This document shows positions 1-64,000 of a DNA stretch of 64,000 nt, in pieces. A model generated the notes under the pieces. That model had not been told where the DNA came from and ran no database searches. It worked only from the letters and a program-made list of their open reading frames with translations. Numbering within the stretch: position 1 is the stretch's first letter; each line of letters begins with the position of its first letter. Position numbers and translations under genes: made by a program. The DNA comes from Ulva prolifera (lineage: Eukaryota > Chlorophyta > Ulvophyceae > Ulvales > Ulvaceae), in assembly GCA_023078555.1 (NCBI GenBank), contig CM041197.1, forward strand, positions 186,001 to 250,000, in the 5' to 3' direction.

Positions 1-7
1 AATCTCA

Positions 8-2377
8 ATGAATGTGGGTGACGATCTACTCCACGTAGTAGATCCTGCCAAGTCTCCCAAGGAGATCTGGACTGCCTTGAATGCTCAGTTCGTAGGCGTG
101 AGTGCGGCACGCAAGATGTCACTTCAGAAATTGCAGACTTCCTTCAGAAAGGAGTCAACTGAATCCCTTGAGGAATTCATTGCACGCGCTAACGACCTCC
201 GTGGTCAGTTGGCCACAGCAGCCATGCTTGAGGAAGAGGCATTTGTGCTTTTGTTCCTGGCTGCACTGAGTGAATCACAGCTAGCGGCTTGGTCTCAGAG
301 CCTGCTAGCTCACAAGCCGCTGATGTCATATGCTGACATAATCGAGAACATGCGAGGCACGTTCGGTGCCGACATGCTCGCCAAGCGTGAAGCTGCTGCC
401 GGACAGCAAGCTTACGCTGTCGCCGACACCAACGGCGCATGTGCGTACTGTCACAGAAATGGTCATAACATCCTGCAATGTTACAAGCTGCGCAACGATC
501 AGCAGTTGCATGACAATGGCAACCCCCCGCGCAGCAGTCGCGGCAATGCACGCGGCAGTGGCAGGCGCGGTGGCGGTGGCGGGCGCGGCGGAGGCCGTGG
601 CCGCGGCGGACGCCCACAGGCGAATTACAGCAGCGCATTCTTCTGCGTCTCAGCGAACCAGGTGTCCGCTTCCAGCTCCAAATGGCTGTTCGATTCAGCT
701 TGCACTGACCACATGGTCAATGATGCGAGCCTGCTCCACAATGCGCAGCCATATGCATCGTCATGCACTGTCGCAAACAACCAGTCCGCAGCTATCACAG
801 CAAAAGGCGAAGTGCGGCTTACCAACCATCTGGGTGAGCTTGTCACTCTGCAAGACGTCCTTCTTGTGCCAAATTTGCAGCACAATTTGATATCTCTCGG
901 CCGTGCTGACGCCGCGGGGATGACATACAATGGCAAACATGGCGCACTCATGTTGCGCCACAAAGGTCACCAGCTGTTACGTGGCCAGCTGTCACAAAAG
1001 CTATACGAAGTCGAATGCACTCCACAGCAGTGCACACAGGCTGCCGCGCCGCATGCGCCAGCAGCCGCGCAGACTGTTTCCAAAGCAGACGCCCGATTGT
1101 GGCACCGCCGGTTCGGACACACCGGCATCACAACCCTTGCCAAAATGTCCAGAGGCCAGACCGTCGATGGCCTCCCGCCAGCAACAGACTTTGAGGCGCT
1201 TTCTCAATCCACAGCCGTGTGCAGCCCATGTGCACAGGGCAAAATGAAGCGCGAGAGCTTCCCAGCATCTCATGCACGCGAGCAAGTCAAGTTTGCAAAA
1301 CTCCATGCAGACATCGCAGGCCCGTTCGACACCAGCGCGGGCGGGATGAACTACTTCTTGATAGTTGTCGATGACTACTCCAATTACAAGATTGTAGAAC
1401 CTATCCAACGCAAATCCGATGCAGCTCCAGCACTCAAATCGATCATCCTAGGAGTCGAGAAGATGTATGATGCACGTGTCAAAGCGATCAGGTTTGACCG
1501 GGACTCCGTGTTCCTGTCACATGATATGCATGCATTCTTCAAAGGCAAAGGGATTGAGCGACAGCCCACTTCCGGCTACAGCCCTGCGGAGAATGGCCAT
1601 GCAGAGCGGGGAATCGGCTCCGTGAGCCCGATTCGTGATGCATTGCTTGCAGATTCAGGTCTGAGGAAATGCTACTGGGGTGATGCACTCATGCATGGAG
1701 TGTATATCTCAAACATCTCCAGCAGCGATGGCGGCCCCAGCTCTTGGCAGCTTGTGAAGGGCACGAAGCCGGACATCAGCAATCTCCGGCTCTTCGGCTG
1801 CACCTGCTGGTACAAATTGCCACAGCAAGCACGCAACAAGCGCTCCCTGCCTCCAAAGGCAAATGTCGGCAAGTTTATTGGGTATGCTCAGCCCAACTTC
1901 AAAGCTTTCCGCGTGCTGCTCCCAAATGGCAAAGTGATCACTACACGTGATGTGATGTTTGATGAATCGGCATCACCAGCCAGCGACATGCACATTGATG
2001 CATGCTCTGATCTCCTGGCAGATCCCGCAGCACCAGCTGCATCAGCTGCACCGGCTGCACCAGCTGCACCAGCAGCACAAGCAGCACCAGCTCCACCAGC
2101 TCCAGCTCAACCCGCAGCACCAGCACCCGCAGCACCAGCATTGCCACCACAACAAATCAATCCACTCATGGCGAACAATCCACTGTTCGATGAGTCAGCT
2201 CAACCTGCAGCCCAACCTGCAGCACAGCCTGCAGCCCCGCCTGCAGAACAGCCAGAATTGCGCCGCAGCGCGCGCATCCGTGAGTCGCCAAAAGATGTTT
2301 ATGGCAAGTTCTTGTATGGGCTACCTGAAAGCTCATATGTAAATTTTCCGTTGTCGGGCTTCCCCCTGAGCCCTTGA
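8..2377 (+). CDS. Ty1/copia retrotransposon gag-protease-integrase ORF (5' end outside window)
   Basis: Polyprotein that packages element RNA, matures itself and inserts cDNA. Visible parts, counted from the first Met in the window: a Gag core, a CCHC zinc knuckle at about residues 145-158, a Gly/Arg-rich stretch at about 180-202, an aspartic protease centre at 229-231, and integrase. Integrase shows an HHCC zinc finger (H366, H371, C405, C408) and a catalytic triad D435, D497, E533 with the expected 35-residue D-E spacing. An Ala/Pro-rich linker (about nt 2020-2130) precedes the end. The usual Gag N-terminus is absent, so the gene starts upstream of the window. The protease reads DSA where copia normally has DSG or DTG. 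The frame stops at 2375-2377 and RT continues in the -1 frame. Copia identity is secure; activity is not shown. Confidence 0.9.
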   Translation: MNVGDDLLHVVDPAKSPKEIWTALNAQFVGVSAARKMSLQKLQTSFRKESTESLEEFIARANDLRGQLATAAMLEEEAFVLLFLAALSESQLAAWSQSLLAHKPLMSYADIIENMRGTFGADMLAKREAAAGQQAYAVADTNGACAYCHRNGHNILQCYKLRNDQQLHDNGNPPRSSRGNARGSGRRGGGGGRGGGRGRGGRPQANYSSAFFCVSANQVSASSSKWLFDSACTDHMVNDASLLHNAQPYASSCTVANNQSAAITAKGEVRLTNHLGELVTLQDVLLVPNLQHNLISLGRADAAGMTYNGKHGALMLRHKGHQLLRGQLSQKLYEVECTPQQCTQAAAPHAPAAAQTVSKADARLWHRRFGHTGITTLAKMSRGQTVDGLPPATDFEALSQSTAVCSPCAQGKMKRESFPASHAREQVKFAKLHADIAGPFDTSAGGMNYFLIVVDDYSNYKIVEPIQRKSDAAPALKSIILGVEKMYDARVKAIRFDRDSVFLSHDMHAFFKGKGIERQPTSGYSPAENGHAERGIGSVSPIRDALLADSGLRKCYWGDALMHGVYISNISSSDGGPSSWQLVKGTKPDISNLRLFGCTCWYKLPQQARNKRSLPPKANVGKFIGYAQPNFKAFRVLLPNGKVITTRDVMFDESASPASDMHIDACSDLLADPAAPAASAAPAAPAAPAAQAAPAPPAPAQPAAPAPAAPALPPQQINPLMANNPLFDESAQPAAQPAAQPAAPPAEQPELRRSARIRESPKDVYGKFLYGLPESSYVNFPLSGFPLSP

Positions 2378-2378
2378 C
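2341..2378 (+). promoter_or_regulatory. Putative -1 ribosomal frameshift signal between integrase and RT
   Basis: The integrase frame reads gta-aat-ttt at 2339-2347, which places the heptamer A-AAT-TTT in the X-XXY-YYZ register. After a 5-nt spacer, a stem-loop can form: GTC + GGGCT (2353-2360) pairs with AGCCC (2369-2373) and, past a TT bulge, GAC (2376-2378). The -1 frame is open from 2329, so the shift must happen in a 49-nt window that contains this heptamer. The alternative is a chance indel in a decaying copy. Confidence 0.45.
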
Positions 2379-3906
2379 GATAGCGGAAGCACTCACAGGT
2401 CCAGAAGCACCGTTCTGGCAAGCAGCAATTGATGCAGAGTATGATGCTCTGATTGCGATGGGAGCGTGGCACCTGACCGCGCTTCCACAGGGGAAGAAGG
2501 CCATTCCAAGCAAATGGGTCTTCAAGCGCAAGCTCAATGCAGATGGAAGCATTGAGAGATATAAAGCCAGACTTGTGATCAAAGGGTTTTATCAGAAAGA
2601 GGGTATCGACTACAATGCAGTCTTTGCTCCAGTGGTGCGTGCAAGCACTGTGCGCTTATTCCTGTCAATAGTGGCCTGCTTTGACATGGAATGTCATTCA
2701 ATTGACATCAAGAATGCTTTTATCCAAGGCACGGTTGCCGAGGAGATCTACATGCGACAGCCAGCTGGCTATGATGACAATTCAGGTCGTGTGTGCATTC
2801 TGAGCAAAAGCTTGTATGGTCTCAAGCAAGCTCCTCGCGTCTGGAACGAGACGCTGACAGCCTTCATCATATCACTCGGATTTGTGCAATGCAAGAGTGA
2901 TGCAGCAGTGTTTATGCTGTGGACAGATGAGTTAGGCTTTGTCCTCCTGCTCTGCTATGTTGATGACATTCAGATCGCAGCATTGAAGCTCTACAGCGTT
3001 CAATTCATCAAGAAAGCACTGCTCTCAAAATTCCCAGGAAAGGACACCGGCGAATCGCAGTATTTTCTCCAGATGACCATCACCAGAAACAGACCAGCAA
3101 AAACAATCTACTTGAAGCAGCAACGGCATATTGAGAAGTTGATTGAGCAGCATCAACTGCAGGAAGCCTGGCCAATTTCAACTCCAATGATTGTGAACGT
3201 CTACAAAGATCCTGCAGGTTCAGATGTTACTGATGCAGCTGCAATTTCACAGTACAAGTCAATCGTCGGTGCTCTGCTACATATTGCAAACAATACCAGG
3301 CCCGACATCTCCTTTGCTGTGTCATATCTAGCCAGATCAACACAGCAGCCGACTTGCAGCAGTTTTGCTAGGATCAGGGATGTTTTGTTGTATCTCAAGG
3401 GAACCGCATCCTACAGCTTGCGTCTGGGTGGTCCTCAATGTGTATTATATGGGTATTGTGACTCTGATTGGTCCGGTTGTCCCTTAACTCGTAGATCGAC
3501 TACAGGGTTCATTGTCAAATGTGGCTTGGGCTCCATTTCATGGAAGTCAGCCAGACAGCCAACAGTTAGCAGATCATCATCAGAAGCTGAGTATGTTGCA
3601 GCAGGGGAAATAGCCAAAGAAGTTCAGTATTTTTGTGGGTTAGCTCCTCAGATGGGCTTGCCACCATCATGTGTCTCTGTAGGTTTAGACAATCGTGCAG
3701 CGAAGTATTTGATTGAAGATCCTCTCTCAGCTGCACGGACGAAGCATATCGAGATTATTTATCATCATGTGAGGGAGAAGGTAGCACGTCAGCAGATGAA
3801 GTTCATCCCAGTTCCCACTGCTGACAATCCTGCCGATGTTTTGACCAAGCCACTGCCACAGCAGCTGTTTGAAAAGCACCGTCAGTCTCTTGGTGTTGTG
3901 CCCTAG
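2348..3906 (+). CDS. Copia reverse transcriptase and RNase H (pol 3' half)
   Basis: This frame is -1 relative to the integrase frame and is probably reached by frameshifting or separated by a mutation. There is no ATG at its start; the first residues after the shift already fit the copia RT lead-in (an AEALTGPEAPFW motif). RT has the first catalytic Asp in HSIDIKNAF and the YVDD box. RNase H keeps CDSDW, SSSEAEYVA, LDNRAA and the RTKHIEI...HHVRE block, ending with the typical ADVLTKPLP. The enzyme copies element RNA into cDNA and degrades the template. All catalytic motifs are intact, so this half looks recently active. It ends nine bases before the 3' LTR. Confidence 0.9.
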
Positions 3907-3909
3907 ACT

Positions 3910-4177
3910 AAGGGGGCGTGTCGTGAGAAGTTGTTGTGTAGTCCAGTGCACTGTGTGCATGGCATGCATGTGCATGCATAGGTCTGATTAGGTCTGTGCA
4001 GAGGGTCATGGCAGTTGGGTATTTGATTGCATATAGGTAGACTGTAGCAGGTGAACACTATCGTGTTCACTGAGCTCCCGCTGTCATGACAGGTGTGATA
4101 TCCATTACCATCGTGATATCCTGACTGGTCACCCCCCACACTGTAATCGTGTTCACTGAGCTCCCGCTGTCATGACA
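3910..4177 (+). repeat. Copia polypurine tract and 3' LTR
   Basis: A purine run (aagggggcg, 3910-3918) lies directly after the pol stop and primes plus-strand synthesis. The LTR starts TGTCGTGA at 3919 and ends TCATGACA, a near-perfect short terminal inverted repeat with TG...CA ends. The end is placed at 4177, but a 32-bp internal duplication (4060-4091 and 4146-4177) ends with the same TCATGACA, so 4091 is also possible. The 5' LTR and target duplication lie outside the window. Confidence 0.65.
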
Positions 4178-4179
4178 TG

Positions 4180-4269
4180 TGTCATGATGAGTCATCAGCA
4201 CTCAAGTACATATATGACCAGATCCTCAAAGGAAAGTAGTACACCTTCGGGTGGGCGCTTTTCCTGACA
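4180..4269 (+). repeat. TRIM 5' LTR
   Basis: 90 bp, identical by eye to the copy at 4407-4496. It carries TG...CA termini and starts two bases after the copia LTR end. Confidence 0.85.
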
Positions 4270-4281
4270 TGGTATCGATGA
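4270..4281 (+). other. TRIM primer binding site (initiator-Met tRNA type)
   Basis: TGGTATCGATGA. The first seven bases are complementary to the conserved 3' end (GATACCA) of plant-type initiator methionine tRNA, the commonest primer for copia and TRIM elements. The match decays after base 7. Confidence 0.7.
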
Positions 4282-4290
4282 GAGTGGTCA

Positions 4291-4345
4291 TAGAGAGGAT
4301 CTTAACCTCCATAGACGCGGGTTCAAATCCGGGCAGCTGCACCCA
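4291..4345 (+). other. tRNA-like segment inside the TRIM (degenerate)
   Basis: An anticodon-arm-like GAGG-ATCTTAA-CCTC (loop 4299-4305, would read CTT, Lys) is followed at normal tRNA distance by a B-box/T-loop GGTTCAAATCC (4320-4330). The T stem has mismatches and no acceptor stem or convincing A box can be formed, so this is not a functional tRNA gene. It could be a captured tRNA or SINE piece, or chance. Confidence 0.3.
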
Positions 4346-4406
4346 GGATACGCGTCCGCCTTCCAAGCTTTCGGATCCTAGTCAACGGTCCTTGAGTGAG
4401 GGGGGG

Positions 4407-4496
4407 TGTCATGATGAGTCATCAGCACTCAAGTACATATATGACCAGATCCTCAAAGGAAAGTAGTACACCTTCGGGTGGGCGCTTTTCCTGACA
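4407..4496 (+). repeat. TRIM 3' LTR
   Basis: Exact second copy of the 90-bp LTR. The antisense transposase frame from the right runs about 30 codons into it before a stop, so that protein tail is LTR-derived, not native. Confidence 0.85.
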
Positions 4497-5488
4497 AACT
4501 TCTGCAACTCCACCTGAACTCCAGCCTTGCCCGCACCGAGGGGGCCTTCCAACCCCAGTTCATGCAGAATGAGGCCCTCTCTTTCAGCAGCATCGGTGTC
4601 TTTGAACACTGGCCACCCGTCCTGTAGGAGGGTCGTGTCTTCAAAGAGGAGCAGAGGCAATCCCTTCATCAGCTGAGCATCCCCAGAAGCACCCGGGGTG
4701 GGGCTCCACAGCACCTCTCCCTTTTCCCCGGCATCTACCTTCTTGGGTGCTCCCAGTAGCAGCGCCTGGTCTGGGAGGGGCATGTCACGGGAACACTGGC
4801 GACGTCTCTTGACGGCCCGCAACGCTTCAGCTAAAGACACACACTGACACCCGTCTGGAGTCAACTTCACCCGGCGGCATGCTAGGGTCAGTAGCCAATC
4901 GTGCACAAACAGCAGTTCAGGGTAGGCGGTACTGCGGTACTTCACCATTCGCTTTACGAGCTGAACCATGCGTTCCACCCAGAACTCTGACCACGTATAG
5001 CCAGGCCCACATGCCCGAACCTGGTCTGCCAGGTGCATGGCAGCAAGATGCAGCTTGTATGTCGTCAAAAATCTGCCCCCGTACGCCTGCATTCTCGAAC
5101 ATGTTGGCCAATTGCTGTAGAGACGGCCGCGGCAGTCACACAAGCTTAACAAGTCTGCAATACGCATACGCAGCCGTTGCCACAGCAGCCGTCTGTTTGC
5201 CCAAGCAAGTACAACTGCAGCGTGCGGACCTTCTCTACAATTCTCCCATACTCCAACAGATCTTTCTGTGCCTGCAATATTCGCTCTTCGGTGTGTTGCC
5301 CATCGTGCCACTTCATGAAATAAAGGACCGAGGACCGCAGCAGTGTCCACTGCTCGTCGAAAGCCTTCTTCAGCCCGAGATGCTCTCGGTTCCACGGTAG
5401 GTCGTGGAGCAGGAACATGGAGAATGTCTCTGTGAATGCCAGCCATTCCTCCATCATCCACAGTCCTCTGTACCTGCACCAGCAGCAA
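4497..5488 (-). CDS. Transposase C-terminal part (DUF4218-like)
   Basis: LHLAAMHLADQVRACGPGYTW followed by EFWVERMVQLVKRMVKYRS matches the His-Leu...GP...F..ER..G..K block at the end of Tnp2 proteins (DUF4218-like). Residues beyond 4497 come from the TRIM LTR. The region from 5590 to 5146 overlaps in another frame and holds the linking WLAFTETFSMFLLHDLPW segment. Confidence 0.6.
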
Positions 5489-8459
5489 ACAGTAGAGTTC
5501 ATCGACACCCTGTGGGGCACGCTGTGCAACAGCAACGATTGCTGCACAGAAGCTGCATGTCGAGACCCCGACAGAGTTGGCTGGAGACCCACCGAATCAA
5601 GTCGGTGTACGGCTTGCCAAACAACTCTGTCACCAGAATTTCAGATCCCTTTTTTGAGATGTGTTGCCGGATGTAAGTCGGGAGAACATGTCCTCCAGAA
5701 GACACCTGCCTCAGCCACATGCGCCAGAAATCCTTGAGGATGCCCAACAAGAAGATGTGCGCAATCCCGTATCGAAAGAAATGACACGGGCTGCACACTT
5801 AAGATTAAGCAGTCAGTACTGCACGACCTTGCAGGAAACAGGTACAGATTCTGGAAGACAGTCCGGACAGCAAGAGTCATACTTCACGTACGAGAGGCTC
5901 TGGAACATCGGTTCTTTACGAGCTCCGAGCTCCTTCTGCATCTGGTTGGCCCAGTCCTCCCGCTGGGTCTGATCCTTCTTTTCGACTGCTTCCAGTGAAG
6001 GGTGCAGCACCTGGTCTTGATAGAGTTTTGCCTTTCTACCGCGCATCTTGATTTCAAGGTCGCTTAGCTTCAGCACATTGTCTGTCAGCCAGGTACTTGA
6101 GGCGACATCGATGGGATCAGTGAAGGCAGTCCTCGCAAGGTAACGCCCATCATCCTTCTGGAGGTAACCTAGTGGTACGCGAGGATGGTCCCCAGAGTTG
6201 TCAACAGCAGCCAATTCATGTGGATGCAACGTCTGACCTGCCATTGGTGCACACTGGCCAACTGCGGCATAACATGGGACCCTCTGTACCATTCCAGCAT
6301 CAAACCCCAGCCACCTGCATACATACGGCAGCTGTATCTGCAGATACACCAGGTGGGGTCTCAAGTGTAGCCCCGGCACGCGCCTGGATCTGGAATATCC
6401 GCCTTCCAGTCTACACAGCAACGTACCGGACAGTGTTGGCTTCGTGGTTGTGGGCCCCCGACATCGCACACGCAAAGCAGGCATTCGGCCCGGTATGATG
6501 CAAGCCGCCTGTTAACTTGGTCATGAACGGGATGTCTCCCTGTGCACACACAAGAACCGGCCACACTTTCAGCAGCTGTGGCCCGCCAACATCGACCAGG
6601 AGAGGTGTGGAACCTGGTCGGCCTGTAGGTTGATTCAGTGTGAGAGACTGATCAACAGGAGTGGAATGTCGTTGAAGTCAGTAGGCATGTACAGCAACAC
6701 CACACCTGGATCATGTTTTTCAAAGAATTCTATGATGGGGGCCATGACATCATGGTAAGACCCAGGCTCTGTTGGTCCTTGGACGATGCACACCGGGGAC
6801 CATGTTATATTCTTGGCTTGCAAACCCTCTGGTGCATCAGTCAACTTCAGCCCACAAGCCAACGTACCGTACACTTTGTTGGTGTAGATCTGGACACCAT
6901 CCCCCCCTGCAGGAACCGGTGGCATTGTCACACTTTTATACTAGCTAGACATCAATTGCAACTACATGCCGTATTACTGGCCAGGTCAGGTGCACCGTAC
7001 CCACTGAGAACGGAATCACAATTTCATTCTCCTCAACGGAGGGGTTGCTGAGCTTGTTGCCTATAGCGGCGTCAACGTGCTGTCCGGCGGGGCTGCTCAA
7101 AAAAGATGCAGGGTCTTGGTAGGCCTGTTTTCGCTGCTCACGGTATGCATCGAGGTCTTCCAATACTGGATCCAGAAGGTCCAATACCGTTGCCCGTACA
7201 TCAAAGTAGTAAATATTCCGCTTGGGGAACACGCCACCAGTTTCAGAAATGTCAAAACGCCGGTTGCCACAGCCTTCAGCAGCACACACTGCATCTGCAT
7301 TTCCAGGATACTGAGCCGGATCCATTGTTGGAAAGACAGTCCAACACTTGTCACATATGTGTTTAGTACATGTGGTGCTTGATTCCACGTCCAATACCGC
7401 CTTCACCATGTGATATGATGCTGGGTACAAATTTCCAGGCGGCAAGATCAGGTGGTGCATCATCGCACAGTACTGATCAATAACTGTGTCTGTGACCCTG
7501 TGATCGTTCTTCATCGTCGCCAACCAGTAACAGGCCTGCACAACGGTGACGGCGTGCCCCGGTGTGATGGGATCCCCTCGGTGGGCACACAACCATGCTC
7601 CGGTCCCCTTTTTAGGCGGTCGACAACCCTGTTGTGCAGCATGGACTTCCTGCAACCGCCGTTGCGCCGGAGCCAGATGGACACCGATGGGCCTAGGTGC
7701 ATACACACCCTGATCGGCTGCGGCCTCAGCGAGCACTTGACCCGGTAGTGGGCCACGATCGCCAGCTGGCCGAGGGGCGATGTCATCCTCGTCTTCCTCA
7801 TCCAGGTCCTCTAGTCCGCCTCGGGCTCTCCAGTCATCATCTCCGATCAACTCCTGCAACAACACAGTTGTAGCGACATGCGTCCATGCCCACTCGGTCA
7901 TGCATATGCACCGGTGTTAGAGAGGTGCCTCTCTGATGTACTGCTCTCGCATGGACTTGTGCAACTCAGCTGCGGGATCGGGGTGTCACACCTCATAGGA
8001 AGCATTGAAGGCAGTCGCCCTTGCCATAGCGATTAAATCGGCCTCTTCAGCTGTGTAATACACAGGTGCATCTGCCTCAGTGCCTAGCGCCCAATCTTCC
8101 GTGCATTCTGGCATGCTGTACGTGTATGCCTCTGGGGAGCCGGAGCCAGCTGCAGCAGCAGGCTCGTCTTGCAGAGATGCCCCCAAGGGCAGCCTCGTGT
8201 CGCAGCCGGCAAATGGACCGCCTACGTCGGTGTCAGTATGCTGGGCCACACCCAGGGCAGCTGGGCACTCGTGCCGCGTTGCATGCGCTCTGCTAGAGGG
8301 CGCGAAAGGAGTGTGACAGTGCTTGCATCTGTACCTCTCAGCACCATTTGCGTCAGGGTCACTGTAAATACCTTTCTGCGCAAGACTGAACTCCATGTCA
8401 GCCTTTGTCCTCCTAACACGTTTCGCCATGGGCTCCGTCGCTACGTTATGGGCCTGCAT
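4497..8459 (-). CDS. Tnp2-family (En/Spm-CACTA-like) transposase gene, multi-exon, 3' end cut by the TRIM
   Basis: Successive open segments on the minus strand, in the order of Tnp2 proteins: 8459-7992, 7901-7001, 6906-6635, about 6600-6430, about 6240-5813, 5798-5499, about 5590-5146 and 5488-4497. One junction is convincing: donor G|GTACGG at 7000 and acceptor CTGCAG at 6907 join IPFSVG to GDGVQIYTN in frame. The other junctions are not settled, so a spliced gene and a decayed one both remain possible. The protein would excise and reinsert a CACTA-type element in the nucleus. The C-terminus ends at the TRIM LTR edge and terminal inverted repeats were not found. A divergent gene starts 370 bp away at 8832. 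Confidence 0.65.
6430..6906 (-). CDS. Transposase catalytic segment (first Asp, GP..P motif, CxxC knuckle)
   Basis: GGDGVQIYTN carries the candidate first catalytic Asp. VQGPTEPGSYHDVMAPIIEFF matches the GP..P....DVYL.PL.EEL block of Tnp2 transposases. Further on, in another frame, ACFACAMSGAHNHEANTVRY matches the Cys-containing block that follows the catalytic fold. A small intron or a frameshift must lie between about 6620 and 6640. Confidence 0.6.
7001..7901 (-). CDS. Transposase region with the Cys-rich Tnp2 ribbon
   Basis: Contains YHMVKAVLDVES, CTKHICDKCWTVFP and a second pair in CAAEGCGNRRF, followed by NIYYFDVRATVLDLLDPVL. This is the zinc-ribbon plus alpha-helical lead-in that precedes the catalytic domain in Tnp2 (Transposase_21-like) proteins. 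The preceding exon junction is not resolved because an in-frame stop lies just upstream of 7901. Confidence 0.6.
7992..8459 (-). CDS. Transposase N-terminal exon with BED/C2H2-like finger
   Basis: 156 codons with a basic start (MAKRVRRTKADMEF, the likeliest Met) and a Cys/His cluster YRCKHCHTPF...HATRHECPA. This resembles the DNA-binding BED-type finger often found at transposase N-termini. The segment ends at a GT donor (TATGAG|GTGTGA). Confidence 0.55.
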
Positions 8460-8831
8460 ACTTGAACGGTTGCGGATGCAGGTGGTGTGAGCGGCGATTA
8501 ATCGTAAAACGCAATTATACTGGCTCCACTGTGCTCCATATCAAACGCTTCCAATCACCAAGAGGCTAATTATAATATCATCTCTCTCACCCGATCCGTG
8601 ATTCGCACGACAGAGCACTCGCCTTGCATCTTTGGCCCACAGTCCAGCGACTTCATCAAAGCAGGTCGTGGCGACTAGAGGCTTCAGTCACTAGTCGCCA
8701 CAAACACGGTCCCGCATTCGAACCGTCAGCTACGTTCACTGATCCCGCAGGTACACATTACCACCGATCAACTGCCACCGCTCACTGTCCCACAACCCAG
8801 TTCAAGGAAACTTTTCATCGGCGTAGGTATC
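8460..8831. promoter_or_regulatory. Divergent promoter region between transposase and the 698-aa gene
   Basis: 372 bp with no coding signal, locally AT-richer than the rest (about 8500-8585). It must hold both promoters. No clear TATA box or repeat pair was recognised, apart from a short inverted repeat GTGGCGACTAGAG...CACTAGTCGCCAC at about 8667-8702, which may be a protein-binding site. Confidence 0.35.
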
Positions 8832-11461
8832 ATGGCAAATGTGCTTTTGAAATGCAACAATGTTGACGGCAAATCGCAGCAGGTTTTCAGCAAGTGTCAT
8901 ACCAAACCGCGCGATCAAAATTCGTTCATGCTCACGTTGCTAGTGAATTGTGGCATCACTGTATCCCACGACACCGATGGGTCCGAATGGAAACGGCACA
9001 AGTTCAGAGTGACGCCCACGGGATCAAAGTCTACAGGCGCGACCGGAGCCATTTACACAGGCGCTGATTTATTGGAGTTGTTGTGTGACACTGTAGCATT
9101 ACCCGAGGGAGCCGCACCCGTAACGCCAGAGCTGCCTGGCAAGGTCTGGGCGGTTTCGAGTTTGACGGGGCCACCTCCGGCTGCAACGAGCACGTTCGAT
9201 CATGGCGGCAGTCGGTCTTGCGTCAGCGACGGTACGACTGCAAGGAACGTGGACTCCAAAGTTGCTAAACTGAAGGGTGGTATCTTCATGTGCGCGAAGA
9301 TCCGGGAGACATTGAAAGCACTACCCGAGGGGTATAACAAGAGCGCCAAGGCGAAAAAGGTACTTGACGACACGATCACGCCAGACGGCTGCTGGCTTCA
9401 GGTGACGCCCGTTGAAGGAATGGTAGAGTTTGCAAAAGAGGTGCGCACACCCACCCCGATTGCAAGTGCATGTGGTCGATATATCCTATATAGGAAGTGC
9501 ATGTGCTAAGTTGTCTGCTATACTGACATAGGCAATGGAGAATGGGGAGACAGACAAAGAGAAGGAGGCCGGACGCAAAATTCATAATCTGACACAGGCG
9601 TGGGAACAGATGATGATGGGGTATACAAAGCTTGTTGGTAGCAGGTACTGTTGCCCTCACTGTGACCGGAACCTGCTTCCTCCGGATGGTTCAACACAAT
9701 GCACTGTGCAGGACTGCGGTCAACGGACGCATGGGCAATAACAATGTCAACATCCGCAAATTCGCAGCAGCACTGCGAGCTAATCCCGCGGCAACACACG
9801 AGGCAAAAGGACCAGGGAAATCCTTAATGGAACTTTCCATGCAGTTTGACAGAAAGCTGGCACGTGCTCTAGAGCCTGTTCAATTGGATTGTGCAAATGG
9901 GTCATGTGCTGATATTGATGGGATGCGTGCGTTACAGGTCAGGCACGATGGTGGTACAGCCGCAGTGGCTGGCCATGTACAGAAGACAAGGCTGGAGTGG
10001 GCCTTTGATGACGGCCACTATCCTCCGTGGCAGCCTGATGAACCTAAGTACAAGTTCGAGCCCAAATGGGAGATCACTGCTAAGGATAGCAATGTGTCCA
10101 ACCTCGAGAGAACAGGTCAGACACCAGAGAAAGAACATCTTGAACCTGACCCCATCGCCCGAGCCATCCCCCTGCAGCTTCCCCCGGGTGTAGCTGGCAA
10201 CCTGAAGCAGGTACGATGGTGTCAAGTGCAGGCAATCGCTTATGCAAATGGCATCATCGAAGTCTGTGTACTAGCAGCCAAATTGAGACTGATAGATGCT
10301 GCTCGCAGTTGTTGGCAGCCCAATATCTGATAGCTTGTACATGTTCAGGTCATGCACGGCAACAAGAGATGTATCGCCACGGAGAGGAACATACCAGAGA
10401 GGCTGAGATACATGGGATTGACCCCAGAGACGGCCAACCTGAGATACTTACCACCTCCTGAGGTCGGCAGGAAGAGACCAGAACCCGACCCGGTTGCTGG
10501 CGTCGGTGCATCTACGGAATGGCGCCCTCCCAGCAAATTGGCCTCCGAGTTTGATGTGGGCACTCACGGCGAGGGGGGTCACAGAGCCGTTTCAGAGGTA
10601 ACATGCTCTCGACTTCTAATACCTGCACAGGCACGGGGTGCCAGCATGTCATGGGCGGTACGATTGTACTGCCTGCCCCGTTCAAGAACTGATTATGTCT
10701 GCTAATAGCAGGTCATGCAAGTCACTGGTCATGGACATCAGACCCCGTATGTCTCCCCTGCAATGTTCTGTGCACAGTTGCCGACCCAGGCAGCGGAGAA
10801 AGACCAGACACACAACGCATTAGTGGTGCCATCCGTGGCCGCTGACAGTGCAGCTGTGGATGATATGTTGGCGATGATAGGCATCGACGATGTAGACCTG
10901 ATGGGCCTACCTTTGAGCGACAAGGAGGCAAATGGAGATGGGACACTTCCTTCCCCTGATGTCCAGGTGCGGTCAGATCTCCACTAGACTGCTATGTGCA
11001 TGTATGCACCAACTCAGCATTGCCTAATACTCAGTTATCTGCACCGCACACAGCGTGTCCAACCCATACTCAGCCTGCACAGCTGCAGATCAGCTCCACA
11101 AGCCACCCCGTCGTTGACCGTAAGGAATTCCTGAAGAGTGAAATGGCTCGCCTGGCCAAGGAACTGACATCAATTCAGAGCAAGATCGACGAGCAAGAAG
11201 CAGTGATTGAAGAATGCAAGCAGGGCTGTGCTGGCAAGCGCAACAATGTCAAGCCCAAAATGCGGACCGCACAGGACACAGTCGGGAAACTGAAGGTGTG
11301 GCTCAGCCTACGTTTGCAATGTGTTCTTCAGATCAAAATGATTATAGGGGATAATAAGCCGTGTGGCGGAGCTGCAGGAAACCAAGATGGAACTAATGGA
11401 GCAAAGGATGGCCTACTGTGAGGAGCAGCAGAACATCAAGGCCTGTGACTCAATGGGATAA
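8832..11461 (+). CDS. Eight-exon gene of unknown function (698 aa; zinc ribbon, coiled coil)
   Basis: Exons at 8832-9440, 9532-9718, 9768-10210, 10349-10597, 10631-10657, 10712-10966, 11083-11295 and 11348-11461. All introns are GT-AG (33-138 nt) and the joins keep frame throughout, giving 698 aa; this is strong evidence for a real gene. Visible parts: a globular N-terminus, a zinc ribbon (CCPHC at about 235 then CTVQDC), a Pro/Glu-rich middle with HYPPWQPDEPKYKFEPKW, an acidic patch DDMLAMIGIDDVDLMG, and two coiled-coil stretches (KSEMARLAKELTSIQSKIDE; ELQETKMELMEQRM). I do not recognise the family. It is divergent from the Tnp2 transposase, so it may be the second, TnpA-like gene of the same element; that is inference from position only. 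Confidence 0.7.
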
Positions 11462-12867
11462 TTGAAGTGTGCTGCCGAGCTGGCGGGGCCTTTACCTGTT
11501 TCCGGGAGATACTGCAAAGGGGAAGGTACACTCCAGCACTGGTTGCTGGGATCACGAGGCAGAGGGTGATGGTGCACGGATGGCGGCATTTTTCCTTATT
11601 ATCTTTATTGACGCCAACTGCACCGCCTGAGCCATGGCTCAGCCGGCGTTGGCCAGCGGTAGCTGCTACGTGTACAGCCTACCTGTGGTGGCTGCTTCGG
11701 TATTTCAGCAATTTCCAGTGCGACGGCACGGACACGAGGGCCAGATGGGCATGATAGTATCGACAATAACTATTTCCCGGACAATAGGAGATGATGTAAC
11801 GCGGATACAGCCTATACACAGGCCACATGACCGGGTATCTGCCATCGTATGTCGTGTGCACCAACTGTACATCATCGTGGTATAACAGCACTCGTAGCTT
11901 ACGCCTGACGAGTACATCATTGGTGAAACAGTGTCAGTAATGTGCCGATTTTTAAGGACGTGAACACGCCACGCGAGGAATGTTCACGACGAGCGCATCT
12001 TGCCGGTTCACGTGCACTGCATGATGCAGGCCGAGGTGCACATCACCTAGGTACTCGTGAACATTTCACACGATTGCATGGACAGCTCGCGCACTCGTCG
12101 CACAGAAGTGTACATTCTCTACAATCGCAGCGCGTCGGCCGTGCAACACTACCCTTCACATCCCTGTCAGACAGCACGTTTGCTGTACAGCACTCGGCCA
12201 CTCCTGCGTCGATCGCCATACAGTTCATACACATCTGGACACTGTTTGTCTACTGTTCAGCCGGAAATGGGTCACTGATAATGTACAGCATCGCCTACCC
12301 ACCATCCTTGTAGTGTGCAATGGACGGACACAGTACACGGCGCACTCGACACACCCGATCCTGAGCTGGAGCCGTCGTCTGTGTATCTACACCAAGCCAC
12401 ACTGCCTGTAAACGTGGTGTACCATCACGTCACGTGCATGTGACGCAGAATCACATTGAATCGCATTGGCAGCTGCAGGCGGCAATGCATGCTGCATGAC
12501 CTTCCGGCTATCACCAACATGCGTATGCACCCGCCCGGGGGCTCCACATAATCGTGCTGTTGCAATTTATGACAGCATTGTAGGCAGGTACTACGCACCG
12601 GGACCTCCGCACACACTCCAATGCGACCACTGCAGTACATGTTTCATATGACTCACCCGATGAGAGCAGCATTAGCAAAAAATTACCTTCACCAAAGCGC
12701 ACACTTACCACCTGCTTCTTCGCCTTTGCAGCAACGCGCTCTCAAGCAACACCACCGGAGGGGCAGTGGATTCTACGACAGAACAGCTTGGCTACCAGGC
12801 AAGTCACCACATGTTCGGCAAGCAAGATGTCACCCTCACACGCTCAGGCTGCTGCCGGGCACAAGAT
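11462..12867. other. Intergenic, nothing recognised
   Basis: About 1.4 kb with only short frames on both strands. There is no repeat pair, transposon end or RNA gene that I can support. It separates the transposon genes from the first beta-helix gene. Confidence 0.5.
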
Positions 12868-15800
12868 CTATCCAAATCTACTCAACTCAGCTGATATCGT
12901 GCGAGCTGCATGCGGGGGTGCGGGGGGGCCCTCGCGGACCACGATCCCGGTGCACGCCTCCGGCACGACCCTGTACTGCTCCTCTGGCCCGAGCACACGG
13001 CTGGACCGCACCGCGGGCTGCGAACCGCCGCTAGCCACGCAGTCCTTAAACACATGCCTCGCCCCAACCCGCGTCAACGAGTACGCCACCTCGGCGCCCC
13101 GCACGTCCAGCCGCCGCGCGGTCACCCTCCCGGAGCCGTTCACCTGCAGCCCGAGGATGCAGTCGCTCATGACCACATCCTCCAGGACCGCGATCGCGAC
13201 AGTGCCCTCATGGACACAGCGCGCACCCTCCACTCCCGCTCTCCCTGCGGCATGGAGCGCGTTCAACGCGCACGCCACCGCCGGCGCCCCGGAGCGGCGG
13301 CAAACGCCGCACGGTTCACCCAGCATCTGCTGCGGCACACCGATCGTTGCGCCGACGCTGCAGCCCCCTACGCGGGTGTCAACGATGCGAACGGACGACC
13401 CCGCGACCACACTTACACCGACCAGGTTGCCCTTGAGGGTACACCCTCTCACGTGTGCCTCAACGCCGGGAGACCCTATCACAATAGCCCCCGCAGTGGC
13501 CCTTGTAGCCAAACAGTCTACGAGCGTCGCGGCGGTGCGGTGCCGGCCGCACGCACTGATGGCCAACCCATGCTCGCATGCCGTGAGGGTGAGGCGCTGC
13601 GCGCACACGGCTGCAGCACCGCACACATCCACGCCGATCTCGGCGCCGGTGCACTCGGTATCAGACACTGTGAGGGACGTGCCTTGCAGCGCGCGCATGC
13701 CCTCCTTGCAGCCAGCAAAGCGGCAAGCGGAGACCGTCGCCTGAGCGCCCTCGCTGACCAAGACACCCGTCACCACCGCCGCCTCGAACACACAACCCTG
13801 CACCCCCACACGGTGAACGCTGGTGCTTGAGCCGCGCACCTCGATACCCCCCGGCGCCCCCTTGAAGCGGCAGTCGCTCACTGTGCCGGAGCCACTCAGC
13901 AGCAGGTTCGCCCCTTCGCCGTGGCCGCCGAGGAACGTGCAGCCCGAGACATCGATGGCGCAGCTGTCGGTGAAGATGTCCCGGCGGTGGCCGCGAAACG
14001 TGCTGTGCTGCACAGTCAGAGCAGCGTGGCAGTGCGCAGCCATCACGGCCACCTGCTCCGTCATCACCCCCGAGATCACGCGCCGCGCGGCGGCGGCGCT
14101 GCCGCTGCCGCGGAAGTCGCACCGCACCGCCGTGATGGCGCCCTCGGCGTCGTCACACACGTGGAGGTCGGTACCGTTGCCGTGAAAGGTGACACCGACC
14201 ACGTCTGTGGCCACGGGGGTGCTGTAGCCGGCGCCCGGGATGCTGCCTCCAGCGTCAGGCGAGTTGTCTTGCAGGTCTGACGACACGGACACGGCGGTGG
14301 CGCAGCCGGACACGCTGCCGCCGGCCACCGACAGCTTGCCCCCGGCCTGACAGAACCCTGCACTGCCGTAGCTCTCCTCCCCCTGGCACCTCCCACTGTT
14401 CACCAGGCCAGACACGGTCACATCGCTCGCGCTCACGGACGCGTGGACCGCCAGCACACCATACTGCGCATTCCGCAGTGCACATCGCAGCAGCTTCGCC
14501 GTCCCGCCGAGCTGCACGAGGATGGTGCTCATGGCCGCAGCGCCGAGAAGCCCTCCCGCAGTTGCATCACGCATGAGCAGCCGGCCCCCGTTCGTGGCTA
14601 GGGCGCCGCACTTCTGCCCTTGTAGCCGCCCGCCGGTGACACCGACGATGCACGAGGGGTGCTCCACATAGCACGCGGTAGCGTTTGTGCTCTGCACACT
14701 GCAGTGAGACAAGCGCGCCACGGCGCCGCCTTGTGCACACACAACCACCGCGTTGCCACCAGTGGACACCTTGCAGAGGTGCAGGGTGGCGGTTGCGCCG
14801 CTCCGCACAGTCACGCCGGTACCCCCCAGACCAGGTGCGCTCAGGGTGCAACGTTCAAACTGGATTGCGCCAGCGCCGCGGCCGATCTTGTTGCCGTACA
14901 TGTACACGAGCCAGGATGGGGCGTCGGCAGCACCTGAGCGCCCTGCACGCAGCGCCGGCCGCCGGGCCCCCGGCGGCAAACGCACAAGCAGCTGCGTCTC
15001 ACGCAGCAGCATGGACGCACCCTCGCGCGAGATGACCGGGTGTATGCCGGCCGTGACGCTGCAGCCGTGAAGCTCCATGGCGGCGTGGCGCCCGTCCGCG
15101 ACGGCACCGCGCTCAAAGTTGTGGATGGCGCAGCCCCGCAGCTGTACTCGAGAGCCCTCAGAGAGCACACCCACTTTCTGACCAACGCCGGACAAGCAGC
15201 AGTCACGGCACGAAATCGCGGTGCCCGTGTCGCGGGCGATGAGTGAGGTGATGCAGCCGCTGGAGCGGCAGTGCGCGGCGGTGACGGTGGCGCCGCGCTC
15301 CGCCGTGACGTCGGTCATGCAGGCCTCAAGTGTGCAGGCGTGGAGGTGGAGGGCGGTGCCGGGGCCGTGCGCGACAGCCGCGGGGAAACCAGTCTTCAGC
15401 GCGCAGCGGCGCAGCGTGGCGGTCGCGCCGTGCACGGCGCACAGGGTGCACTCTGTGAAGGTGCAGGCTTCGAACGTCGCTGACAAGTCGCCGCCACAGC
15501 AGACGATTATACCGCCTGCACAGGGGTGACAGGCATGTCAGAAGGACTTTTGATTGCGAGATAGATCTCACCGCTGCTGTGTGGGGCATGAGGCTAGGCG
15601 AGTCGGCTGTGTTGCGGTGTTGAGAGTCAACGTATGGCACCCACTGTGAATATGACCCTCCTGGCCACATTTTCCTCGCGGCAACGCCAATGCATGGACG
15701 AAAGGGCTGCTGCGCCGATCGGCAGGGGCAGGCCTGCAACAGTGCCAAGCCGCGGCGCAGGGCGCCAATCATGGTTTCATGAGGGTATGGGGTGGCTCTG

Positions 15801-16830
15801 GCGCCTTCGGGGCACACGCGAGGGCCGCACCGGAGAAGGTGGTGCCTCTGAAGTGAGCTCCACGGCCCGTGAGGAGGAGCACGGTGGAGAGCGGCAGGTG
15901 GATCGTGCCGCCAGAGACAATGCAGCCGGCCGGCCACGCCCGCAGCACCAGGCCATCTACCGGGCCCTTGTTCCGCAGCCCCCGGTCGAGCTGCAGCGTC
16001 TCGTGCCCAAGCTCAATGTGGGCTGTCCTCGGCGAAGACATGGCCTGGAGGAGCGACTTGATGGATTTCACAGGCCCCTGCAGCATTCTCCGCATGTGTG
16101 CTGTTCTCATTACCTCGTGCAGGTGAGGGCATGGGATACTGCGGCGCAGATGTAAAATTTTAGCTTGATATCTGAATGTGGGGTGAAAGCGCCTCAACGT
16201 GACATGAAAGGCACATGCCGACGTTAGGGGTACATTGCCAATGAGCGAGGTTCATGAGCGATTTCAGCAATGTCCATCGTTAGTGCGAGGCGTGACAGCG
16301 GCACGACTCAAGTGAACTCCATGCTCGCACTCTAGTGCCTAGTCTGCGTTCGTCAGGGCTCTGAGGTAGCTGGGGTGCACTGACGAGGTAGGCAAATACG
16401 CAAGCATGCTCAACAGCAGGTGCGCAGATGTCTGCCGTCCTTGGATCTTTTCAATGTGAATCACGACTGGCGGATGATTAGTATTGAACGTCCGTTGGTG
16501 AAGGCACGCAGCTGATGCACTCCGAGTACGCGCGGGACCGATTATAGCCCCGTATCAAAGGATCATCGACAGCTATAGCACCTCTTTCTGTGATTGCTTC
16601 CGGAATTTGAGACGGTGGGTGCATCTCGCCTCGCCCCATGCCAGGCCCTTGGACGGGACGCCATCGCGGACGATAGTGGAAGCCTGGATGTTCTGACATG
16701 CCTCACAATCGACCATTTCGCGTCCATCCTTCCAGAATGGTTTTGGGCAGTCTCGCTTGAAGAAGGTGTGGCCGCATGCGACCAGCCTCGCCCGCAGGTG
16801 GGACGGCGGATCCCACCACTCAGCAGCCAT
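12868..16830 (-). CDS. Beta-helix gene A (three exons, 1047 aa)
   Basis: Exon 1 16830-16582, exon 2 16077-15831, exon 3 15515-12868. Introns are GT-AG, phase 0 then phase 1, and the joined frame is open. Exon 1 starts MAAEWWDPP and has VACGHTF...VDCEACQN. Exon 2 has SLLQAMSSPRTAHIEL and ends HFRGTTFSG; exon 3 continues GIIVCCGGDLSATFEACTF. Exon 3 is made of 20-25-residue rungs (pattern xAxLxxCxxxxxxxGVxV), the signature of a right-handed parallel beta-helix (PbH1-type). A CxxC...CxH set lies at C901, C904, C932, H934. No signal peptide or membrane segment is visible, so a cytosolic protein is likeliest. Partner, ligand and function are unknown. Closest relative here is gene B. Confidence 0.8.
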
Positions 16831-17281
16831 GGCAAGCAATCCGACAGCAGCCTCTGAACATCAGATCAATCTGGCATCATGCTACAATCGTCAAATGCTA
16901 GAGGTCGCAGTTCTGCTGGCCCAAGATGTCGTCACGATTGCACATGCGACAGAGCAGAGCCACGCCTGGAGCACACCCGCAGAGAACAGGCAAGGCAGCT
17001 GACCCGGCTGTCATTGTGATGTTGTACGTAAATACTAACAAGGATCGGGGTTGACGCAGTGGTCTGGCCATCATACATCCTGCGTGGGCGTCGTGCACGT
17101 CGCTGTAAGCGATCCAAGTAGACACCTCGGTAGTCGATCTCTCCTGCTACAGCGACAAAATCGTCGTTTACGCGCTCTCCTGGCGCCAAAACGAAAAGCA
17201 ATTCGGCGATTCCTAGACAGGCATCTCCACTGCTGACCAGAACAAGCGATCAGATGCAGTGTTGGAGGGCGGCCCCCACCT

Positions 17282-17440
17282 CTTCAGGTACCAGCTATAG
17301 CAAGGTAGCACCACCTGTGTGTTACAAGGATAAAGGCAGCAAGGCGGGCAGCTCCGCGAAATTATAAAGAAGCAAGCAGACGAAGCACACACCCAGACAC
17401 CCACGCACGCAGCACCCATCACGCCACCCCCTGTGTGTCC
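17282..17440 (-). repeat. CA-rich dispersed repeat, minus orientation
   Basis: Its reverse complement reads ...GCCTTGCTGCCTTTATCC then TTGTAACACACAGG and is preceded by GT-rich sequence, matching the ends of the repeats at 18.5 and 19.6 kb. It may be a non-autonomous element or a retroelement 3' UTR. Confidence 0.4.
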
Positions 17441-18239
17441 ACCACCCGACTCTGCTTGGCAGACGTTGGTCTTCAGGGAGCATGCAAGCTTCGCAGCATC
17501 ATGTGTACCACGCATTCACATGCACACGCAAGGTCTGAGACACACGGAGCAACGCATGCAAAAAAGAGTCGTTTCCAACGCCGACCCAACATCTTATTGT
17601 CATGATTTTGGACCACACCGTGTGGCCCAGCTCAGCGAGGTGCTTGGGTGTGAGGCCTCTGCTTTGCAGGCTCCCGACCGTAATCAGGCGGGATCGGACC
17701 AGCCAGTCCCGCCCGCGTAAGCACGGAGATCTGTGACTGCACGGCCATGCATGCTGTCAGAACGCTGCTTCTGGTCCATAACTACATAGCCTTCAAGTTA
17801 TAAGTTATGTTTGGGACGTACCAGGTGCATGTGCATCATGAGTGGATCCCGAGGGTTCAACCCAAGTTGTTGGTGTGAGTGGGAGGGTTTCACAGGCTAC
17901 ACGGTCAGAGTGCATCCCCGCGTCCCCGTGTGGACTGACATGCACAGCGGTGGCTGGTGGCTGTAGTGTGCGGTACCTATCCTATCCACGTGTTCCTGTC
18001 CTTGCTGCAGACTTGCGCGAGGTCTTTGCAGTGCCAATTGTGTGACACCCAGCCTATACAGGTCGAGACTGTATATCTCTAGTTTGAGGTGATGCAGAAC
18101 ACCTGAACAGTCACTGTTCAAACAAGCAGGCATTCGACACCCCGTCTTGTGTTAGACCGGTAGTGGCAATTGATGATGCAGCTTGACGACCAGCAACCAC
18201 ACATGCACATACGGACAGAGTCCGCCCTGTGCTGCGTGT

Positions 18240-18520
18240 GCCATCTCAGATCATGGGCTGGGTTAGGGGGGGTTCCCTTGGGGGTGGCTATGTGTGTGCG
18301 GGTGTGTGGTTGTGGGTGGGGGGGCCTGCGGCCTGGGCTGGTGCTGTCATGTGCAGGTGCATGGACGTGCTGGGGTGTGTTGCGTGTTGGTGGCTTGGTG
18401 GGTGTGCACACATGGGTCCCGGCTTTTGGCTGGATGCGTGGGTGTGCAGTTCCTCTCATTGTTGCTTGCGGTGCTACCTGCCTCGCCTGCTGTGTCCTTG
18501 TAACACATGCCCACCCGGAC
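18240..18520 (+). repeat. GT-rich dispersed repeat, copy 1
   Basis: GT/GGGTGT-rich stretch ending GCGGTGCTACCTGCCTCGCC then TGCTGTGTCCTTGTAACACA. The same 3' end recurs at about 19590-19625, and in reverse at 17.3 kb. Confidence 0.5.
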
Positions 18521-18589
18521 AGAGTCCAGCCTGGGTCACCCCATGCAACTCCTGAACAGCGTTCACGTAACAGCAAGGGCATGTTACTT

Positions 18590-18725
18590 CATGAATTGTC
18601 TAAGAGTGTTCGGAGGTGCCGGGGGCCCATCACGGACCTCAATCCCAGAACACGCCTCCACTTCAACTCTGTACTGATCCTTGGGCCCGAGCATTTGATC
18701 GAACCTCAGCCCGGGGCGCAATCCG
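18590..18725 (-). pseudogene. Beta-helix C-terminal scrap (B-type)
   Basis: The minus strand encodes a SGIEVRDGPPAPPNTLRQ-like tail, nearly matching the end of gene B (20290-20430: SGIHVRDGPPAPPNTLRQ). Only the last 40-odd codons are present and no upstream exon is nearby. It is a leftover of a deleted or partially duplicated copy. Confidence 0.65.
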
Positions 18726-18832
18726 GATGGCCACCGTGGCCACCATTGGCCGCGCAGAATGCACAGAATGCAACAACATGAGCCAACTCTGCCAGACGGG
18801 ACGGGCGAATTGCACCCTGTGTCACAGGGACG

Positions 18833-18886
18833 GAGCCGGAACGGCCAGCATCGGCCGTTCTGGCTCTACGTAGAGCCGGAACGGGG
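18833..18886. repeat. Three alternating inverted 14-mers
   Basis: GAGCCGGAACGGCC (18833-18846), GGCCGTTCTGGCTC (18853-18866) and GAGCCGGAACGGGG (18873-18886). The middle copy can pair with either neighbour, so two hairpins exclude each other. Confidence 0.6.
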
Positions 18887-20270
18887 CCGTACGTGCACCG
18901 TCAGGACAAGCACCAACACGCTCGAGCTCCCACACACGCACACACAAACCCAACGGCCCACGCACAACCACACAGCATCCAACACCTCAACGCCGGTTGC
19001 CGTATGACAGGGCCGCGCCCAATACATTGACATCCACGGCCGCCCATCCTGGCCGCCTGATTGCCGGGGGCCACCCTTGTCCCAAACCCCACCCCACCCC
19101 AAGATCTACAGCAGACCCAGCCAGCCTAGCACACCGCCTGGCAGCTCCCCCGGCCCGCGCTGCATCGCACCCGGGAGGATGCGGCGCCCAGGCCGTCCCC
19201 GCAGCCCCTGCATATGCCAACGAAGTCAACCTGCTTGCATAGCGGACTCGGCCGCCCTACAGTGAGAGGCCATCGGCGGTGCGTGGCGGTGCGTGTGGGG
19301 GTAGCGCGTGATTGAATGTGGTTGCTTGTTGTCCCTTGACATTCGGGCGGGTTCGAGGCGGCTGTTGCTCTCCTGTCACATTGCATGGGCTTTGCGTTGT
19401 TCGTGTGCTTCCTCGTGGTCCTGGCGGTGCTGTCGACCCCTCCGCCTCTCTCCTTTGTGACACACTCCCACACGCACCCACCCCCTCACACACTGAAACA
19501 CCCCCCCACCACTCGAGGGTGTGTTAGTGTGTGCTGCGTGTGGCTTGTTGCGTGGAGTGCGATTCCCCTGTTTTTTGTGTTCGCGGTGCTACCTGCCTAG
19601 CTTGCTTTGTCCTTGTAACACACATTCAGGCCTAGGCAGGCATAGACCCAACATCATATATATATGCTGGAAGTATGCATGCACCGCAGTGTTACCCACC
19701 TCAACGGCGACGTGCTTGGATGTGGCGCCCTCCGCTATAGCTATGACAGTGTCCAACCGGTCGACGCCTGGGTCGGATTGTCTTGACAAGCCCCACCCGC
19801 ACATGCATGTGGGCGTTTGGGATTGTGCCGCCGTGTATGCATGATTTCATCGCCGTGTGTGGGTGGTTCGGCATGCGCAATGGCAGACATGCATGCGCAC
19901 GTGGGGTTTCGGGTGGTGCTGTGTGAGTGGCTGGTTCTGACGGGCTGCAGAGTCAGAGAGCAGCTCCGTGTGGACTGCCAGCGGTGGCTTGGGTGTGCAT
20001 TGTTTCCACTCTGGTGGAGCACAAGGCTCCTGCGGTTCTGAGTGGCTATCCAACATCGTGAAGGCTAGCCTGAACGAGACTGAATCTAGCTGAGTTGGTG
20101 TGATACAGAACACCATCACTGCCAAGTTCACACAAGCATGCACTCAATAACATCCGTTGGTCAAACACCAACATCCGTCAGGCCAGCAGTGGCAATGCCG
20201 CAGGTTGGCGACCAGGAAAAACACATGTACACCCGGCCAGAGGCCAATCTGGCCCGACCCACTTATCTCT
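18887..20270. other. Intergenic 3' flank of gene B
   Basis: Outside the GT-rich repeat, no gene is supported. A CA-rich stretch lies at about 18930-18980. Confidence 0.5.
19260..19640 (+). repeat. GT-rich dispersed repeat, copy 2
   Basis: Shares GTGTGCTGCGTGTGGCTTGT and TGCGTGGAGTGCG with 47.27-47.31 kb, and the GCTACCTGCC...TCCTTGTAACACA end with copy 1. The three GT-rich blocks are therefore one family rather than simple microsatellites. Confidence 0.5.
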
Positions 20271-23200
20271 TCAACAGTGTTCATGTTTCGTGTGGGCACG
20301 TCCCTTGCTGAATTGTCTGAGAGTGTTTGGAGGTGCTGGTGGCCCATCGCGGACGTGAATCCCAGAACACATCTCCATCTCCACTTTGTACTGCTCCGCG
20401 GGCCCGAGCATGCGCCCGACCTGCACTGCGGATCGAGAGCCACCACTAGCATTGCAGTCCTCAAACACGTGCGCGGCCGCAATCCGCCTCAATGAGTACG
20501 CCACCTCGGCACCCCGCACGTCCAGCCGCCGCGCGGTCATCCTCGAGGCGCCGCTCGCCTGGAGCCCGACAACGCACTCGCTCATGACCACATCCTCCAA
20601 GGTCACGGCCACAACGGCACCCTCATGCACACACTCCGCACCCTCGACTCCCCCTGGCCCGGCCGTGTGGAGCGCCTCCCATGCATGCGCCTTTGCGACC
20701 GGCCCGTACCGCCCACACACAAGGCACGGATTCTCTAGCAGCATCTCTGGCATGCCGACCAATGCACCGACGCGGAAGCCCGTAATGCGCGTGTCCCTGA
20801 CCCGCACGTCCGCTCCCGCATTGATAAAGAGCCCCATTTGGGCACCCTCCAGGGTGCACCCTGATAAACTGACCTGCACTCCCCTGTGAGAACGAGTTGA
20901 CAGGGCAGTGAAACCGACCCGTGTAGCCACGCAGTCAACCAGAGTCACGACGGTGCGCTCTGCCCTGCCTGCGTCAACACTCACCGCCTCTTCGCATGCG
21001 GTCAGGCTCAGCCGCTGCGCACGGACGGCCGCAGCACCGCACACGTCCAGCCCGATGTCGGCGCCAGTGCACTTGGAGTCGAGCACCGCGACGGTGGTGT
21101 GTTGCGCCGCGGAGATGGCCTTCTTGCAGCTTTTGAAGGAACACGCGGAAATCGTTGCGTGTGCGCCGTCGCGGACTGACACACCCTCTGCCGCATCCCT
21201 GAAGCCGCAGCGCTGCACTTCTACGCGGTGCACGCGCCCGCTGGCGCCGCACACGGAAACGCCCGCCGGCGCCCCATCGAAGGAACATTCCCGCAACGTG
21301 CCGCTCCCGGCCAGCTGTAGAGTCGGCCCGTCGCCGCAGCCGAGGCGGAAGGTGCAGCCCGAGACGTCAATGGAGCAGCCGTCGGTGACGATGTCGCGCT
21401 GGTGGCCGCTGAAGGCGCTGTCTTGCACTGACACGGCCTGCAGGCAGTGCGTGGCCAGCACAGCCGTCTGCTCCGGCATCACACCTGCGAGCACGCACCG
21501 CGCGGCGGCGGCGCTGGCGCTGCCGCGGAACTCACATTGAACCGCCGTGACGGCATAGTCAGCGCCGTCATCCACACGAAGGCCGCAGCCGTTGCCGGCA
21601 AAGGTGACACCTTCAAAGCTCGCGGCGCCGGGGGTCTCTGTTGCTTCCGTAAGGTATGCGGCGATCGCGCAGCCGGACACGGTGCCGCCTGTGACCGTCA
21701 GGGTGCCCCCGGACTGGCAGAACCCTTTGCTGCAGAGGTGCACCTCCCCCCGGCACTCCGCATCATTCACCAGATCGGACACTGTCACATCCGTCGCGTG
21801 CACCACGCCGCGCAACATCAGCACGCCAGATTGGCCATTCTTCAGCGTGCAGCGCAGCAGCTTCGCCGTGCCGCCAGGACGCACGTCGACAACGCTCAAA
21901 GCTGGTGCGCCCGCCAGCCCGGCTGCATGTACATCATGCATGACCAGCAGACCAGAATTTTCGGCACCTGCGGCGCAGTCCCTGCCTTCCAGCCGCCCGC
22001 CTCTGACACACACAGAACACCCAGGCTCTTGTACGTGCACCGCGGTGCCGCACAAGCTGTTCACACTGCAATGCAAAGCAGTCGCGGTGCGGCCCCGCGC
22101 ACCCACCGATACGCCTGTGCCCCCGCTGGACACCTCACAGAGGAGCAGGGCAGCAGATGCACACGCACTCACAGCCACGCCGCCCTGGTCCCGCTCCGGC
22201 GCGCTCAGGGTGCAGCGTTCGAGCTGGAACCCTCCACCTCTGCAATTGCGATCGTCGCTTTCCGCGCATGCGAGGCAAAAGTTGGGGCCGAAGGGCTCTG
22301 GCAAACGCCCGGCGCGACGCGGGATTCGCAGGCGCGTTTGGCGCAGGAGCACCTGCACACCTGCGCTCGAGATGATGGGGTGCGAGCCGGCGACGACTTC
22401 GCAGCCATGCAGCTCCACCACGGACCCATGCCCTTCCACGATTACGCCTTGCTCGAATTTACTCACAGAGCAGCCGCGCAGGAGCATGGAAGAGCCATTC
22501 ACAACGACCCCCGGCCCCCCCGGCACGCCGGAGAACTCGCAGTCGTGGCACGAGACGGCGGTGCCGGCGTCACGGGCGGTGAGTGAGCTGATGCAGCCGG
22601 TCGATCGACAGTGGACGACGGTGGCAGTTGCGCCACACTCTACCGTGACGTTGGTCGAGCAGCTATACATGGTGCACGCGTGCAGGTGGAGGGCGGTGCC
22701 GGCGCCATGCGCGACGGCTCCGGGGAAGCCAGCGCTGAGCGCGCAGTGGCGAAGTGTGGCCGTGGCGCCGTGCACAGCATACACGGTGCACTGGGAGAAG
22801 CGACAGGCTTGGAACGTTGCTGAGAAGTCACCTCCGCAGCAGACGAGTATGCCGCCTGCACACGGGCAATGAAGCCGTTCACAGCGGCGGCGGCGGTGGC
22901 GCATGTGGTGCATGTGCGCCTGGGCAGGTCAACTCAAGAGGTCATCTGCTGCGGAGTGCAAGACATTCATTGTAGTACGCAGCAGCCTGCGGTATGCAGC
23001 AGATGTAGGAGGGTTCAGGATTCATCCTAGGTGGACAAACAATGTCTTAATGCCTTTGCTGTGACTACTGTGCCTGGTTGAGAGGCAGTCCGAACGCACT
23101 TGCAATTCAAGGCATTGTGCACCAGACCTGCTACGCACCAGCATCAGCTGCCCAAGCAGATGAGTGTTTAGCGAGGCTGATGTTGGGCTTCATTATGCAC

Positions 23201-24313
23201 ATGCAAGGGCGCACCGGAGAAGGCGGTGCCTGAGAAGTGCACTCCGCTGCCAGTCAGCAGCAGCACAGTCGAACGTGGCAGCTCGATCGTGCCTCCTGAG
23301 ACGGTGCAGCCATCCGGCCACGCCCGCAGCACCAGGCCACCCACAGGGCCCTTGTCCTGCAACCTCTGGTCGAGCTGCAGCATTTCGGACCCGAGGTCGA
23401 TGTGGGTGCTGCCAGGCGAGGACAAGGCCTGGAGGAGCGGCTTTATGCTTCTGACACGGCCCTGCGGCACGATCGAGGCATTCAGGTTCTGGTCTGCAGG
23501 TAATTCCAAACTACCCTGCAAGTGATGTGAAATGACAGGGCAGCTACACATAGTCAACGAAACGGATTCCACAGTAGCACGTGCTGACGTGCCACGGCAG
23601 CTAGTCGAGCACACAGGACAGTACGTGCCACGGCAGCTAGTCGAGCACACAGAACAGTACGTGCCACGGCAGCTAGTCGAGCACACAGAACAGTGTGTGC
23701 AAGCACCGCAATCCGAGGAAGGCAATCCTGATGCTGATTGCTGAGCATTCAAGTCAACCGTGACAACTGGACAACGACAGCCGCAGCGCATTCACATGCA
23801 TGCAGTCGGAGTCTTCATGCATGTGTAGGTGCTTGGACTTCACCTACATGATCGGATGAGCCGCCAGCACGTTGGACAAATGTTGATTTTTTTCCACCAC
23901 ATCCATATCGCGGGGGTTGGCCACTGGTCGGGTTGATCGACAGGCTGATGTGAGTGTCCCAGGTGCTGAAAGCCCTCAGCTCAGAGAAGAGAATTCTACA
24001 ACTACGCAGCATCGCAAAGAGCCAGTCAAAGTCGGCCATTCACGAATCATCAGAGCATTACCTTCCTCTGCGATCGTTTGCCAAACTTCAGACGGTGGGT
24101 GCATCTTGCGTCACCCCAGGCCAGGCTCGTAGATGGGACTCCGTCGCGGACAGTGGTGAGAGGAGGCTGGGCGCAATCACAGTCGGCACACTTGACAACA
24201 GAGATTCCATTCTGACGGTGCGCTTTCGGTGAGTCTTGTTTCAAGACGGTGTGGCCGCACACGCTCAGCCTCTCCCGCAGGTGGGACGGCGGATCCCACC
24301 ATTCAGCAGCCAT
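20271..24313 (-). CDS. Beta-helix gene B (three exons, 1027 aa)
   Basis: Exon 1 24313-24062 (84 codons), exon 2 23461-23215, exon 3 22855-20271, with the same intron phases as gene A and an open joined frame. Exon 1 begins MAAEWWDPPSHLRERLSVCG and keeps VVKCADC. Exon 2 keeps the SIKPLLQALSSP start and the HFSGTAFSG end. Exon 3 starts GILVCCGGDFSATFQACRF and runs through about 30 helix rungs with a Cys in most. The late ENPCLVCGRYG...ECVHEG motif is intact. No secretion signal is visible. Gene A is the nearest intact relative; the fragments at 18.6 and 24.8 kb derive from the same subfamily, so this part of the array has lost copies. Confidence 0.8.
23589..23696. repeat. Three 36-bp tandem repeats in intron 1 of gene B
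   Basis: A 36-bp unit starting GTGCCACGGCAGCTAGTCGA repeats three times with one or two changes. The minus frame, continuous with exon 2, would encode three Cys-rich 12-mers (xVCSTSCRGTYC), but the acceptor CCGCAG|GGCCGTGT at 23461-23467 places it in the intron, as in the sister genes. Confidence 0.75.
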
Positions 24314-24805
24314 GACAAGGAAGAAGGCATGTACTTGCTAGCGTCTAATTATCAGTCGTTCAGGCATGATGTGAGCTGCGAATATCTATTAGGTGCGCCG
24401 TGCATGCTGACCCACGACCTCGCAACATCAGATCGACTGCACGTGCGACACCTCAGGCATCTGCACCGAAGAAATTTGTAAATACAGTGAAGACCAGAGG
24501 AGATGGCCCTGAAAGACGAACAGCCCGCTGCGATCTGGTAGCATCAGAATATATCGTCGTTCGGTCATGGTGCACTACTGACACGTGTCAGTCAAGTGGC
24601 TGCAGGCGGTATGTAAAAACCGAGGACAGAGGCCGGGCATGGAGCGTTTTCCCGGACTCCATTCAAGAGCCCACTCGCCCGTTCATGGCCACTCACTAGC
24701 TAGTCAGGCTCTGGAATCATTGGCCATCTGAGCAACTTCTGAGGACGTCCAGTGTACACTGGGGGCTGCTCGCGCACGTACCTCAGTACTATAGTACCTC
24801 ATGAT

Positions 24806-26230
24806 TGATTGATCAATGCCCATGCACGGAGTCCGGCTCAATCCTATGCTGCTCCTCTGGGCCAAGCACGCGCTGGCACCGCAGTGCGGGCCCCCCACCG
24901 CTGCTGGCAGCGCAAGCCTCAAACACATGTGCATGCGAGCCGCCGATCCGACTCAGCGTGTACGCAGCCGCCGCACTCCGCACGTCCAGCCGCCGCGTGG
25001 CCACCCTGCCGGTGTCACGTGCCTGAACCCCAATGACTCAGTCGCTAATGATCACATCCTCCAGGTCCACGAACACCACGTATGGCGCCCTTGTGCACAC
25101 ACGCCGCGCCCGCCCCCTGCCCTGGCCCGGCCACGCGCGCTCCACCCCCGCCGTGCCAGACTGGCCACATGCACCGCAACTTTCCTCCAGCATCAACCAC
25201 GAATCCCCCGCGGCTACCCCAACGCAGAATCCCCTCAGGCGCGTGGCGACGATGTTCGCTGCACAGAGGACAGTCTTCACCAGACCCGGCGCGGAAGGTG
25301 CAGCCCTCGACGCCGATGGAGCAACCGCGTACGATGGCGTCTCGCTGGAGGCCGTTGAACATGCTGTCCAGGGTCGATGCAGGTGGCTGGCAGCGCGTGG
25401 CCAGGACGGTGACCTGCTCCGGCACGCGCCTCGCGGTTGCGGCGGTGCAACTGCCACGGAACCGCATCACAATGACATCTCCGTCGCACACGCGGAGGCC
25501 GACGCCGCTGCCGTCAAAGGTGACGCCCTCAAAGTTCATGATGCCGTGTGTGTTGTCCCCCGTATCTGCTGACATGGATGTGGCGATGGCGCGGACGGAC
25601 ACGGAGACGCCGGCGTCTGACAATGTGCCGCCAGGTTGCCGGAACCCTATGCTGCAGAGGGCCTCTTGCCCCTGGAACACGGCGGCGTGCACAAGACCAG
25701 ACACGGTGACGTCCATCGCGTGCGCGTGCACGCGCACGGCCGAGCCCATCAGCATCACACCGCGGACGACGGGACGTTCAGCAGCGCGCAGAGCATACGT
25801 GACAGCTTCGCCGTTCCAAGGCGCGCGGTAACAGAGGCCATGGCTGCAGTGCATGGCGACCCACCCGCAACTGCATCACGGATCACCAGCCGCCCCGCAT
25901 CCACTGCAAGTGCGCCGCACTGCCTGCCTTCGAACCGCCCGCCAGTGATACGAAGGGTGGCCGTGGGGTGTCCCACGAACCATGCGGATGCATGCATGAA
26001 TCTGCACACAGCAGTGTGCCACGTTCGCAGCTCGGCCGCGCTCACTAAGCAACACGCGAAGGTTCTTAAGGCTACCGCAGGTCACCTTGCACCTGGCGAA
26101 GAGTGGCGGCTGTGCTCGACTCGGCCTGCGTGTCAACGCCGCAGTCCGAGTCGCGCGGCCTGCGTGTCAACGCCGAGGTGCTCCCGCTCCGGTGCACTCC
26201 TGGTGCACCGTTCGAGCTGGATTGCTGCAT
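24806..26230 (-). pseudogene. Beta-helix fragment B2 (exon 3 only, broken)
   Basis: Minus-strand pieces in several frames match A/B exon 3 in order: an IQLERCT-like piece near 26.2 kb, GGRFEGRQCGALAVDAGRLV, the VSGLVHAAVFQG...QEALCS block, and the VLGPEEQHRIEPDS tail near 24.8 kb. There are frameshifts, an internal deletion and a degraded CxxC...CxH site. Exons 1 and 2 and the N-terminal third are missing. It lies just upstream of gene B's first exon. Confidence 0.7.
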
Positions 26231-26862
26231 CGCTGCATCCACTCTCTATTATCTCCCAGCAGGCAAGGCGCGGCAGGGTATAGAAACGTGGAGGCAGCTG
26301 CGCGGCTGCAGTTGCGCATGCATGCGGGTGCGTCTTGCCGCCTACACTGGTGCCTGTTCAGAAGCAGGAGGACTCGCGATCGTGTGGCAATGTTTGCCTG
26401 TAGCGATTGTGAGTGCCAGAAAGCCATTCAAATGGGGAGTGAGCACGGTGTAGCTGCGTGCCAGTGGGAAATGCTCCTGCAGAAACATGCTTTGGGTGAG
26501 TGCACGTGAAGATTCCTTACGAGTAATGCTTGTACAGTTAAAGTTCAAGATGTCTCCGGTACTGAATAGTTGCAGCTCGTTCTCACATTAGCATCATTTG
26601 ATGCACCAAATCTACATTTTATGCACGGTTGCAAGCATGTCACAACGACTGCCAGTCGTGTGACACCTGACCACATCGTATGGAATCAATGCATGGCCGC
26701 AACATGTGCCACACCGTCAAAAGGGATGCCCCAGGCCTCATGTGCACCATCTCGAACCTGAGCACTTGAGTTTGCAAATTCCAGGCGGGGATCAGACCAT
26801 TGGTGATGGGGTAGACACAATCGTTGTAAATCACGTCTGTAGGCACATCAGCGCAGGCCCCG
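26231..26862. other. Intergenic, nothing recognised
   Basis: Spacer between B2 and the 3' end of gene C; only short frames. Confidence 0.45.
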
Positions 26863-29800
26863 CTACGGCGCATCCCTGGTGCTGCCGCTGCTATGGCTAG
26901 CACTGGCAGCAACCTCCTCCACGTCCAGGATGGAGAAAACATGGCCTTGGGTCTCTTGAAGACCGGCCCCGGGCACCACCCACTCCTCCCGCGCGCCACG
27001 GGATCGAGCACACCCGATCACTTGGCAGCCGATGAATATGCTGCAGCGGCCCACCGCCCTCGGCCCCGGCGCGGCGATGCGCCTCACAAGCACCCCGTCA
27101 GCACACCCCTGCACCTTCAGCCCCTGCGCCTCCAGGCGGCCATGCATGTTCGCCAGCACACCGTACTCCTCACAGTCCGCCACGTCGACGTTCGTCAGCG
27201 CCACCTGGGCCACCGCGCCTTCATGCGCACAGCGTGCGCCCGCCACGGCGCCGCCCCCGGCGAGCAGCGCGGCGTGTGCTGCGCGCTCCGCCTGCACGCC
27301 TCCCCGCCCGCATGCGTCACACGGTTCCGCGAGCTCCATGTCGTCCTCCCCGATCTCGACGCCGATGGCGCACCGCGCGATGTGGGTGTCCCTCAGTCGG
27401 CACTTGCCGGGGCCCCTCACCATCACGCCGGCACCGCTGAAGTCAGACACGCGGCACCGCAGCACCGTGGCAGAGACCGCATCGGCGCCGCCGCCGAGGG
27501 GTGCCTCTGCACTCCCCAAAACACACAGCCCCAGAATCCCGGCTGACAGCGCACAGTCAGCAAGCTTTGCAACGGCGCGCGAGCCGCTGCTGCGGCTGAC
27601 GCGGACACAGGTGTGGCCGGCCTGAATGGACGTCCGCTTGGCGGTCAGCAGGCCGCCGCCGACGGCGAAGCTGGCGCCTGTCACTGCGGCAGATATGTGG
27701 CAGTCTTGAGCGGCCACATGTGCTCCGCATCCGACCATCACCCCCGCGCCGCAGCCGTCGATCACAGTGTCCAGGAGGTGCACCACGCCGCCGTGGCTCG
27801 CGATCACGGCGGTGCTGGCCAGCGCTTCCATGCGGCAGCGGCGGACGGTGCACTCTGCACCGTTTGACGCGCTCACGCCGCTCCATTCCACCTCAGCCAC
27901 CCCTGTGAACGAGCAATCCTCGACCACCGCCTTCCCTCGGGCGAGAATGTGAATGCAGCCAATGGGCGTGGCCGAGCCATGGAACGAGCAGTGCTGTACG
28001 CTGACGCCGTCCGGGGTGTTCCCTTGGATACTCACGCAGAACCCTACGAAGCTGCAGTCCTTGACACTCGCGCGCCCGGCTCCCTCAAGCACCAGCCCTA
28101 CCTCCTGTTCGTCGGCTTTAATATCTACGGCCGCCTCACTCTCCGCACAGTGCAGCCCGCGGAACGCACAATTCGTGATATCTGCCTCGAACTCGGGCTC
28201 GCGAAGCCTCACGCCGGCCGCGCAGTCAGTGAAAACGACACCGCGAACGTCGACCTCGTGTTTCAGTCCAGGGCGGTCGGGGTCGTCGCATGAGCCCACC
28301 CCCAACGCGCACCGCTCCACTGTCCCCCCACGCACAACAACACGTCCACCAAGGACCATGTACCCAAAGCCCGCCCCGGCCCCAGCGCCCTCATCCCTCC
28401 GCATATCACGCACAGCAGAGTCCACCACGTGGACTGAGCCACCAGAGCAGCAGAATCCCACCACCCCGTCCCGAATGCAGCATCTCGTCAGCCGCACGCA
28501 CGCCCGCTCATGCACGTCCACCTGCGCCATCCTCGGCCGCTTGCATCCGCCGGAACACATCTCCGTGTCGGCGGCCGTGATGCGGGCACCGTCGACGGCC
28601 AAGGCCACCGTCTGGCCCTCGTACCGCCCCCCCTGAAGCCGCACCGCGCTGTCGGACATCACCACCACGCACTCCATCGCCGCCGTGCCCTGGCAGCACG
28701 TCAGCACCGCGCGGCTGCCCATGTCCACAGCCACGACGCCTCGAGTGCACTGGATGCGGCTCAGCGTCGCCGCTACGCTGCTGCCCCGGCCTGCAAGGAT
28801 GCCGCCGGCGAATGCGCGGCCAGCTTTGCCGTGAAGGCTGCAGCGCTCGATCTGCATGCGTGCGCAGCCGTGGTACCAGCGGCCGCGGTACGTCCCGGCA
28901 CCCAGCGCGAGCGGACGGTCCTGCACCCCCGGGCGGGGCGCGACGGCGATGTCGCACTGCTGGAAGGTGGCACGCGAGTAGCTGCCAAACATGCCGCCGT
29001 GAGCAATTCGGTCTGCACACAGCTGATGCACCTCCGCGGCACATGCGCCCTCGAGGCCGTATATGGCTGAGATGAAATTTGAGATGTAGCAGTCGCGGAG
29101 GACCACACTGGCTCCGCTGATGGTGACAGCATGCGCGCCGTACGAGTGCGACAGCCCGCCGCCGAGCGCGCAGCGCGCCAGCCCAGCATGGCTGCCGGCA
29201 TCGTTGACGGCGACCCCGGCATCCGCTTGGGAGATGGTGCAGGAATCTGCGGCGAGCGTGGCCCCGCGCTCGACCACGACGCCGGCGAGGCAGCCGGACA
29301 TGCGGCAGTCGGACAGGGTGGCTACGGTGGCTTCGCCGCTGGCGATGAGGCCGGGGTATGCTCCGGCGATGCGGCAGGTGCGCAGCGTGACTGCCGCAGC
29401 GTGCACAGCGTACAGCGTGGTGGCGCGGAAGGTGCAGTTGTGGAAGGTGCCGGAGAAGTGCGCCCCGGCACACATGACGACTCCGCCTGCGGCATGCATG
29501 CTGCGGTGGGGGTCTGCGTGAGTGCTGGGCTCTTGTGGAGATCATAAAGGCTGGAATAACGTCGTGCCCTGGAGTCATGCAGACTAAGGAGGGCAGAGTC
29601 TATCGGGGCCATGCAGATTGGAGGCTGTCCAGTCGCTGTGCACAATTTGTGGCATGCATGCATGCTCCTTTGAAAGGAAGGCTAGCATGATGCACAGGGC
29701 CGGTGCAGCTGCCGCCTGAAACAGACGTCGACGATCATGGCTCTGGCAGCACGCCTTCCCATCAGGGCATTACGGAAATGGATCAACGGGCCACACCAGT

Positions 29801-31430
29801 GAAGGTGGTGCCATGGAAGTGTGCGCCGGCGCCGGCCAGCAGCAGCACCCCCCGCTCCGGCAGTTCCACGGTGCCCCCATGGACCGTACAGCCAGAGGTG
29901 GCTGCCCGCCACACCAGGAAGGCGGAGCCGTGGGCTGGCCGGTGCCGGCTGCGCAGGGGTGATGCCGGCAGGCGGAGGCTGCCGGGCTGTGCTGAAGAGA
30001 GGGCTGCCGCCAGAGCCTCAACAGTAGTTAGTCCGCTCTGCACGTGGGTACTGATTGAGCTACGCCGTGATATGCGAGTGCTTTGCTGTGAAGACTGCAG
30101 GCAACTTCAACCTGCGCTTGAGTGCATTCTTCACAGGGATCAGCATGGGTGTGTTTCAAGTTGGACTCACAGGGCATGATGGCGGCTCAGCCAAGGCGGT
30201 CTGTTGCGTCCATGGCATGGTACAATTGGTGTGTCATTACCTGCAGGAGGGCCAGCAGGTGCGCCAATAATGAAAACCCTTCGTGTTGGTGCAAAGGACA
30301 CCCAGGTTGCAAGGTCAGCATATTACATAATCACATAACTGTTCTTAACATTCGATCATAGTCCTGCATTGAGACAGCCAGCAAGACTGGCAATCCAGAT
30401 CGGACACCTGAGCAAGCCGGTCTGACTTCTGGTTCAAGCCTATCTCTTGAGATACTGAAGAACGAACAGCAGTGAGCCGTTGGTCTAGACTATCTCTAGC
30501 ATAAAGCTCGCTGGTTGTCAACACGCCTATGCAATGGGGATGGCGTGATGTGGTGCTGGTTCGCACGTCACGTATCTCGAGATACAGCCGATGCTTGCGA
30601 AATATATATAAAAAAAAAAATAAAAAAATTGAAGAGCTTGGATCGGACGTGCAGTGACCCACCGCCGCGACGTGTGTGCCAAAGCTTGCAACATACTCAA
30701 GCAGCGGTAAGACCACGCTGTACCTGCTGATGAAGACAGCCATTGCGTGCGGTGGCCCGATTGCACGAGATAGATATGAGATAGATATGGCTGCAGCTTC
30801 GTGTATGCCCGAGCTGTCGCGTTGAAGCAGATTCGCAGGTTCGCGGAGTTGCGTATGCGATAACCTGTAACGTGGTAATAAATAGAAGGACACCAGCTGT
30901 CTTGCATAGAGTCGCTGGTGTGGTGTGTGCCTGAGGCTCGCTGGTGATATGATATCGATATCCCTCTGCTCTGTCCCTCATACAAATCCCAGTGGCCACA
31001 GCAACATGCTGTGTCTTTATGTTAACACTGTATCAAAATTTTGACATGTAGGCCAGGACGAGCAGTCTTGGATCCGTGGACATGCCGAGTGCACACATGC
31101 GGGTCAATTGTGCAGGTGTCCTTCCTGCTGATGTCGCTGCCATTACGTCCGCTAATCTGGACCAGCCAGAGCCGATCAACTGCGTACCGATTCCTGTAGC
31201 TGCAGCCGGTGGTGCTTGGTGCAGGTAGCCCAGTCCCATGTCAGGTGCGCGGAGCTCGAGGGCACGTAGTCTGGACTTGCAGGAGCACGAAGGAATGGCA
31301 CCGCATCCCCGCACACTTCACAGCCCCTCTCTTGCTGAGAGGGTGAAAAGAGATTAACACGGTGGCCACATGATTGGCGCCGGAATGGCAATGCCGCTGC
31401 GGTTGGTGGTGCCCACCGCTCCATGGCCAT
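26863..31430 (-). CDS. Beta-helix gene C (three exons, 1035 aa)
   Basis: Exon 1 31430-31188 (a second Met lies at 31424), exon 2 30037-29797, exon 3 29486-26863. The joined frame is open, with intron phases as in genes A, B, E and F. Exon 1 (MAMERWAPP) has RRQSCGHRVN...GCEVCGD. Exon 2 has ALAAALSSAQPGSLRLP and HFHGTTFTG. Exon 3 starts GVVMCAGAHFSGTFHNCTF and holds a long ladder of rungs; the late motif is EPCDACGRGG...RCAHEG. It forms its own subfamily with the broken copy H at 60-63.6 kb. Intron 1 is long (1150 nt) and carries an A/T-rich tract near 30.6 kb. No targeting signal is visible. Confidence 0.8.
30600..30632 (+). repeat. A-rich tract in intron 1 of gene C
   Basis: Runs of A broken by T after ATATATATA, the only such tract in the window. 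It could be a poly(A) tail of a plus-strand retroposon, but no matching body or target duplication was found. Confidence 0.4.
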
Positions 31431-32700
31431 GGCTGTATGAGCAACGATGCAACTCGGGAATGGCTATGTACAGCGACACAGACATATTTCAGAACAAGTT
31501 TGCATAAAACAGGCGCAGGTGCATCGGCCGGACCCGTCTGGTGCACTGAGGATAGGCTAGCTATCTGGAATCATGCGCGCAACTGCATGGTCGCAACCAT
31601 GAAATCGGCGACCTCCTGTGTCGAGACAGCTTTACGCAAACAATGAGAACTGAACATGGACGTGTGTAGACGACTGATAGGGCACTTGAATTCCGGTGAA
31701 TTCCAGCGGCATTATGTCTACACGAATGAACAGGGATCCACCTCGGATAACAGGCGGTACTGTGTTTCAGCGGTGTAGTCAGCATCGCAACACCATTCCG
31801 GAGGCAAAACAGGTGCGTGCAGGTTGGTCCGCCTGGTGCAGATGACCTCTCATGACATGTCATGCTCACGTTCGCTGGCTCCGTCGTGCAACGCAACGGT
31901 CACGAAGGTGCGATTTGTGCCGACACATGAGACACAGAAGAGTGACCGGTGGAAGCAGACATAGCACAAAAAATCTCTCTCGTCACGGATCTAGCACACA
32001 CGGGCACACTGCAGAAGGTGCGAGCCGTCCTGTCTCCAGGTGGCATGCCAGCATGGCGCTCTCTATCCACATCTCAGATAGCATGTGCAGAGCGTCGCCA
32101 GCAGGAGCAGCTGAGTAGACGTCAAACGATCACCAGTTATGGCTGTCCACAACGTCATTATCAATTTTTCGCACCTGGATGTTTCTGGCTCGTAACTCAT
32201 GGCAAGGTGACCCAGGCGGACGCTTACCGCTTATTAATGATAATCGTTTAGATGCGGACGCGCGCTTGTCTGCAACCAAGTGGAGCTTGAGAAAGTAGTT
32301 TTAGTTAGCAAGTTGTTTATGTGTCATTCTGCCGTGGGGAGGTGCATTGGTGGTTGCTTGTTGACACCTTCTCGAGATATTCCTCCGAGCAGCCCTGGAA
32401 ATACTGCCACATCCCGATCCGATACCGTCGCGTGCGAAGTGAAGAGCACAGATTCATATGTACCGGCTTTGGCTTTGATACGGGCAGAGCGGACGCCGTA
32501 GCGTGCTCCAGCGCTGGCATTGTAACAATCCGAGACTCGAAGCACGAGTACGCCTACTGCCGCTGCAAGTCGAATAGCGTCGGGACAGTCCACACATCGG
32601 ACGCTGTCCACTATCTCTCGACACGCTGAGTATCACCAGATGCGATCAGCTCGAGATGCAGCATATGTGGCACACCTCAACGTAGTCCCGCTGCTCCTGC
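31431..32700. other. Intergenic between gene C and the FAX-like gene
   Basis: Divergent spacer holding the upstream regions of both genes. No repeat or RNA gene is supported; GAATTCC appears twice close together at about 31688-31703. Confidence 0.45.
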
Positions 32701-35048
32701 ATGGGCGCAGCAGCAGGACCTTCTGACTCCGAGCTCATTCAATCACAGTCTACTCACTCCGCGACCACAAACAGCCTTAGAAAAAGGCCAATGATATCGT
32801 TTCGCGGCTTGCGGCCGATGCAGATGGATGTTGGGTGTGGAACGTGCGGGGCTTTGGCAGTGTTGGACACAACAACTCTGAAAGAGATCAGTGCATGCAG
32901 CACCAAGTTCTGCAAGATGCACCCACTCAAAGGCAACCCGGAAGATGCGTTGGAGGTGATGAGCATACCTCCGATGGGCGCGGGGGCACTATCCGTGACT
33001 CCTTTTGGAGGCAAAGTCGAAGTCATGCTGCGCCTGGCAGGGCTCGAGTACAGAGCAGTAAAGGGCGATCCAGGGAACGAAAAGCTCACTCCAAAGGGCA
33101 AGGTCCGATTCCCTGTCTCGGCATCCAGGCACACCATGGCATCCGATCAGAGCAGCAGCAGTTCGTGTGGCCCGGGGGTGATGCTTCTGTGTGTGCATGC
33201 AGTTCCCCGTTCTAAGGCATGGCAACAACATAGTGCCAGACTCATCAGCAATCTTCGAGTATCTCAAAAGCACATATCCCAGTGAGATGTCTGTTTTCTC
33301 ACCTCCAGATGCCAAAACGTGTGTCTCTTACCCATGACATGTGCGGCTCAGTGGTCAATTTACTTCAAGCTCAGCTGTACATGTTTGTTATCACAGCAGC
33401 CATTGGCACTCCAACTCGCTGTATGTTCGGGAGCCAATGCAACTTGTGACAAACGTTTCCATCGCGGCGGCAAGCTGCCAGGTTCACGTGGCTCCTCCCT
33501 GGCTCCTCTCTGCGGCTGTTTCCCGACAGATATCCATACATTATCAGTTGACTAAGGTTTGCTAGCTCTCTCACGGTCGTGCGAGAGGCGGCCACGGTGG
33601 CAACCAGCCACCACCGCACTCACCACGCCAACATCACAGGCATCAAAGATGATTCGTGAAGCCCGCATGCGTGCAGGTCTGCGGTCGCACACTCCGTGCA
33701 GCGGATGCTGGAGGAGCATTTCTACTTCGCCGCTGTCTACTCGCTGTGGCAGCGTGACGAGGTGGCTAGGGAGTACGTTCCACGGATCCTGGCGCCCCTG
33801 CTGCCCCTGCCTGCCTTCCTGCTGCCCCTGGCGACAGCGATGTTCCGCTCTGCATTCGCGCGCACACTGCATGGCCAGGTGTGCCTCACGTCTCGTATAT
33901 ACCCCAGACAGGCTCTTCACGGCCTCGACAGTATTGTACATGTATGGTGTCTGGTTTGGAGGTATATGTACCTCAGACTCCCCGGACTCAGATGTCAAGT
34001 TCAGTATATTCACATGTGGGTCTGCTTGCCACACTAGTATGTACCAGACTGCCTTTGTCATTGTAACACTAGTATGTACCAGACTGTATTTACGCCTGAT
34101 GAGTCCTGGTTTCCAGCTGTAGTCAAGCAGTCACAGCCACAGTGAAGCATCTCCAGTCGCGCATGACCTTCACTGCCGTCTGCCGTTCTTCGGCTGCACC
34201 GTATGGCGTACAGATTTCTGTATGTGCTGGTATGTGGCGTAATCAGCGCCTGCACTTGCTTCGGGTTGCATGCCGCACACTTCATGATGCGTTCTGCAGG
34301 GCATGGGCAGGCACTCACTGGAGGAGGTGAGGGAGCGCCTGGCGAGGGACCTGGACGCATGCTCGGCACTGCTGCAGCAGTCGGGGGCCTACCTATCCGG
34401 CGCGACTCCATGCCAGGCGGACTGCTTCCTCTTTGCGGCGCTGCATCTGGTGCGCGACCTTCCATGCTCATGAAAGCCGGGCAGCCTGAGCACATAATTG
34501 TAGCATTGTTGGGCTGCTCCACAGCCCATGGGCTGATGCATCCACAACATCTGGTGTGGCTGCGAGCATGAGCACATGCATGCATTCATGCATGAAGAGC
34601 GGTGTAGCTATCTGGTGATGTGTGGCCACTGCCACTGTACCTCATAGGAGATGCATGCCCGTTGCATCCTTGTTCCCTGCATTGCAATTGCAGCAGCTTT
34701 CCCACATCGGGCACACGATCATCTGAGTGTGCGGCGGCGATGTCGATGCTGTGACACAACGCGACCACCATGCAGGCGCACACTGCGTACGGCGACCTGC
34801 CGCACCAGCCTATGTTCGCAACTCTCCTGCTGGAGCGGCAGGTCCTCGTGGAGTTCTACCAGCGCATGTGGCCGCGGGTGTTTGCGGGGGCGTCCGCAGG
34901 GGTCGCAGCCTCGCGGTGGGACACCGACGTCGACCGAAAAGATGTACCGCAGGCGCCCGCGCCTCGATCCAGTGCCCTGCTGATGCTGGTCATGGCTGCT
35001 GGGTCGCTGGCGGTCGGTGTGGGAGTGTGGTCGGCGTGGCGCCGGTGA
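32701..35048 (+). CDS. Failed-axon-connections/metaxin-like GST-fold protein with C-terminal membrane segment
   Basis: Exons recognised: start to 33102 (true start and any earlier intron uncertain), 33203-33281, 33702-33878, 34300-34449 and 34776-35048. Thioredoxin-like part: SVTPFGGKVEVMLRLAGLEY, then HGNNIVPDSSAIFEYLKSTY. GST-C part: RMLEEHFYFAAVYSLW, GMGRHSLEEVRERLARDLDA and QADCFLFAALHL, then HTAYGDLPHQPMF...FYQRMWPRVF. This order and these motifs match FAXC-like proteins. A small exon between 33281 and 33702 is unresolved, because the phases require one. The tail ALLMLVMAAGSLAVGVGVW ends in WRR, which suggests a tail-anchored protein. Its role here is unknown. It faces beta-helix copy D tail to tail, 0.5 kb apart. 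Confidence 0.65.
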
Positions 35049-35569
35049 TTACGTTTGTCAACCCGGGCCCGCCGAGGAACACGACTGAGGGCTGGGGACA
35101 TCTGCACGCAGCAGCCCTCTCCTCTACATAAATTCAGCACTGTCCACATGTGTTTGCGAGGGTCTGGCCACGATGATCGGGAACAAGCAGCCGCACACTA
35201 GCAAACAAGAGGTACATTCGTGTGAGTTCATAAATGCAGCCAGCTGCTCCAATTTGTCTGACCAGAACTTTCTCTGTATATGCCATTAGACAATATGCCA
35301 TCTGGTCATGCATGCGTGTGTATGACCCTCTGCTTCCATGCATTCTCTACATCAGCCTGGTAAAACATAGCATGTTTTTCAGCCAGTCTCACTGGCCATC
35401 GAAAATCAATGCTACTTGAACACAAAATGGCACCAACACAGCTCAAGCAGGACCGCCTGCCCTGCAGCTGCAGCTCCATCAACATCTTTTCACCAGACTA
35501 CGAGCTCACTAGAATACGAGCGCTGTCCACTCAGACTCTACAAATACTTGTGACCACCCTCAACCCCCT
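35049..35569. other. Spacer between convergent FAX-like gene and beta-helix copy D
   Basis: About 0.5 kb, probably the two 3' UTRs. No other feature seen. Confidence 0.45.
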
Positions 35570-38500
35570 GCTTCACGGAGGACACCGGCGATGGGTTCCG
35601 GTGGCGCTGCATCCATGATGTCGACGCTGCACTGCTGGAGTGCACCTTCCACACACGCAGCCATGCATGCATTGGCGGCACAGTCGGTAAACACACTGCG
35701 AGCTCTGAGCAGGAGCCCTGCAAAATCCGAGCCACAGCGACGTGGACATGGCACGCAGCCAGGTGGCCATGAGTGTCACCCCATTGTGTGCACACCTCGT
35801 CACATCGCAGTGCTCCATTGTGGCCACCGCCTGGGACCCCTCGTCTGAGCATGGCGGCTGGAGCGCGTGGTCCCCTTTAGCAGGCACGCTGTAGAGACCT
35901 GCCCATGCCACAGCATCCTCATCAGAGCCTTTGCGTGTGCACAGGTCACACGCTGTTGAACGGACGCTGCCCAGGCAGCCGATGGTCACGCCATCTAGAG
36001 ATCTGGTCCGCCAGACACGCGCAGCTGGTGCATCCACAGCTTCGCTGCAGCACTGCCGCAGACACCACAGCTGCATTCAACTACCTGACATAGCAGCACA
36101 CATGCATCGACGCCACGGCCCTGAATCTGAATTCCTATTGTGGCATCGGAGACTGTGTTATCCACGACAGTCACACATCCAGGTGCATCCGGCGCGGCGG
36201 TTGCCCTGTGTGCCCCTCCGGACACCATCAGCAGCTCTGCCGTCACCGCGTAAGCGCCCGGCTCCACACGGATGCCGTAATCGCCCCCCTCGCAATAGCA
36301 GTCCTCCACCTCGAGCTGTGCGCCCGTGCCGACCAGCATCGCAATTGCGCACTTCTTGAAGCGGCAGTCCACCACAGCTGCAGCCGCATTCACAACAACC
36401 CCATGCGTGACACCCAGCTCGAAGTCACACCTCCACAAGTGCACTACCACGCTCCCCCCGGCCAACACGACCCCCGTGTGGGCGGCGGTGAATCGGCAGC
36501 CTCGATGGCAGACTGCTCTGGCACTCAATACACGCACCTCCCGCTGGCGTGTGGCTAAATGTACACCGCCGAAACTCTGCGCGGGCCGCCATGCTGGCAC
36601 GCACCCCAAAGACGCACCCGGCCATCACACAGTCCTCGAGGAGCTCCACAACGGCATATGCCCCCTCCAGTGTGATCGCATGCATCCCTGTGTTCCATTC
36701 AGGGTATTCGTCGATCGGCATGCCGCACAGTCATCCTCGGATCGTCGAGCCCGTGTCAACTACGGACGATCCGGGCCCCATGTGCAGCCCGCCCCCGACA
36801 TCTGTGATGATGACACCGGCGACGTGCGCCTCTGCCCCGTCGGCGACGTACACCCCACCGTGTGCCCCCTCCACTGAACCTCCAACCTAACGTTGCTTCC
36901 AACGGTGGCAACTGTAAGCCAACGTCCTTTCGGGGTTGGGCATGATCCCTGCGACCTCAGAGGTGCGTCTCCTGTCACAGGTCACCGCACAGTTCGTCGC
37001 AGACAGAGTACTAGTGCCGCGGCAGTATACGTCGCGCGGTGGGGGTTAACAGGACACAGCGTAGCAGCAGCACCACTGAGTGCGCCTCAACGACTGCGGC
37101 CGCGCCTCCTACGCCGGCGCTCCGCAGCGTGCTATCGGCCGCAACGATCCGCCCGCCGCCCGTCACGAGCGAGCAGCCCTGCAGCCGCAGCACACAGCGC
37201 TCTCCATCGGCCATACATGCGCCGTGTGTGCTGTGTGCTGTGCAGTGGTGCAGCAGCGCGCAAGCCGCCGGCGCCACCAGGTACACGACACACTTGCGCG
37301 GCTCAAGTGCACAGAGCTCCGCCGCGAGCATGCTGCGGCCGGGCAGCTGGAGGGCTGTGTGCGTCACGGTGCCACCACGGACGGTGCAGCGTTCGACTTC
37401 GCATGCATGCCGCCTTTGGCGTCACCAGGGCCCCACATCGACAATGCGCCGTGAACCGCGTCGGGGCCCAGGTCTTCGATACGCTCGGGATCTGGCAGGT
37501 CGGAGTACAGCTCCCGGCCGGTGAATCGGGCACCCTTCCGCAGCACCACCGCGTAGAGGAGTCGCGTCAGCAGCACGCGATGTGCCTCCATGCATGCCGA
37601 TGCACCGGTTGCGTGCAGGCCGTCCCCAAAGTCCGGAATTTCACCACCATGCACACTGACGGCGCCGCCCGCGGCCACGATGTCGCGCATGCCGAAAATG
37701 GTTCCTCTGCCGCCACACAGGATGCATTCCGTGAGCGAAACAGAGGTGTTGGGGCCGTTTGAGAAGGCCGCGGCGTCGGTGCCGCTGACGACTGTCGCGT
37801 CTGCCGAGACCATCGCTCCCGCCTCCGCGACGATGCTGGCGACGCATCCGTGGAAGTGGCAGTCGGAGAGGGTGGCTATGGTGGTGCCGCCGCTCGCGAT
37901 GAGGCCGAAGCAGGCGCGGAAGGTGCAGCGGGTGAACGCGGCGGCGGCGCCGTGCATGACGCTCACAGTGCATTCAAAGTGGCACTTCCGAAACGTCCCC
38001 TAGTACTGTGCGCCGGCGCAAACCAGGGCCCCCCTGCAGGAAAGCATGTACGTATGAAGCTTAGATCCACAGGGACATTCCCAATTCCATTCCATACCAT
38101 ATATGGTATACCCATAGGAGCATTCCCACATCCAAACTCCAAGACCACAAGACCACAAGAGGCCCCCAACATACTGCCGCCATACTGCATGAGTTGGTGT
38201 CGCAGGCGGCCAAGGTTGTTACAGATCGCACAGCTTTGTGCAATATGCATGCATGCAGTAGTTGATCGCTTCCACGATGCATGAGACAAAAGCTGACTGC
38301 CATGATGTGTTGCCAGGTGGCAGAAGCTTCGACATCATGTTGAAAAGTGCCAACCATGTCAAGTTTCAAAAGTCAAAACCAATAAATTGTTTCATGATCA
38401 GGATATGACCCCCGCAAAGAAAACAGCAATGCAGACAATGTAGTCTAGACTAAATAAATGCAGCTGCATTTAGTCTGTTCAGCGACGCCGGCCGCGGGCC

Positions 38501-39598
38501 ATGACTCCAGCAGCACAGCATTCGTGGGACACCACGATGAGCAAACACAACCTATCCAGGGCATATCAGGCAGCCTATTTGTCTCTGGTTTGCACGACGA
38601 TGGCATGGATCCGCGCACATGCCGAGGCATGCGAAGGTGCCTATCGAGCGCGTGGGGGCTCAACAGCAACAGCAGCATGCATGTGCGGCGAGAGGAATGA
38701 GGCAGAGCTCCAGGCTGTGCATATTTGAACTGTACTGCTCAATCGCAGCGGGCTCTCGTGAACTACATTCTAGACTGCTCCAGCTTTGCAAGCAGGCGAG
38801 AGGTGTTCCAAAACTGCAACTCGGGCAGCGACATACCCAAAGCCGAGAAGGTTGCCATGCAGAGAGAGGCCGTAGTGCAGGAGTAGGAAGTACCTGAGAA
38901 ATAGATGTCCGTGAAGTGAGCGCCGTGGCCATCCAGCAAGAGTGAGCCACCCTTTGGAAGGCAGACTTCCCCCGAGCTGATGCAGCATCCGGAAGGTGAC
39001 GACCGCACCACGACCATACCCTCCCGTCCTTGACTGCTTTTTGTATATGCGACTTGCGAGTTGCGCAAATTGACTTCATGGACGCCGCGGAGTGACATTT
39101 TGGCAGCGAGGTGTTCCAACTGCAGTATGCCAAGACAGCAGCAGTTTTGTCACTGACCAGAGAACTCAGCGTGTGTAGTACAACACGACTCATATATATG
39201 TGGCCGTGATGTGGCCGAGTATATATAGTTTGATCCTGCTTCGCAGTGTTGATGACCACTGTTTTGTAGGCTGTCCAACCTTTCTTAAATCTGGCACACC
39301 TGCGTCTTTCATCGCAGAACACGCTCTCTGAAATCAGCACACGCAAACGATAGATACACACCTTTGGATGCTTGTGTCGTCGCACGTTTTTGCGCTCGGC
39401 ACCGCCCCAGGACAGCTCTGCGCTCGGCACAAAGTCTCGCGCAACTGTCTTCTGGAAACTGTTCCGTGCCTCACGGCCACACACAGCACACTTGGAGGGG
39501 CAATTATCGAAACCTTCATGGGCTAGCCTGTATGTATGGCCGCACATTGTCCAGCGGGCGTTGAGCTTATCGACTGGGCCCCACAGCTCCGGAGACAT
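35570..39598 (-). pseudogene. Beta-helix copy D (exons 1 and 2 intact, exon 3 broken)
   Basis: Exon 1 39598-39362 (MSPELWGPVDKL, MCGHTYR, KCAVCGR) and exon 2 39119-38894 keep frame and splice sites. Exon 3 (38033 down to about 35570) is disrupted. Its first bases have five G instead of six, which shifts the frame. A TAG stands where genes E and F have a Ser codon soon after (near 38000), and more frame breaks follow. The late motif has CDLC but SDEG in place of the CxHEG His. It belongs to the E/F subfamily. The intact first two exons suggest recent death or expression of a short product. Confidence 0.75.
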
Positions 39599-41111
39599 GG
39601 CCCCTGGGTCGAAGCAGCAGTGTGTGATCCTTCAGAGGCAGTACAGTACAATCTCGTACTATGACGTTATTGTGCCGGCACCAGCAAGTACAGCTATTTT
39701 TCGCCACTGCACTGTCCGCTTGCAGCGGACGTGAACCATCGCAACCGATGAATGATCTATGTAGACATGCGTTCATTGATACTGTTGGACACTGCTGGCA
39801 TCGTGGGTGGCTGCCACAGTGCATGGCCAGGGCGCATGCTTGCAGGCGTGGTTGGTGCATTAGTGCTTGCAAGCCACAGCTGAATCCAATTGGATTCAGC
39901 TGTGGGTTCCCGTTCGTTTGCAAACATATGCAACGCAGCGGTCAGGAAGCTACGAATTGCCCCGATGCATGTTGTAATCATGTGAATGAATTTGATATGA
40001 ACACAGCACAAGACAAGTCCTTTGCACACAAACTGCAGCAGACTTCTCGCGATCGGAGGTACGGACACGGGATGACCACATGTGGCCACATGGCATGCAG
40101 ACCCGACTCCACCTGGCAACACCGTGCGCAAAACATCACCAGTCGGAGAAGATTCGTGGACGTCAAGCCGACAGCAGTTCAAGATGGCATGCAGCCTTAG
40201 GTTACATCTCTGGGAGATGCTTGGAGACAAGTTGCTCATGGCAAGGTCATACGAGAGGATTGCCTCGGCTCTGCCGAAAACCAGCTTCGCAATATGCGCC
40301 TCCATGTTCGCGTTGGTGCAACCCAGTGAATAGCGACAACAGTCGCATACTCATAAAGCTAAAAAAAATGTTTCGATCCAGCGCCTAGATGCCATCCTGT
40401 GGCTACATGCCTGTCGAGATCTCGTGGAGCAGCTGCGCAAAGTCTGCCATACCCCAGTGCCGGCGCGATTACGGCAGTCAGTGCTGCTCTATCAGGCAGG
40501 GCTTTGAAAGTAACACAGGAGTTGCAGTCGCCTGAGCGACCTCTAGACCTGGGGTCTGATCCGTCCAAGCTTCACAGTCAAGTGCTTGTTACGGAACACC
40601 CCGCGCATCGGCCGCTGCCCAGTTCTGTATCTATCTCGTTGCCAGTACGTAGGCTCTGACAGACCTTATTATATTGTTTGAGTTCCTGCTTCGTCACATC
40701 ATCTTATGGCAGGCTGTCGTGGCTTCATTCCGTCACCGGCTACCCGCGCCTCGCCCGCGATCACCTGAAATACTGCCTCTGCAAGATACTTTCGCATGTT
40801 TTCTGAGGTATGTGCAGTGCTGGACGTCGCGCGCACGGGGTTAAAGCCGTCTAGGACCACTGTCATGACCAAAGGAGTGATCAGAGGTGTCTTGGGTGCA
40901 GCACTGACGCTTAACGGATGTGCACACGCAAAGGGAAACCAGACGATGCTCTGGAGCTGAACCAGCAGAGAGTGATCGCAGCAGGCCGGCGTTGTCAAGC
41001 GGTCGCCGCTGCTCAGAGACAGCAGGTGTTAGCGAATAGTACATCTGCATTCGTTCCTGCGCACCATGTTGTCGACAGCGTGTTGGTACGACGATGTTCC
41101 GCGCTGTGCAG
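39599..41111. other. Intergenic with a perfect palindrome
   Basis: Only short frames. The one clear structure is the 32-bp palindrome at 39874-39905. Confidence 0.45.
39874..39905. repeat. Perfect 32-bp palindrome
   Basis: Left half CCACAGCTGAATCCAA is followed directly by its exact reverse complement with no spacer. Confidence 0.9.
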
Positions 41112-41384
41112 GCGGAGACCGCGTATGGCGACCTGCCGCACCAGCCGATGTTTGCGACAGTCCTGCTGCAACAGCCGGTGCTCCGGGAGTTCTACCAGCG
41201 GGTGTGGCCGCGCGTATTTGCGGGGGCCACCAGCGGGGTCGCGGACTCGCGGTGGGACAACCGCACCAGCCGCGAAGGGCCTCCGCATAAGCACTCTCCT
41301 CAGCCTAGAGCGAGCCTGCTGCTTGCAGTGTGTGTCGGGGCGCTGGCGATTGGTGTGGGTGTGTGGCTGGTGTGGCAACATTGA
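41112..41384 (+). pseudogene. Duplicated last exon of the FAX-like gene
   Basis: 273 nt, the same length as the last exon at 34776-35048, preceded by a CAG acceptor and ending in a stop. It has TAYGDLPHQPMFATVLL, FYQRVWPRVFAGA and the membrane tail LLLAVCVGALAIGVGVWLVW. No earlier FAX exons are recognisable upstream. The frame is intact with mostly conservative changes, so it may have been lost recently or may serve as an alternative exon. It lies tail to tail with gene E, as the full gene does with copy D. Confidence 0.65.
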
Positions 41385-42223
41385 TGCCTTTCGGCATCCA
41401 GGACGGGTTTTCCACTGCAGAGCCTTCGACCGGGGTCCGGGCTGCCGTCTACGTACCTTATCGTGGCAGCCTCTGAAAATGTCAGACCTCCCCAACTATA
41501 TGTCTTGCACGGCAGTCGCGATATTTCAACCAAATGTGTCCGCTAGATGCACACTGCCAGAGCGGAATGTTGTAGTCGAGAGTCTTTGAACGCCAGACAA
41601 CAATTCTCTGCTCCATTGTATTCCAGGATTTCATCCATACTTACAGTCTAAATTTATTCTGCATTGCAGTCGACCACACCCTGATGTACTGTGGACATGG
41701 CTGTGGGTGCTTGGACCAGCGAAGCATGAGCGGTGCCATGTCCGCGGTATTGCAGATGTGTTGTCATAGCTTGTGTCAGGGAAGCAGTGGGTGGTGTTGC
41801 GCATGTACTTCACCTCATCCTAAACTGACAAGAGACTTCGTTAACATGAGACTACAAGCTGTTTTGAAACTATCTGCTGCCTGGCCCCAGATGTCCGGCT
41901 GAATGGACGACAGCTCATCTCTGAAACATGGCGTCGCGCTGCGGGTGCATTGCACCCCACCCACAGCCGTCAAAACACTCCAGCAGTTGCCTTGCATGCG
42001 TGATCAAGCCACCGAGTTCATACATCCTCGGCATCAGATATATATTGATGGCCAGTCTGGGCATGACATTCCACTTCTTACAGAATACATGATGGCGCTC
42101 ATCAACACATGCATGCGTCACGCCACAGCCCGAACCGGGCCGCTTCCCCTGCCACTGTCGGGCCACACACACCTACCCTCACACCTTTAATACCAACCCT
42201 CACATGGTTGCTAGTGGCCACCT
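41385..42223. other. 3' flank of gene E
   Basis: No gene. About 42000-42223 resembles the flank downstream of gene F (about 47930-48165), so the E/F duplication includes the 3' flank. Confidence 0.5.
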
Positions 42224-45200
42224 CTATAGAGAAAGCACCTGTGTATCGCAGATGACACCTGGGAGGGTCTCCATTGTTGATTCAACCACACCATCAGAGC
42301 TGCCCTGCTGGAACGCAGCTGCCGCACAGGGGGCCATGCACGCAGTGGCGGTGCAGTCGGCAAACACACTGCGGGCGCCCAGATAGAACTCTACAAACCC
42401 TGACCCGCACCTGTTGACATGCACCCGGCGGGCTGTGAGGTGTCCATGCGTTTGTACGCTGACCCCATTGTGTGCGCACCCTGTCACCTCACACTGATCC
42501 AATGTGGCCACCGCACGGCCACCCTCATGCTGACACCGCGGCCGCAGCGCGGGGTCCCCTAGATAGGGTGCGCGGCGAAGTGCCGCCCACGCCGCAGCAT
42601 GCGCAGCAGGGCCCTCACGCCCGCACACCTCACAACCTTCTCTAAGCACACTGTCCATGCATCCAATCGTCACGCCATCTGCGCCGCCAGACACGCGCAG
42701 TTTGCGCAGCCGCCCGGCTGCCGAGGCCACGACGCACACGCCGAGAGAGCACCCCACCACTTCACACCGCAGTACACTCGCACTCATGCCACGGCCCTGG
42801 AAGTTCATCCCCATCGTGGCGCCGGAGACCGCGCTATCCACGACGGTGACAGAGCCCGGCATGTCCGGCGCGGCGATCACCCACACCCCCGTGCGGCCCC
42901 CGGTCACCGTCAACCGCTTCGCCGTCACCGCAAATCCGCCCGGCTCCGCGCGGATGCCAAAGTGACCCCCGCTGCACTGGCAGTCCTGGACCGCCAGCTG
43001 CGCCCCTGTGCCGGCCTGCATCGCCGTGGTGCACCCGTTGAAGCGGCATGCCACCACGGTGGCATCCGCGTTCACGACGATCCCATACTGCAAGCTTATG
43101 CTGGCCGCGGTCAGGCGCCCAAAGTCACATCTCCGCACCGCCACGGCCCCTGCGGCCACCACAACCGCCTTGTGGGCAGCCTCGAAGTGGCAGCCCTCCA
43201 CATCGGCATCACCCCTGCACTCCACGCATGCACCTCCCAGTGGTGAGTGGCTAAACTCGCAACGGCGAATCTCGGTGCGGCACGCCATGCTGGTGCGCAC
43301 ACCCCAGTAACACCCTGAAACCATGCAGTCCTTGACGATCCCGCTCGACCCCTCCAGCACAATTGCCGACATGTCATCGTATGCCTCAGGGTCTTCGAGG
43401 ATCGGCACACCCCACAGCGGGCCTCGGAACGTCGAACCAGTGACGGTGACGGAGGACCCGTGATCCCCATGCACCCCCACGCAGATGTCCGTCATGTTCA
43501 CGCCGGAAATGCGCCCCTCCGACTCGTTCCCAAGGGACACACCCACATACGCCCCCTTCAATGACCCCCCTTCCACTCGGAGCTTCCCCTTGCTGCTGCT
43601 TCTATACGCAAATGTCACGTCCCCAGAGTTACGGGCCGACCACACAACGGTGCCGCTGCGGTTAATGGCCACCTCACACTGCTTCGCGGACAGAGTGCCG
43701 AGGCATTCCACGGCGACCGCCGGCGCTGACAGCACGCAGCGCAGCAGCAACACCGTCGATGACGGCCCAGCCCCTGCGGCCGGGTTGTCCGTGCTGCTGC
43801 CCCGCAGCGTGCTGTCGACCGCCACGATCCGCCCGCCCCCCCTCGCGCCGGCCACAGGCCCGTCTGCCGTGACAGTACACCCCTCTAGCCGCAGCACACA
43901 GTGCTTGGCATCTGCCACGCACGCCTGCTGCCCGCTGTGTGCTGTGCAGTGGCGCAGCAGCGCGCGGCACGCCGGGGTGCTCAGGAGCGCAACGTTCTGG
44001 AACACCTCCAGCGCGCAGAGCTCCGCGGAAAGCGCACTGCGGTCCAGGAGTTGGAATCCAATGCACTTGTGGCCACGCACGCTGCAGCGCTCAAGCTGCG
44101 CGCGGGCGCCGCCGTTGGATGGGCCGCCGTTGGATGGGCCGCCGTCCCCCATCAACAGCGCACCGGAACCCACCTCGTGGCTGTTGTTGTGTGACGCGTC
44201 AGCCTGGCGCAAGTCAAGCTGCAGCTGCCGGCCGGTGAACACCGCATGCTGTCGCACAACTACCGCGATTCCGGCACGTGTCAGCTGCACACGCTGCGCC
44301 TCCATGCATGCTGACGCACCGATCGCAGTCAGCGCGGCGGCAAAGTGCGATATTTCGCAGCGGCGCAAGCTGACGGCGCCGCCGGCGGCCACGACGCCGC
44401 GGACACCGCCGCTGATATTTCCCCGGATCATGCAGTCTGTGAGGGACACCCGGCTGCCACAGCCGTTCGATACCACGGCCACAGCAGTGCGGTCAATGGA
44501 GGTCGTTTCCGCCACCACCGCCGCGCCCTCCTCAACAATGATGCTGGTGATGCAGCCATGGAATCCGCAGCCGGAGAGGGAGGCCACGGTGGCGCCGCCG
44601 CTCGCAATGAGGCCGAAGCAGGCTTCGAACAAGCAGCCAGTGAACGTCGCTGCGGCGCCATGCACGACGCTGACGGTGCACCGGAACTGGCACCTCCGGA
44701 ACGTGCCGGAGTACCGCGCGCCGCAGCACACGAGGGCCCCCCCTGCAGGCCACCGCATACGTGTTGTTGACGGGGGCTCTGCAGAGCGACCAGATGCATG
44801 CCCTAATGCATTGGTGTGTTTCACACATATGTGAATGCGCGCATGCATAGTCTTGTCCAACGGGGCCTTGACCCTGTTTATGAGCTCACAGGTCTAGGAC
44901 CGACACACACATGCATGCACATGCAAGCGATAATCGGACGGTAGCTTCAATATTTGTATGGAGTGCTACAGACTGTACTGTATGCTACACCGACGCAGGC
45001 TGCAGCAGAATGCAGGAGCTGTCTCTCCTGCTGCCAGTCTATCGTGCTGCTCTGGCTGTTAACTGCATCCGCCACGGATTGCGACGTTTTCACTCGCTTG
45101 CACAGAGAGCACATAGAGTGGAAATGATGTGCACCTGAGAAGCAGACGTCCGTGAAGTGAGCGCCACTGCCATCCAGCAAGCATGCGCCATCCTCTGGAA

Positions 45201-45854
45201 GGCAGACAGCGCCTGATGTGACGCAGCACCCGGAAGGTGACGACCTGACCACGGCCATGCCCTGCCTGTCTCGAGTGTCTGTGCTGTAGGCAGCCTGTAC
45301 GCCGCGCAGATCGATAACATCATGATGGGCGCCGCTGCGTGACATTTCAGCGGCAAGGTGCTGGAGAGTTCTGACCATTCCCTGCATGCCAGTACAGCTG
45401 GTGTAGTCGACGGCGACACAAACTTGAGTCAGACGAGCATGTCAGCAAATATATGTGCTGTGCGTGACCACATGTTTACAGTTGCCGGTGCTGACCACTG
45501 TGGGGCCAACACCGCTGAAGCCTGCTGGTGGCTTTCCCAATGCATCGCCCATCGGGAAGGCGCAGTTGCGGACATGCCTGTTGCAAATACATGCTCGGCC
45601 CCTACCTCTTTTGGAGTCTTCAATCGTCGCTTCGCTGTGCGTCGAGCACCGCCCCAGAACAGATCTTCGCTGGGCACGAAATCTCGTGCGACTGTGGGGT
45701 GGGCAGTGCTCCAGCATCGACGCCCAGTCCCATTAACAGCGCAGTTTGCAGACAGGCAATCATCAGACGCTTCCTGGGCCACCTTGTATGTATGTCCGCA
45801 CATTGTTCGCCGGGCCGTAAGCTCGTCGGTGGGTCCCCATCGCTCCGAAGACAT
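42224..45854 (-). CDS. Beta-helix gene E (three exons, 1004 aa)
   Basis: Exon 1 45854-45606 (83 codons), exon 2 45381-45135, exon 3 44742-42224; the joined frame is open. Exon 1 begins MSSERWGPTDEL with TMCGHTYK; its later CxxC pair has become CAVN. Exon 2 has HLAAEMSRSGAHH and HFTDVCFSG. Exon 3 starts GALVCCGARYSGTFRRCQF, directly after a six-G run at the acceptor. It contains the REGCEVCGREG...RCQHEG motif near the end. A 15-bp duplication gives GGPSNGGPSNGG, absent from F. Exon 3 from 42659 to 43970 is almost identical to F while the rest is clearly diverged. A TATAAAT lies about 50 nt upstream of the Met. No secretion signal. Confidence 0.8.
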
Positions 45855-45900
45855 GGCATCCGAGCTAGAATTAAAGTGATAACTTCCATGTACTCTTCAC

Positions 45901-45907
45901 ATTTATA
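45901..45907 (-). promoter_or_regulatory. TATA-like box of gene E
   Basis: TATAAAT on the minus strand, 47-53 nt upstream of the Met. Gene F has ATATAGA at 51841-51847, at nearly the same distance, inside an otherwise conserved upstream region. Confidence 0.4.
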
Positions 45908-46128
45908 CTGAAGCACGAGGTTAGATCAAATACGACGTTTCCAAGCAACGTCACGTCTGGCTTTACACTTGTGTCTTCTGCAACCTCCCCCAGCAGAGAG
46001 CAAAAGGCACCGCTGACGAAGGCAATATTTACATACACACAGATCAAGTTGTATATATCGTTTTCTCAGCAGTGTGTTTGCGGTGAGTGTGGTTGCAGCA
46101 GTGTGTGGCTAGGTGCGTCCTGTGTACA

Positions 46129-46166
46129 CCTGTCTGTTTCAGGCTCACCTGTCTGTTTCAGGCTCA
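46129..46166. repeat. 19-bp tandem duplication
   Basis: CCTGTCTGTTTCAGGCTCA twice in a row. Not present in the homologous flank upstream of gene F. Confidence 0.8.
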
Positions 46167-46951
46167 CTGGCAGCTCTCCTCGCGTCAGCACCATGCATCA
46201 TGCCGCCCGCCGAAACTGAGTCAAAAGGTGTTGAGCATAATTATTTTCAGCAAAACGCGAGATCAGCGGCAATGATTTTCACGGAAACGACAGATATGTT
46301 AATTATTTTCCGGTGGTCCGGATGTAACTTGGCGCGAAACGAATGAGTGATCAGGCAGCATGCACGTCGATGAGAGTCGAAGTCATGGGATTGCGGATTT
46401 TGGGGCTGCGAGGTGATAGAAGTACTGATTGTGAAGACATGAAACACATATGCTGGTGGATTTGGCAGAGGCTGCACATGGCAGAACCGACATTGCTGCA
46501 GCCCCACAACAGCCTGAAATTAGCATACAAGTGCATTTAGTGCAGTGATGGCGGCCATGAGTACCCAGCAGTTTCTTACTGAGGCTCAACTGGTCATTTT
46601 GGACCCCACTTTTGGCACAAACAGGCCAAACATGCCTCAACTTCAAGGCACCAGCCTTTCCCAGTCACAAAGCAACCGTATTGGCTGCGGATTGCAGGCG
46701 CCAGGAGACCATGTATCTCACTCACCATCTACTGACACTCCCTTCAAGTCGGGCGTCGAAGGGCTAATGTAAAAAAAAGAGACAGGTCTGACGCCGCGGC
46801 ATGCATATATATAGTATACTGCACAACAACTTGTTGAACTGTGGAAATGACGCCATCGGGAAGCAGGACTAGCGCCAGTGTCCGGGCCGGACACGTCCAT
46901 AGCTCAAGTCGAGGACCCCAGCCTGGAGGAGCACGATTTGATGTCACGGTC

Positions 46952-47019
46952 TGTGATTCATGTGAGCGTGCATGTATAGGTGCCCTGTGATTCATGTGAG
47001 TATGCATGTATAGGTGCCC
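46952..47019. repeat. 34-bp tandem duplication
   Basis: Two units starting TGTGATTCATGTGAG and ending ATAGGTGCCC, differing at one or two bases. Confidence 0.8.
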
Positions 47020-47039
47020 AGTGGGGTTGTTGTAGGGGT

Positions 47040-47330
47040 TTAGCTGTCTCTTTTCTCAGCGGCCATGGCTGCGTGTGCTTTCTTTCGGGCTCTTACGCCT
47101 GGCTGGTGGGCGGGGTGCAGGTGGGGGTGGGCGTGTGGGTGTGCTTGTGGGTGTTGGGTGGGGTTCAAGTTCTTGTGTGTTGAAGTTCTTGTGTGTGTTT
47201 GTGGGTGTGTGTGGTTTTGTGTGTGGCTGTGTGGCTGTGGCCGGCGCGGGTGCTGGCGGTGCGTGGGTGTGTTGGTGTGTGCTGCGTGTGGCTTGTTGCG
47301 TAGAGTGCGGTTCACATATGGTGGCCGTGG
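47040..47330 (+). repeat. GT-rich dispersed repeat, copy 3
   Basis: GT/GGGTGT-rich block whose end (GTGTGCTGCGTGTGGCTTGT then TGCG.AGAGTGCG) matches copy 2 at 19.5 kb almost base for base. Confidence 0.5.
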
Positions 47331-47679
47331 CTGGTCCAGCAGCGAGTGCAGCCATGTGGAAACTGGAGGGTCTGCCCCCCTACTGCACTGCTAGCTGCCA
47401 CAGTGCGGCTTAAGGGAATGCCCCTACAGAACATTGGTGTGAGGGCAGCACGTGCAGGATCTGTCAGCCGCTGCCACAGCACAGGGATCAAATGCATTGA
47501 CATATAGCTCAGCTCGCACGATCAATGCATGCAGATCATTACCACCGCCTAGCTACTAGCGGACAGCAACCACCAGACCTGTGGCGGAATATTGTTGCAG
47601 TTATCCTCCCCGGGCATTCCGGGCTTGCCAAGCGACCTGCCGAGCGGCCTGCCCAAGTCCTTGTATTGCCTCACCGGCC

Positions 47680-47885
47680 GAGAACGAATCCATGCATGCA
47701 CTGCGCTGTTACGAGGCTCCACGCCATCTTGAGCAGCCTTCCCAGTGCTGCCCTGAACAGCTCCACCCTTACGCTCGCACGCTCCGCACTCGGCCGAAGT
47801 AACGCTGTCCACCCACCCGATCGCCACACCATCTGCGGCCCCAGAACTGCGACATTGCAGCGTTCCAATACTAATACAGCGTGTG
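47680..47885 (-). pseudogene. Beta-helix C-terminal relic between E and F
   Basis: The minus strand encodes CRSSGAADGVAIGWVDSV then AECGACERKGG, matching the SGGADGVTIGCxDSV...CxxCGREG region of E and F. Only about 65 codons are recognisable. It marks a further lost copy. Confidence 0.6.
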
Positions 47886-48165
47886 CGCGCGACTTCTGAC
47901 TGCACACATGCTAATGCTTCATACATCCACTACATCTGCCGGATATGCCACGTGGTGTTGATGGCCAGTCTAACTATTCATCACAGTCTGAATCTTGACA
48001 CAACACAATGCGTCGCCCAGTAACACATGCAAACCTTACATGACAGCCCATGCAGGATTTGCCCTGCCGCTGTTGGCCCACACATGCCTAAGCTAGCCAC
48101 ACAATTTCAAGAACAATCACACACACTCTCAATCACCGCCCTCACCTAATTGCCAGTGACCGTCG

Positions 48166-51100
48166 CTACGGAGCATGCACCTCTGCCTGAAAGAGCACGC
48201 CCATGATGGGCTCCAGGCGCGAGCGGTGCGCTCCATCGGTGCTGCCCTGCTGGAACGCAGCTGCCGCACAGTGCGCCAGGCACTCTGTCGCGCTGCAGTC
48301 AGCAAAAACGCTGCGGGCGCCGAGATAGAACTCGACAAACCCCGACCCGCAGTTGTTGACGTGCACCCGGCGGGCTGTGAGGTGTCCATGCGTTTGTACG
48401 CTCACCCCATTGTGTGCGCACCCTGTCACATCGCAATGATCCAATGTGGCCACCGCACGGCCACCCTCATGCTGACACCGCGGCCGCAGCGCCGGGTCCC
48501 CTAGATCGGGCGCTCGGTGAAGTGCCGCCCACGCCGCAGCATGTGCAGCAGGGCCCTCGCGCCCACACACCTTACACCCGGCTAAAAGCACGTTGTCCAG
48601 GCATCCAATCGTCACGCCATCTGCGCCGCCAGACACGCGCAGTTTGCGCAGCCGCCCGGCTGCCGAGGCCACGACGCACACGCCGAGAGAGCACCCCACC
48701 ACTTCACACCGCAGTACACTCGCACTCATGCCACGGCCCTGGAAGTTCATCCCCATCGTGGCGCCGGAGACCGCGCTATCCACGACGGTGACAGAGCCCG
48801 GCATGTCCGGCGCGGCGATCACCCACACCCCCGTGCGGCCCCCGGTCACCGTCAACCGCTTCGCCGTCACCGCAAATCCGCCCGGCTCCGCGCGGATGCC
48901 AAAGTGACCCCCGCTGCACTGGCAGTCCTGGACCGCCAGCTGCGCCCCTGTGCCGGCCTGCATCGCCGTGGTGCACCCGTTGAAGCGGCATGCCACCACG
49001 GTGGCATTCGCGTTCACGACGATCCCATACTGCAAGCTTATGCTGGCCGCGGTCAGGCGCCCAAAGTCACATCTCCGCACCGCCACGGCCCCTGCGGCCA
49101 CCACAACCGCCTTGTGGGCAGCCTCGAAGTGGCAGCCCTCCGCATCGGCATCACCCCTGCACTCCACGCATGCACCTCCCAGTGGTGAGTGGCTAAACTC
49201 GCAACGGCGAATCTCGGTGCGGCACGCCATGCTGGTGCGCACACCCCAGTAACACCCTGAAACCATGCAGTCCTTGACGATCCCGCTCGACCCCTCCAGC
49301 ACAATTGCCGACATGTCATCGTATGCCTCAGGGTCTTCGAGGATCGGCACACCCCACAGCGGGCCTCGGAACGTCGAACCAGTGACGGTGACGGAGGACC
49401 CGTGATCCCCATGCACCCCCACGCAGATGTCCGTCATGTTCACGCCGGAAATGCGCCCCTCCGACTCGTTCCCAAGGGACACACCCACATACGCCCCCTT
49501 CAATGACCCCCCTTCCACTCGGAGCTTCCCCTTGCTGCTGCTTCTATACGCAAATGTCACGTCCCCAGAGTTACGGGCCGACCACACAACGGTGCCGCTG
49601 CGGTTAATGGCCACCTCACACTGCTTCGCGGACAGAGTGCCGAGGCATTCCACGGCGACCGCCGGCGCTGACAGCACGCAGCGCAGCAGCAACACCGTCG
49701 ATGACGGCCCAGCCCCTGCGGCCGGGTTGTCCGTGCTGCCGCCCCGCAGCGTGCTGTCGACCGCCACGATCCGCCCGCCCCCCCTCGCGCCGGCCACAGG
49801 CCCGTCTGCCGTGACTGTACACCCCTCTAGCCGCAGCACGCAGCGCTCGGCGTCTGCCACGCACGCCTGCTGCCCGCTGTGTGCTGTGCAGTGGCGCAGC
49901 AGCGCGCGGCACACCGGAGTGCTCAGCCACGCAATGTCTCGGTACACCTCCAGCGAAGAGAGCTGCACCGTCAACGCGCTGCGGTTCAACAGGTGGAAGC
50001 CTGTGCACTTGTGGCCACGCACGCTGCAGCGCTCGAGCTGCGCGCGGGCGCCGCCCTTGGCCGGGCCGCCGTCCCCCATCAACAGCGCGGCAGGACCCAC
50101 CTCGAGGCAGCTGATACGCATCTGGTCAATCAGGCGTAAGTCAAACTCCAGCTGCCGGCCGGTGAACAGCGCATGCCGCCGCAATATCACCGCGATGCCG
50201 GCACGTGTCAGCCGCACACGCTGCAGCTCCATGCATGCCGACGCACCGATCGCAGCCACCCCGGCACCAAAGTGCGACACCTCGCAGCCGCGCAGGCTGA
50301 CGGCGCCGTCGACGGCCACGACACCGCGGTCGCCGCTGTCAATTCCGTCGCCGCTGTTGCCCCGGAGCATGCAGTCAGTGAGAGACACCCGGCTGCCGCG
50401 GCCATTTGACACCACGGCCACGGCGGTGCGGACAATGGGGGTCGCGTCCGCCACCACCGCCGCGCCCTCCTCCACTACGATGCTGGTGATGCAGCCCTGG
50501 AAGCGGCACCCCGAGAGGGTGGCTACGGTGGCGCCGCCGCTCGCAATGAGGCCGAAGCAGGCTTTGAACGAACATCCGGTGAACGTCGCGGCGGCGCCAT
50601 GCACGACGCTCACGGTGCACCAGAACTGGCACCGCCGGAAGGTGCCGGAGTACCGCGCGCCGCAGCAGATGAGCGCCCCCCCTGCAGGCCACCGCATGCA
50701 TATTGTCGGCGGGTGTTCCGCAATTCGACCTCATGCATGCGCTTCATGTATTGGTGTGCTCTACACATGTGTGAATGCACGTTTGCATAGCCTCGTCCAT
50801 GGGGCTTGGGCCCTGCTGTTGTGCTCATAGGTACGGGTGCGACACATGCATGTGGGCACATGCAGGCGCAATAGGGCAGCCCGTAGCTTTAATATTGTTG
50901 TGGAGAGCTACATGCTGTACTATATACTACTCTGAGGCAGGCTGCAACATCTGACCAGAAGTGTGTCTGTTCAAAGTCCTGCTGCCAGTCTCTGCTGCTG
51001 CGATGACTGATCTCTGACTTCACCACAAACTGCAACGTCCTCACTCACATGCAGAGAGAGCACATAGAGCAGGAGTGATGTGCACCTGAGAAGCAGATGT

Positions 51101-51799
51101 CTGTAAAGTGAGCGCCACTGCCATCCAGTAAGCATGCGCCATTGTCTGGAAGGCAGACAGCGCCTGATTTGACGCAGCAGCCGGACGGTGACGACCTGAC
51201 CACGGCCATTCCCTCCCTGTCTCGATTGTCTGAGTTATGGGCAGCCTGCAAGCCGCGCAGATCGATATCGTGGGCGCCGCTGCGTGACATCTCTCCAGCA
51301 AGGTGTTGAAGGGTTCTGACCGTTCCCTGCATGGCAGTACAGCTGACCTTGTCGACGGCGACAGGACACGAGGAATGTGAGCACTATAGCAGACATAAGT
51401 GCTGTGCGTAAGCACATGTTCATGATTGCCGGAGATGACCATTTTCGAGCCAACACCAACCAAAGCCTGCTCATGGCTCGCCCTATGAGTAGCCATCTGG
51501 GAAGGCGCGATCACGGACATACCATCTGCGTATACATGCTCGGCACGTACCTCTTTTGGAGGCTTCAATCGTCTCTTGACTGTGCATTGAGCACCGCCCC
51601 AGGACAGATCGTCACTGGGCACGAAGTCTCGTGCGACTGTGGCGTGGGCACGGCTCCAGCATCGACGCCCAGCCCCGCAAACAGAGCAGGTTTCATACGG
51701 GCTTTCTTCGGACTGTCTATGGGACAGCTTGTATGTATGTCCGCACATTGTCTGGCGGGCCGTGAGCTCGTCGACTGGTCCCCATCGCTCCGAAGACAT
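48166..51799 (-). CDS. Beta-helix gene F (three exons, 1001 aa)
   Basis: Exon 1 51799-51551 (83 codons), exon 2 51326-51086, exon 3 50681-48166; the joined frame is open. Exon 1 (MSSERWGPVDEL) keeps the full TMCGHTYK...TCSVCGAG module. Exon 2 is two codons shorter than in E (GAHDIDLRG). Exon 3 has the same start (GALICCGARYSGTFRRCQF), the six-G acceptor run, and the AGCKVCGREG...RCQHEG motif, and ends 25 codons after the common QQGS block, exactly like E. It is a tandem duplicate of E (about 5.94-5.95 kb apart). The central 1.3 kb of exon 3 is almost identical to E. No targeting signal; function unknown. Confidence 0.8.
48601..49912 (-). repeat. Near-identical block shared with gene E (42659-43970)
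   Basis: 1312 bp aligned by eye without gaps: 8 differences, six of them in the last 180 bp. Both flanks, still inside exon 3, drop at once to clearly lower similarity. A recent gene-conversion tract is the simplest explanation. Confidence 0.8.
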
Positions 51800-52290
51800 G
51801 GCATTCGAGCCAGGATTGCAGTGACTTATTCTACATCTTCTCTATATGCATATGTCAGCACGAGGTCAAATCAAATGCGGCGTATCCAAGCAGCGTCACG
51901 CACAGCCGTACACTTGTGTCATTTTCAACTTCCCTCAACAGAGCTTCAACAGAGGACGAAATACACTGCTTACGAAGACAGCTTTCATTTCCAGGGATCA
52001 AGTTCAAGTTGTGTCGCGTCAAGTTGTATGTGTCGTTCCCTTCGTAGCGGGGTTGCTCTGAGCGTAGCTGCTACAGTGCGTGGCTACGTGCGTCCTGTGT
52101 ACACCTGCTTGGCGCATCGGCGTGCATGTCGCACAACAGCTGTTAAAACGACGGCACCAGGAACCAGGAGTACTGCCGGTGGCGGAAAAGTCCAGAGCTC
52201 AAGTTGATAAGCTCAGCCTGGCGGTGCACGGTATATACGTGCACGGTATATATGATCTCACAGTCTGCGATATATGTGCATGCATGCATG

Positions 52291-52318
52291 ACTAGTACTA
52301 TGTGCACATAGTACTAGT
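52291..52318. repeat. Perfect 28-bp palindrome
   Basis: ACTAGTACTATGTG followed directly by its exact reverse complement. It lies at the 3' edge of the LINE-like fragment and follows a CATGCATGCATG run. Confidence 0.9.
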
Positions 52319-52890
52319 TTACAGAAGAGTGAATCAGAGCACTGGCAGACGAACACAACAAAAGAGTAACCGGGAGAAAACAAACACTGAAACCGAATCT
52401 CATCCGCATCAACATCAACCTACACACACACACACACGAACACAACAACCGCACGCACAACTCAGTCCGGCAGGATCGCGTCCTCCAGGCCCGCATCATA
52501 CCGCAACCCCTGCTCCCGAGAGATGACAAGCCCAGACTTCCGATACATATCCGCATTGCCACGCTGCAATGACACCGACAACACCCGCAGCGCCCACTGG
52601 ACAAACGCGCCTTTGGAGATGCGCCCACTGGCAGCGGCCACATCCCCCAACTGACCGACAAACCTCACGGCAGCAATGCCCATGAAGCCACACGATTCGA
52701 CTGCAAACGGAACAAACCGGAACGCGGCATGGTCAGGCACGTCCCGCCGGAAGCGGTCCCGCTTCCTGTCCTCCGCCCGCTCCGCCGTCGCACCCGTCTC
52801 CCGCGCCGCAGCGGCCACGTATGAGGCCGCCGGCGCATGTGCACATGCTTTCAGAGCATGCATGCAGGGGCAGAGTGATATCGATGCCAA
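52319..52890 (-). pseudogene. 5'-truncated LINE-like element (RT C-terminus plus CA-rich 3' UTR)
   Basis: The minus frame 52890-52462 has FRFVPFAVESCGFMGIAAVR, a SGRISKGAFVQWALRVLSV block and QRGNADMYR, which resembles the conserved C-terminal end of reverse-transcriptase proteins of algal and oomycete non-LTR elements (P..VE..G..G..A..F......G......F....L..LSVAL.RGN). The catalytic RT and endonuclease parts are absent, as expected for a 5'-truncated insertion. Downstream is a CA/TG-rich tail reaching the palindrome at 52291. No target duplication was found. Family assignment is from memory of the pattern and is moderate. Confidence 0.5.
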
Positions 52891-53654
52891 GAACCACGAG
52901 CTAACGCAGCGAAGCGGGGGAGCAGACTTCCGCTGCTACGTGACTGTGGACTGGAACTACCATCATCTGTCGCATGTAGTGGGCCCGTCCCACAGCGATG
53001 TCAATCGAGTACAGGCATGTTTTGTCTGCTCCAGCTGTGGCACAGGGTGAGCACACGTGTCTAGATAGTACTATCTCAGAGATATTGTCAGGGCAGCAAG
53101 GTGTGAGATGAAGCAGCCGCCGAGCAGGGATCACATGCACTGACGTACATCCAGAATGAACTGCCCACACACGCACAGCACATCTTCTGCTTAAAGCAAA
53201 CAAGACGCGACGGCGCTCAGGAGGGATGTTGCTACATTTCACTTCTCTCATGCGTGCCCTACCTCGGCATCCAGAGCTTGCAAAGCGGCCAGAGATCGAG
53301 CCCTGCGCAGCGCGAGCGCGATTAGGTGCACTTGCCTACTCCCCGTCCCATTCCATAAGAAAACCACAATTCTCGCCTCGCAAGGCAATCGAGCCATCGC
53401 TTTGGAAAGCTTCCTACATCTGCCAGGAACACCAGGTGAACACTTTGGTGCGGAATATATTACATGGTACCAGATTGTCAGGTCATCAACACTTCATGCT
53501 CACGACTCACGAAGTAGCAATCATCAGCACGCCGAACAACACAGCCCATGCACGCACGTGTCTTGGGCAATTTTAGGATCACATGCGCGTGCACTGCACT
53601 CCAACTGACGAGAGAAGCGACCACACGCGGACAGCAGCGGTCACCTCTATGCCC
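52891..53654. other. Intergenic, nothing recognised
   Basis: Short frames only. It could contain more of the decayed LINE but no RT motif is readable. Confidence 0.4.
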
Positions 53655-54811
53655 GCGCATTACCGCGGCCGCAGCGCCGGGTCGTCGAGATCGGGCGCGT
53701 GACGGAGAGCCGCCCACGCCGCAGCGTGCGCAGCAGGGCCCTCACACCCGGCTGAAAGCGCGGTCTGCAGGCAGCTGATGGTCACGACTTGTTCGCCGCC
53801 AAACACGCAGCTTGCGCAGCCCGCCCGTCGCCGCGGCCACAACGCAGGCGCCGAGAGTGCACCCCGCCACTTGACACCGCAACGCACTCGCCCTCATGCC
53901 ACGGCCCTGGAAACACATCCGCATGTTTGCGCTTGACGTCTAGTGGACTGCGTGGTCTACACCGCGCTGTCCACGATGGTCACCGAGCCCGGCGCGTCCG
54001 GGGCGGCTTTTGTCCAGACCCTCCTGGCCACTGTCAGCCGCTTTGCTGACACTGAGTATCCCCCAAGCTCCGCGCGTGCCTCAGCACCTCGGCCGCACAT
54101 GCCACCTCCGCAGCCCCGCCCCCGTGGACGGGCCCGTCTACGGCAACCACATCACAGCTATCGGTGTCCCGACACCCCGCGCGCACCCCGCACCCCGCCG
54201 CCCCGCCACCCTGCGCCCCATACGCCCGCCCGGTGGGCTAGGCACGTAGTGCCATCTTTCGATCGCATGTATCGAATCGTACTCGCCGGGGTTCTCGATG
54301 ACACAGATTGCCTCGGAACGTCGAACCTGTGACAACTGCGAAGGACCCGGGATTGCTCTGGACACGCGCCCAGACGCGTGTCATCACGGCGCGCGCCGTG
54401 ATCCGGCGCCGGATCGCGATCCTGCCGGACTGACGAGGTACACCCCTGGCACGCCCCGTTGACGTCCTCGCAGCTACTGCCCTCCAGCATGCATGCAGTC
54501 CGTCAGAGACACTCGGCTGCCGCGGCCGCTCGACATCACAGCTGTAGCGGTGCGATGGATGCGGGTCGCGTCTGCCATGATAGACGCCCCCTCTTCCGCG
54601 ACGATGCTGGCGGTCGATGCAGTCCTCAACAAAGGCAGCCAGAGAGGGTGGCTATGGTGGCGCTGCCGGTCGCGATGAGGCCGAAGGAGGATGTGAAGGT
54701 GCAGCCGGTGAAAGTGGCAGCAGCACCGTGCACGGCGCTCTCTGTGCACGTGAATTGGCACCTTCGGAATGTGGCGGACGACCGTGTGCCGCAGCAGACT
54801 AGGGCCCCCCC
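53655..54811 (-). pseudogene. Beta-helix copy G (E/F type, heavily deleted)
   Basis: It starts at a CTTGCAG acceptor with a seven-G run (six in E and F), which shifts the frame, then GALVCCGTRSSATFRRCQF. It continues in shifted frames (VHGAAATFTGCTF, SRVSLTDCM), then jumps to the late region (EGPAAHAAAWAALRHAPDLD). The middle of the helix is gone, one Cys of the late CxxC motif is lost, and exons 1 and 2 are not found upstream. Confidence 0.7.
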
Positions 54812-56461
54812 CTGCAAGCCAACGGGGTGCCTTCTGCTGGTCATAATGAACAACGTGGGTCACATGATGAACAGCCATCAAATGCAGAGCACATGCATCC
54901 TGTGCCTGCACATATTTGTTCTTTTAAACTTTTAAAAGTGCACCCAGTAGCCCTAGGCGAAAGGTCGCTACATGTACATACTCATCTTACCATATGCGCC
55001 CGACCTCGATCGGCATTCAGAACCTGCAGACCGAACCGCTTAGCGGCCGCCGACCCTGGTCAACAGCCTGCCCCTCACGATTCCACTACAGCCACACCTT
55101 GAATCGTCGAGATATCGAGATCACGATCCGGGGATGCGATACCAGCGACTTCATGCACGCAGCGTATCGCAGGCATACACGGTACGGGCATCGAGGCCCT
55201 ATGCCAGTACCGTCGCGACGGTAGTAGCTTTGAGCCTCACTTCCTTGTATGCAGTATGCGCTTCCTGTTACAGGAATCCTGTATCAACGACGTATCAAAC
55301 CTCAGGATCTGGCAGTGAGTGCACGACCGCCAACAGCTCGTAACAATAGCTGCTGTGCCACCGCTACCTTCCTTTTTTAGCTTTATGCATGTAACACAGT
55401 ACCACCGTTGTGTCCTTTGTTGGGGAATCTGTGGGTCTTGCGTGCGCTGGTTGCGGCTGTGGCGGGTGCGGCCGCGTTGGTGGTTGTAGCCTCACGTGTA
55501 GGTGTTGGTGTTCGTGCTCGTGTTCATACGCTGCCTGCTGGTTTCGCGGTCACTGTGATGTCCGCCCTGCCGCCTTTATGCTTGCAATATATAGTTGGCG
55601 TGAGTGGTCGCCGACCACTCGTAGTTACAACTCATAGTCTCCACGCTGTGAGCAGCTGCCAGCGTCACGAGTGCCTGGAATGAATCTGAACTGCCTTGTC
55701 ATTTGTTTTCTCTGTGGGTGTGTCTATGCCCATCTCTTCTGCGACTACAACGTGTCTATCTCTAAAGCTTGTTCATCTGCGTGTGGATTTCGAGACAGGT
55801 GCGCTCCCCATCTCGCTACCGCCGGCGTATAGCTGCAGAAGCGGAAGCGGCACGCGTGTGTGCCGTTTGGTGCACAGATACATGTTGTGCATTGCTACAG
55901 AAGAGTGAACGGGGTCAGACGAATGTAGCAAAAGAATCTATTCCCAATCAACAGCCACAATGTACAGCCACACACTCGCGGTCACACCACAACAGCGCTC
56001 GCACAGCCTGCCTCTTTCTTAGGCTTTTTCCATGTCACACAGTACACATCATGACATGGTAGCAGGCCTGGGCTGCAGCCAGGGCTGCAGCCAGGCCTGC
56101 TGTAAGCGAGCTAGCGTCCATGTTGGGATGCCCCGTTGGCAATGCACCCATGGCCAATTGGGTTGTGCGGCTCCAGCACGACTGTCGTTACAGTGCCGCA
56201 ATGTGACCCACATGATCTACCGCATGCCGACCAAATGTAGCAGCTAAACGAAAATTTCGTCATAGCTGTCTTTGTCCTGCGTATTTCTGCTGCAATCGCT
56301 TCAGTGCAAATGAATGCTGCGTAATCCGAACGTCGTCAACTCCGAACTCAACCGCTTTCTTGGCGCAGCATTATGCAATTGAACCGATTTTCATGCACTG
56401 ACTTTCATGAACGAAACGAAGTTGAGTAACTGGTTTTCGTGCATGTGCAGGACTGATCACA
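54812..56461. other. Intergenic
   Basis: No gene supported. 55400-55590 is GT-rich and may be a diverged relative of the dispersed repeat. A short direct repeat GGGCTGCAGCCAGG(G/C) lies at about 56070-56095. Confidence 0.45.
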
Positions 56462-57096
56462 ATGGCAACACAGCAAGCTTCGCTGTTTTTGCCTCTGGTT
56501 CAGGTCATTCTGCAATCGGCCTTTCTGCTTGATGTGCCAAGTGCAAGAGCCCAGCTGGTCACGCTAAATGTCGATGTTCCCCCAGAAGCTGTGACAGAAG
56601 TTATTCAGCTCTACAGGGATGCTGCTTCCAGTCTCGATCTCGAGATATACAGGATCCTATGATATTCTTCGAGGAGACCGGGTGCCGGGAGAACACGGTC
56701 GGCAGCCTCGCCCTGCCCAGCACCACGTCCACACACAACCTCGGGAACTTAGCCTGCTTCGGCAATGAGGAACCCGACGCGGTGTTGCTGTCGCACGAAT
56801 TCCCCTGCAGCGGGAAAATCTCCTTGTGTTACGATCCCTCGGACTGCCTCAAGGGTGACATGATCACCGTCTACCTGAACAAGCCGCTCGCGGAGAACCA
56901 GGTGTACTGTGTGCGGTCATTTGAGGGGAACTTCGAGGATGACTGGGTCAAGGTAGTGTATGCCAGCATTGAGGGGAATCGATCCGACCGGGTCTCTCGC
57001 ATCGAGGTGACCGCGGCTGACCCGCTCAATGGCGAGGAACATGATGCGACCTTCCAATGTATGCCTCGCATGCAAGCTCCATGGTTAATGTTCTGA
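56462..57096 (+). CDS. Beta/gamma-crystallin-like protein, probably two exons in this stretch
   Basis: A 14-codon first exon (56462-56503, MATQQASLFLPLVQ) joins in frame to 56653 through a 149-nt GT-AG intron (CAG|GTCATT...ATACAG|GAT). Reading on from 56462 instead gives a hydrophobic, signal-peptide-like start but soon stops. The body (FFEETGCRENTVGSLALP, CFGNEEPDAVLL, VRSFEGNFEDDWVKVVYAS, VSRIEV) resembles small beta/gamma-crystallin-type proteins with an SFE.SFEDD.V.V...SR.EV ending. Paired Cys residues suggest a secreted or surface protein. It probably continues into downstream exons, including the repeat region at 57.7 kb. Confidence 0.45.
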
Positions 57097-57734
57097 CCAG
57101 CCTGAGACCTGACCGCGAAGAGCACATTCCTGTCATTTTCGAAGTGCACATGCCCACTGGGCATGCATTGGCACCATCGGAGGGTGGGCAGCGCTTGCCG
57201 GTCAAGCCGTTGGGCAATGACCTGAAAATTGCTAGTACAAAATGGTTGCTCTTGAAGCTTAAGAGGGGGACCACAACACATGTGGGCAGGGTATATGTAC
57301 ACAACACATGTGCGGGGCACACCGCTGCAGGAGTCTGCCTTCCATGGAGGACAGAAGAGCAGTTGGCACGGTCAGTGAAGTGCTTGTGCCAGGTGAAGTG
57401 CTTGTGCCAGTGAGTGCTAGTGCGTGCGGCGTAGCTTGGCGAAAGTGGGCTGCGTTGCTCAGGCCGCTTGAGCTGAACCAAATTGACGTCTCCGCGCAGT
57501 TACTGGGCCTATTAGCTATAAGCATGGCTAGGTTAGTAACCTCGCCCTACTAATAGCTACAAATAGCTATATTCTAGTATATAGGGGTGCGACACCTGCA
57601 TGTCATGATATGGGTGCTCCATGTCAGCTGAGAGAGCACTGCAGGAATGAGTTTTCACTGCATGCACGAGACACTGCATGCACTGAGTATTGGCAGTTCA
57701 CACTAGACTAGATGTGCTGTGGTAGCGTGTGCAG

Positions 57735-58318
57735 GTGATGCTGCCACAGCCTCCGGAGCACCATCTGCCACCACCACTCAGGCTGGTGCTGCGGACCCCC
57801 CTGTCGCTGCTCCCGAAGCCGACATGAGCACTTCTGGTAGTGGGCCTCAGCAGCAGATAGATGGCCCGGCCATGAGCCCAGCCGCAGAAACACCATCTGC
57901 CGCTACCACCACTGGTGATGCGGACTCGCCTATCAGTACTCCCGAGTCCGACATGAGCACTGCTGGTAGCGGGCCCCAGCAGCAGATGGATGGCCCGGCC
58001 ATGAGTCCGGCCGCAGAAACACCATCTGCCGCTACCACCACTGGTGCTGTGGAACCCCCTACCACTGCTCCCGAGTCCGACATGAGCACTGCTGGTAGCG
58101 GGCCCCAGCAGCAGATAGTCGCCCCGGCCATGAGCCCAGCCCCAGAAACACCATCTGCCACTACCACCACTAGTGATGCGGAATCACCTATCACTGCTCC
58201 TGAGTCCGACACAAGCGGTGCTGCTAGTCGTCAGCAGCTGCTAGACAGCTTGCCCATGAGCCTGATCCTCTCTTGGGGTGGTGCTGTTGCTGCTGCGTAT
58301 GCTATGTTCGGCCAGTGA
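57735..58318 (+). CDS. Ser/Thr/Pro/Ala-rich repeat exon with hydrophobic C-terminus
   Basis: The open frame follows a CAG acceptor at 57732-57734 and ends at 58318. It holds three 43-residue repeats of the type ESDMSTAGSGPQQQ...AMSPAAETPSAATTTG and ends SLPMSLILSWGGAVAAAYAMF. This looks like a mucin-like stalk with a membrane or GPI-type tail. It may be the last exon of the crystallin-like gene upstream, though the connecting exon (possibly 57110-57250, another open stretch) is not proven. Confidence 0.5.
57785..58215. repeat. 129-bp tandem repeats (about three copies)
   Basis: Repeated ATGAGCACTKCTGGTAG starts at 57824, 57953 and 58082, exactly 129 bp (43 codons) apart, so the frame is kept. 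Confidence 0.9.
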
Positions 58319-58469
58319 GGGCCCTACTGAGGTAGTGAATAGGTGGTAGTGAAAAATACCACATGTAGTAAATGGTTCATGAACATGGCATGCTGAAATT
58401 CACGGACAGGCTAGCCTGGGGCTGAGCTGAGTGTCAGGCTAGCGTGTGGCGGTTGAGGGCGATGAGCGG

Positions 58470-59810
58470 TGATTTGTCATGCCGGAGGTGTTCGATGTTG
58501 GGAGCCACACATTCACTCGCCGACGGCGCGGTAGGTAGTGATGCTGCAACGCACCATGGCCATGGTGCCACTGCGGCGGTGTAAGGTTGGTTACTCAAAC
58601 CACTGTCAAGATCACCATCCACCGCTGTCGACGCTCTGGCATGACACGAAGTTGTGGCAATCCAGTGGTATAGCGGCCATATCACTGGATTGCCACAAAA
58701 GAGTCCATGTTCCGCACCTAAAAGCACTGAGGCAAACAGCTTCATCGCTGAGGGCACATTGCCGCCGCAGCGTAACGCGCCGCAGTCGCCGTGCGCTTCA
58801 ATGGTTATGTGTTTTGCAGTGACTGAGCTGCCCCCAGTCCCGGTGCTGGCGCCCACGTCTTCAGCAGTCACCGTGCAGTCCTGCGCGGCAACCTTGGCAT
58901 TGCCACCTATAGCCACCGCCGCCAGTGTTGCATGCCAACAGCGTCGCGGGTGCACGCAGAGTTGCATTGCCGGAAGCCTACAAAGGGGCAGTGCGCCATA
59001 CGGCCGCCGCCGGTGGCTGTGAACATGCCACCGATGTCGCTCGTGCCTGCTGGCCGCCGCCTTCACCGCTGCGTCCTCGGAATCCGTTATCTGCTCACAG
59101 TCCTGCCCGTGGAACTCGCAGTGCTGTACGGCCACCTCATCCCCCGCCCGTGCGAGCTCCACTCTGGACACACAGTTCCTGAATGGCACGCCATCGAGGC
59201 TACGATGCCCCCAGGCGGGAGGTCATCCATGGAAGCCGCCCCGATCAAACACATCTTCACCGTACCACCCTTGACACTCATCCACCCCCCCCACGGCAAG
59301 GTACCCGGGCGCGCGCCTGCCCAAAGCAGGCTGCGGCGTGTCATCGGACACCGTCTCTGCAAAGACCATGAACATCGCTGCCGGTTGTACCGACCGCGTC
59401 CACCGTCCCCGCCCTGCACAACACCCCAGAGCTGCCGTTGCTGATGTGGCACCTGAGAAGACGCGCGGTTGCACTGCACAGCACAGAGACCACATCATGC
59501 CCGTGTGCACAAGTCTGCAGCACGCAGTCGGCCGCCAAGACCTGCGTGTCTCCCAGCGCCCCACAAGCCACCATGCCTTCGTAGCACCCCCCCTGCAGCC
59601 ACAGGAAGCTACCAGGGTTGATCGTTCATGCGTACTGACGCGAAGCAGTCGGTCGCACATTGATCGATTGTGGCGCTGGCGCCCTGATGCACCGATGGAG
59701 CGGCATGCCTGGTGCGCAGACGGCAGAGTAAGGCGCTGGCGCGGCTGTCCCTGATCACGCTTTTGTTGGCTTTGGATCTGGCTTTTGTTGAGGCCCGAAA
59801 CACAGCCACG
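58470..59810 (-). pseudogene. Beta-helix middle fragment H2 (C/H type)
   Basis: The minus strand carries the middle third of a C-like exon 3 in broken frames: ASATIDQCATDC, LGDTQVLAADCVLQTC, ATARLLRCHISNGSSGVLC, then FRNCVSRVELARAGDEVAVQ and HCEFHGQDCEQ, which aligns with FTDCAAGVRLREPEFEADI in gene C. It lies downstream of the N- and C-terminal thirds of copy H, so it is either a separate relic or a displaced part of H. Confidence 0.6.
58652..58698. repeat. Hairpin with 16-bp perfect stem
   Basis: TTGTGGCAATCCAGTG at 58652-58667 and its exact reverse complement at 58683-58698, with a 15-nt loop that can pair a few more bases. It lies inside fragment H2. Confidence 0.85.
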
Positions 59811-60284
59811 GCATACCGCGGTATGTCGCGTGGTCTGGCTCAGATGCAAAGCAGATCCCTGCTCCACAGCAGACCAAACCGTGTGCCCAACACAGAGTCT
59901 GCGCACATTCTGCCGTACAAAGACATGCACATCGCTACAAATGAATCGGCCGCGAACCGATCGCCCCGAACCTCACAATGTTACAGTATTTTGAGACACT
60001 TTTACTTGCCTTTACTCGACCGCGAAGGACTGAGTCGCATGTTAGGTTGTTGCTCGCAGCACCTTTGTCAACAGTTGACAGAGCTGAATCTGTGCTGCAG
60101 TCGGCACTCGCATGCCGCTGCCACTGCAGGGCATACAGCCAACAGGGCAACAGAACCCAAACGTGCCAACGGGTGCTCGTGAATCCTCTCAGGCTCCCTG
60201 CACTCAAGATCCTGCGCACAGTGCTGGCGCATATCCACCTCCCAGAAACCGCAACTCTACAAACACACTCTTATAAGTGACCGC
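59811..60284. other. Spacer between H and H2
   Basis: Nothing recognised. Confidence 0.4.
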
Positions 60285-63200
60285 CTACCGTCTGTGGGCT
60301 GCCCTTTCCTGCTCGACCACGGCCACCTCTGGCAGCATGCGGACGATGTCGTAGTTCAGTTCGCCCCCCGAAAGCAGCATGTCCACCGACCACACCAGCA
60401 CCTCCGCAGCCTCCGCCGCACAGCCGACGGCCCTGCAGCCAGACCACGCTGCGTTGACAACATACCTCACGAGTATCCCGGAGTGGCACGCGATCGCAGT
60501 CACGCCGCTCGCCGCGACGTGGCCGCCCTCGTTCACCACCACCGCGAAGTTCTCACACTCCACCACCTCACAGTCGAGGCGCAGGCGCGCGATCGCGCCC
60601 TCGTGCACGCACCGCGCCGTGGCCGCAGCGGCGGCACCCCCCTGCAGCTTCTCAAACGCGTGCCGCACCGCCGCCGGCCCCGAGCGGCCGCACGTGCGGC
60701 ACCGCGTGGCGAGCTCGCAAACTCGCCGACCATCATGCCGCTCATGCATCGCGACACCCGGGTGCTCTTGAGCCGCACCGCAGCTGGCCCGCACACCCAC
60801 ACGCCGGCAACCCTGCAGCCGGAAACGTCGCAGCGTAGTATCGACACAGTGGTGGCGTGGGTGGCATCACCCGAGCTGCTGTCCTGACCATGCGCCGAGG
60901 CGTCAACGGCACCAGCTGCAGCGCTCGTGGATGGCTCCGGCACGACACGGAGCCCTTGCCACGGCACGACACGGAGCCCTCGTATATTGAGGCGGCATTG
61001 TCTGAGATCCGCACGCGGCACAGCACAGCGCTGCCGTGGCCGTCCCTGGCCACAGACAGGCCGCCTCCTGCCCCACGCATGCCACTCATGTCACACCGCT
61101 CCATCTGCATGCAAGCGTCGCCGCGATCCTCAGGGTTCCGCGTCAGGCCGAGGGACACAGCCACGGGACAAGCATCCAGGACGGGCGTTGCAGAGACGCA
61201 GATGTCGCTCTCCCGCAGGGTCAGTCGGGATCGGCTCTCGGTCAGGACACCGTGCAGAACTCGTTCGAGACGCAGCCCCTCCGCCTCCACGGTGCTGTGG
61301 CTTGGGCCCTTGGCTACCCGCACCGCCTCAATAAATCCGGTGATGTGGCAGTCGTGGAGGCTCACGCCGGCGCTGCTTGTGGTGATGCCGTGCGCCCCGT
61401 TTGAGTACGACAATCCGCCGGCCAGCACGCAGCGCGCCAGCTCAGCACGGCTGCCGTCGTCGTTGACCACAACGGCGGTGTCGGTTTGGGAGATGGCACA
61501 GGAGTTTGCGGCGAGTGTGCCGCCTCGCTCGGCGACAATGCTGGTGCTGCAGTAGGAGATGCGGCAGTCGGAGAGGGTGGCCATGGTGGCTTCACCACTC
61601 GCGACGAGGCCAGTGTATGCACCGGCGATGTGGCAGCTGCGCAGCGTGACCGCCGCAGCGTGCACAACGTAGAGCGCGGTGGAGCGGAAGGTACAATTGT
61701 CGAAGGTGCCGAAAAAGCGCGCCCCGGCACACATAACGACTCCTCCTGCGACATGCATGCACAGTCAAACGCAGGGCGAGGAGCGGCTGTGGCAGACGAA
61801 ACAATGCACCACCCCCCCTGTGCCGCGAACTTCACGCATGAGCACATCGCCGCGCATTGCACGCCCCCCATACCACCGAACGTGGGCCATATGCAAACAT
61901 GGACAGCATGCACATGTCTGGGAGGGTGTACCTGTGAAGGTGGTGCTGTGGAAGTGTGCCCCGGCGCCGGCCAGCAGCAGCACCCCCCGCTCCGGCAGCT
62001 CCACGGTGTCCGCATGCAGGCGCAACCAGTGGTGGTCGTCCGCCACACCAGGAAGCCGTCCGCCCCTTGCGGCCTATGCCGGCTGTGCAGGGGAGCTGCC
62101 GGCAGGTGCAGGGGACCCGCCTGCGGCGCCGAGACAGCCGCTGCCAGGTGCTCCACAGTGAGCAAGGCGCCCTGCACATAAGGTACCACGTGCATTGCTC
62201 TGCTCCGATCATGCAAGGTGAGGTGTGTGTACCATATTGTCAGGGAACCTCGAGCCGATGCCATGGCCAGCGGATCAGCACGCTGTAGCAGGCGGGAAGC
62301 AGAACCAATTCGTCAATGTCTTTGTAATTGAGGCCAGTTCTCAGCGGTAAGTGTGCCATGGGAGCACAGCCTGCCAGCCTGCGATCGGGCGGCATGTGCC
62401 GCAGAGGTGGTTGCAAGCATTTGCCATCGCAGTCACCGGAAATCAAGTTTTGCATACAAGCTGGCTTGCAATGGAAGCACATAGGAAGTTTCTTGAAGAC
62501 CTGGCCAGGTACCATGATGCCTACCGCAACTGCCTTTCGTGCTTGCACCTGATTTTTGTAAGATCCATGGGAGACGCCACAGGACAACATCAACAAGCAC
62601 ATCAACAACAGTGCATCGGTGCAGTTGATTCTAAATGATATAACATAAGTTTGAAAAGGATCTGACATAGAGGCCTGAGTGATCCCAGCCACATGTCTGA
62701 CGGTGGACGTGGCTGATCATGGAGGGATTGTGTAGCAGCACCGCCACCAGGCTGGCCATACAGCTTCGCGAAGCAGGCGATCTTAGACGAGGCTCACGGT
62801 GACCTGCGGGCGCTGTTAATACGACAGATGTCGTTTATGTTCAGAGCTGTGGTCTGCTTGACGGCAGCGCCAGCCGGTCATGTGGCATGCTAGTGCTCTT
62901 GCTGTCGAAGCCTCCCGCAGCTGGGTGCTCGCGTGTCGAGGGCACCGCCAGCTCCGGTCGTCTAGAATCATATCAGTCTCTGTGTGGTGACGACTGCGAT
63001 GATTCCATATGGTATGACTGCTCTTTCCGGTATTCCGGACCACTGGCGCCAGATATCGTTGGCAGCTTCTCACACTGTCCCAGATAGCTCCACCGATACT
63101 GGCCTAGATCGTGTCAGCTAGGTCGACAGAGCTTATGCAGGTACTGCTTAAAACTGATATTCGCTGTGCAAATGCAGCGTGCGCTCGGTGAAGCAGTCGG

Positions 63201-63553
63201 TCCGAAGCAATCTGCGTTCTAAGTCAGCGTGTTTGGGTCTTTCGAGCAAAGCTGGTGGCCGCTTGATCCAGAATGAAGTTAATATTGCTGGATGAGACGC
63301 AACGGCGCACCGGTTCCGTCGGCTTCAGAGGTCTAACTTTCGTGCGGGTACACCATTCCCATGTCAACGTTGCTGAGCTGCACGGCACCAAGTCGCGGCT
63401 TGCGGAAGCCCGAAGGAACGGTACAATGTCTCCACACGTTTCACGCTCCTCTTGCTGGACGAATGGAGGAGCAAGCTCGACACGGTGGCCACAGGACTGG
63501 CGCCTGCAGGGCACAGCTGTTCCTGGCAGCGAAGCCCACCACTCAGTGGCCAT
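60285..63553 (-). pseudogene. Beta-helix copy H (C type, frameshifted and internally deleted)
   Basis: Exon 1 63553-63311 (MATEWWASLP, RRQSCGHRVE; the CxxC is reduced to ETCGD) has the same length as in gene C. Exon 2 62171-61932 is 240 nt where C has 241; a 1-nt loss near 62010-62025 shifts the frame before LPERGVLLLAGAG. Exon 3 starts at 61745 (GVVMCAGARFFGTFDNCTF), runs open to about 61000, then changes frame and passes directly to the C-terminal third (TVSILRCDVSGCRVAGVWVC; RCRTCGRSG...RCVHEG), stopping at 60285. The middle third is missing here and a matching piece lies at 58.5-59.8 kb. Confidence 0.7.
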
Positions 63554-64000
63554 TCCCCGCTTGGTACTCGCAATGTGAGGGCTAGTGACATAATAAGAAG
63601 TCAACTTTGGCAATCACGAGGTCTATCTGGGGCGCGGGCATCACCCGGAAGGCCTCGGCTCCGGAAGTCACTCGCCAGAACTGCATAGAGCCTACATGGG
63701 CGACCTGACCGCATCATACATTCAGACGGACTCAAGAATTTTTAGAAGGGTCGATGCTTGCGGGCACCCAACAGCGCATACGTAAGCTGTATCTTGTACT
63801 GACATCCACCACCCAGCCACGGTGTACCGCGATGTGTCGTGTGTGCTGACTCAGTGGCGCTCGGCAAGGTGAAGGTCAACAGTCGCAGACGTCTCTGCAA
63901 CAGGCCACCTCGCCAGGTACAAGAAGCACAGCAATCATCACAAGCCTGCACATGAGTGGCCGCTGGAGTGCATGCAATGCATGTGGTGCGTGACATTGGA
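63554..64000. other. Upstream flank of copy H to window end
   Basis: No gene or repeat recognised. Confidence 0.4.

Follow-up and report, generated by a model that had tools for sequence, protein, structure and literature searches.

Architecture of the array

The window analysed here, 64,000 nucleotides of the 88.9 Mb Ulva prolifera genome (C2:186001-250000), holds five intact genes, A, B, C, E and F, all on the minus strand and each composed of three exons (Table 1). Exon 1 measures 243–252 nt, exon 2 241–247 nt and exon 3 2516–2648 nt, the introns lie in phase 0 and then phase 1, and the in-frame splice models encode proteins of 1047 (A), 1027 (B), 1035 (C), 1004 (E) and 1001 (F) amino acids. 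A first-pass annotation had claimed five in-frame three-exon genes of 1001–1047 amino acids with these phases, and all five of its models were reproduced exactly. Its count of at least seven broken copies did not stand, because these correspond to five broken or partial loci that comprise seven exon-3 segments by tblastn (18593-18724, 24819-26306, D at 35569-39598, 53663-54841 and 58782-63553); exon 3 of gene D carries several in-frame stops as well as frame changes. The single-strand arrangement described for an array of about 50 kb was likewise borne out, the strand being the minus one, but the limits were not, as the array extends past both borders of 12868..63553 with further genes of the same family. 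The array is real and larger than first described.

Table 1 Features of the array, numbered from the first position of the window (C2 coordinates in brackets)
Feature	Position	Strand	Basis
Gene A exon 3, beta-helix body	12868..15515	-	model; PF13229 1.6e-23
Gene A exon 2, leads into first rungs	15831..16077	-	model
Gene A exon 1, CGH/CxxC module	16582..16830	-	model
A/B-like exon 3 end, fragment	18593..18724	-	tblastn
Gene B exon 3	20271..22855	-	model; PF13229 6e-22
Gene B exon 2	23215..23461	-	model
Gene B exon 1	24062..24313	-	model
A/B-like exon 3 copy, broken	24819..26306	-	tblastn
Gene C exon 3	26863..29486	-	model; PF13229 5.7e-25
Gene C exon 2	29797..30037	-	model
Gene C exon 1	31188..31430	-	model
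Gene D exon 3, broken by stops/frame changes	35569..38086	-	tblastn; in-frame stops
Gene D exon 2	38895..39131 (C2:224895-225131)	-	
Gene D exon 1	39362..39598	-	
Gene E exon 3	42224..44742	-	model; PF13229 3.7e-30
E/F conversion tract, E side, 1215 bp, 3 differences	42659..43873	-	
Gene E exon 2	45135..45381	-	model
Gene E exon 1, Asn in place of the second cysteine of CxxC	45606..45854	-	model
Gene F exon 3	48166..50681	-	model; PF13229 3.6e-30; AlphaFold
Gene F embedded CxxC...CxH module (putative zinc-type), F residues 866-901	48469..48576	-	
E/F conversion tract, F side	48601..49815	-	
Gene F exon 2	51086..51326	-	model
Gene F exon 1	51551..51799	-	model
E/F-like exon 3 fragment	53663..54076 (C2:239663-240076)	-	
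E/F-like exon 3 start, fragment	54441..54811 (C2:240441-240811)	-	
Partial C-like copy, exon 3 remains	58782..59610	-	tblastn
Partial C-like copy of 58782-63553, exon 3 start region	60405..61746 (C2:246405-247746)	-	
Same copy, exon 2 in two pieces	61933..62168 (C2:247933-248168)	-	
Same copy, exon 1	63314..63553 (C2:249314-249553)	-	

After merging, exon 3 is represented at 47 loci across the genome, a count that takes in broken copies, and 36 of the 47 lie on C2:132-978 kb. The light-harvesting proteins of this genome are of the green-plastid type, which points to a probable chlorophyte, although a secondary green plastid would also fit. Within 270 kb lie 25 long copies of exon 3; for 20 of them a whole three-exon gene with intron phases 0 and 1 could be modelled, and 19 of those 20 models are full-length members of 994–1047 amino acids. 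At 20 family loci beyond the window, the predicted exon-2 donor (G|GT) is exact in every case (2/280 offset controls) and the exon-3 acceptor in 16 (9/280), while the exon-2 acceptor is exact at only 10 (30/280). Because the predicted splice sites recur at loci outside the window, the shared gene structure is beyond chance, and this comparative evidence indicates that the family genes are spliced from three exons. Literature searches on the beta-helix family gave nothing on it among the matches listed.

A predicted beta-helix with two Cys/His modules

Exon 3 of all five window genes matches the Pfam family Beta_helix (PF13229; E-values 6e-22 to 3.6e-30), with scores of 78–105 bits against a curated cut-off of 25.9. 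The solenoid anticipated by the first-pass annotation is recovered in the AlphaFold model of gene F exon 3, a right-handed parallel beta-helix with a pLDDT of 79.9, and exons 2 and 3 together are predicted to form one long solenoid of this kind. A PDB sequence search with exon 3 gave no match at E-values up to 0.01, and Foldseek against the PDB gave no close single structure among the best 50 matches listed (TM ≤0.33). FBXO11 is not among the best 50 VIA matches listed by Foldseek, from which no exclusion follows. Searched separately, exon 1 matches no significant family, and its AlphaFold model is unreliable, with a pLDDT of 42.

Two sets of cysteines and histidines had been singled out from the sequence, and both prove nearly invariant across the family. 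Exon 1 carries CGH...CxxC followed by RD-x-VP...L-x-W-x-x-A-x-C, and the embedded set, CxxC-helix-CxH, interrupts the solenoid near its C-terminal end. The conserved ligand-type residues suggest that both modules are zinc-type and may bind metal. Compared as possible repeats of each other, the two gave an hhalign probability of 25 over 15 columns around CxxC, which was rejected as a sign of common origin. The only conserved possible ligands in exon 1 are CGH, CxxC and one later cysteine, and several members show a CPxCG knuckle there. A ligand pattern of CGH...CPxC corresponds to the second of the two zinc sites in RINGs, or to the only one in SP-RINGs. Exon 1 departs from a canonical RING with eight ligands in two zinc sites, and its ligand order fits the single-site CxH...CxxC of SP-RINGs. 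The PDB profile matches are weak (TRIM32 0.012, DTX1 0.42, AMFR 0.64, NSE2 0.74, PIAS3 1.7), and TRIM32 is absent when the profile is built from six sequences. In Pfam, RUBY_RBDX matches exon 1 of 6 of 20 members, weakly (best 0.0014; the other 14 have no match), and Prok-RING_4 (0.003) and zf-RING_5 (0.093) match one member each. Exon 1 may be read either as a degenerate RING/SP-RING or as a zinc ribbon.

None of the 19 proteins scored has a hydrophobic N-terminus, and they hold 49–67 cysteines each, a number that makes a reducing compartment plausible; an intracellular location is suggested. Thirteen of the 19 contain 19-residue hydropathy windows above 1.6, the usual membrane cut-off, reaching up to 2.04. 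These lie inside exon 3 and are probably solenoid core. No enzyme family exceeds its Pfam cut-off in the window genes: Pect-lyase_RHGA_epim (PF12708; best E 3.3e-4) is below it in the four of five that list it. In the list of conserved residues, no stretch of neighbouring acidic or basic positions stands out.

Duplication, conversion and selection

Tandem growth, decay and probable conversion, as previously claimed for the array, are confirmed by local duplication, by the broken copies and by a conversion tract of about 1.2 kb between genes E and F, in which 1215 bp contain 3 differences. Codon analysis gives an omega of about 0.35 (0.33–0.37), and fast change is no more frequent in loops than in strands: pN/pS is 0.57–0.65 in each of the two clades whether strands, loops or helices are taken. 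Selection on the family is mainly purifying; 36–42% of codons are nearly neutral, and two subfamilies contain a small class of fast codons. Alignment columns 300–419 form a fast region whose pN/pS stays at 0.71–0.82, picked after three of four clades had been inspected; in the only clade that is independent of this choice, its value is attained by 72 of 914 windows. The C-terminal tail shows no special conservation (5/96). The module residues and splice sites are kept across five clades, which together with the omega values argues for a selected function.

Interpretation and alternatives

Our preferred reading, held tentatively, is that these right-handed beta-helix proteins act inside the cell in recognition or as adaptors, joining a solenoid that varies to zinc-type modules that are conserved. 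The side of the solenoid would take a protein or a glycan as its target, and through the two modules binding would lead to a common output, perhaps an interaction of ligase or scaffold type. Local duplication would enlarge the repertoire, with gene conversion partly homogenising it and decay removing members. Big repeat-protein families that lie in tandem and undergo gene conversion are frequently a hallmark of recognition systems; to our knowledge, few such families have been described in green algae. Intracellular location, metal binding, recognition, the output step and any immune or allorecognition role are inferred. Several observations count against the preferred reading: no domain with a known output was detected, gene E has lost one exon-1 cysteine, 13 of 19 proteins carry windows above the membrane cut-off, the C-terminal tail is not specially conserved, and the fast region was picked after inspection and keeps a pN/pS of 0.71–0.82. 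The further proposal, a beta-helix recognition repertoire unrelated to NLRs, diversified by duplication, conversion and positive selection, whose two fixed zinc modules give one output (for example ligase-type) for defence, allorecognition or mating, is doubtful. The first-pass interpretation as a whole is partly supported.

Ubiquitin- or SUMO-ligase receptors, with exon 1 as a degenerate one-site RING/SP-RING and the beta-helix picking substrates as the FBXO11 CASH domains do, would account for the ligand order of exon 1, for the matches to TRIM32, DTX1, AMFR, NSE2 and PIAS3 and for the single Prok-RING_4 match. The FBXO11 domain order, as given in PMC8825234, points the same way. Against this, the matches are weak, RINGs are abundant in the PDB, TRIM32 drops out with the six-sequence profile, rubredoxin-like or zinc-ribbon Pfam families are commoner (RUBY_RBDX 6/20 versus zf-RING_5 1/20), and neither an F-box nor a UBR box is among the families listed, leaving the ligase explanation unlikely. 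We regard as improbable that these are carbohydrate-active or -binding proteins of the pectate-lyase-like superfamily on the algal wall or matrix: the proteins scored lack a hydrophobic start, their cysteine content suits a reducing compartment, the enzyme families stay under their Pfam cut-offs and no run of adjacent acidic or basic residues stands out among the conserved positions.

Nuclear regulators, built from a zinc ribbon in exon 1 and a beta-helix on which transcription or RNA complexes assemble, with neutral or stress-driven expansion behind the copy number, are quite improbable. The weak zinc-ribbon-like Pfam matches, the CPxCG knuckle and the missing hydrophobic start would agree with them, but the nucleic-acid-binding-type matches are weak zinc-finger ones only, and it is rare for regulators to multiply into dozens of loci that include a class of fast codons. 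A mostly inert expansion, that is, a duplication-prone locus under relaxed constraint with no repertoire role, draws on the five broken or partial loci beside five intact genes and on the nearly neutral codons; it is likewise quite improbable given the low omega and the residues and splice sites kept in five clades.

Comparison with known systems

The layout is somewhat like that of FBXO11, a single-copy gene, in contrast to the dozens of loci in the alga. FBXO11, an SCF ubiquitin-ligase receptor with CASH domains and a Zf-UBR, is described in PMC8825234 as an N-terminal F-box, beta-helix CASH domains and a C-terminal zinc finger, and the likeness lies in the order of the parts: first a module at the N-terminus, then an extended right-handed beta-helix, and a zinc finger towards the other end. 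The N-terminal module of the algal proteins is instead of putative zinc type. No F-box appears among the 25 of 30 families listed for 20 exon-1 sequences, in five exon-2 sequences at E-values up to 10 or in five exon-3 sequences at E-values up to 1, and the 21 module sequences, searched at E-values up to 10, list no zf-UBR; a very divergent F-box could have escaped detection. With the NosD-like and pectate-lyase-like proteins of PF13229 the family shares the predicted fold and Beta_helix membership, and it differs in its two Cys/His modules, its fixed three-exon structure and the absence of an enzyme family over cut-off.

Adenovirus E1B 55K (PF01696) gives a weak profile match over the beta-helix rungs (best E 0.0019 in the window genes), below its curated cut-off. 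Foldseek against viral models returns phage and giant-virus beta-helix proteins at low TM and about 6–13% identity. A viral origin was rejected on limited tests, with none of 62 pattern-matching stretches in viral contigs confirmed by tblastn, and none of 105 pattern-matching stretches in genome contigs was confirmed as a prokaryote relative. An NCLDV capsid search of the genome found no match, a weak result since its control gave no signal either. That the introns are conserved points to genes of the host.

Plant and algal NLRs resemble the family in that they too are repeat-protein genes that cluster, expand in tandem and decay, and the same genome holds NB-ARC clusters, of which the one member examined has leucine-rich repeats. 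In contrast, neither NB-ARC nor leucine-rich repeats are listed for the beta-helix exons (for NB-ARC: exon 3, exon 2 and, among 25 of 30 families listed, exon 1), and an immune role is suggested by analogy only. With a variable solenoid of predicted fold set between two metal-type modules that are conserved, the family is a clear test object; if microbes, viruses or non-self are what it recognises, it would be a solenoid repertoire built on the beta-helix instead of leucine-rich repeats.

Gene models and extent of the family

The in-frame splice models of the five complete window genes A, B, C, E and F are reproduced exactly, giving predicted proteins of 1047, 1027, 1035, 1004 and 1001 aa with introns in phases 0 and 1, and exon 3 of all five matches Pfam Beta_helix (78-105 bits; cut-off 25.9). 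The region C2:120001-390000, assembled from fetched pieces and the window and searched by tblastn with the window exons, holds 25 exon-1, 28 exon-2 and 33 exon-3 intervals. Of the exon-3 loci, 25 exceed 2 kb. Complete three-exon models were obtained at 20 of them, a number that includes the five query genes themselves; the other five loci, the broken locus D included, gave none. All 20 models have phases 0 and 1, with proteins of 994-1047 aa in 19 and a truncated one of 739 aa. Their introns range widely in length (96-1169 nt), the first two exons hardly at all (exon 1, 240-258 nt; exon 2, 241-259 nt). Since the boundary search tolerated small in-frame shifts, exact splice positions were tested at 20 loci outside the window. 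The exon-2 donor is exact at all 20 (control positions, 2/280), the exon-3 acceptor at 16 (9/280) and the exon-2 acceptor at 10 (30/280). The conserved three-exon design proposed in the first-pass annotation extends to models outside the window.

The window is C2:186001-250000 of a genome of 88.9 Mb in 44 contigs. Light-harvesting proteins encoded in this genome belong to the chlorophyll a/b LHCII type, and the top single-domain match of one of them is 7dz7, a Chlamydomonas structure, so that the host is probably a chlorophyte green alga. Genome-wide, exon 3 of F gives 60 matches that merge into 47 loci (36 at C2:132-978 kb, seven on C1, two on C8 and one each on C4 and C35). One merge fuses two opposite-strand genes, and the count takes in damaged loci, D among them, as well as what may be assembly duplicates on C1 and C35. 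A search with exon 1 of F gives 48 matches (E up to 10). In at least 36 of them a Beta_helix match follows on the same strand no more than 6.5 kb downstream, as judged from 76 of the 118 Beta_helix matches. The two dispersed members read, on C8 and C1, carry all three exons in order. Family members with identical scores lie about 43.5 kb apart on C1, and one also recurs on the small contig C35 (see table); either a segment was recently duplicated or the assembly holds it twice.

Duplication, conversion and selection

Of the five clades, four each occupy an unbroken stretch of the chromosome and the fifth (gene C and g254658) flanks E and F on both sides, a layout along C2 that fits local duplication. 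The tandem growth and decay ascribed to the array are both borne out, the latter by five broken or partial loci within the window; these are spread over seven exon-3 segments, and the earlier count of at least seven copies does not stand. Within exon 3, E and F share a 1215-bp tract with 3 differences. Outside it their identity per 100-column block is about 66-96%, dropping to 47% at the gene end, and at synonymous sites the coding blocks that precede the tract differ by about 6-30%, those that follow it by 19-44%. Near-identity between such diverged flanks identifies the tract as recent gene conversion, which had been called probable.

Among the 25 closest pairs dN/dS is 0.39-0.56, and omega is 0.35 in the AB subfamily and 0.37 in the right subfamily (six genes each). 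M2a is better than M1a in both (2dlnL 19.0 and 38.6, respectively; 18.2 and 27.2 once the genes were realigned and positions near gaps masked), as estimated with our own unbenchmarked codon script and in a test that conversion can inflate. Across gene halves and three topologies, 2dlnL is 8.3-16.6 in three of the four halves; in the remaining one, the first half of AB, it is 4.4-6.2 and the fast class is unstable. Columns 300-419, picked after inspecting the first three of four clades, have high pN/pS (0.71-0.82), a level reached by 24/929, 2/945, 21/484 and 72/914 equally long windows in the four clades. Loops and strands do not differ in pN/pS.

Coordinates of individual features
Feature	Sequence	Position	Strand	Details
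Conversion tract in E	window	42659-43873	-	exon 3
Conversion tract in F	window	48601-49815	-	exon 3
Family members, recurrent	C1	9428035-9445187
Family members, recurrent	C1	9471584-9490006
Family member, recurrent	C35	14092-16336
NB-ARC cluster	C6	2.31-2.60 Mb
NB-ARC cluster	C4	7.32-7.53 Mb
NB-ARC cluster	C1	4.68-4.88 Mb
NB-ARC cluster	C8	5.23-5.28 Mb
Copia-type reverse transcriptase	window	2329-3906	+	RVT_2, 3.3e-60; adjoins array
Two identical 91-bp direct repeats	window	4179-4269, 4406-4496		227 bp apart
Three adjacent open frames	window	4412-7916	-	sole Pfam match weak DUF4218, 0.0043
203-aa open frame	window	57707-58318	+	Ser/Thr/Ala/Pro-rich; spans 129-bp tandem repeat (3.5 copies)
Three near-perfect 36-bp tandem copies	window	23587-23694		within intron 1 of B

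Our impression is that the three adjacent open frames may be transposable-element pieces; the 203-aa open frame has no Pfam match.

Two conserved Cys/His modules

Conserved positions crowd in the N-terminal part and the second module: 15/83 in exon 1, 15/80 in exon 2, 23/137 in residues 164-300 and 7/45 around the second module, with 3-6 per 100 between residues 301 and 800 and 5/96 in the C-terminal tail. In exon 1, E4, W6, R15, C19, G20, H21, C38, D58, V60, P61, W67 and A70 are invariant in all 19 full-length proteins, and C41 is kept in 18, with Asn in E. In exon 3, C866, C869, C899 and H901 are present in 19/19, or 21/21 counting the two dispersed members. By their pattern, the conserved Cys/His residues of both modules are putative zinc ligands. 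The second module occurs in 19 of 20 three-exon models, the exception being the truncated one, and is absent, even by a loose pattern, from each of seven further beta-helix frames in this genome (L001, L002, L003, L005-L008). Five of these frames (L001, L002, L003, L005 and L008) begin with GG after an AG acceptor-like site, like family exon 3, hinting at a common intron position.

Exon 1 has no significant family match, and profile searches with the second module gave no credible one. Against the PDB, an exon-1 profile from 20 sequences has the TRIM32 RING as its best match (0.012 and 0.017), and its 35 matches also include further RING or SP-RING proteins, at 0.4-8; TRIM32 is not among the matches of a six-sequence profile. 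In Pfam, rubredoxin-like matches are the most frequent, seen in 6 of 20 members (0.0014 at best), and Prok-RING_4 (0.003) and zf-RING_5 (0.093) each match one member.

Predicted function and comparison with known systems

None of the 19 full-length proteins has a hydrophobic start on the Kyte-Doolittle scale. A 19-residue window above 1.6 lies within exon 3 in 13 of them and is taken for solenoid core, and each protein has 49-67 cysteines. The proteins are predicted to be intracellular. Our tentative reading, somewhat short of even odds, is an intracellular recognition or adaptor repertoire; a narrower alternative, in which the output is that of a ligase, appears unlikely. NB-ARC gives 33 matches in this genome, most of them in clusters (see table). 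L041, the sole NB-ARC gene read, has a single open frame of at least 1995 aa, in which a very long stretch of leucine-rich repeats comes after the NB-ARC. The clustering and this layout show that the genome has a clustered NLR-type family.

The beta-helix fold is already known. Neither the profile libraries nor the literature searched yielded a large, conversion-active family that combines it with two conserved Cys/His modules and a fixed three-exon design. Membership of the FBXO11 group was rejected, neither an F-box nor a UBR box being among the matches listed in profile searches of the algal exons and second module. FBXO11 has an N-terminal F-box, then CASH beta-helix domains that recognise substrate, and a C-terminal zinc finger (PMC8825234), which is the nearest layout to that of the algal family. 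By analogy, we hypothesise that the algal proteins could work in an FBXO11-like manner.
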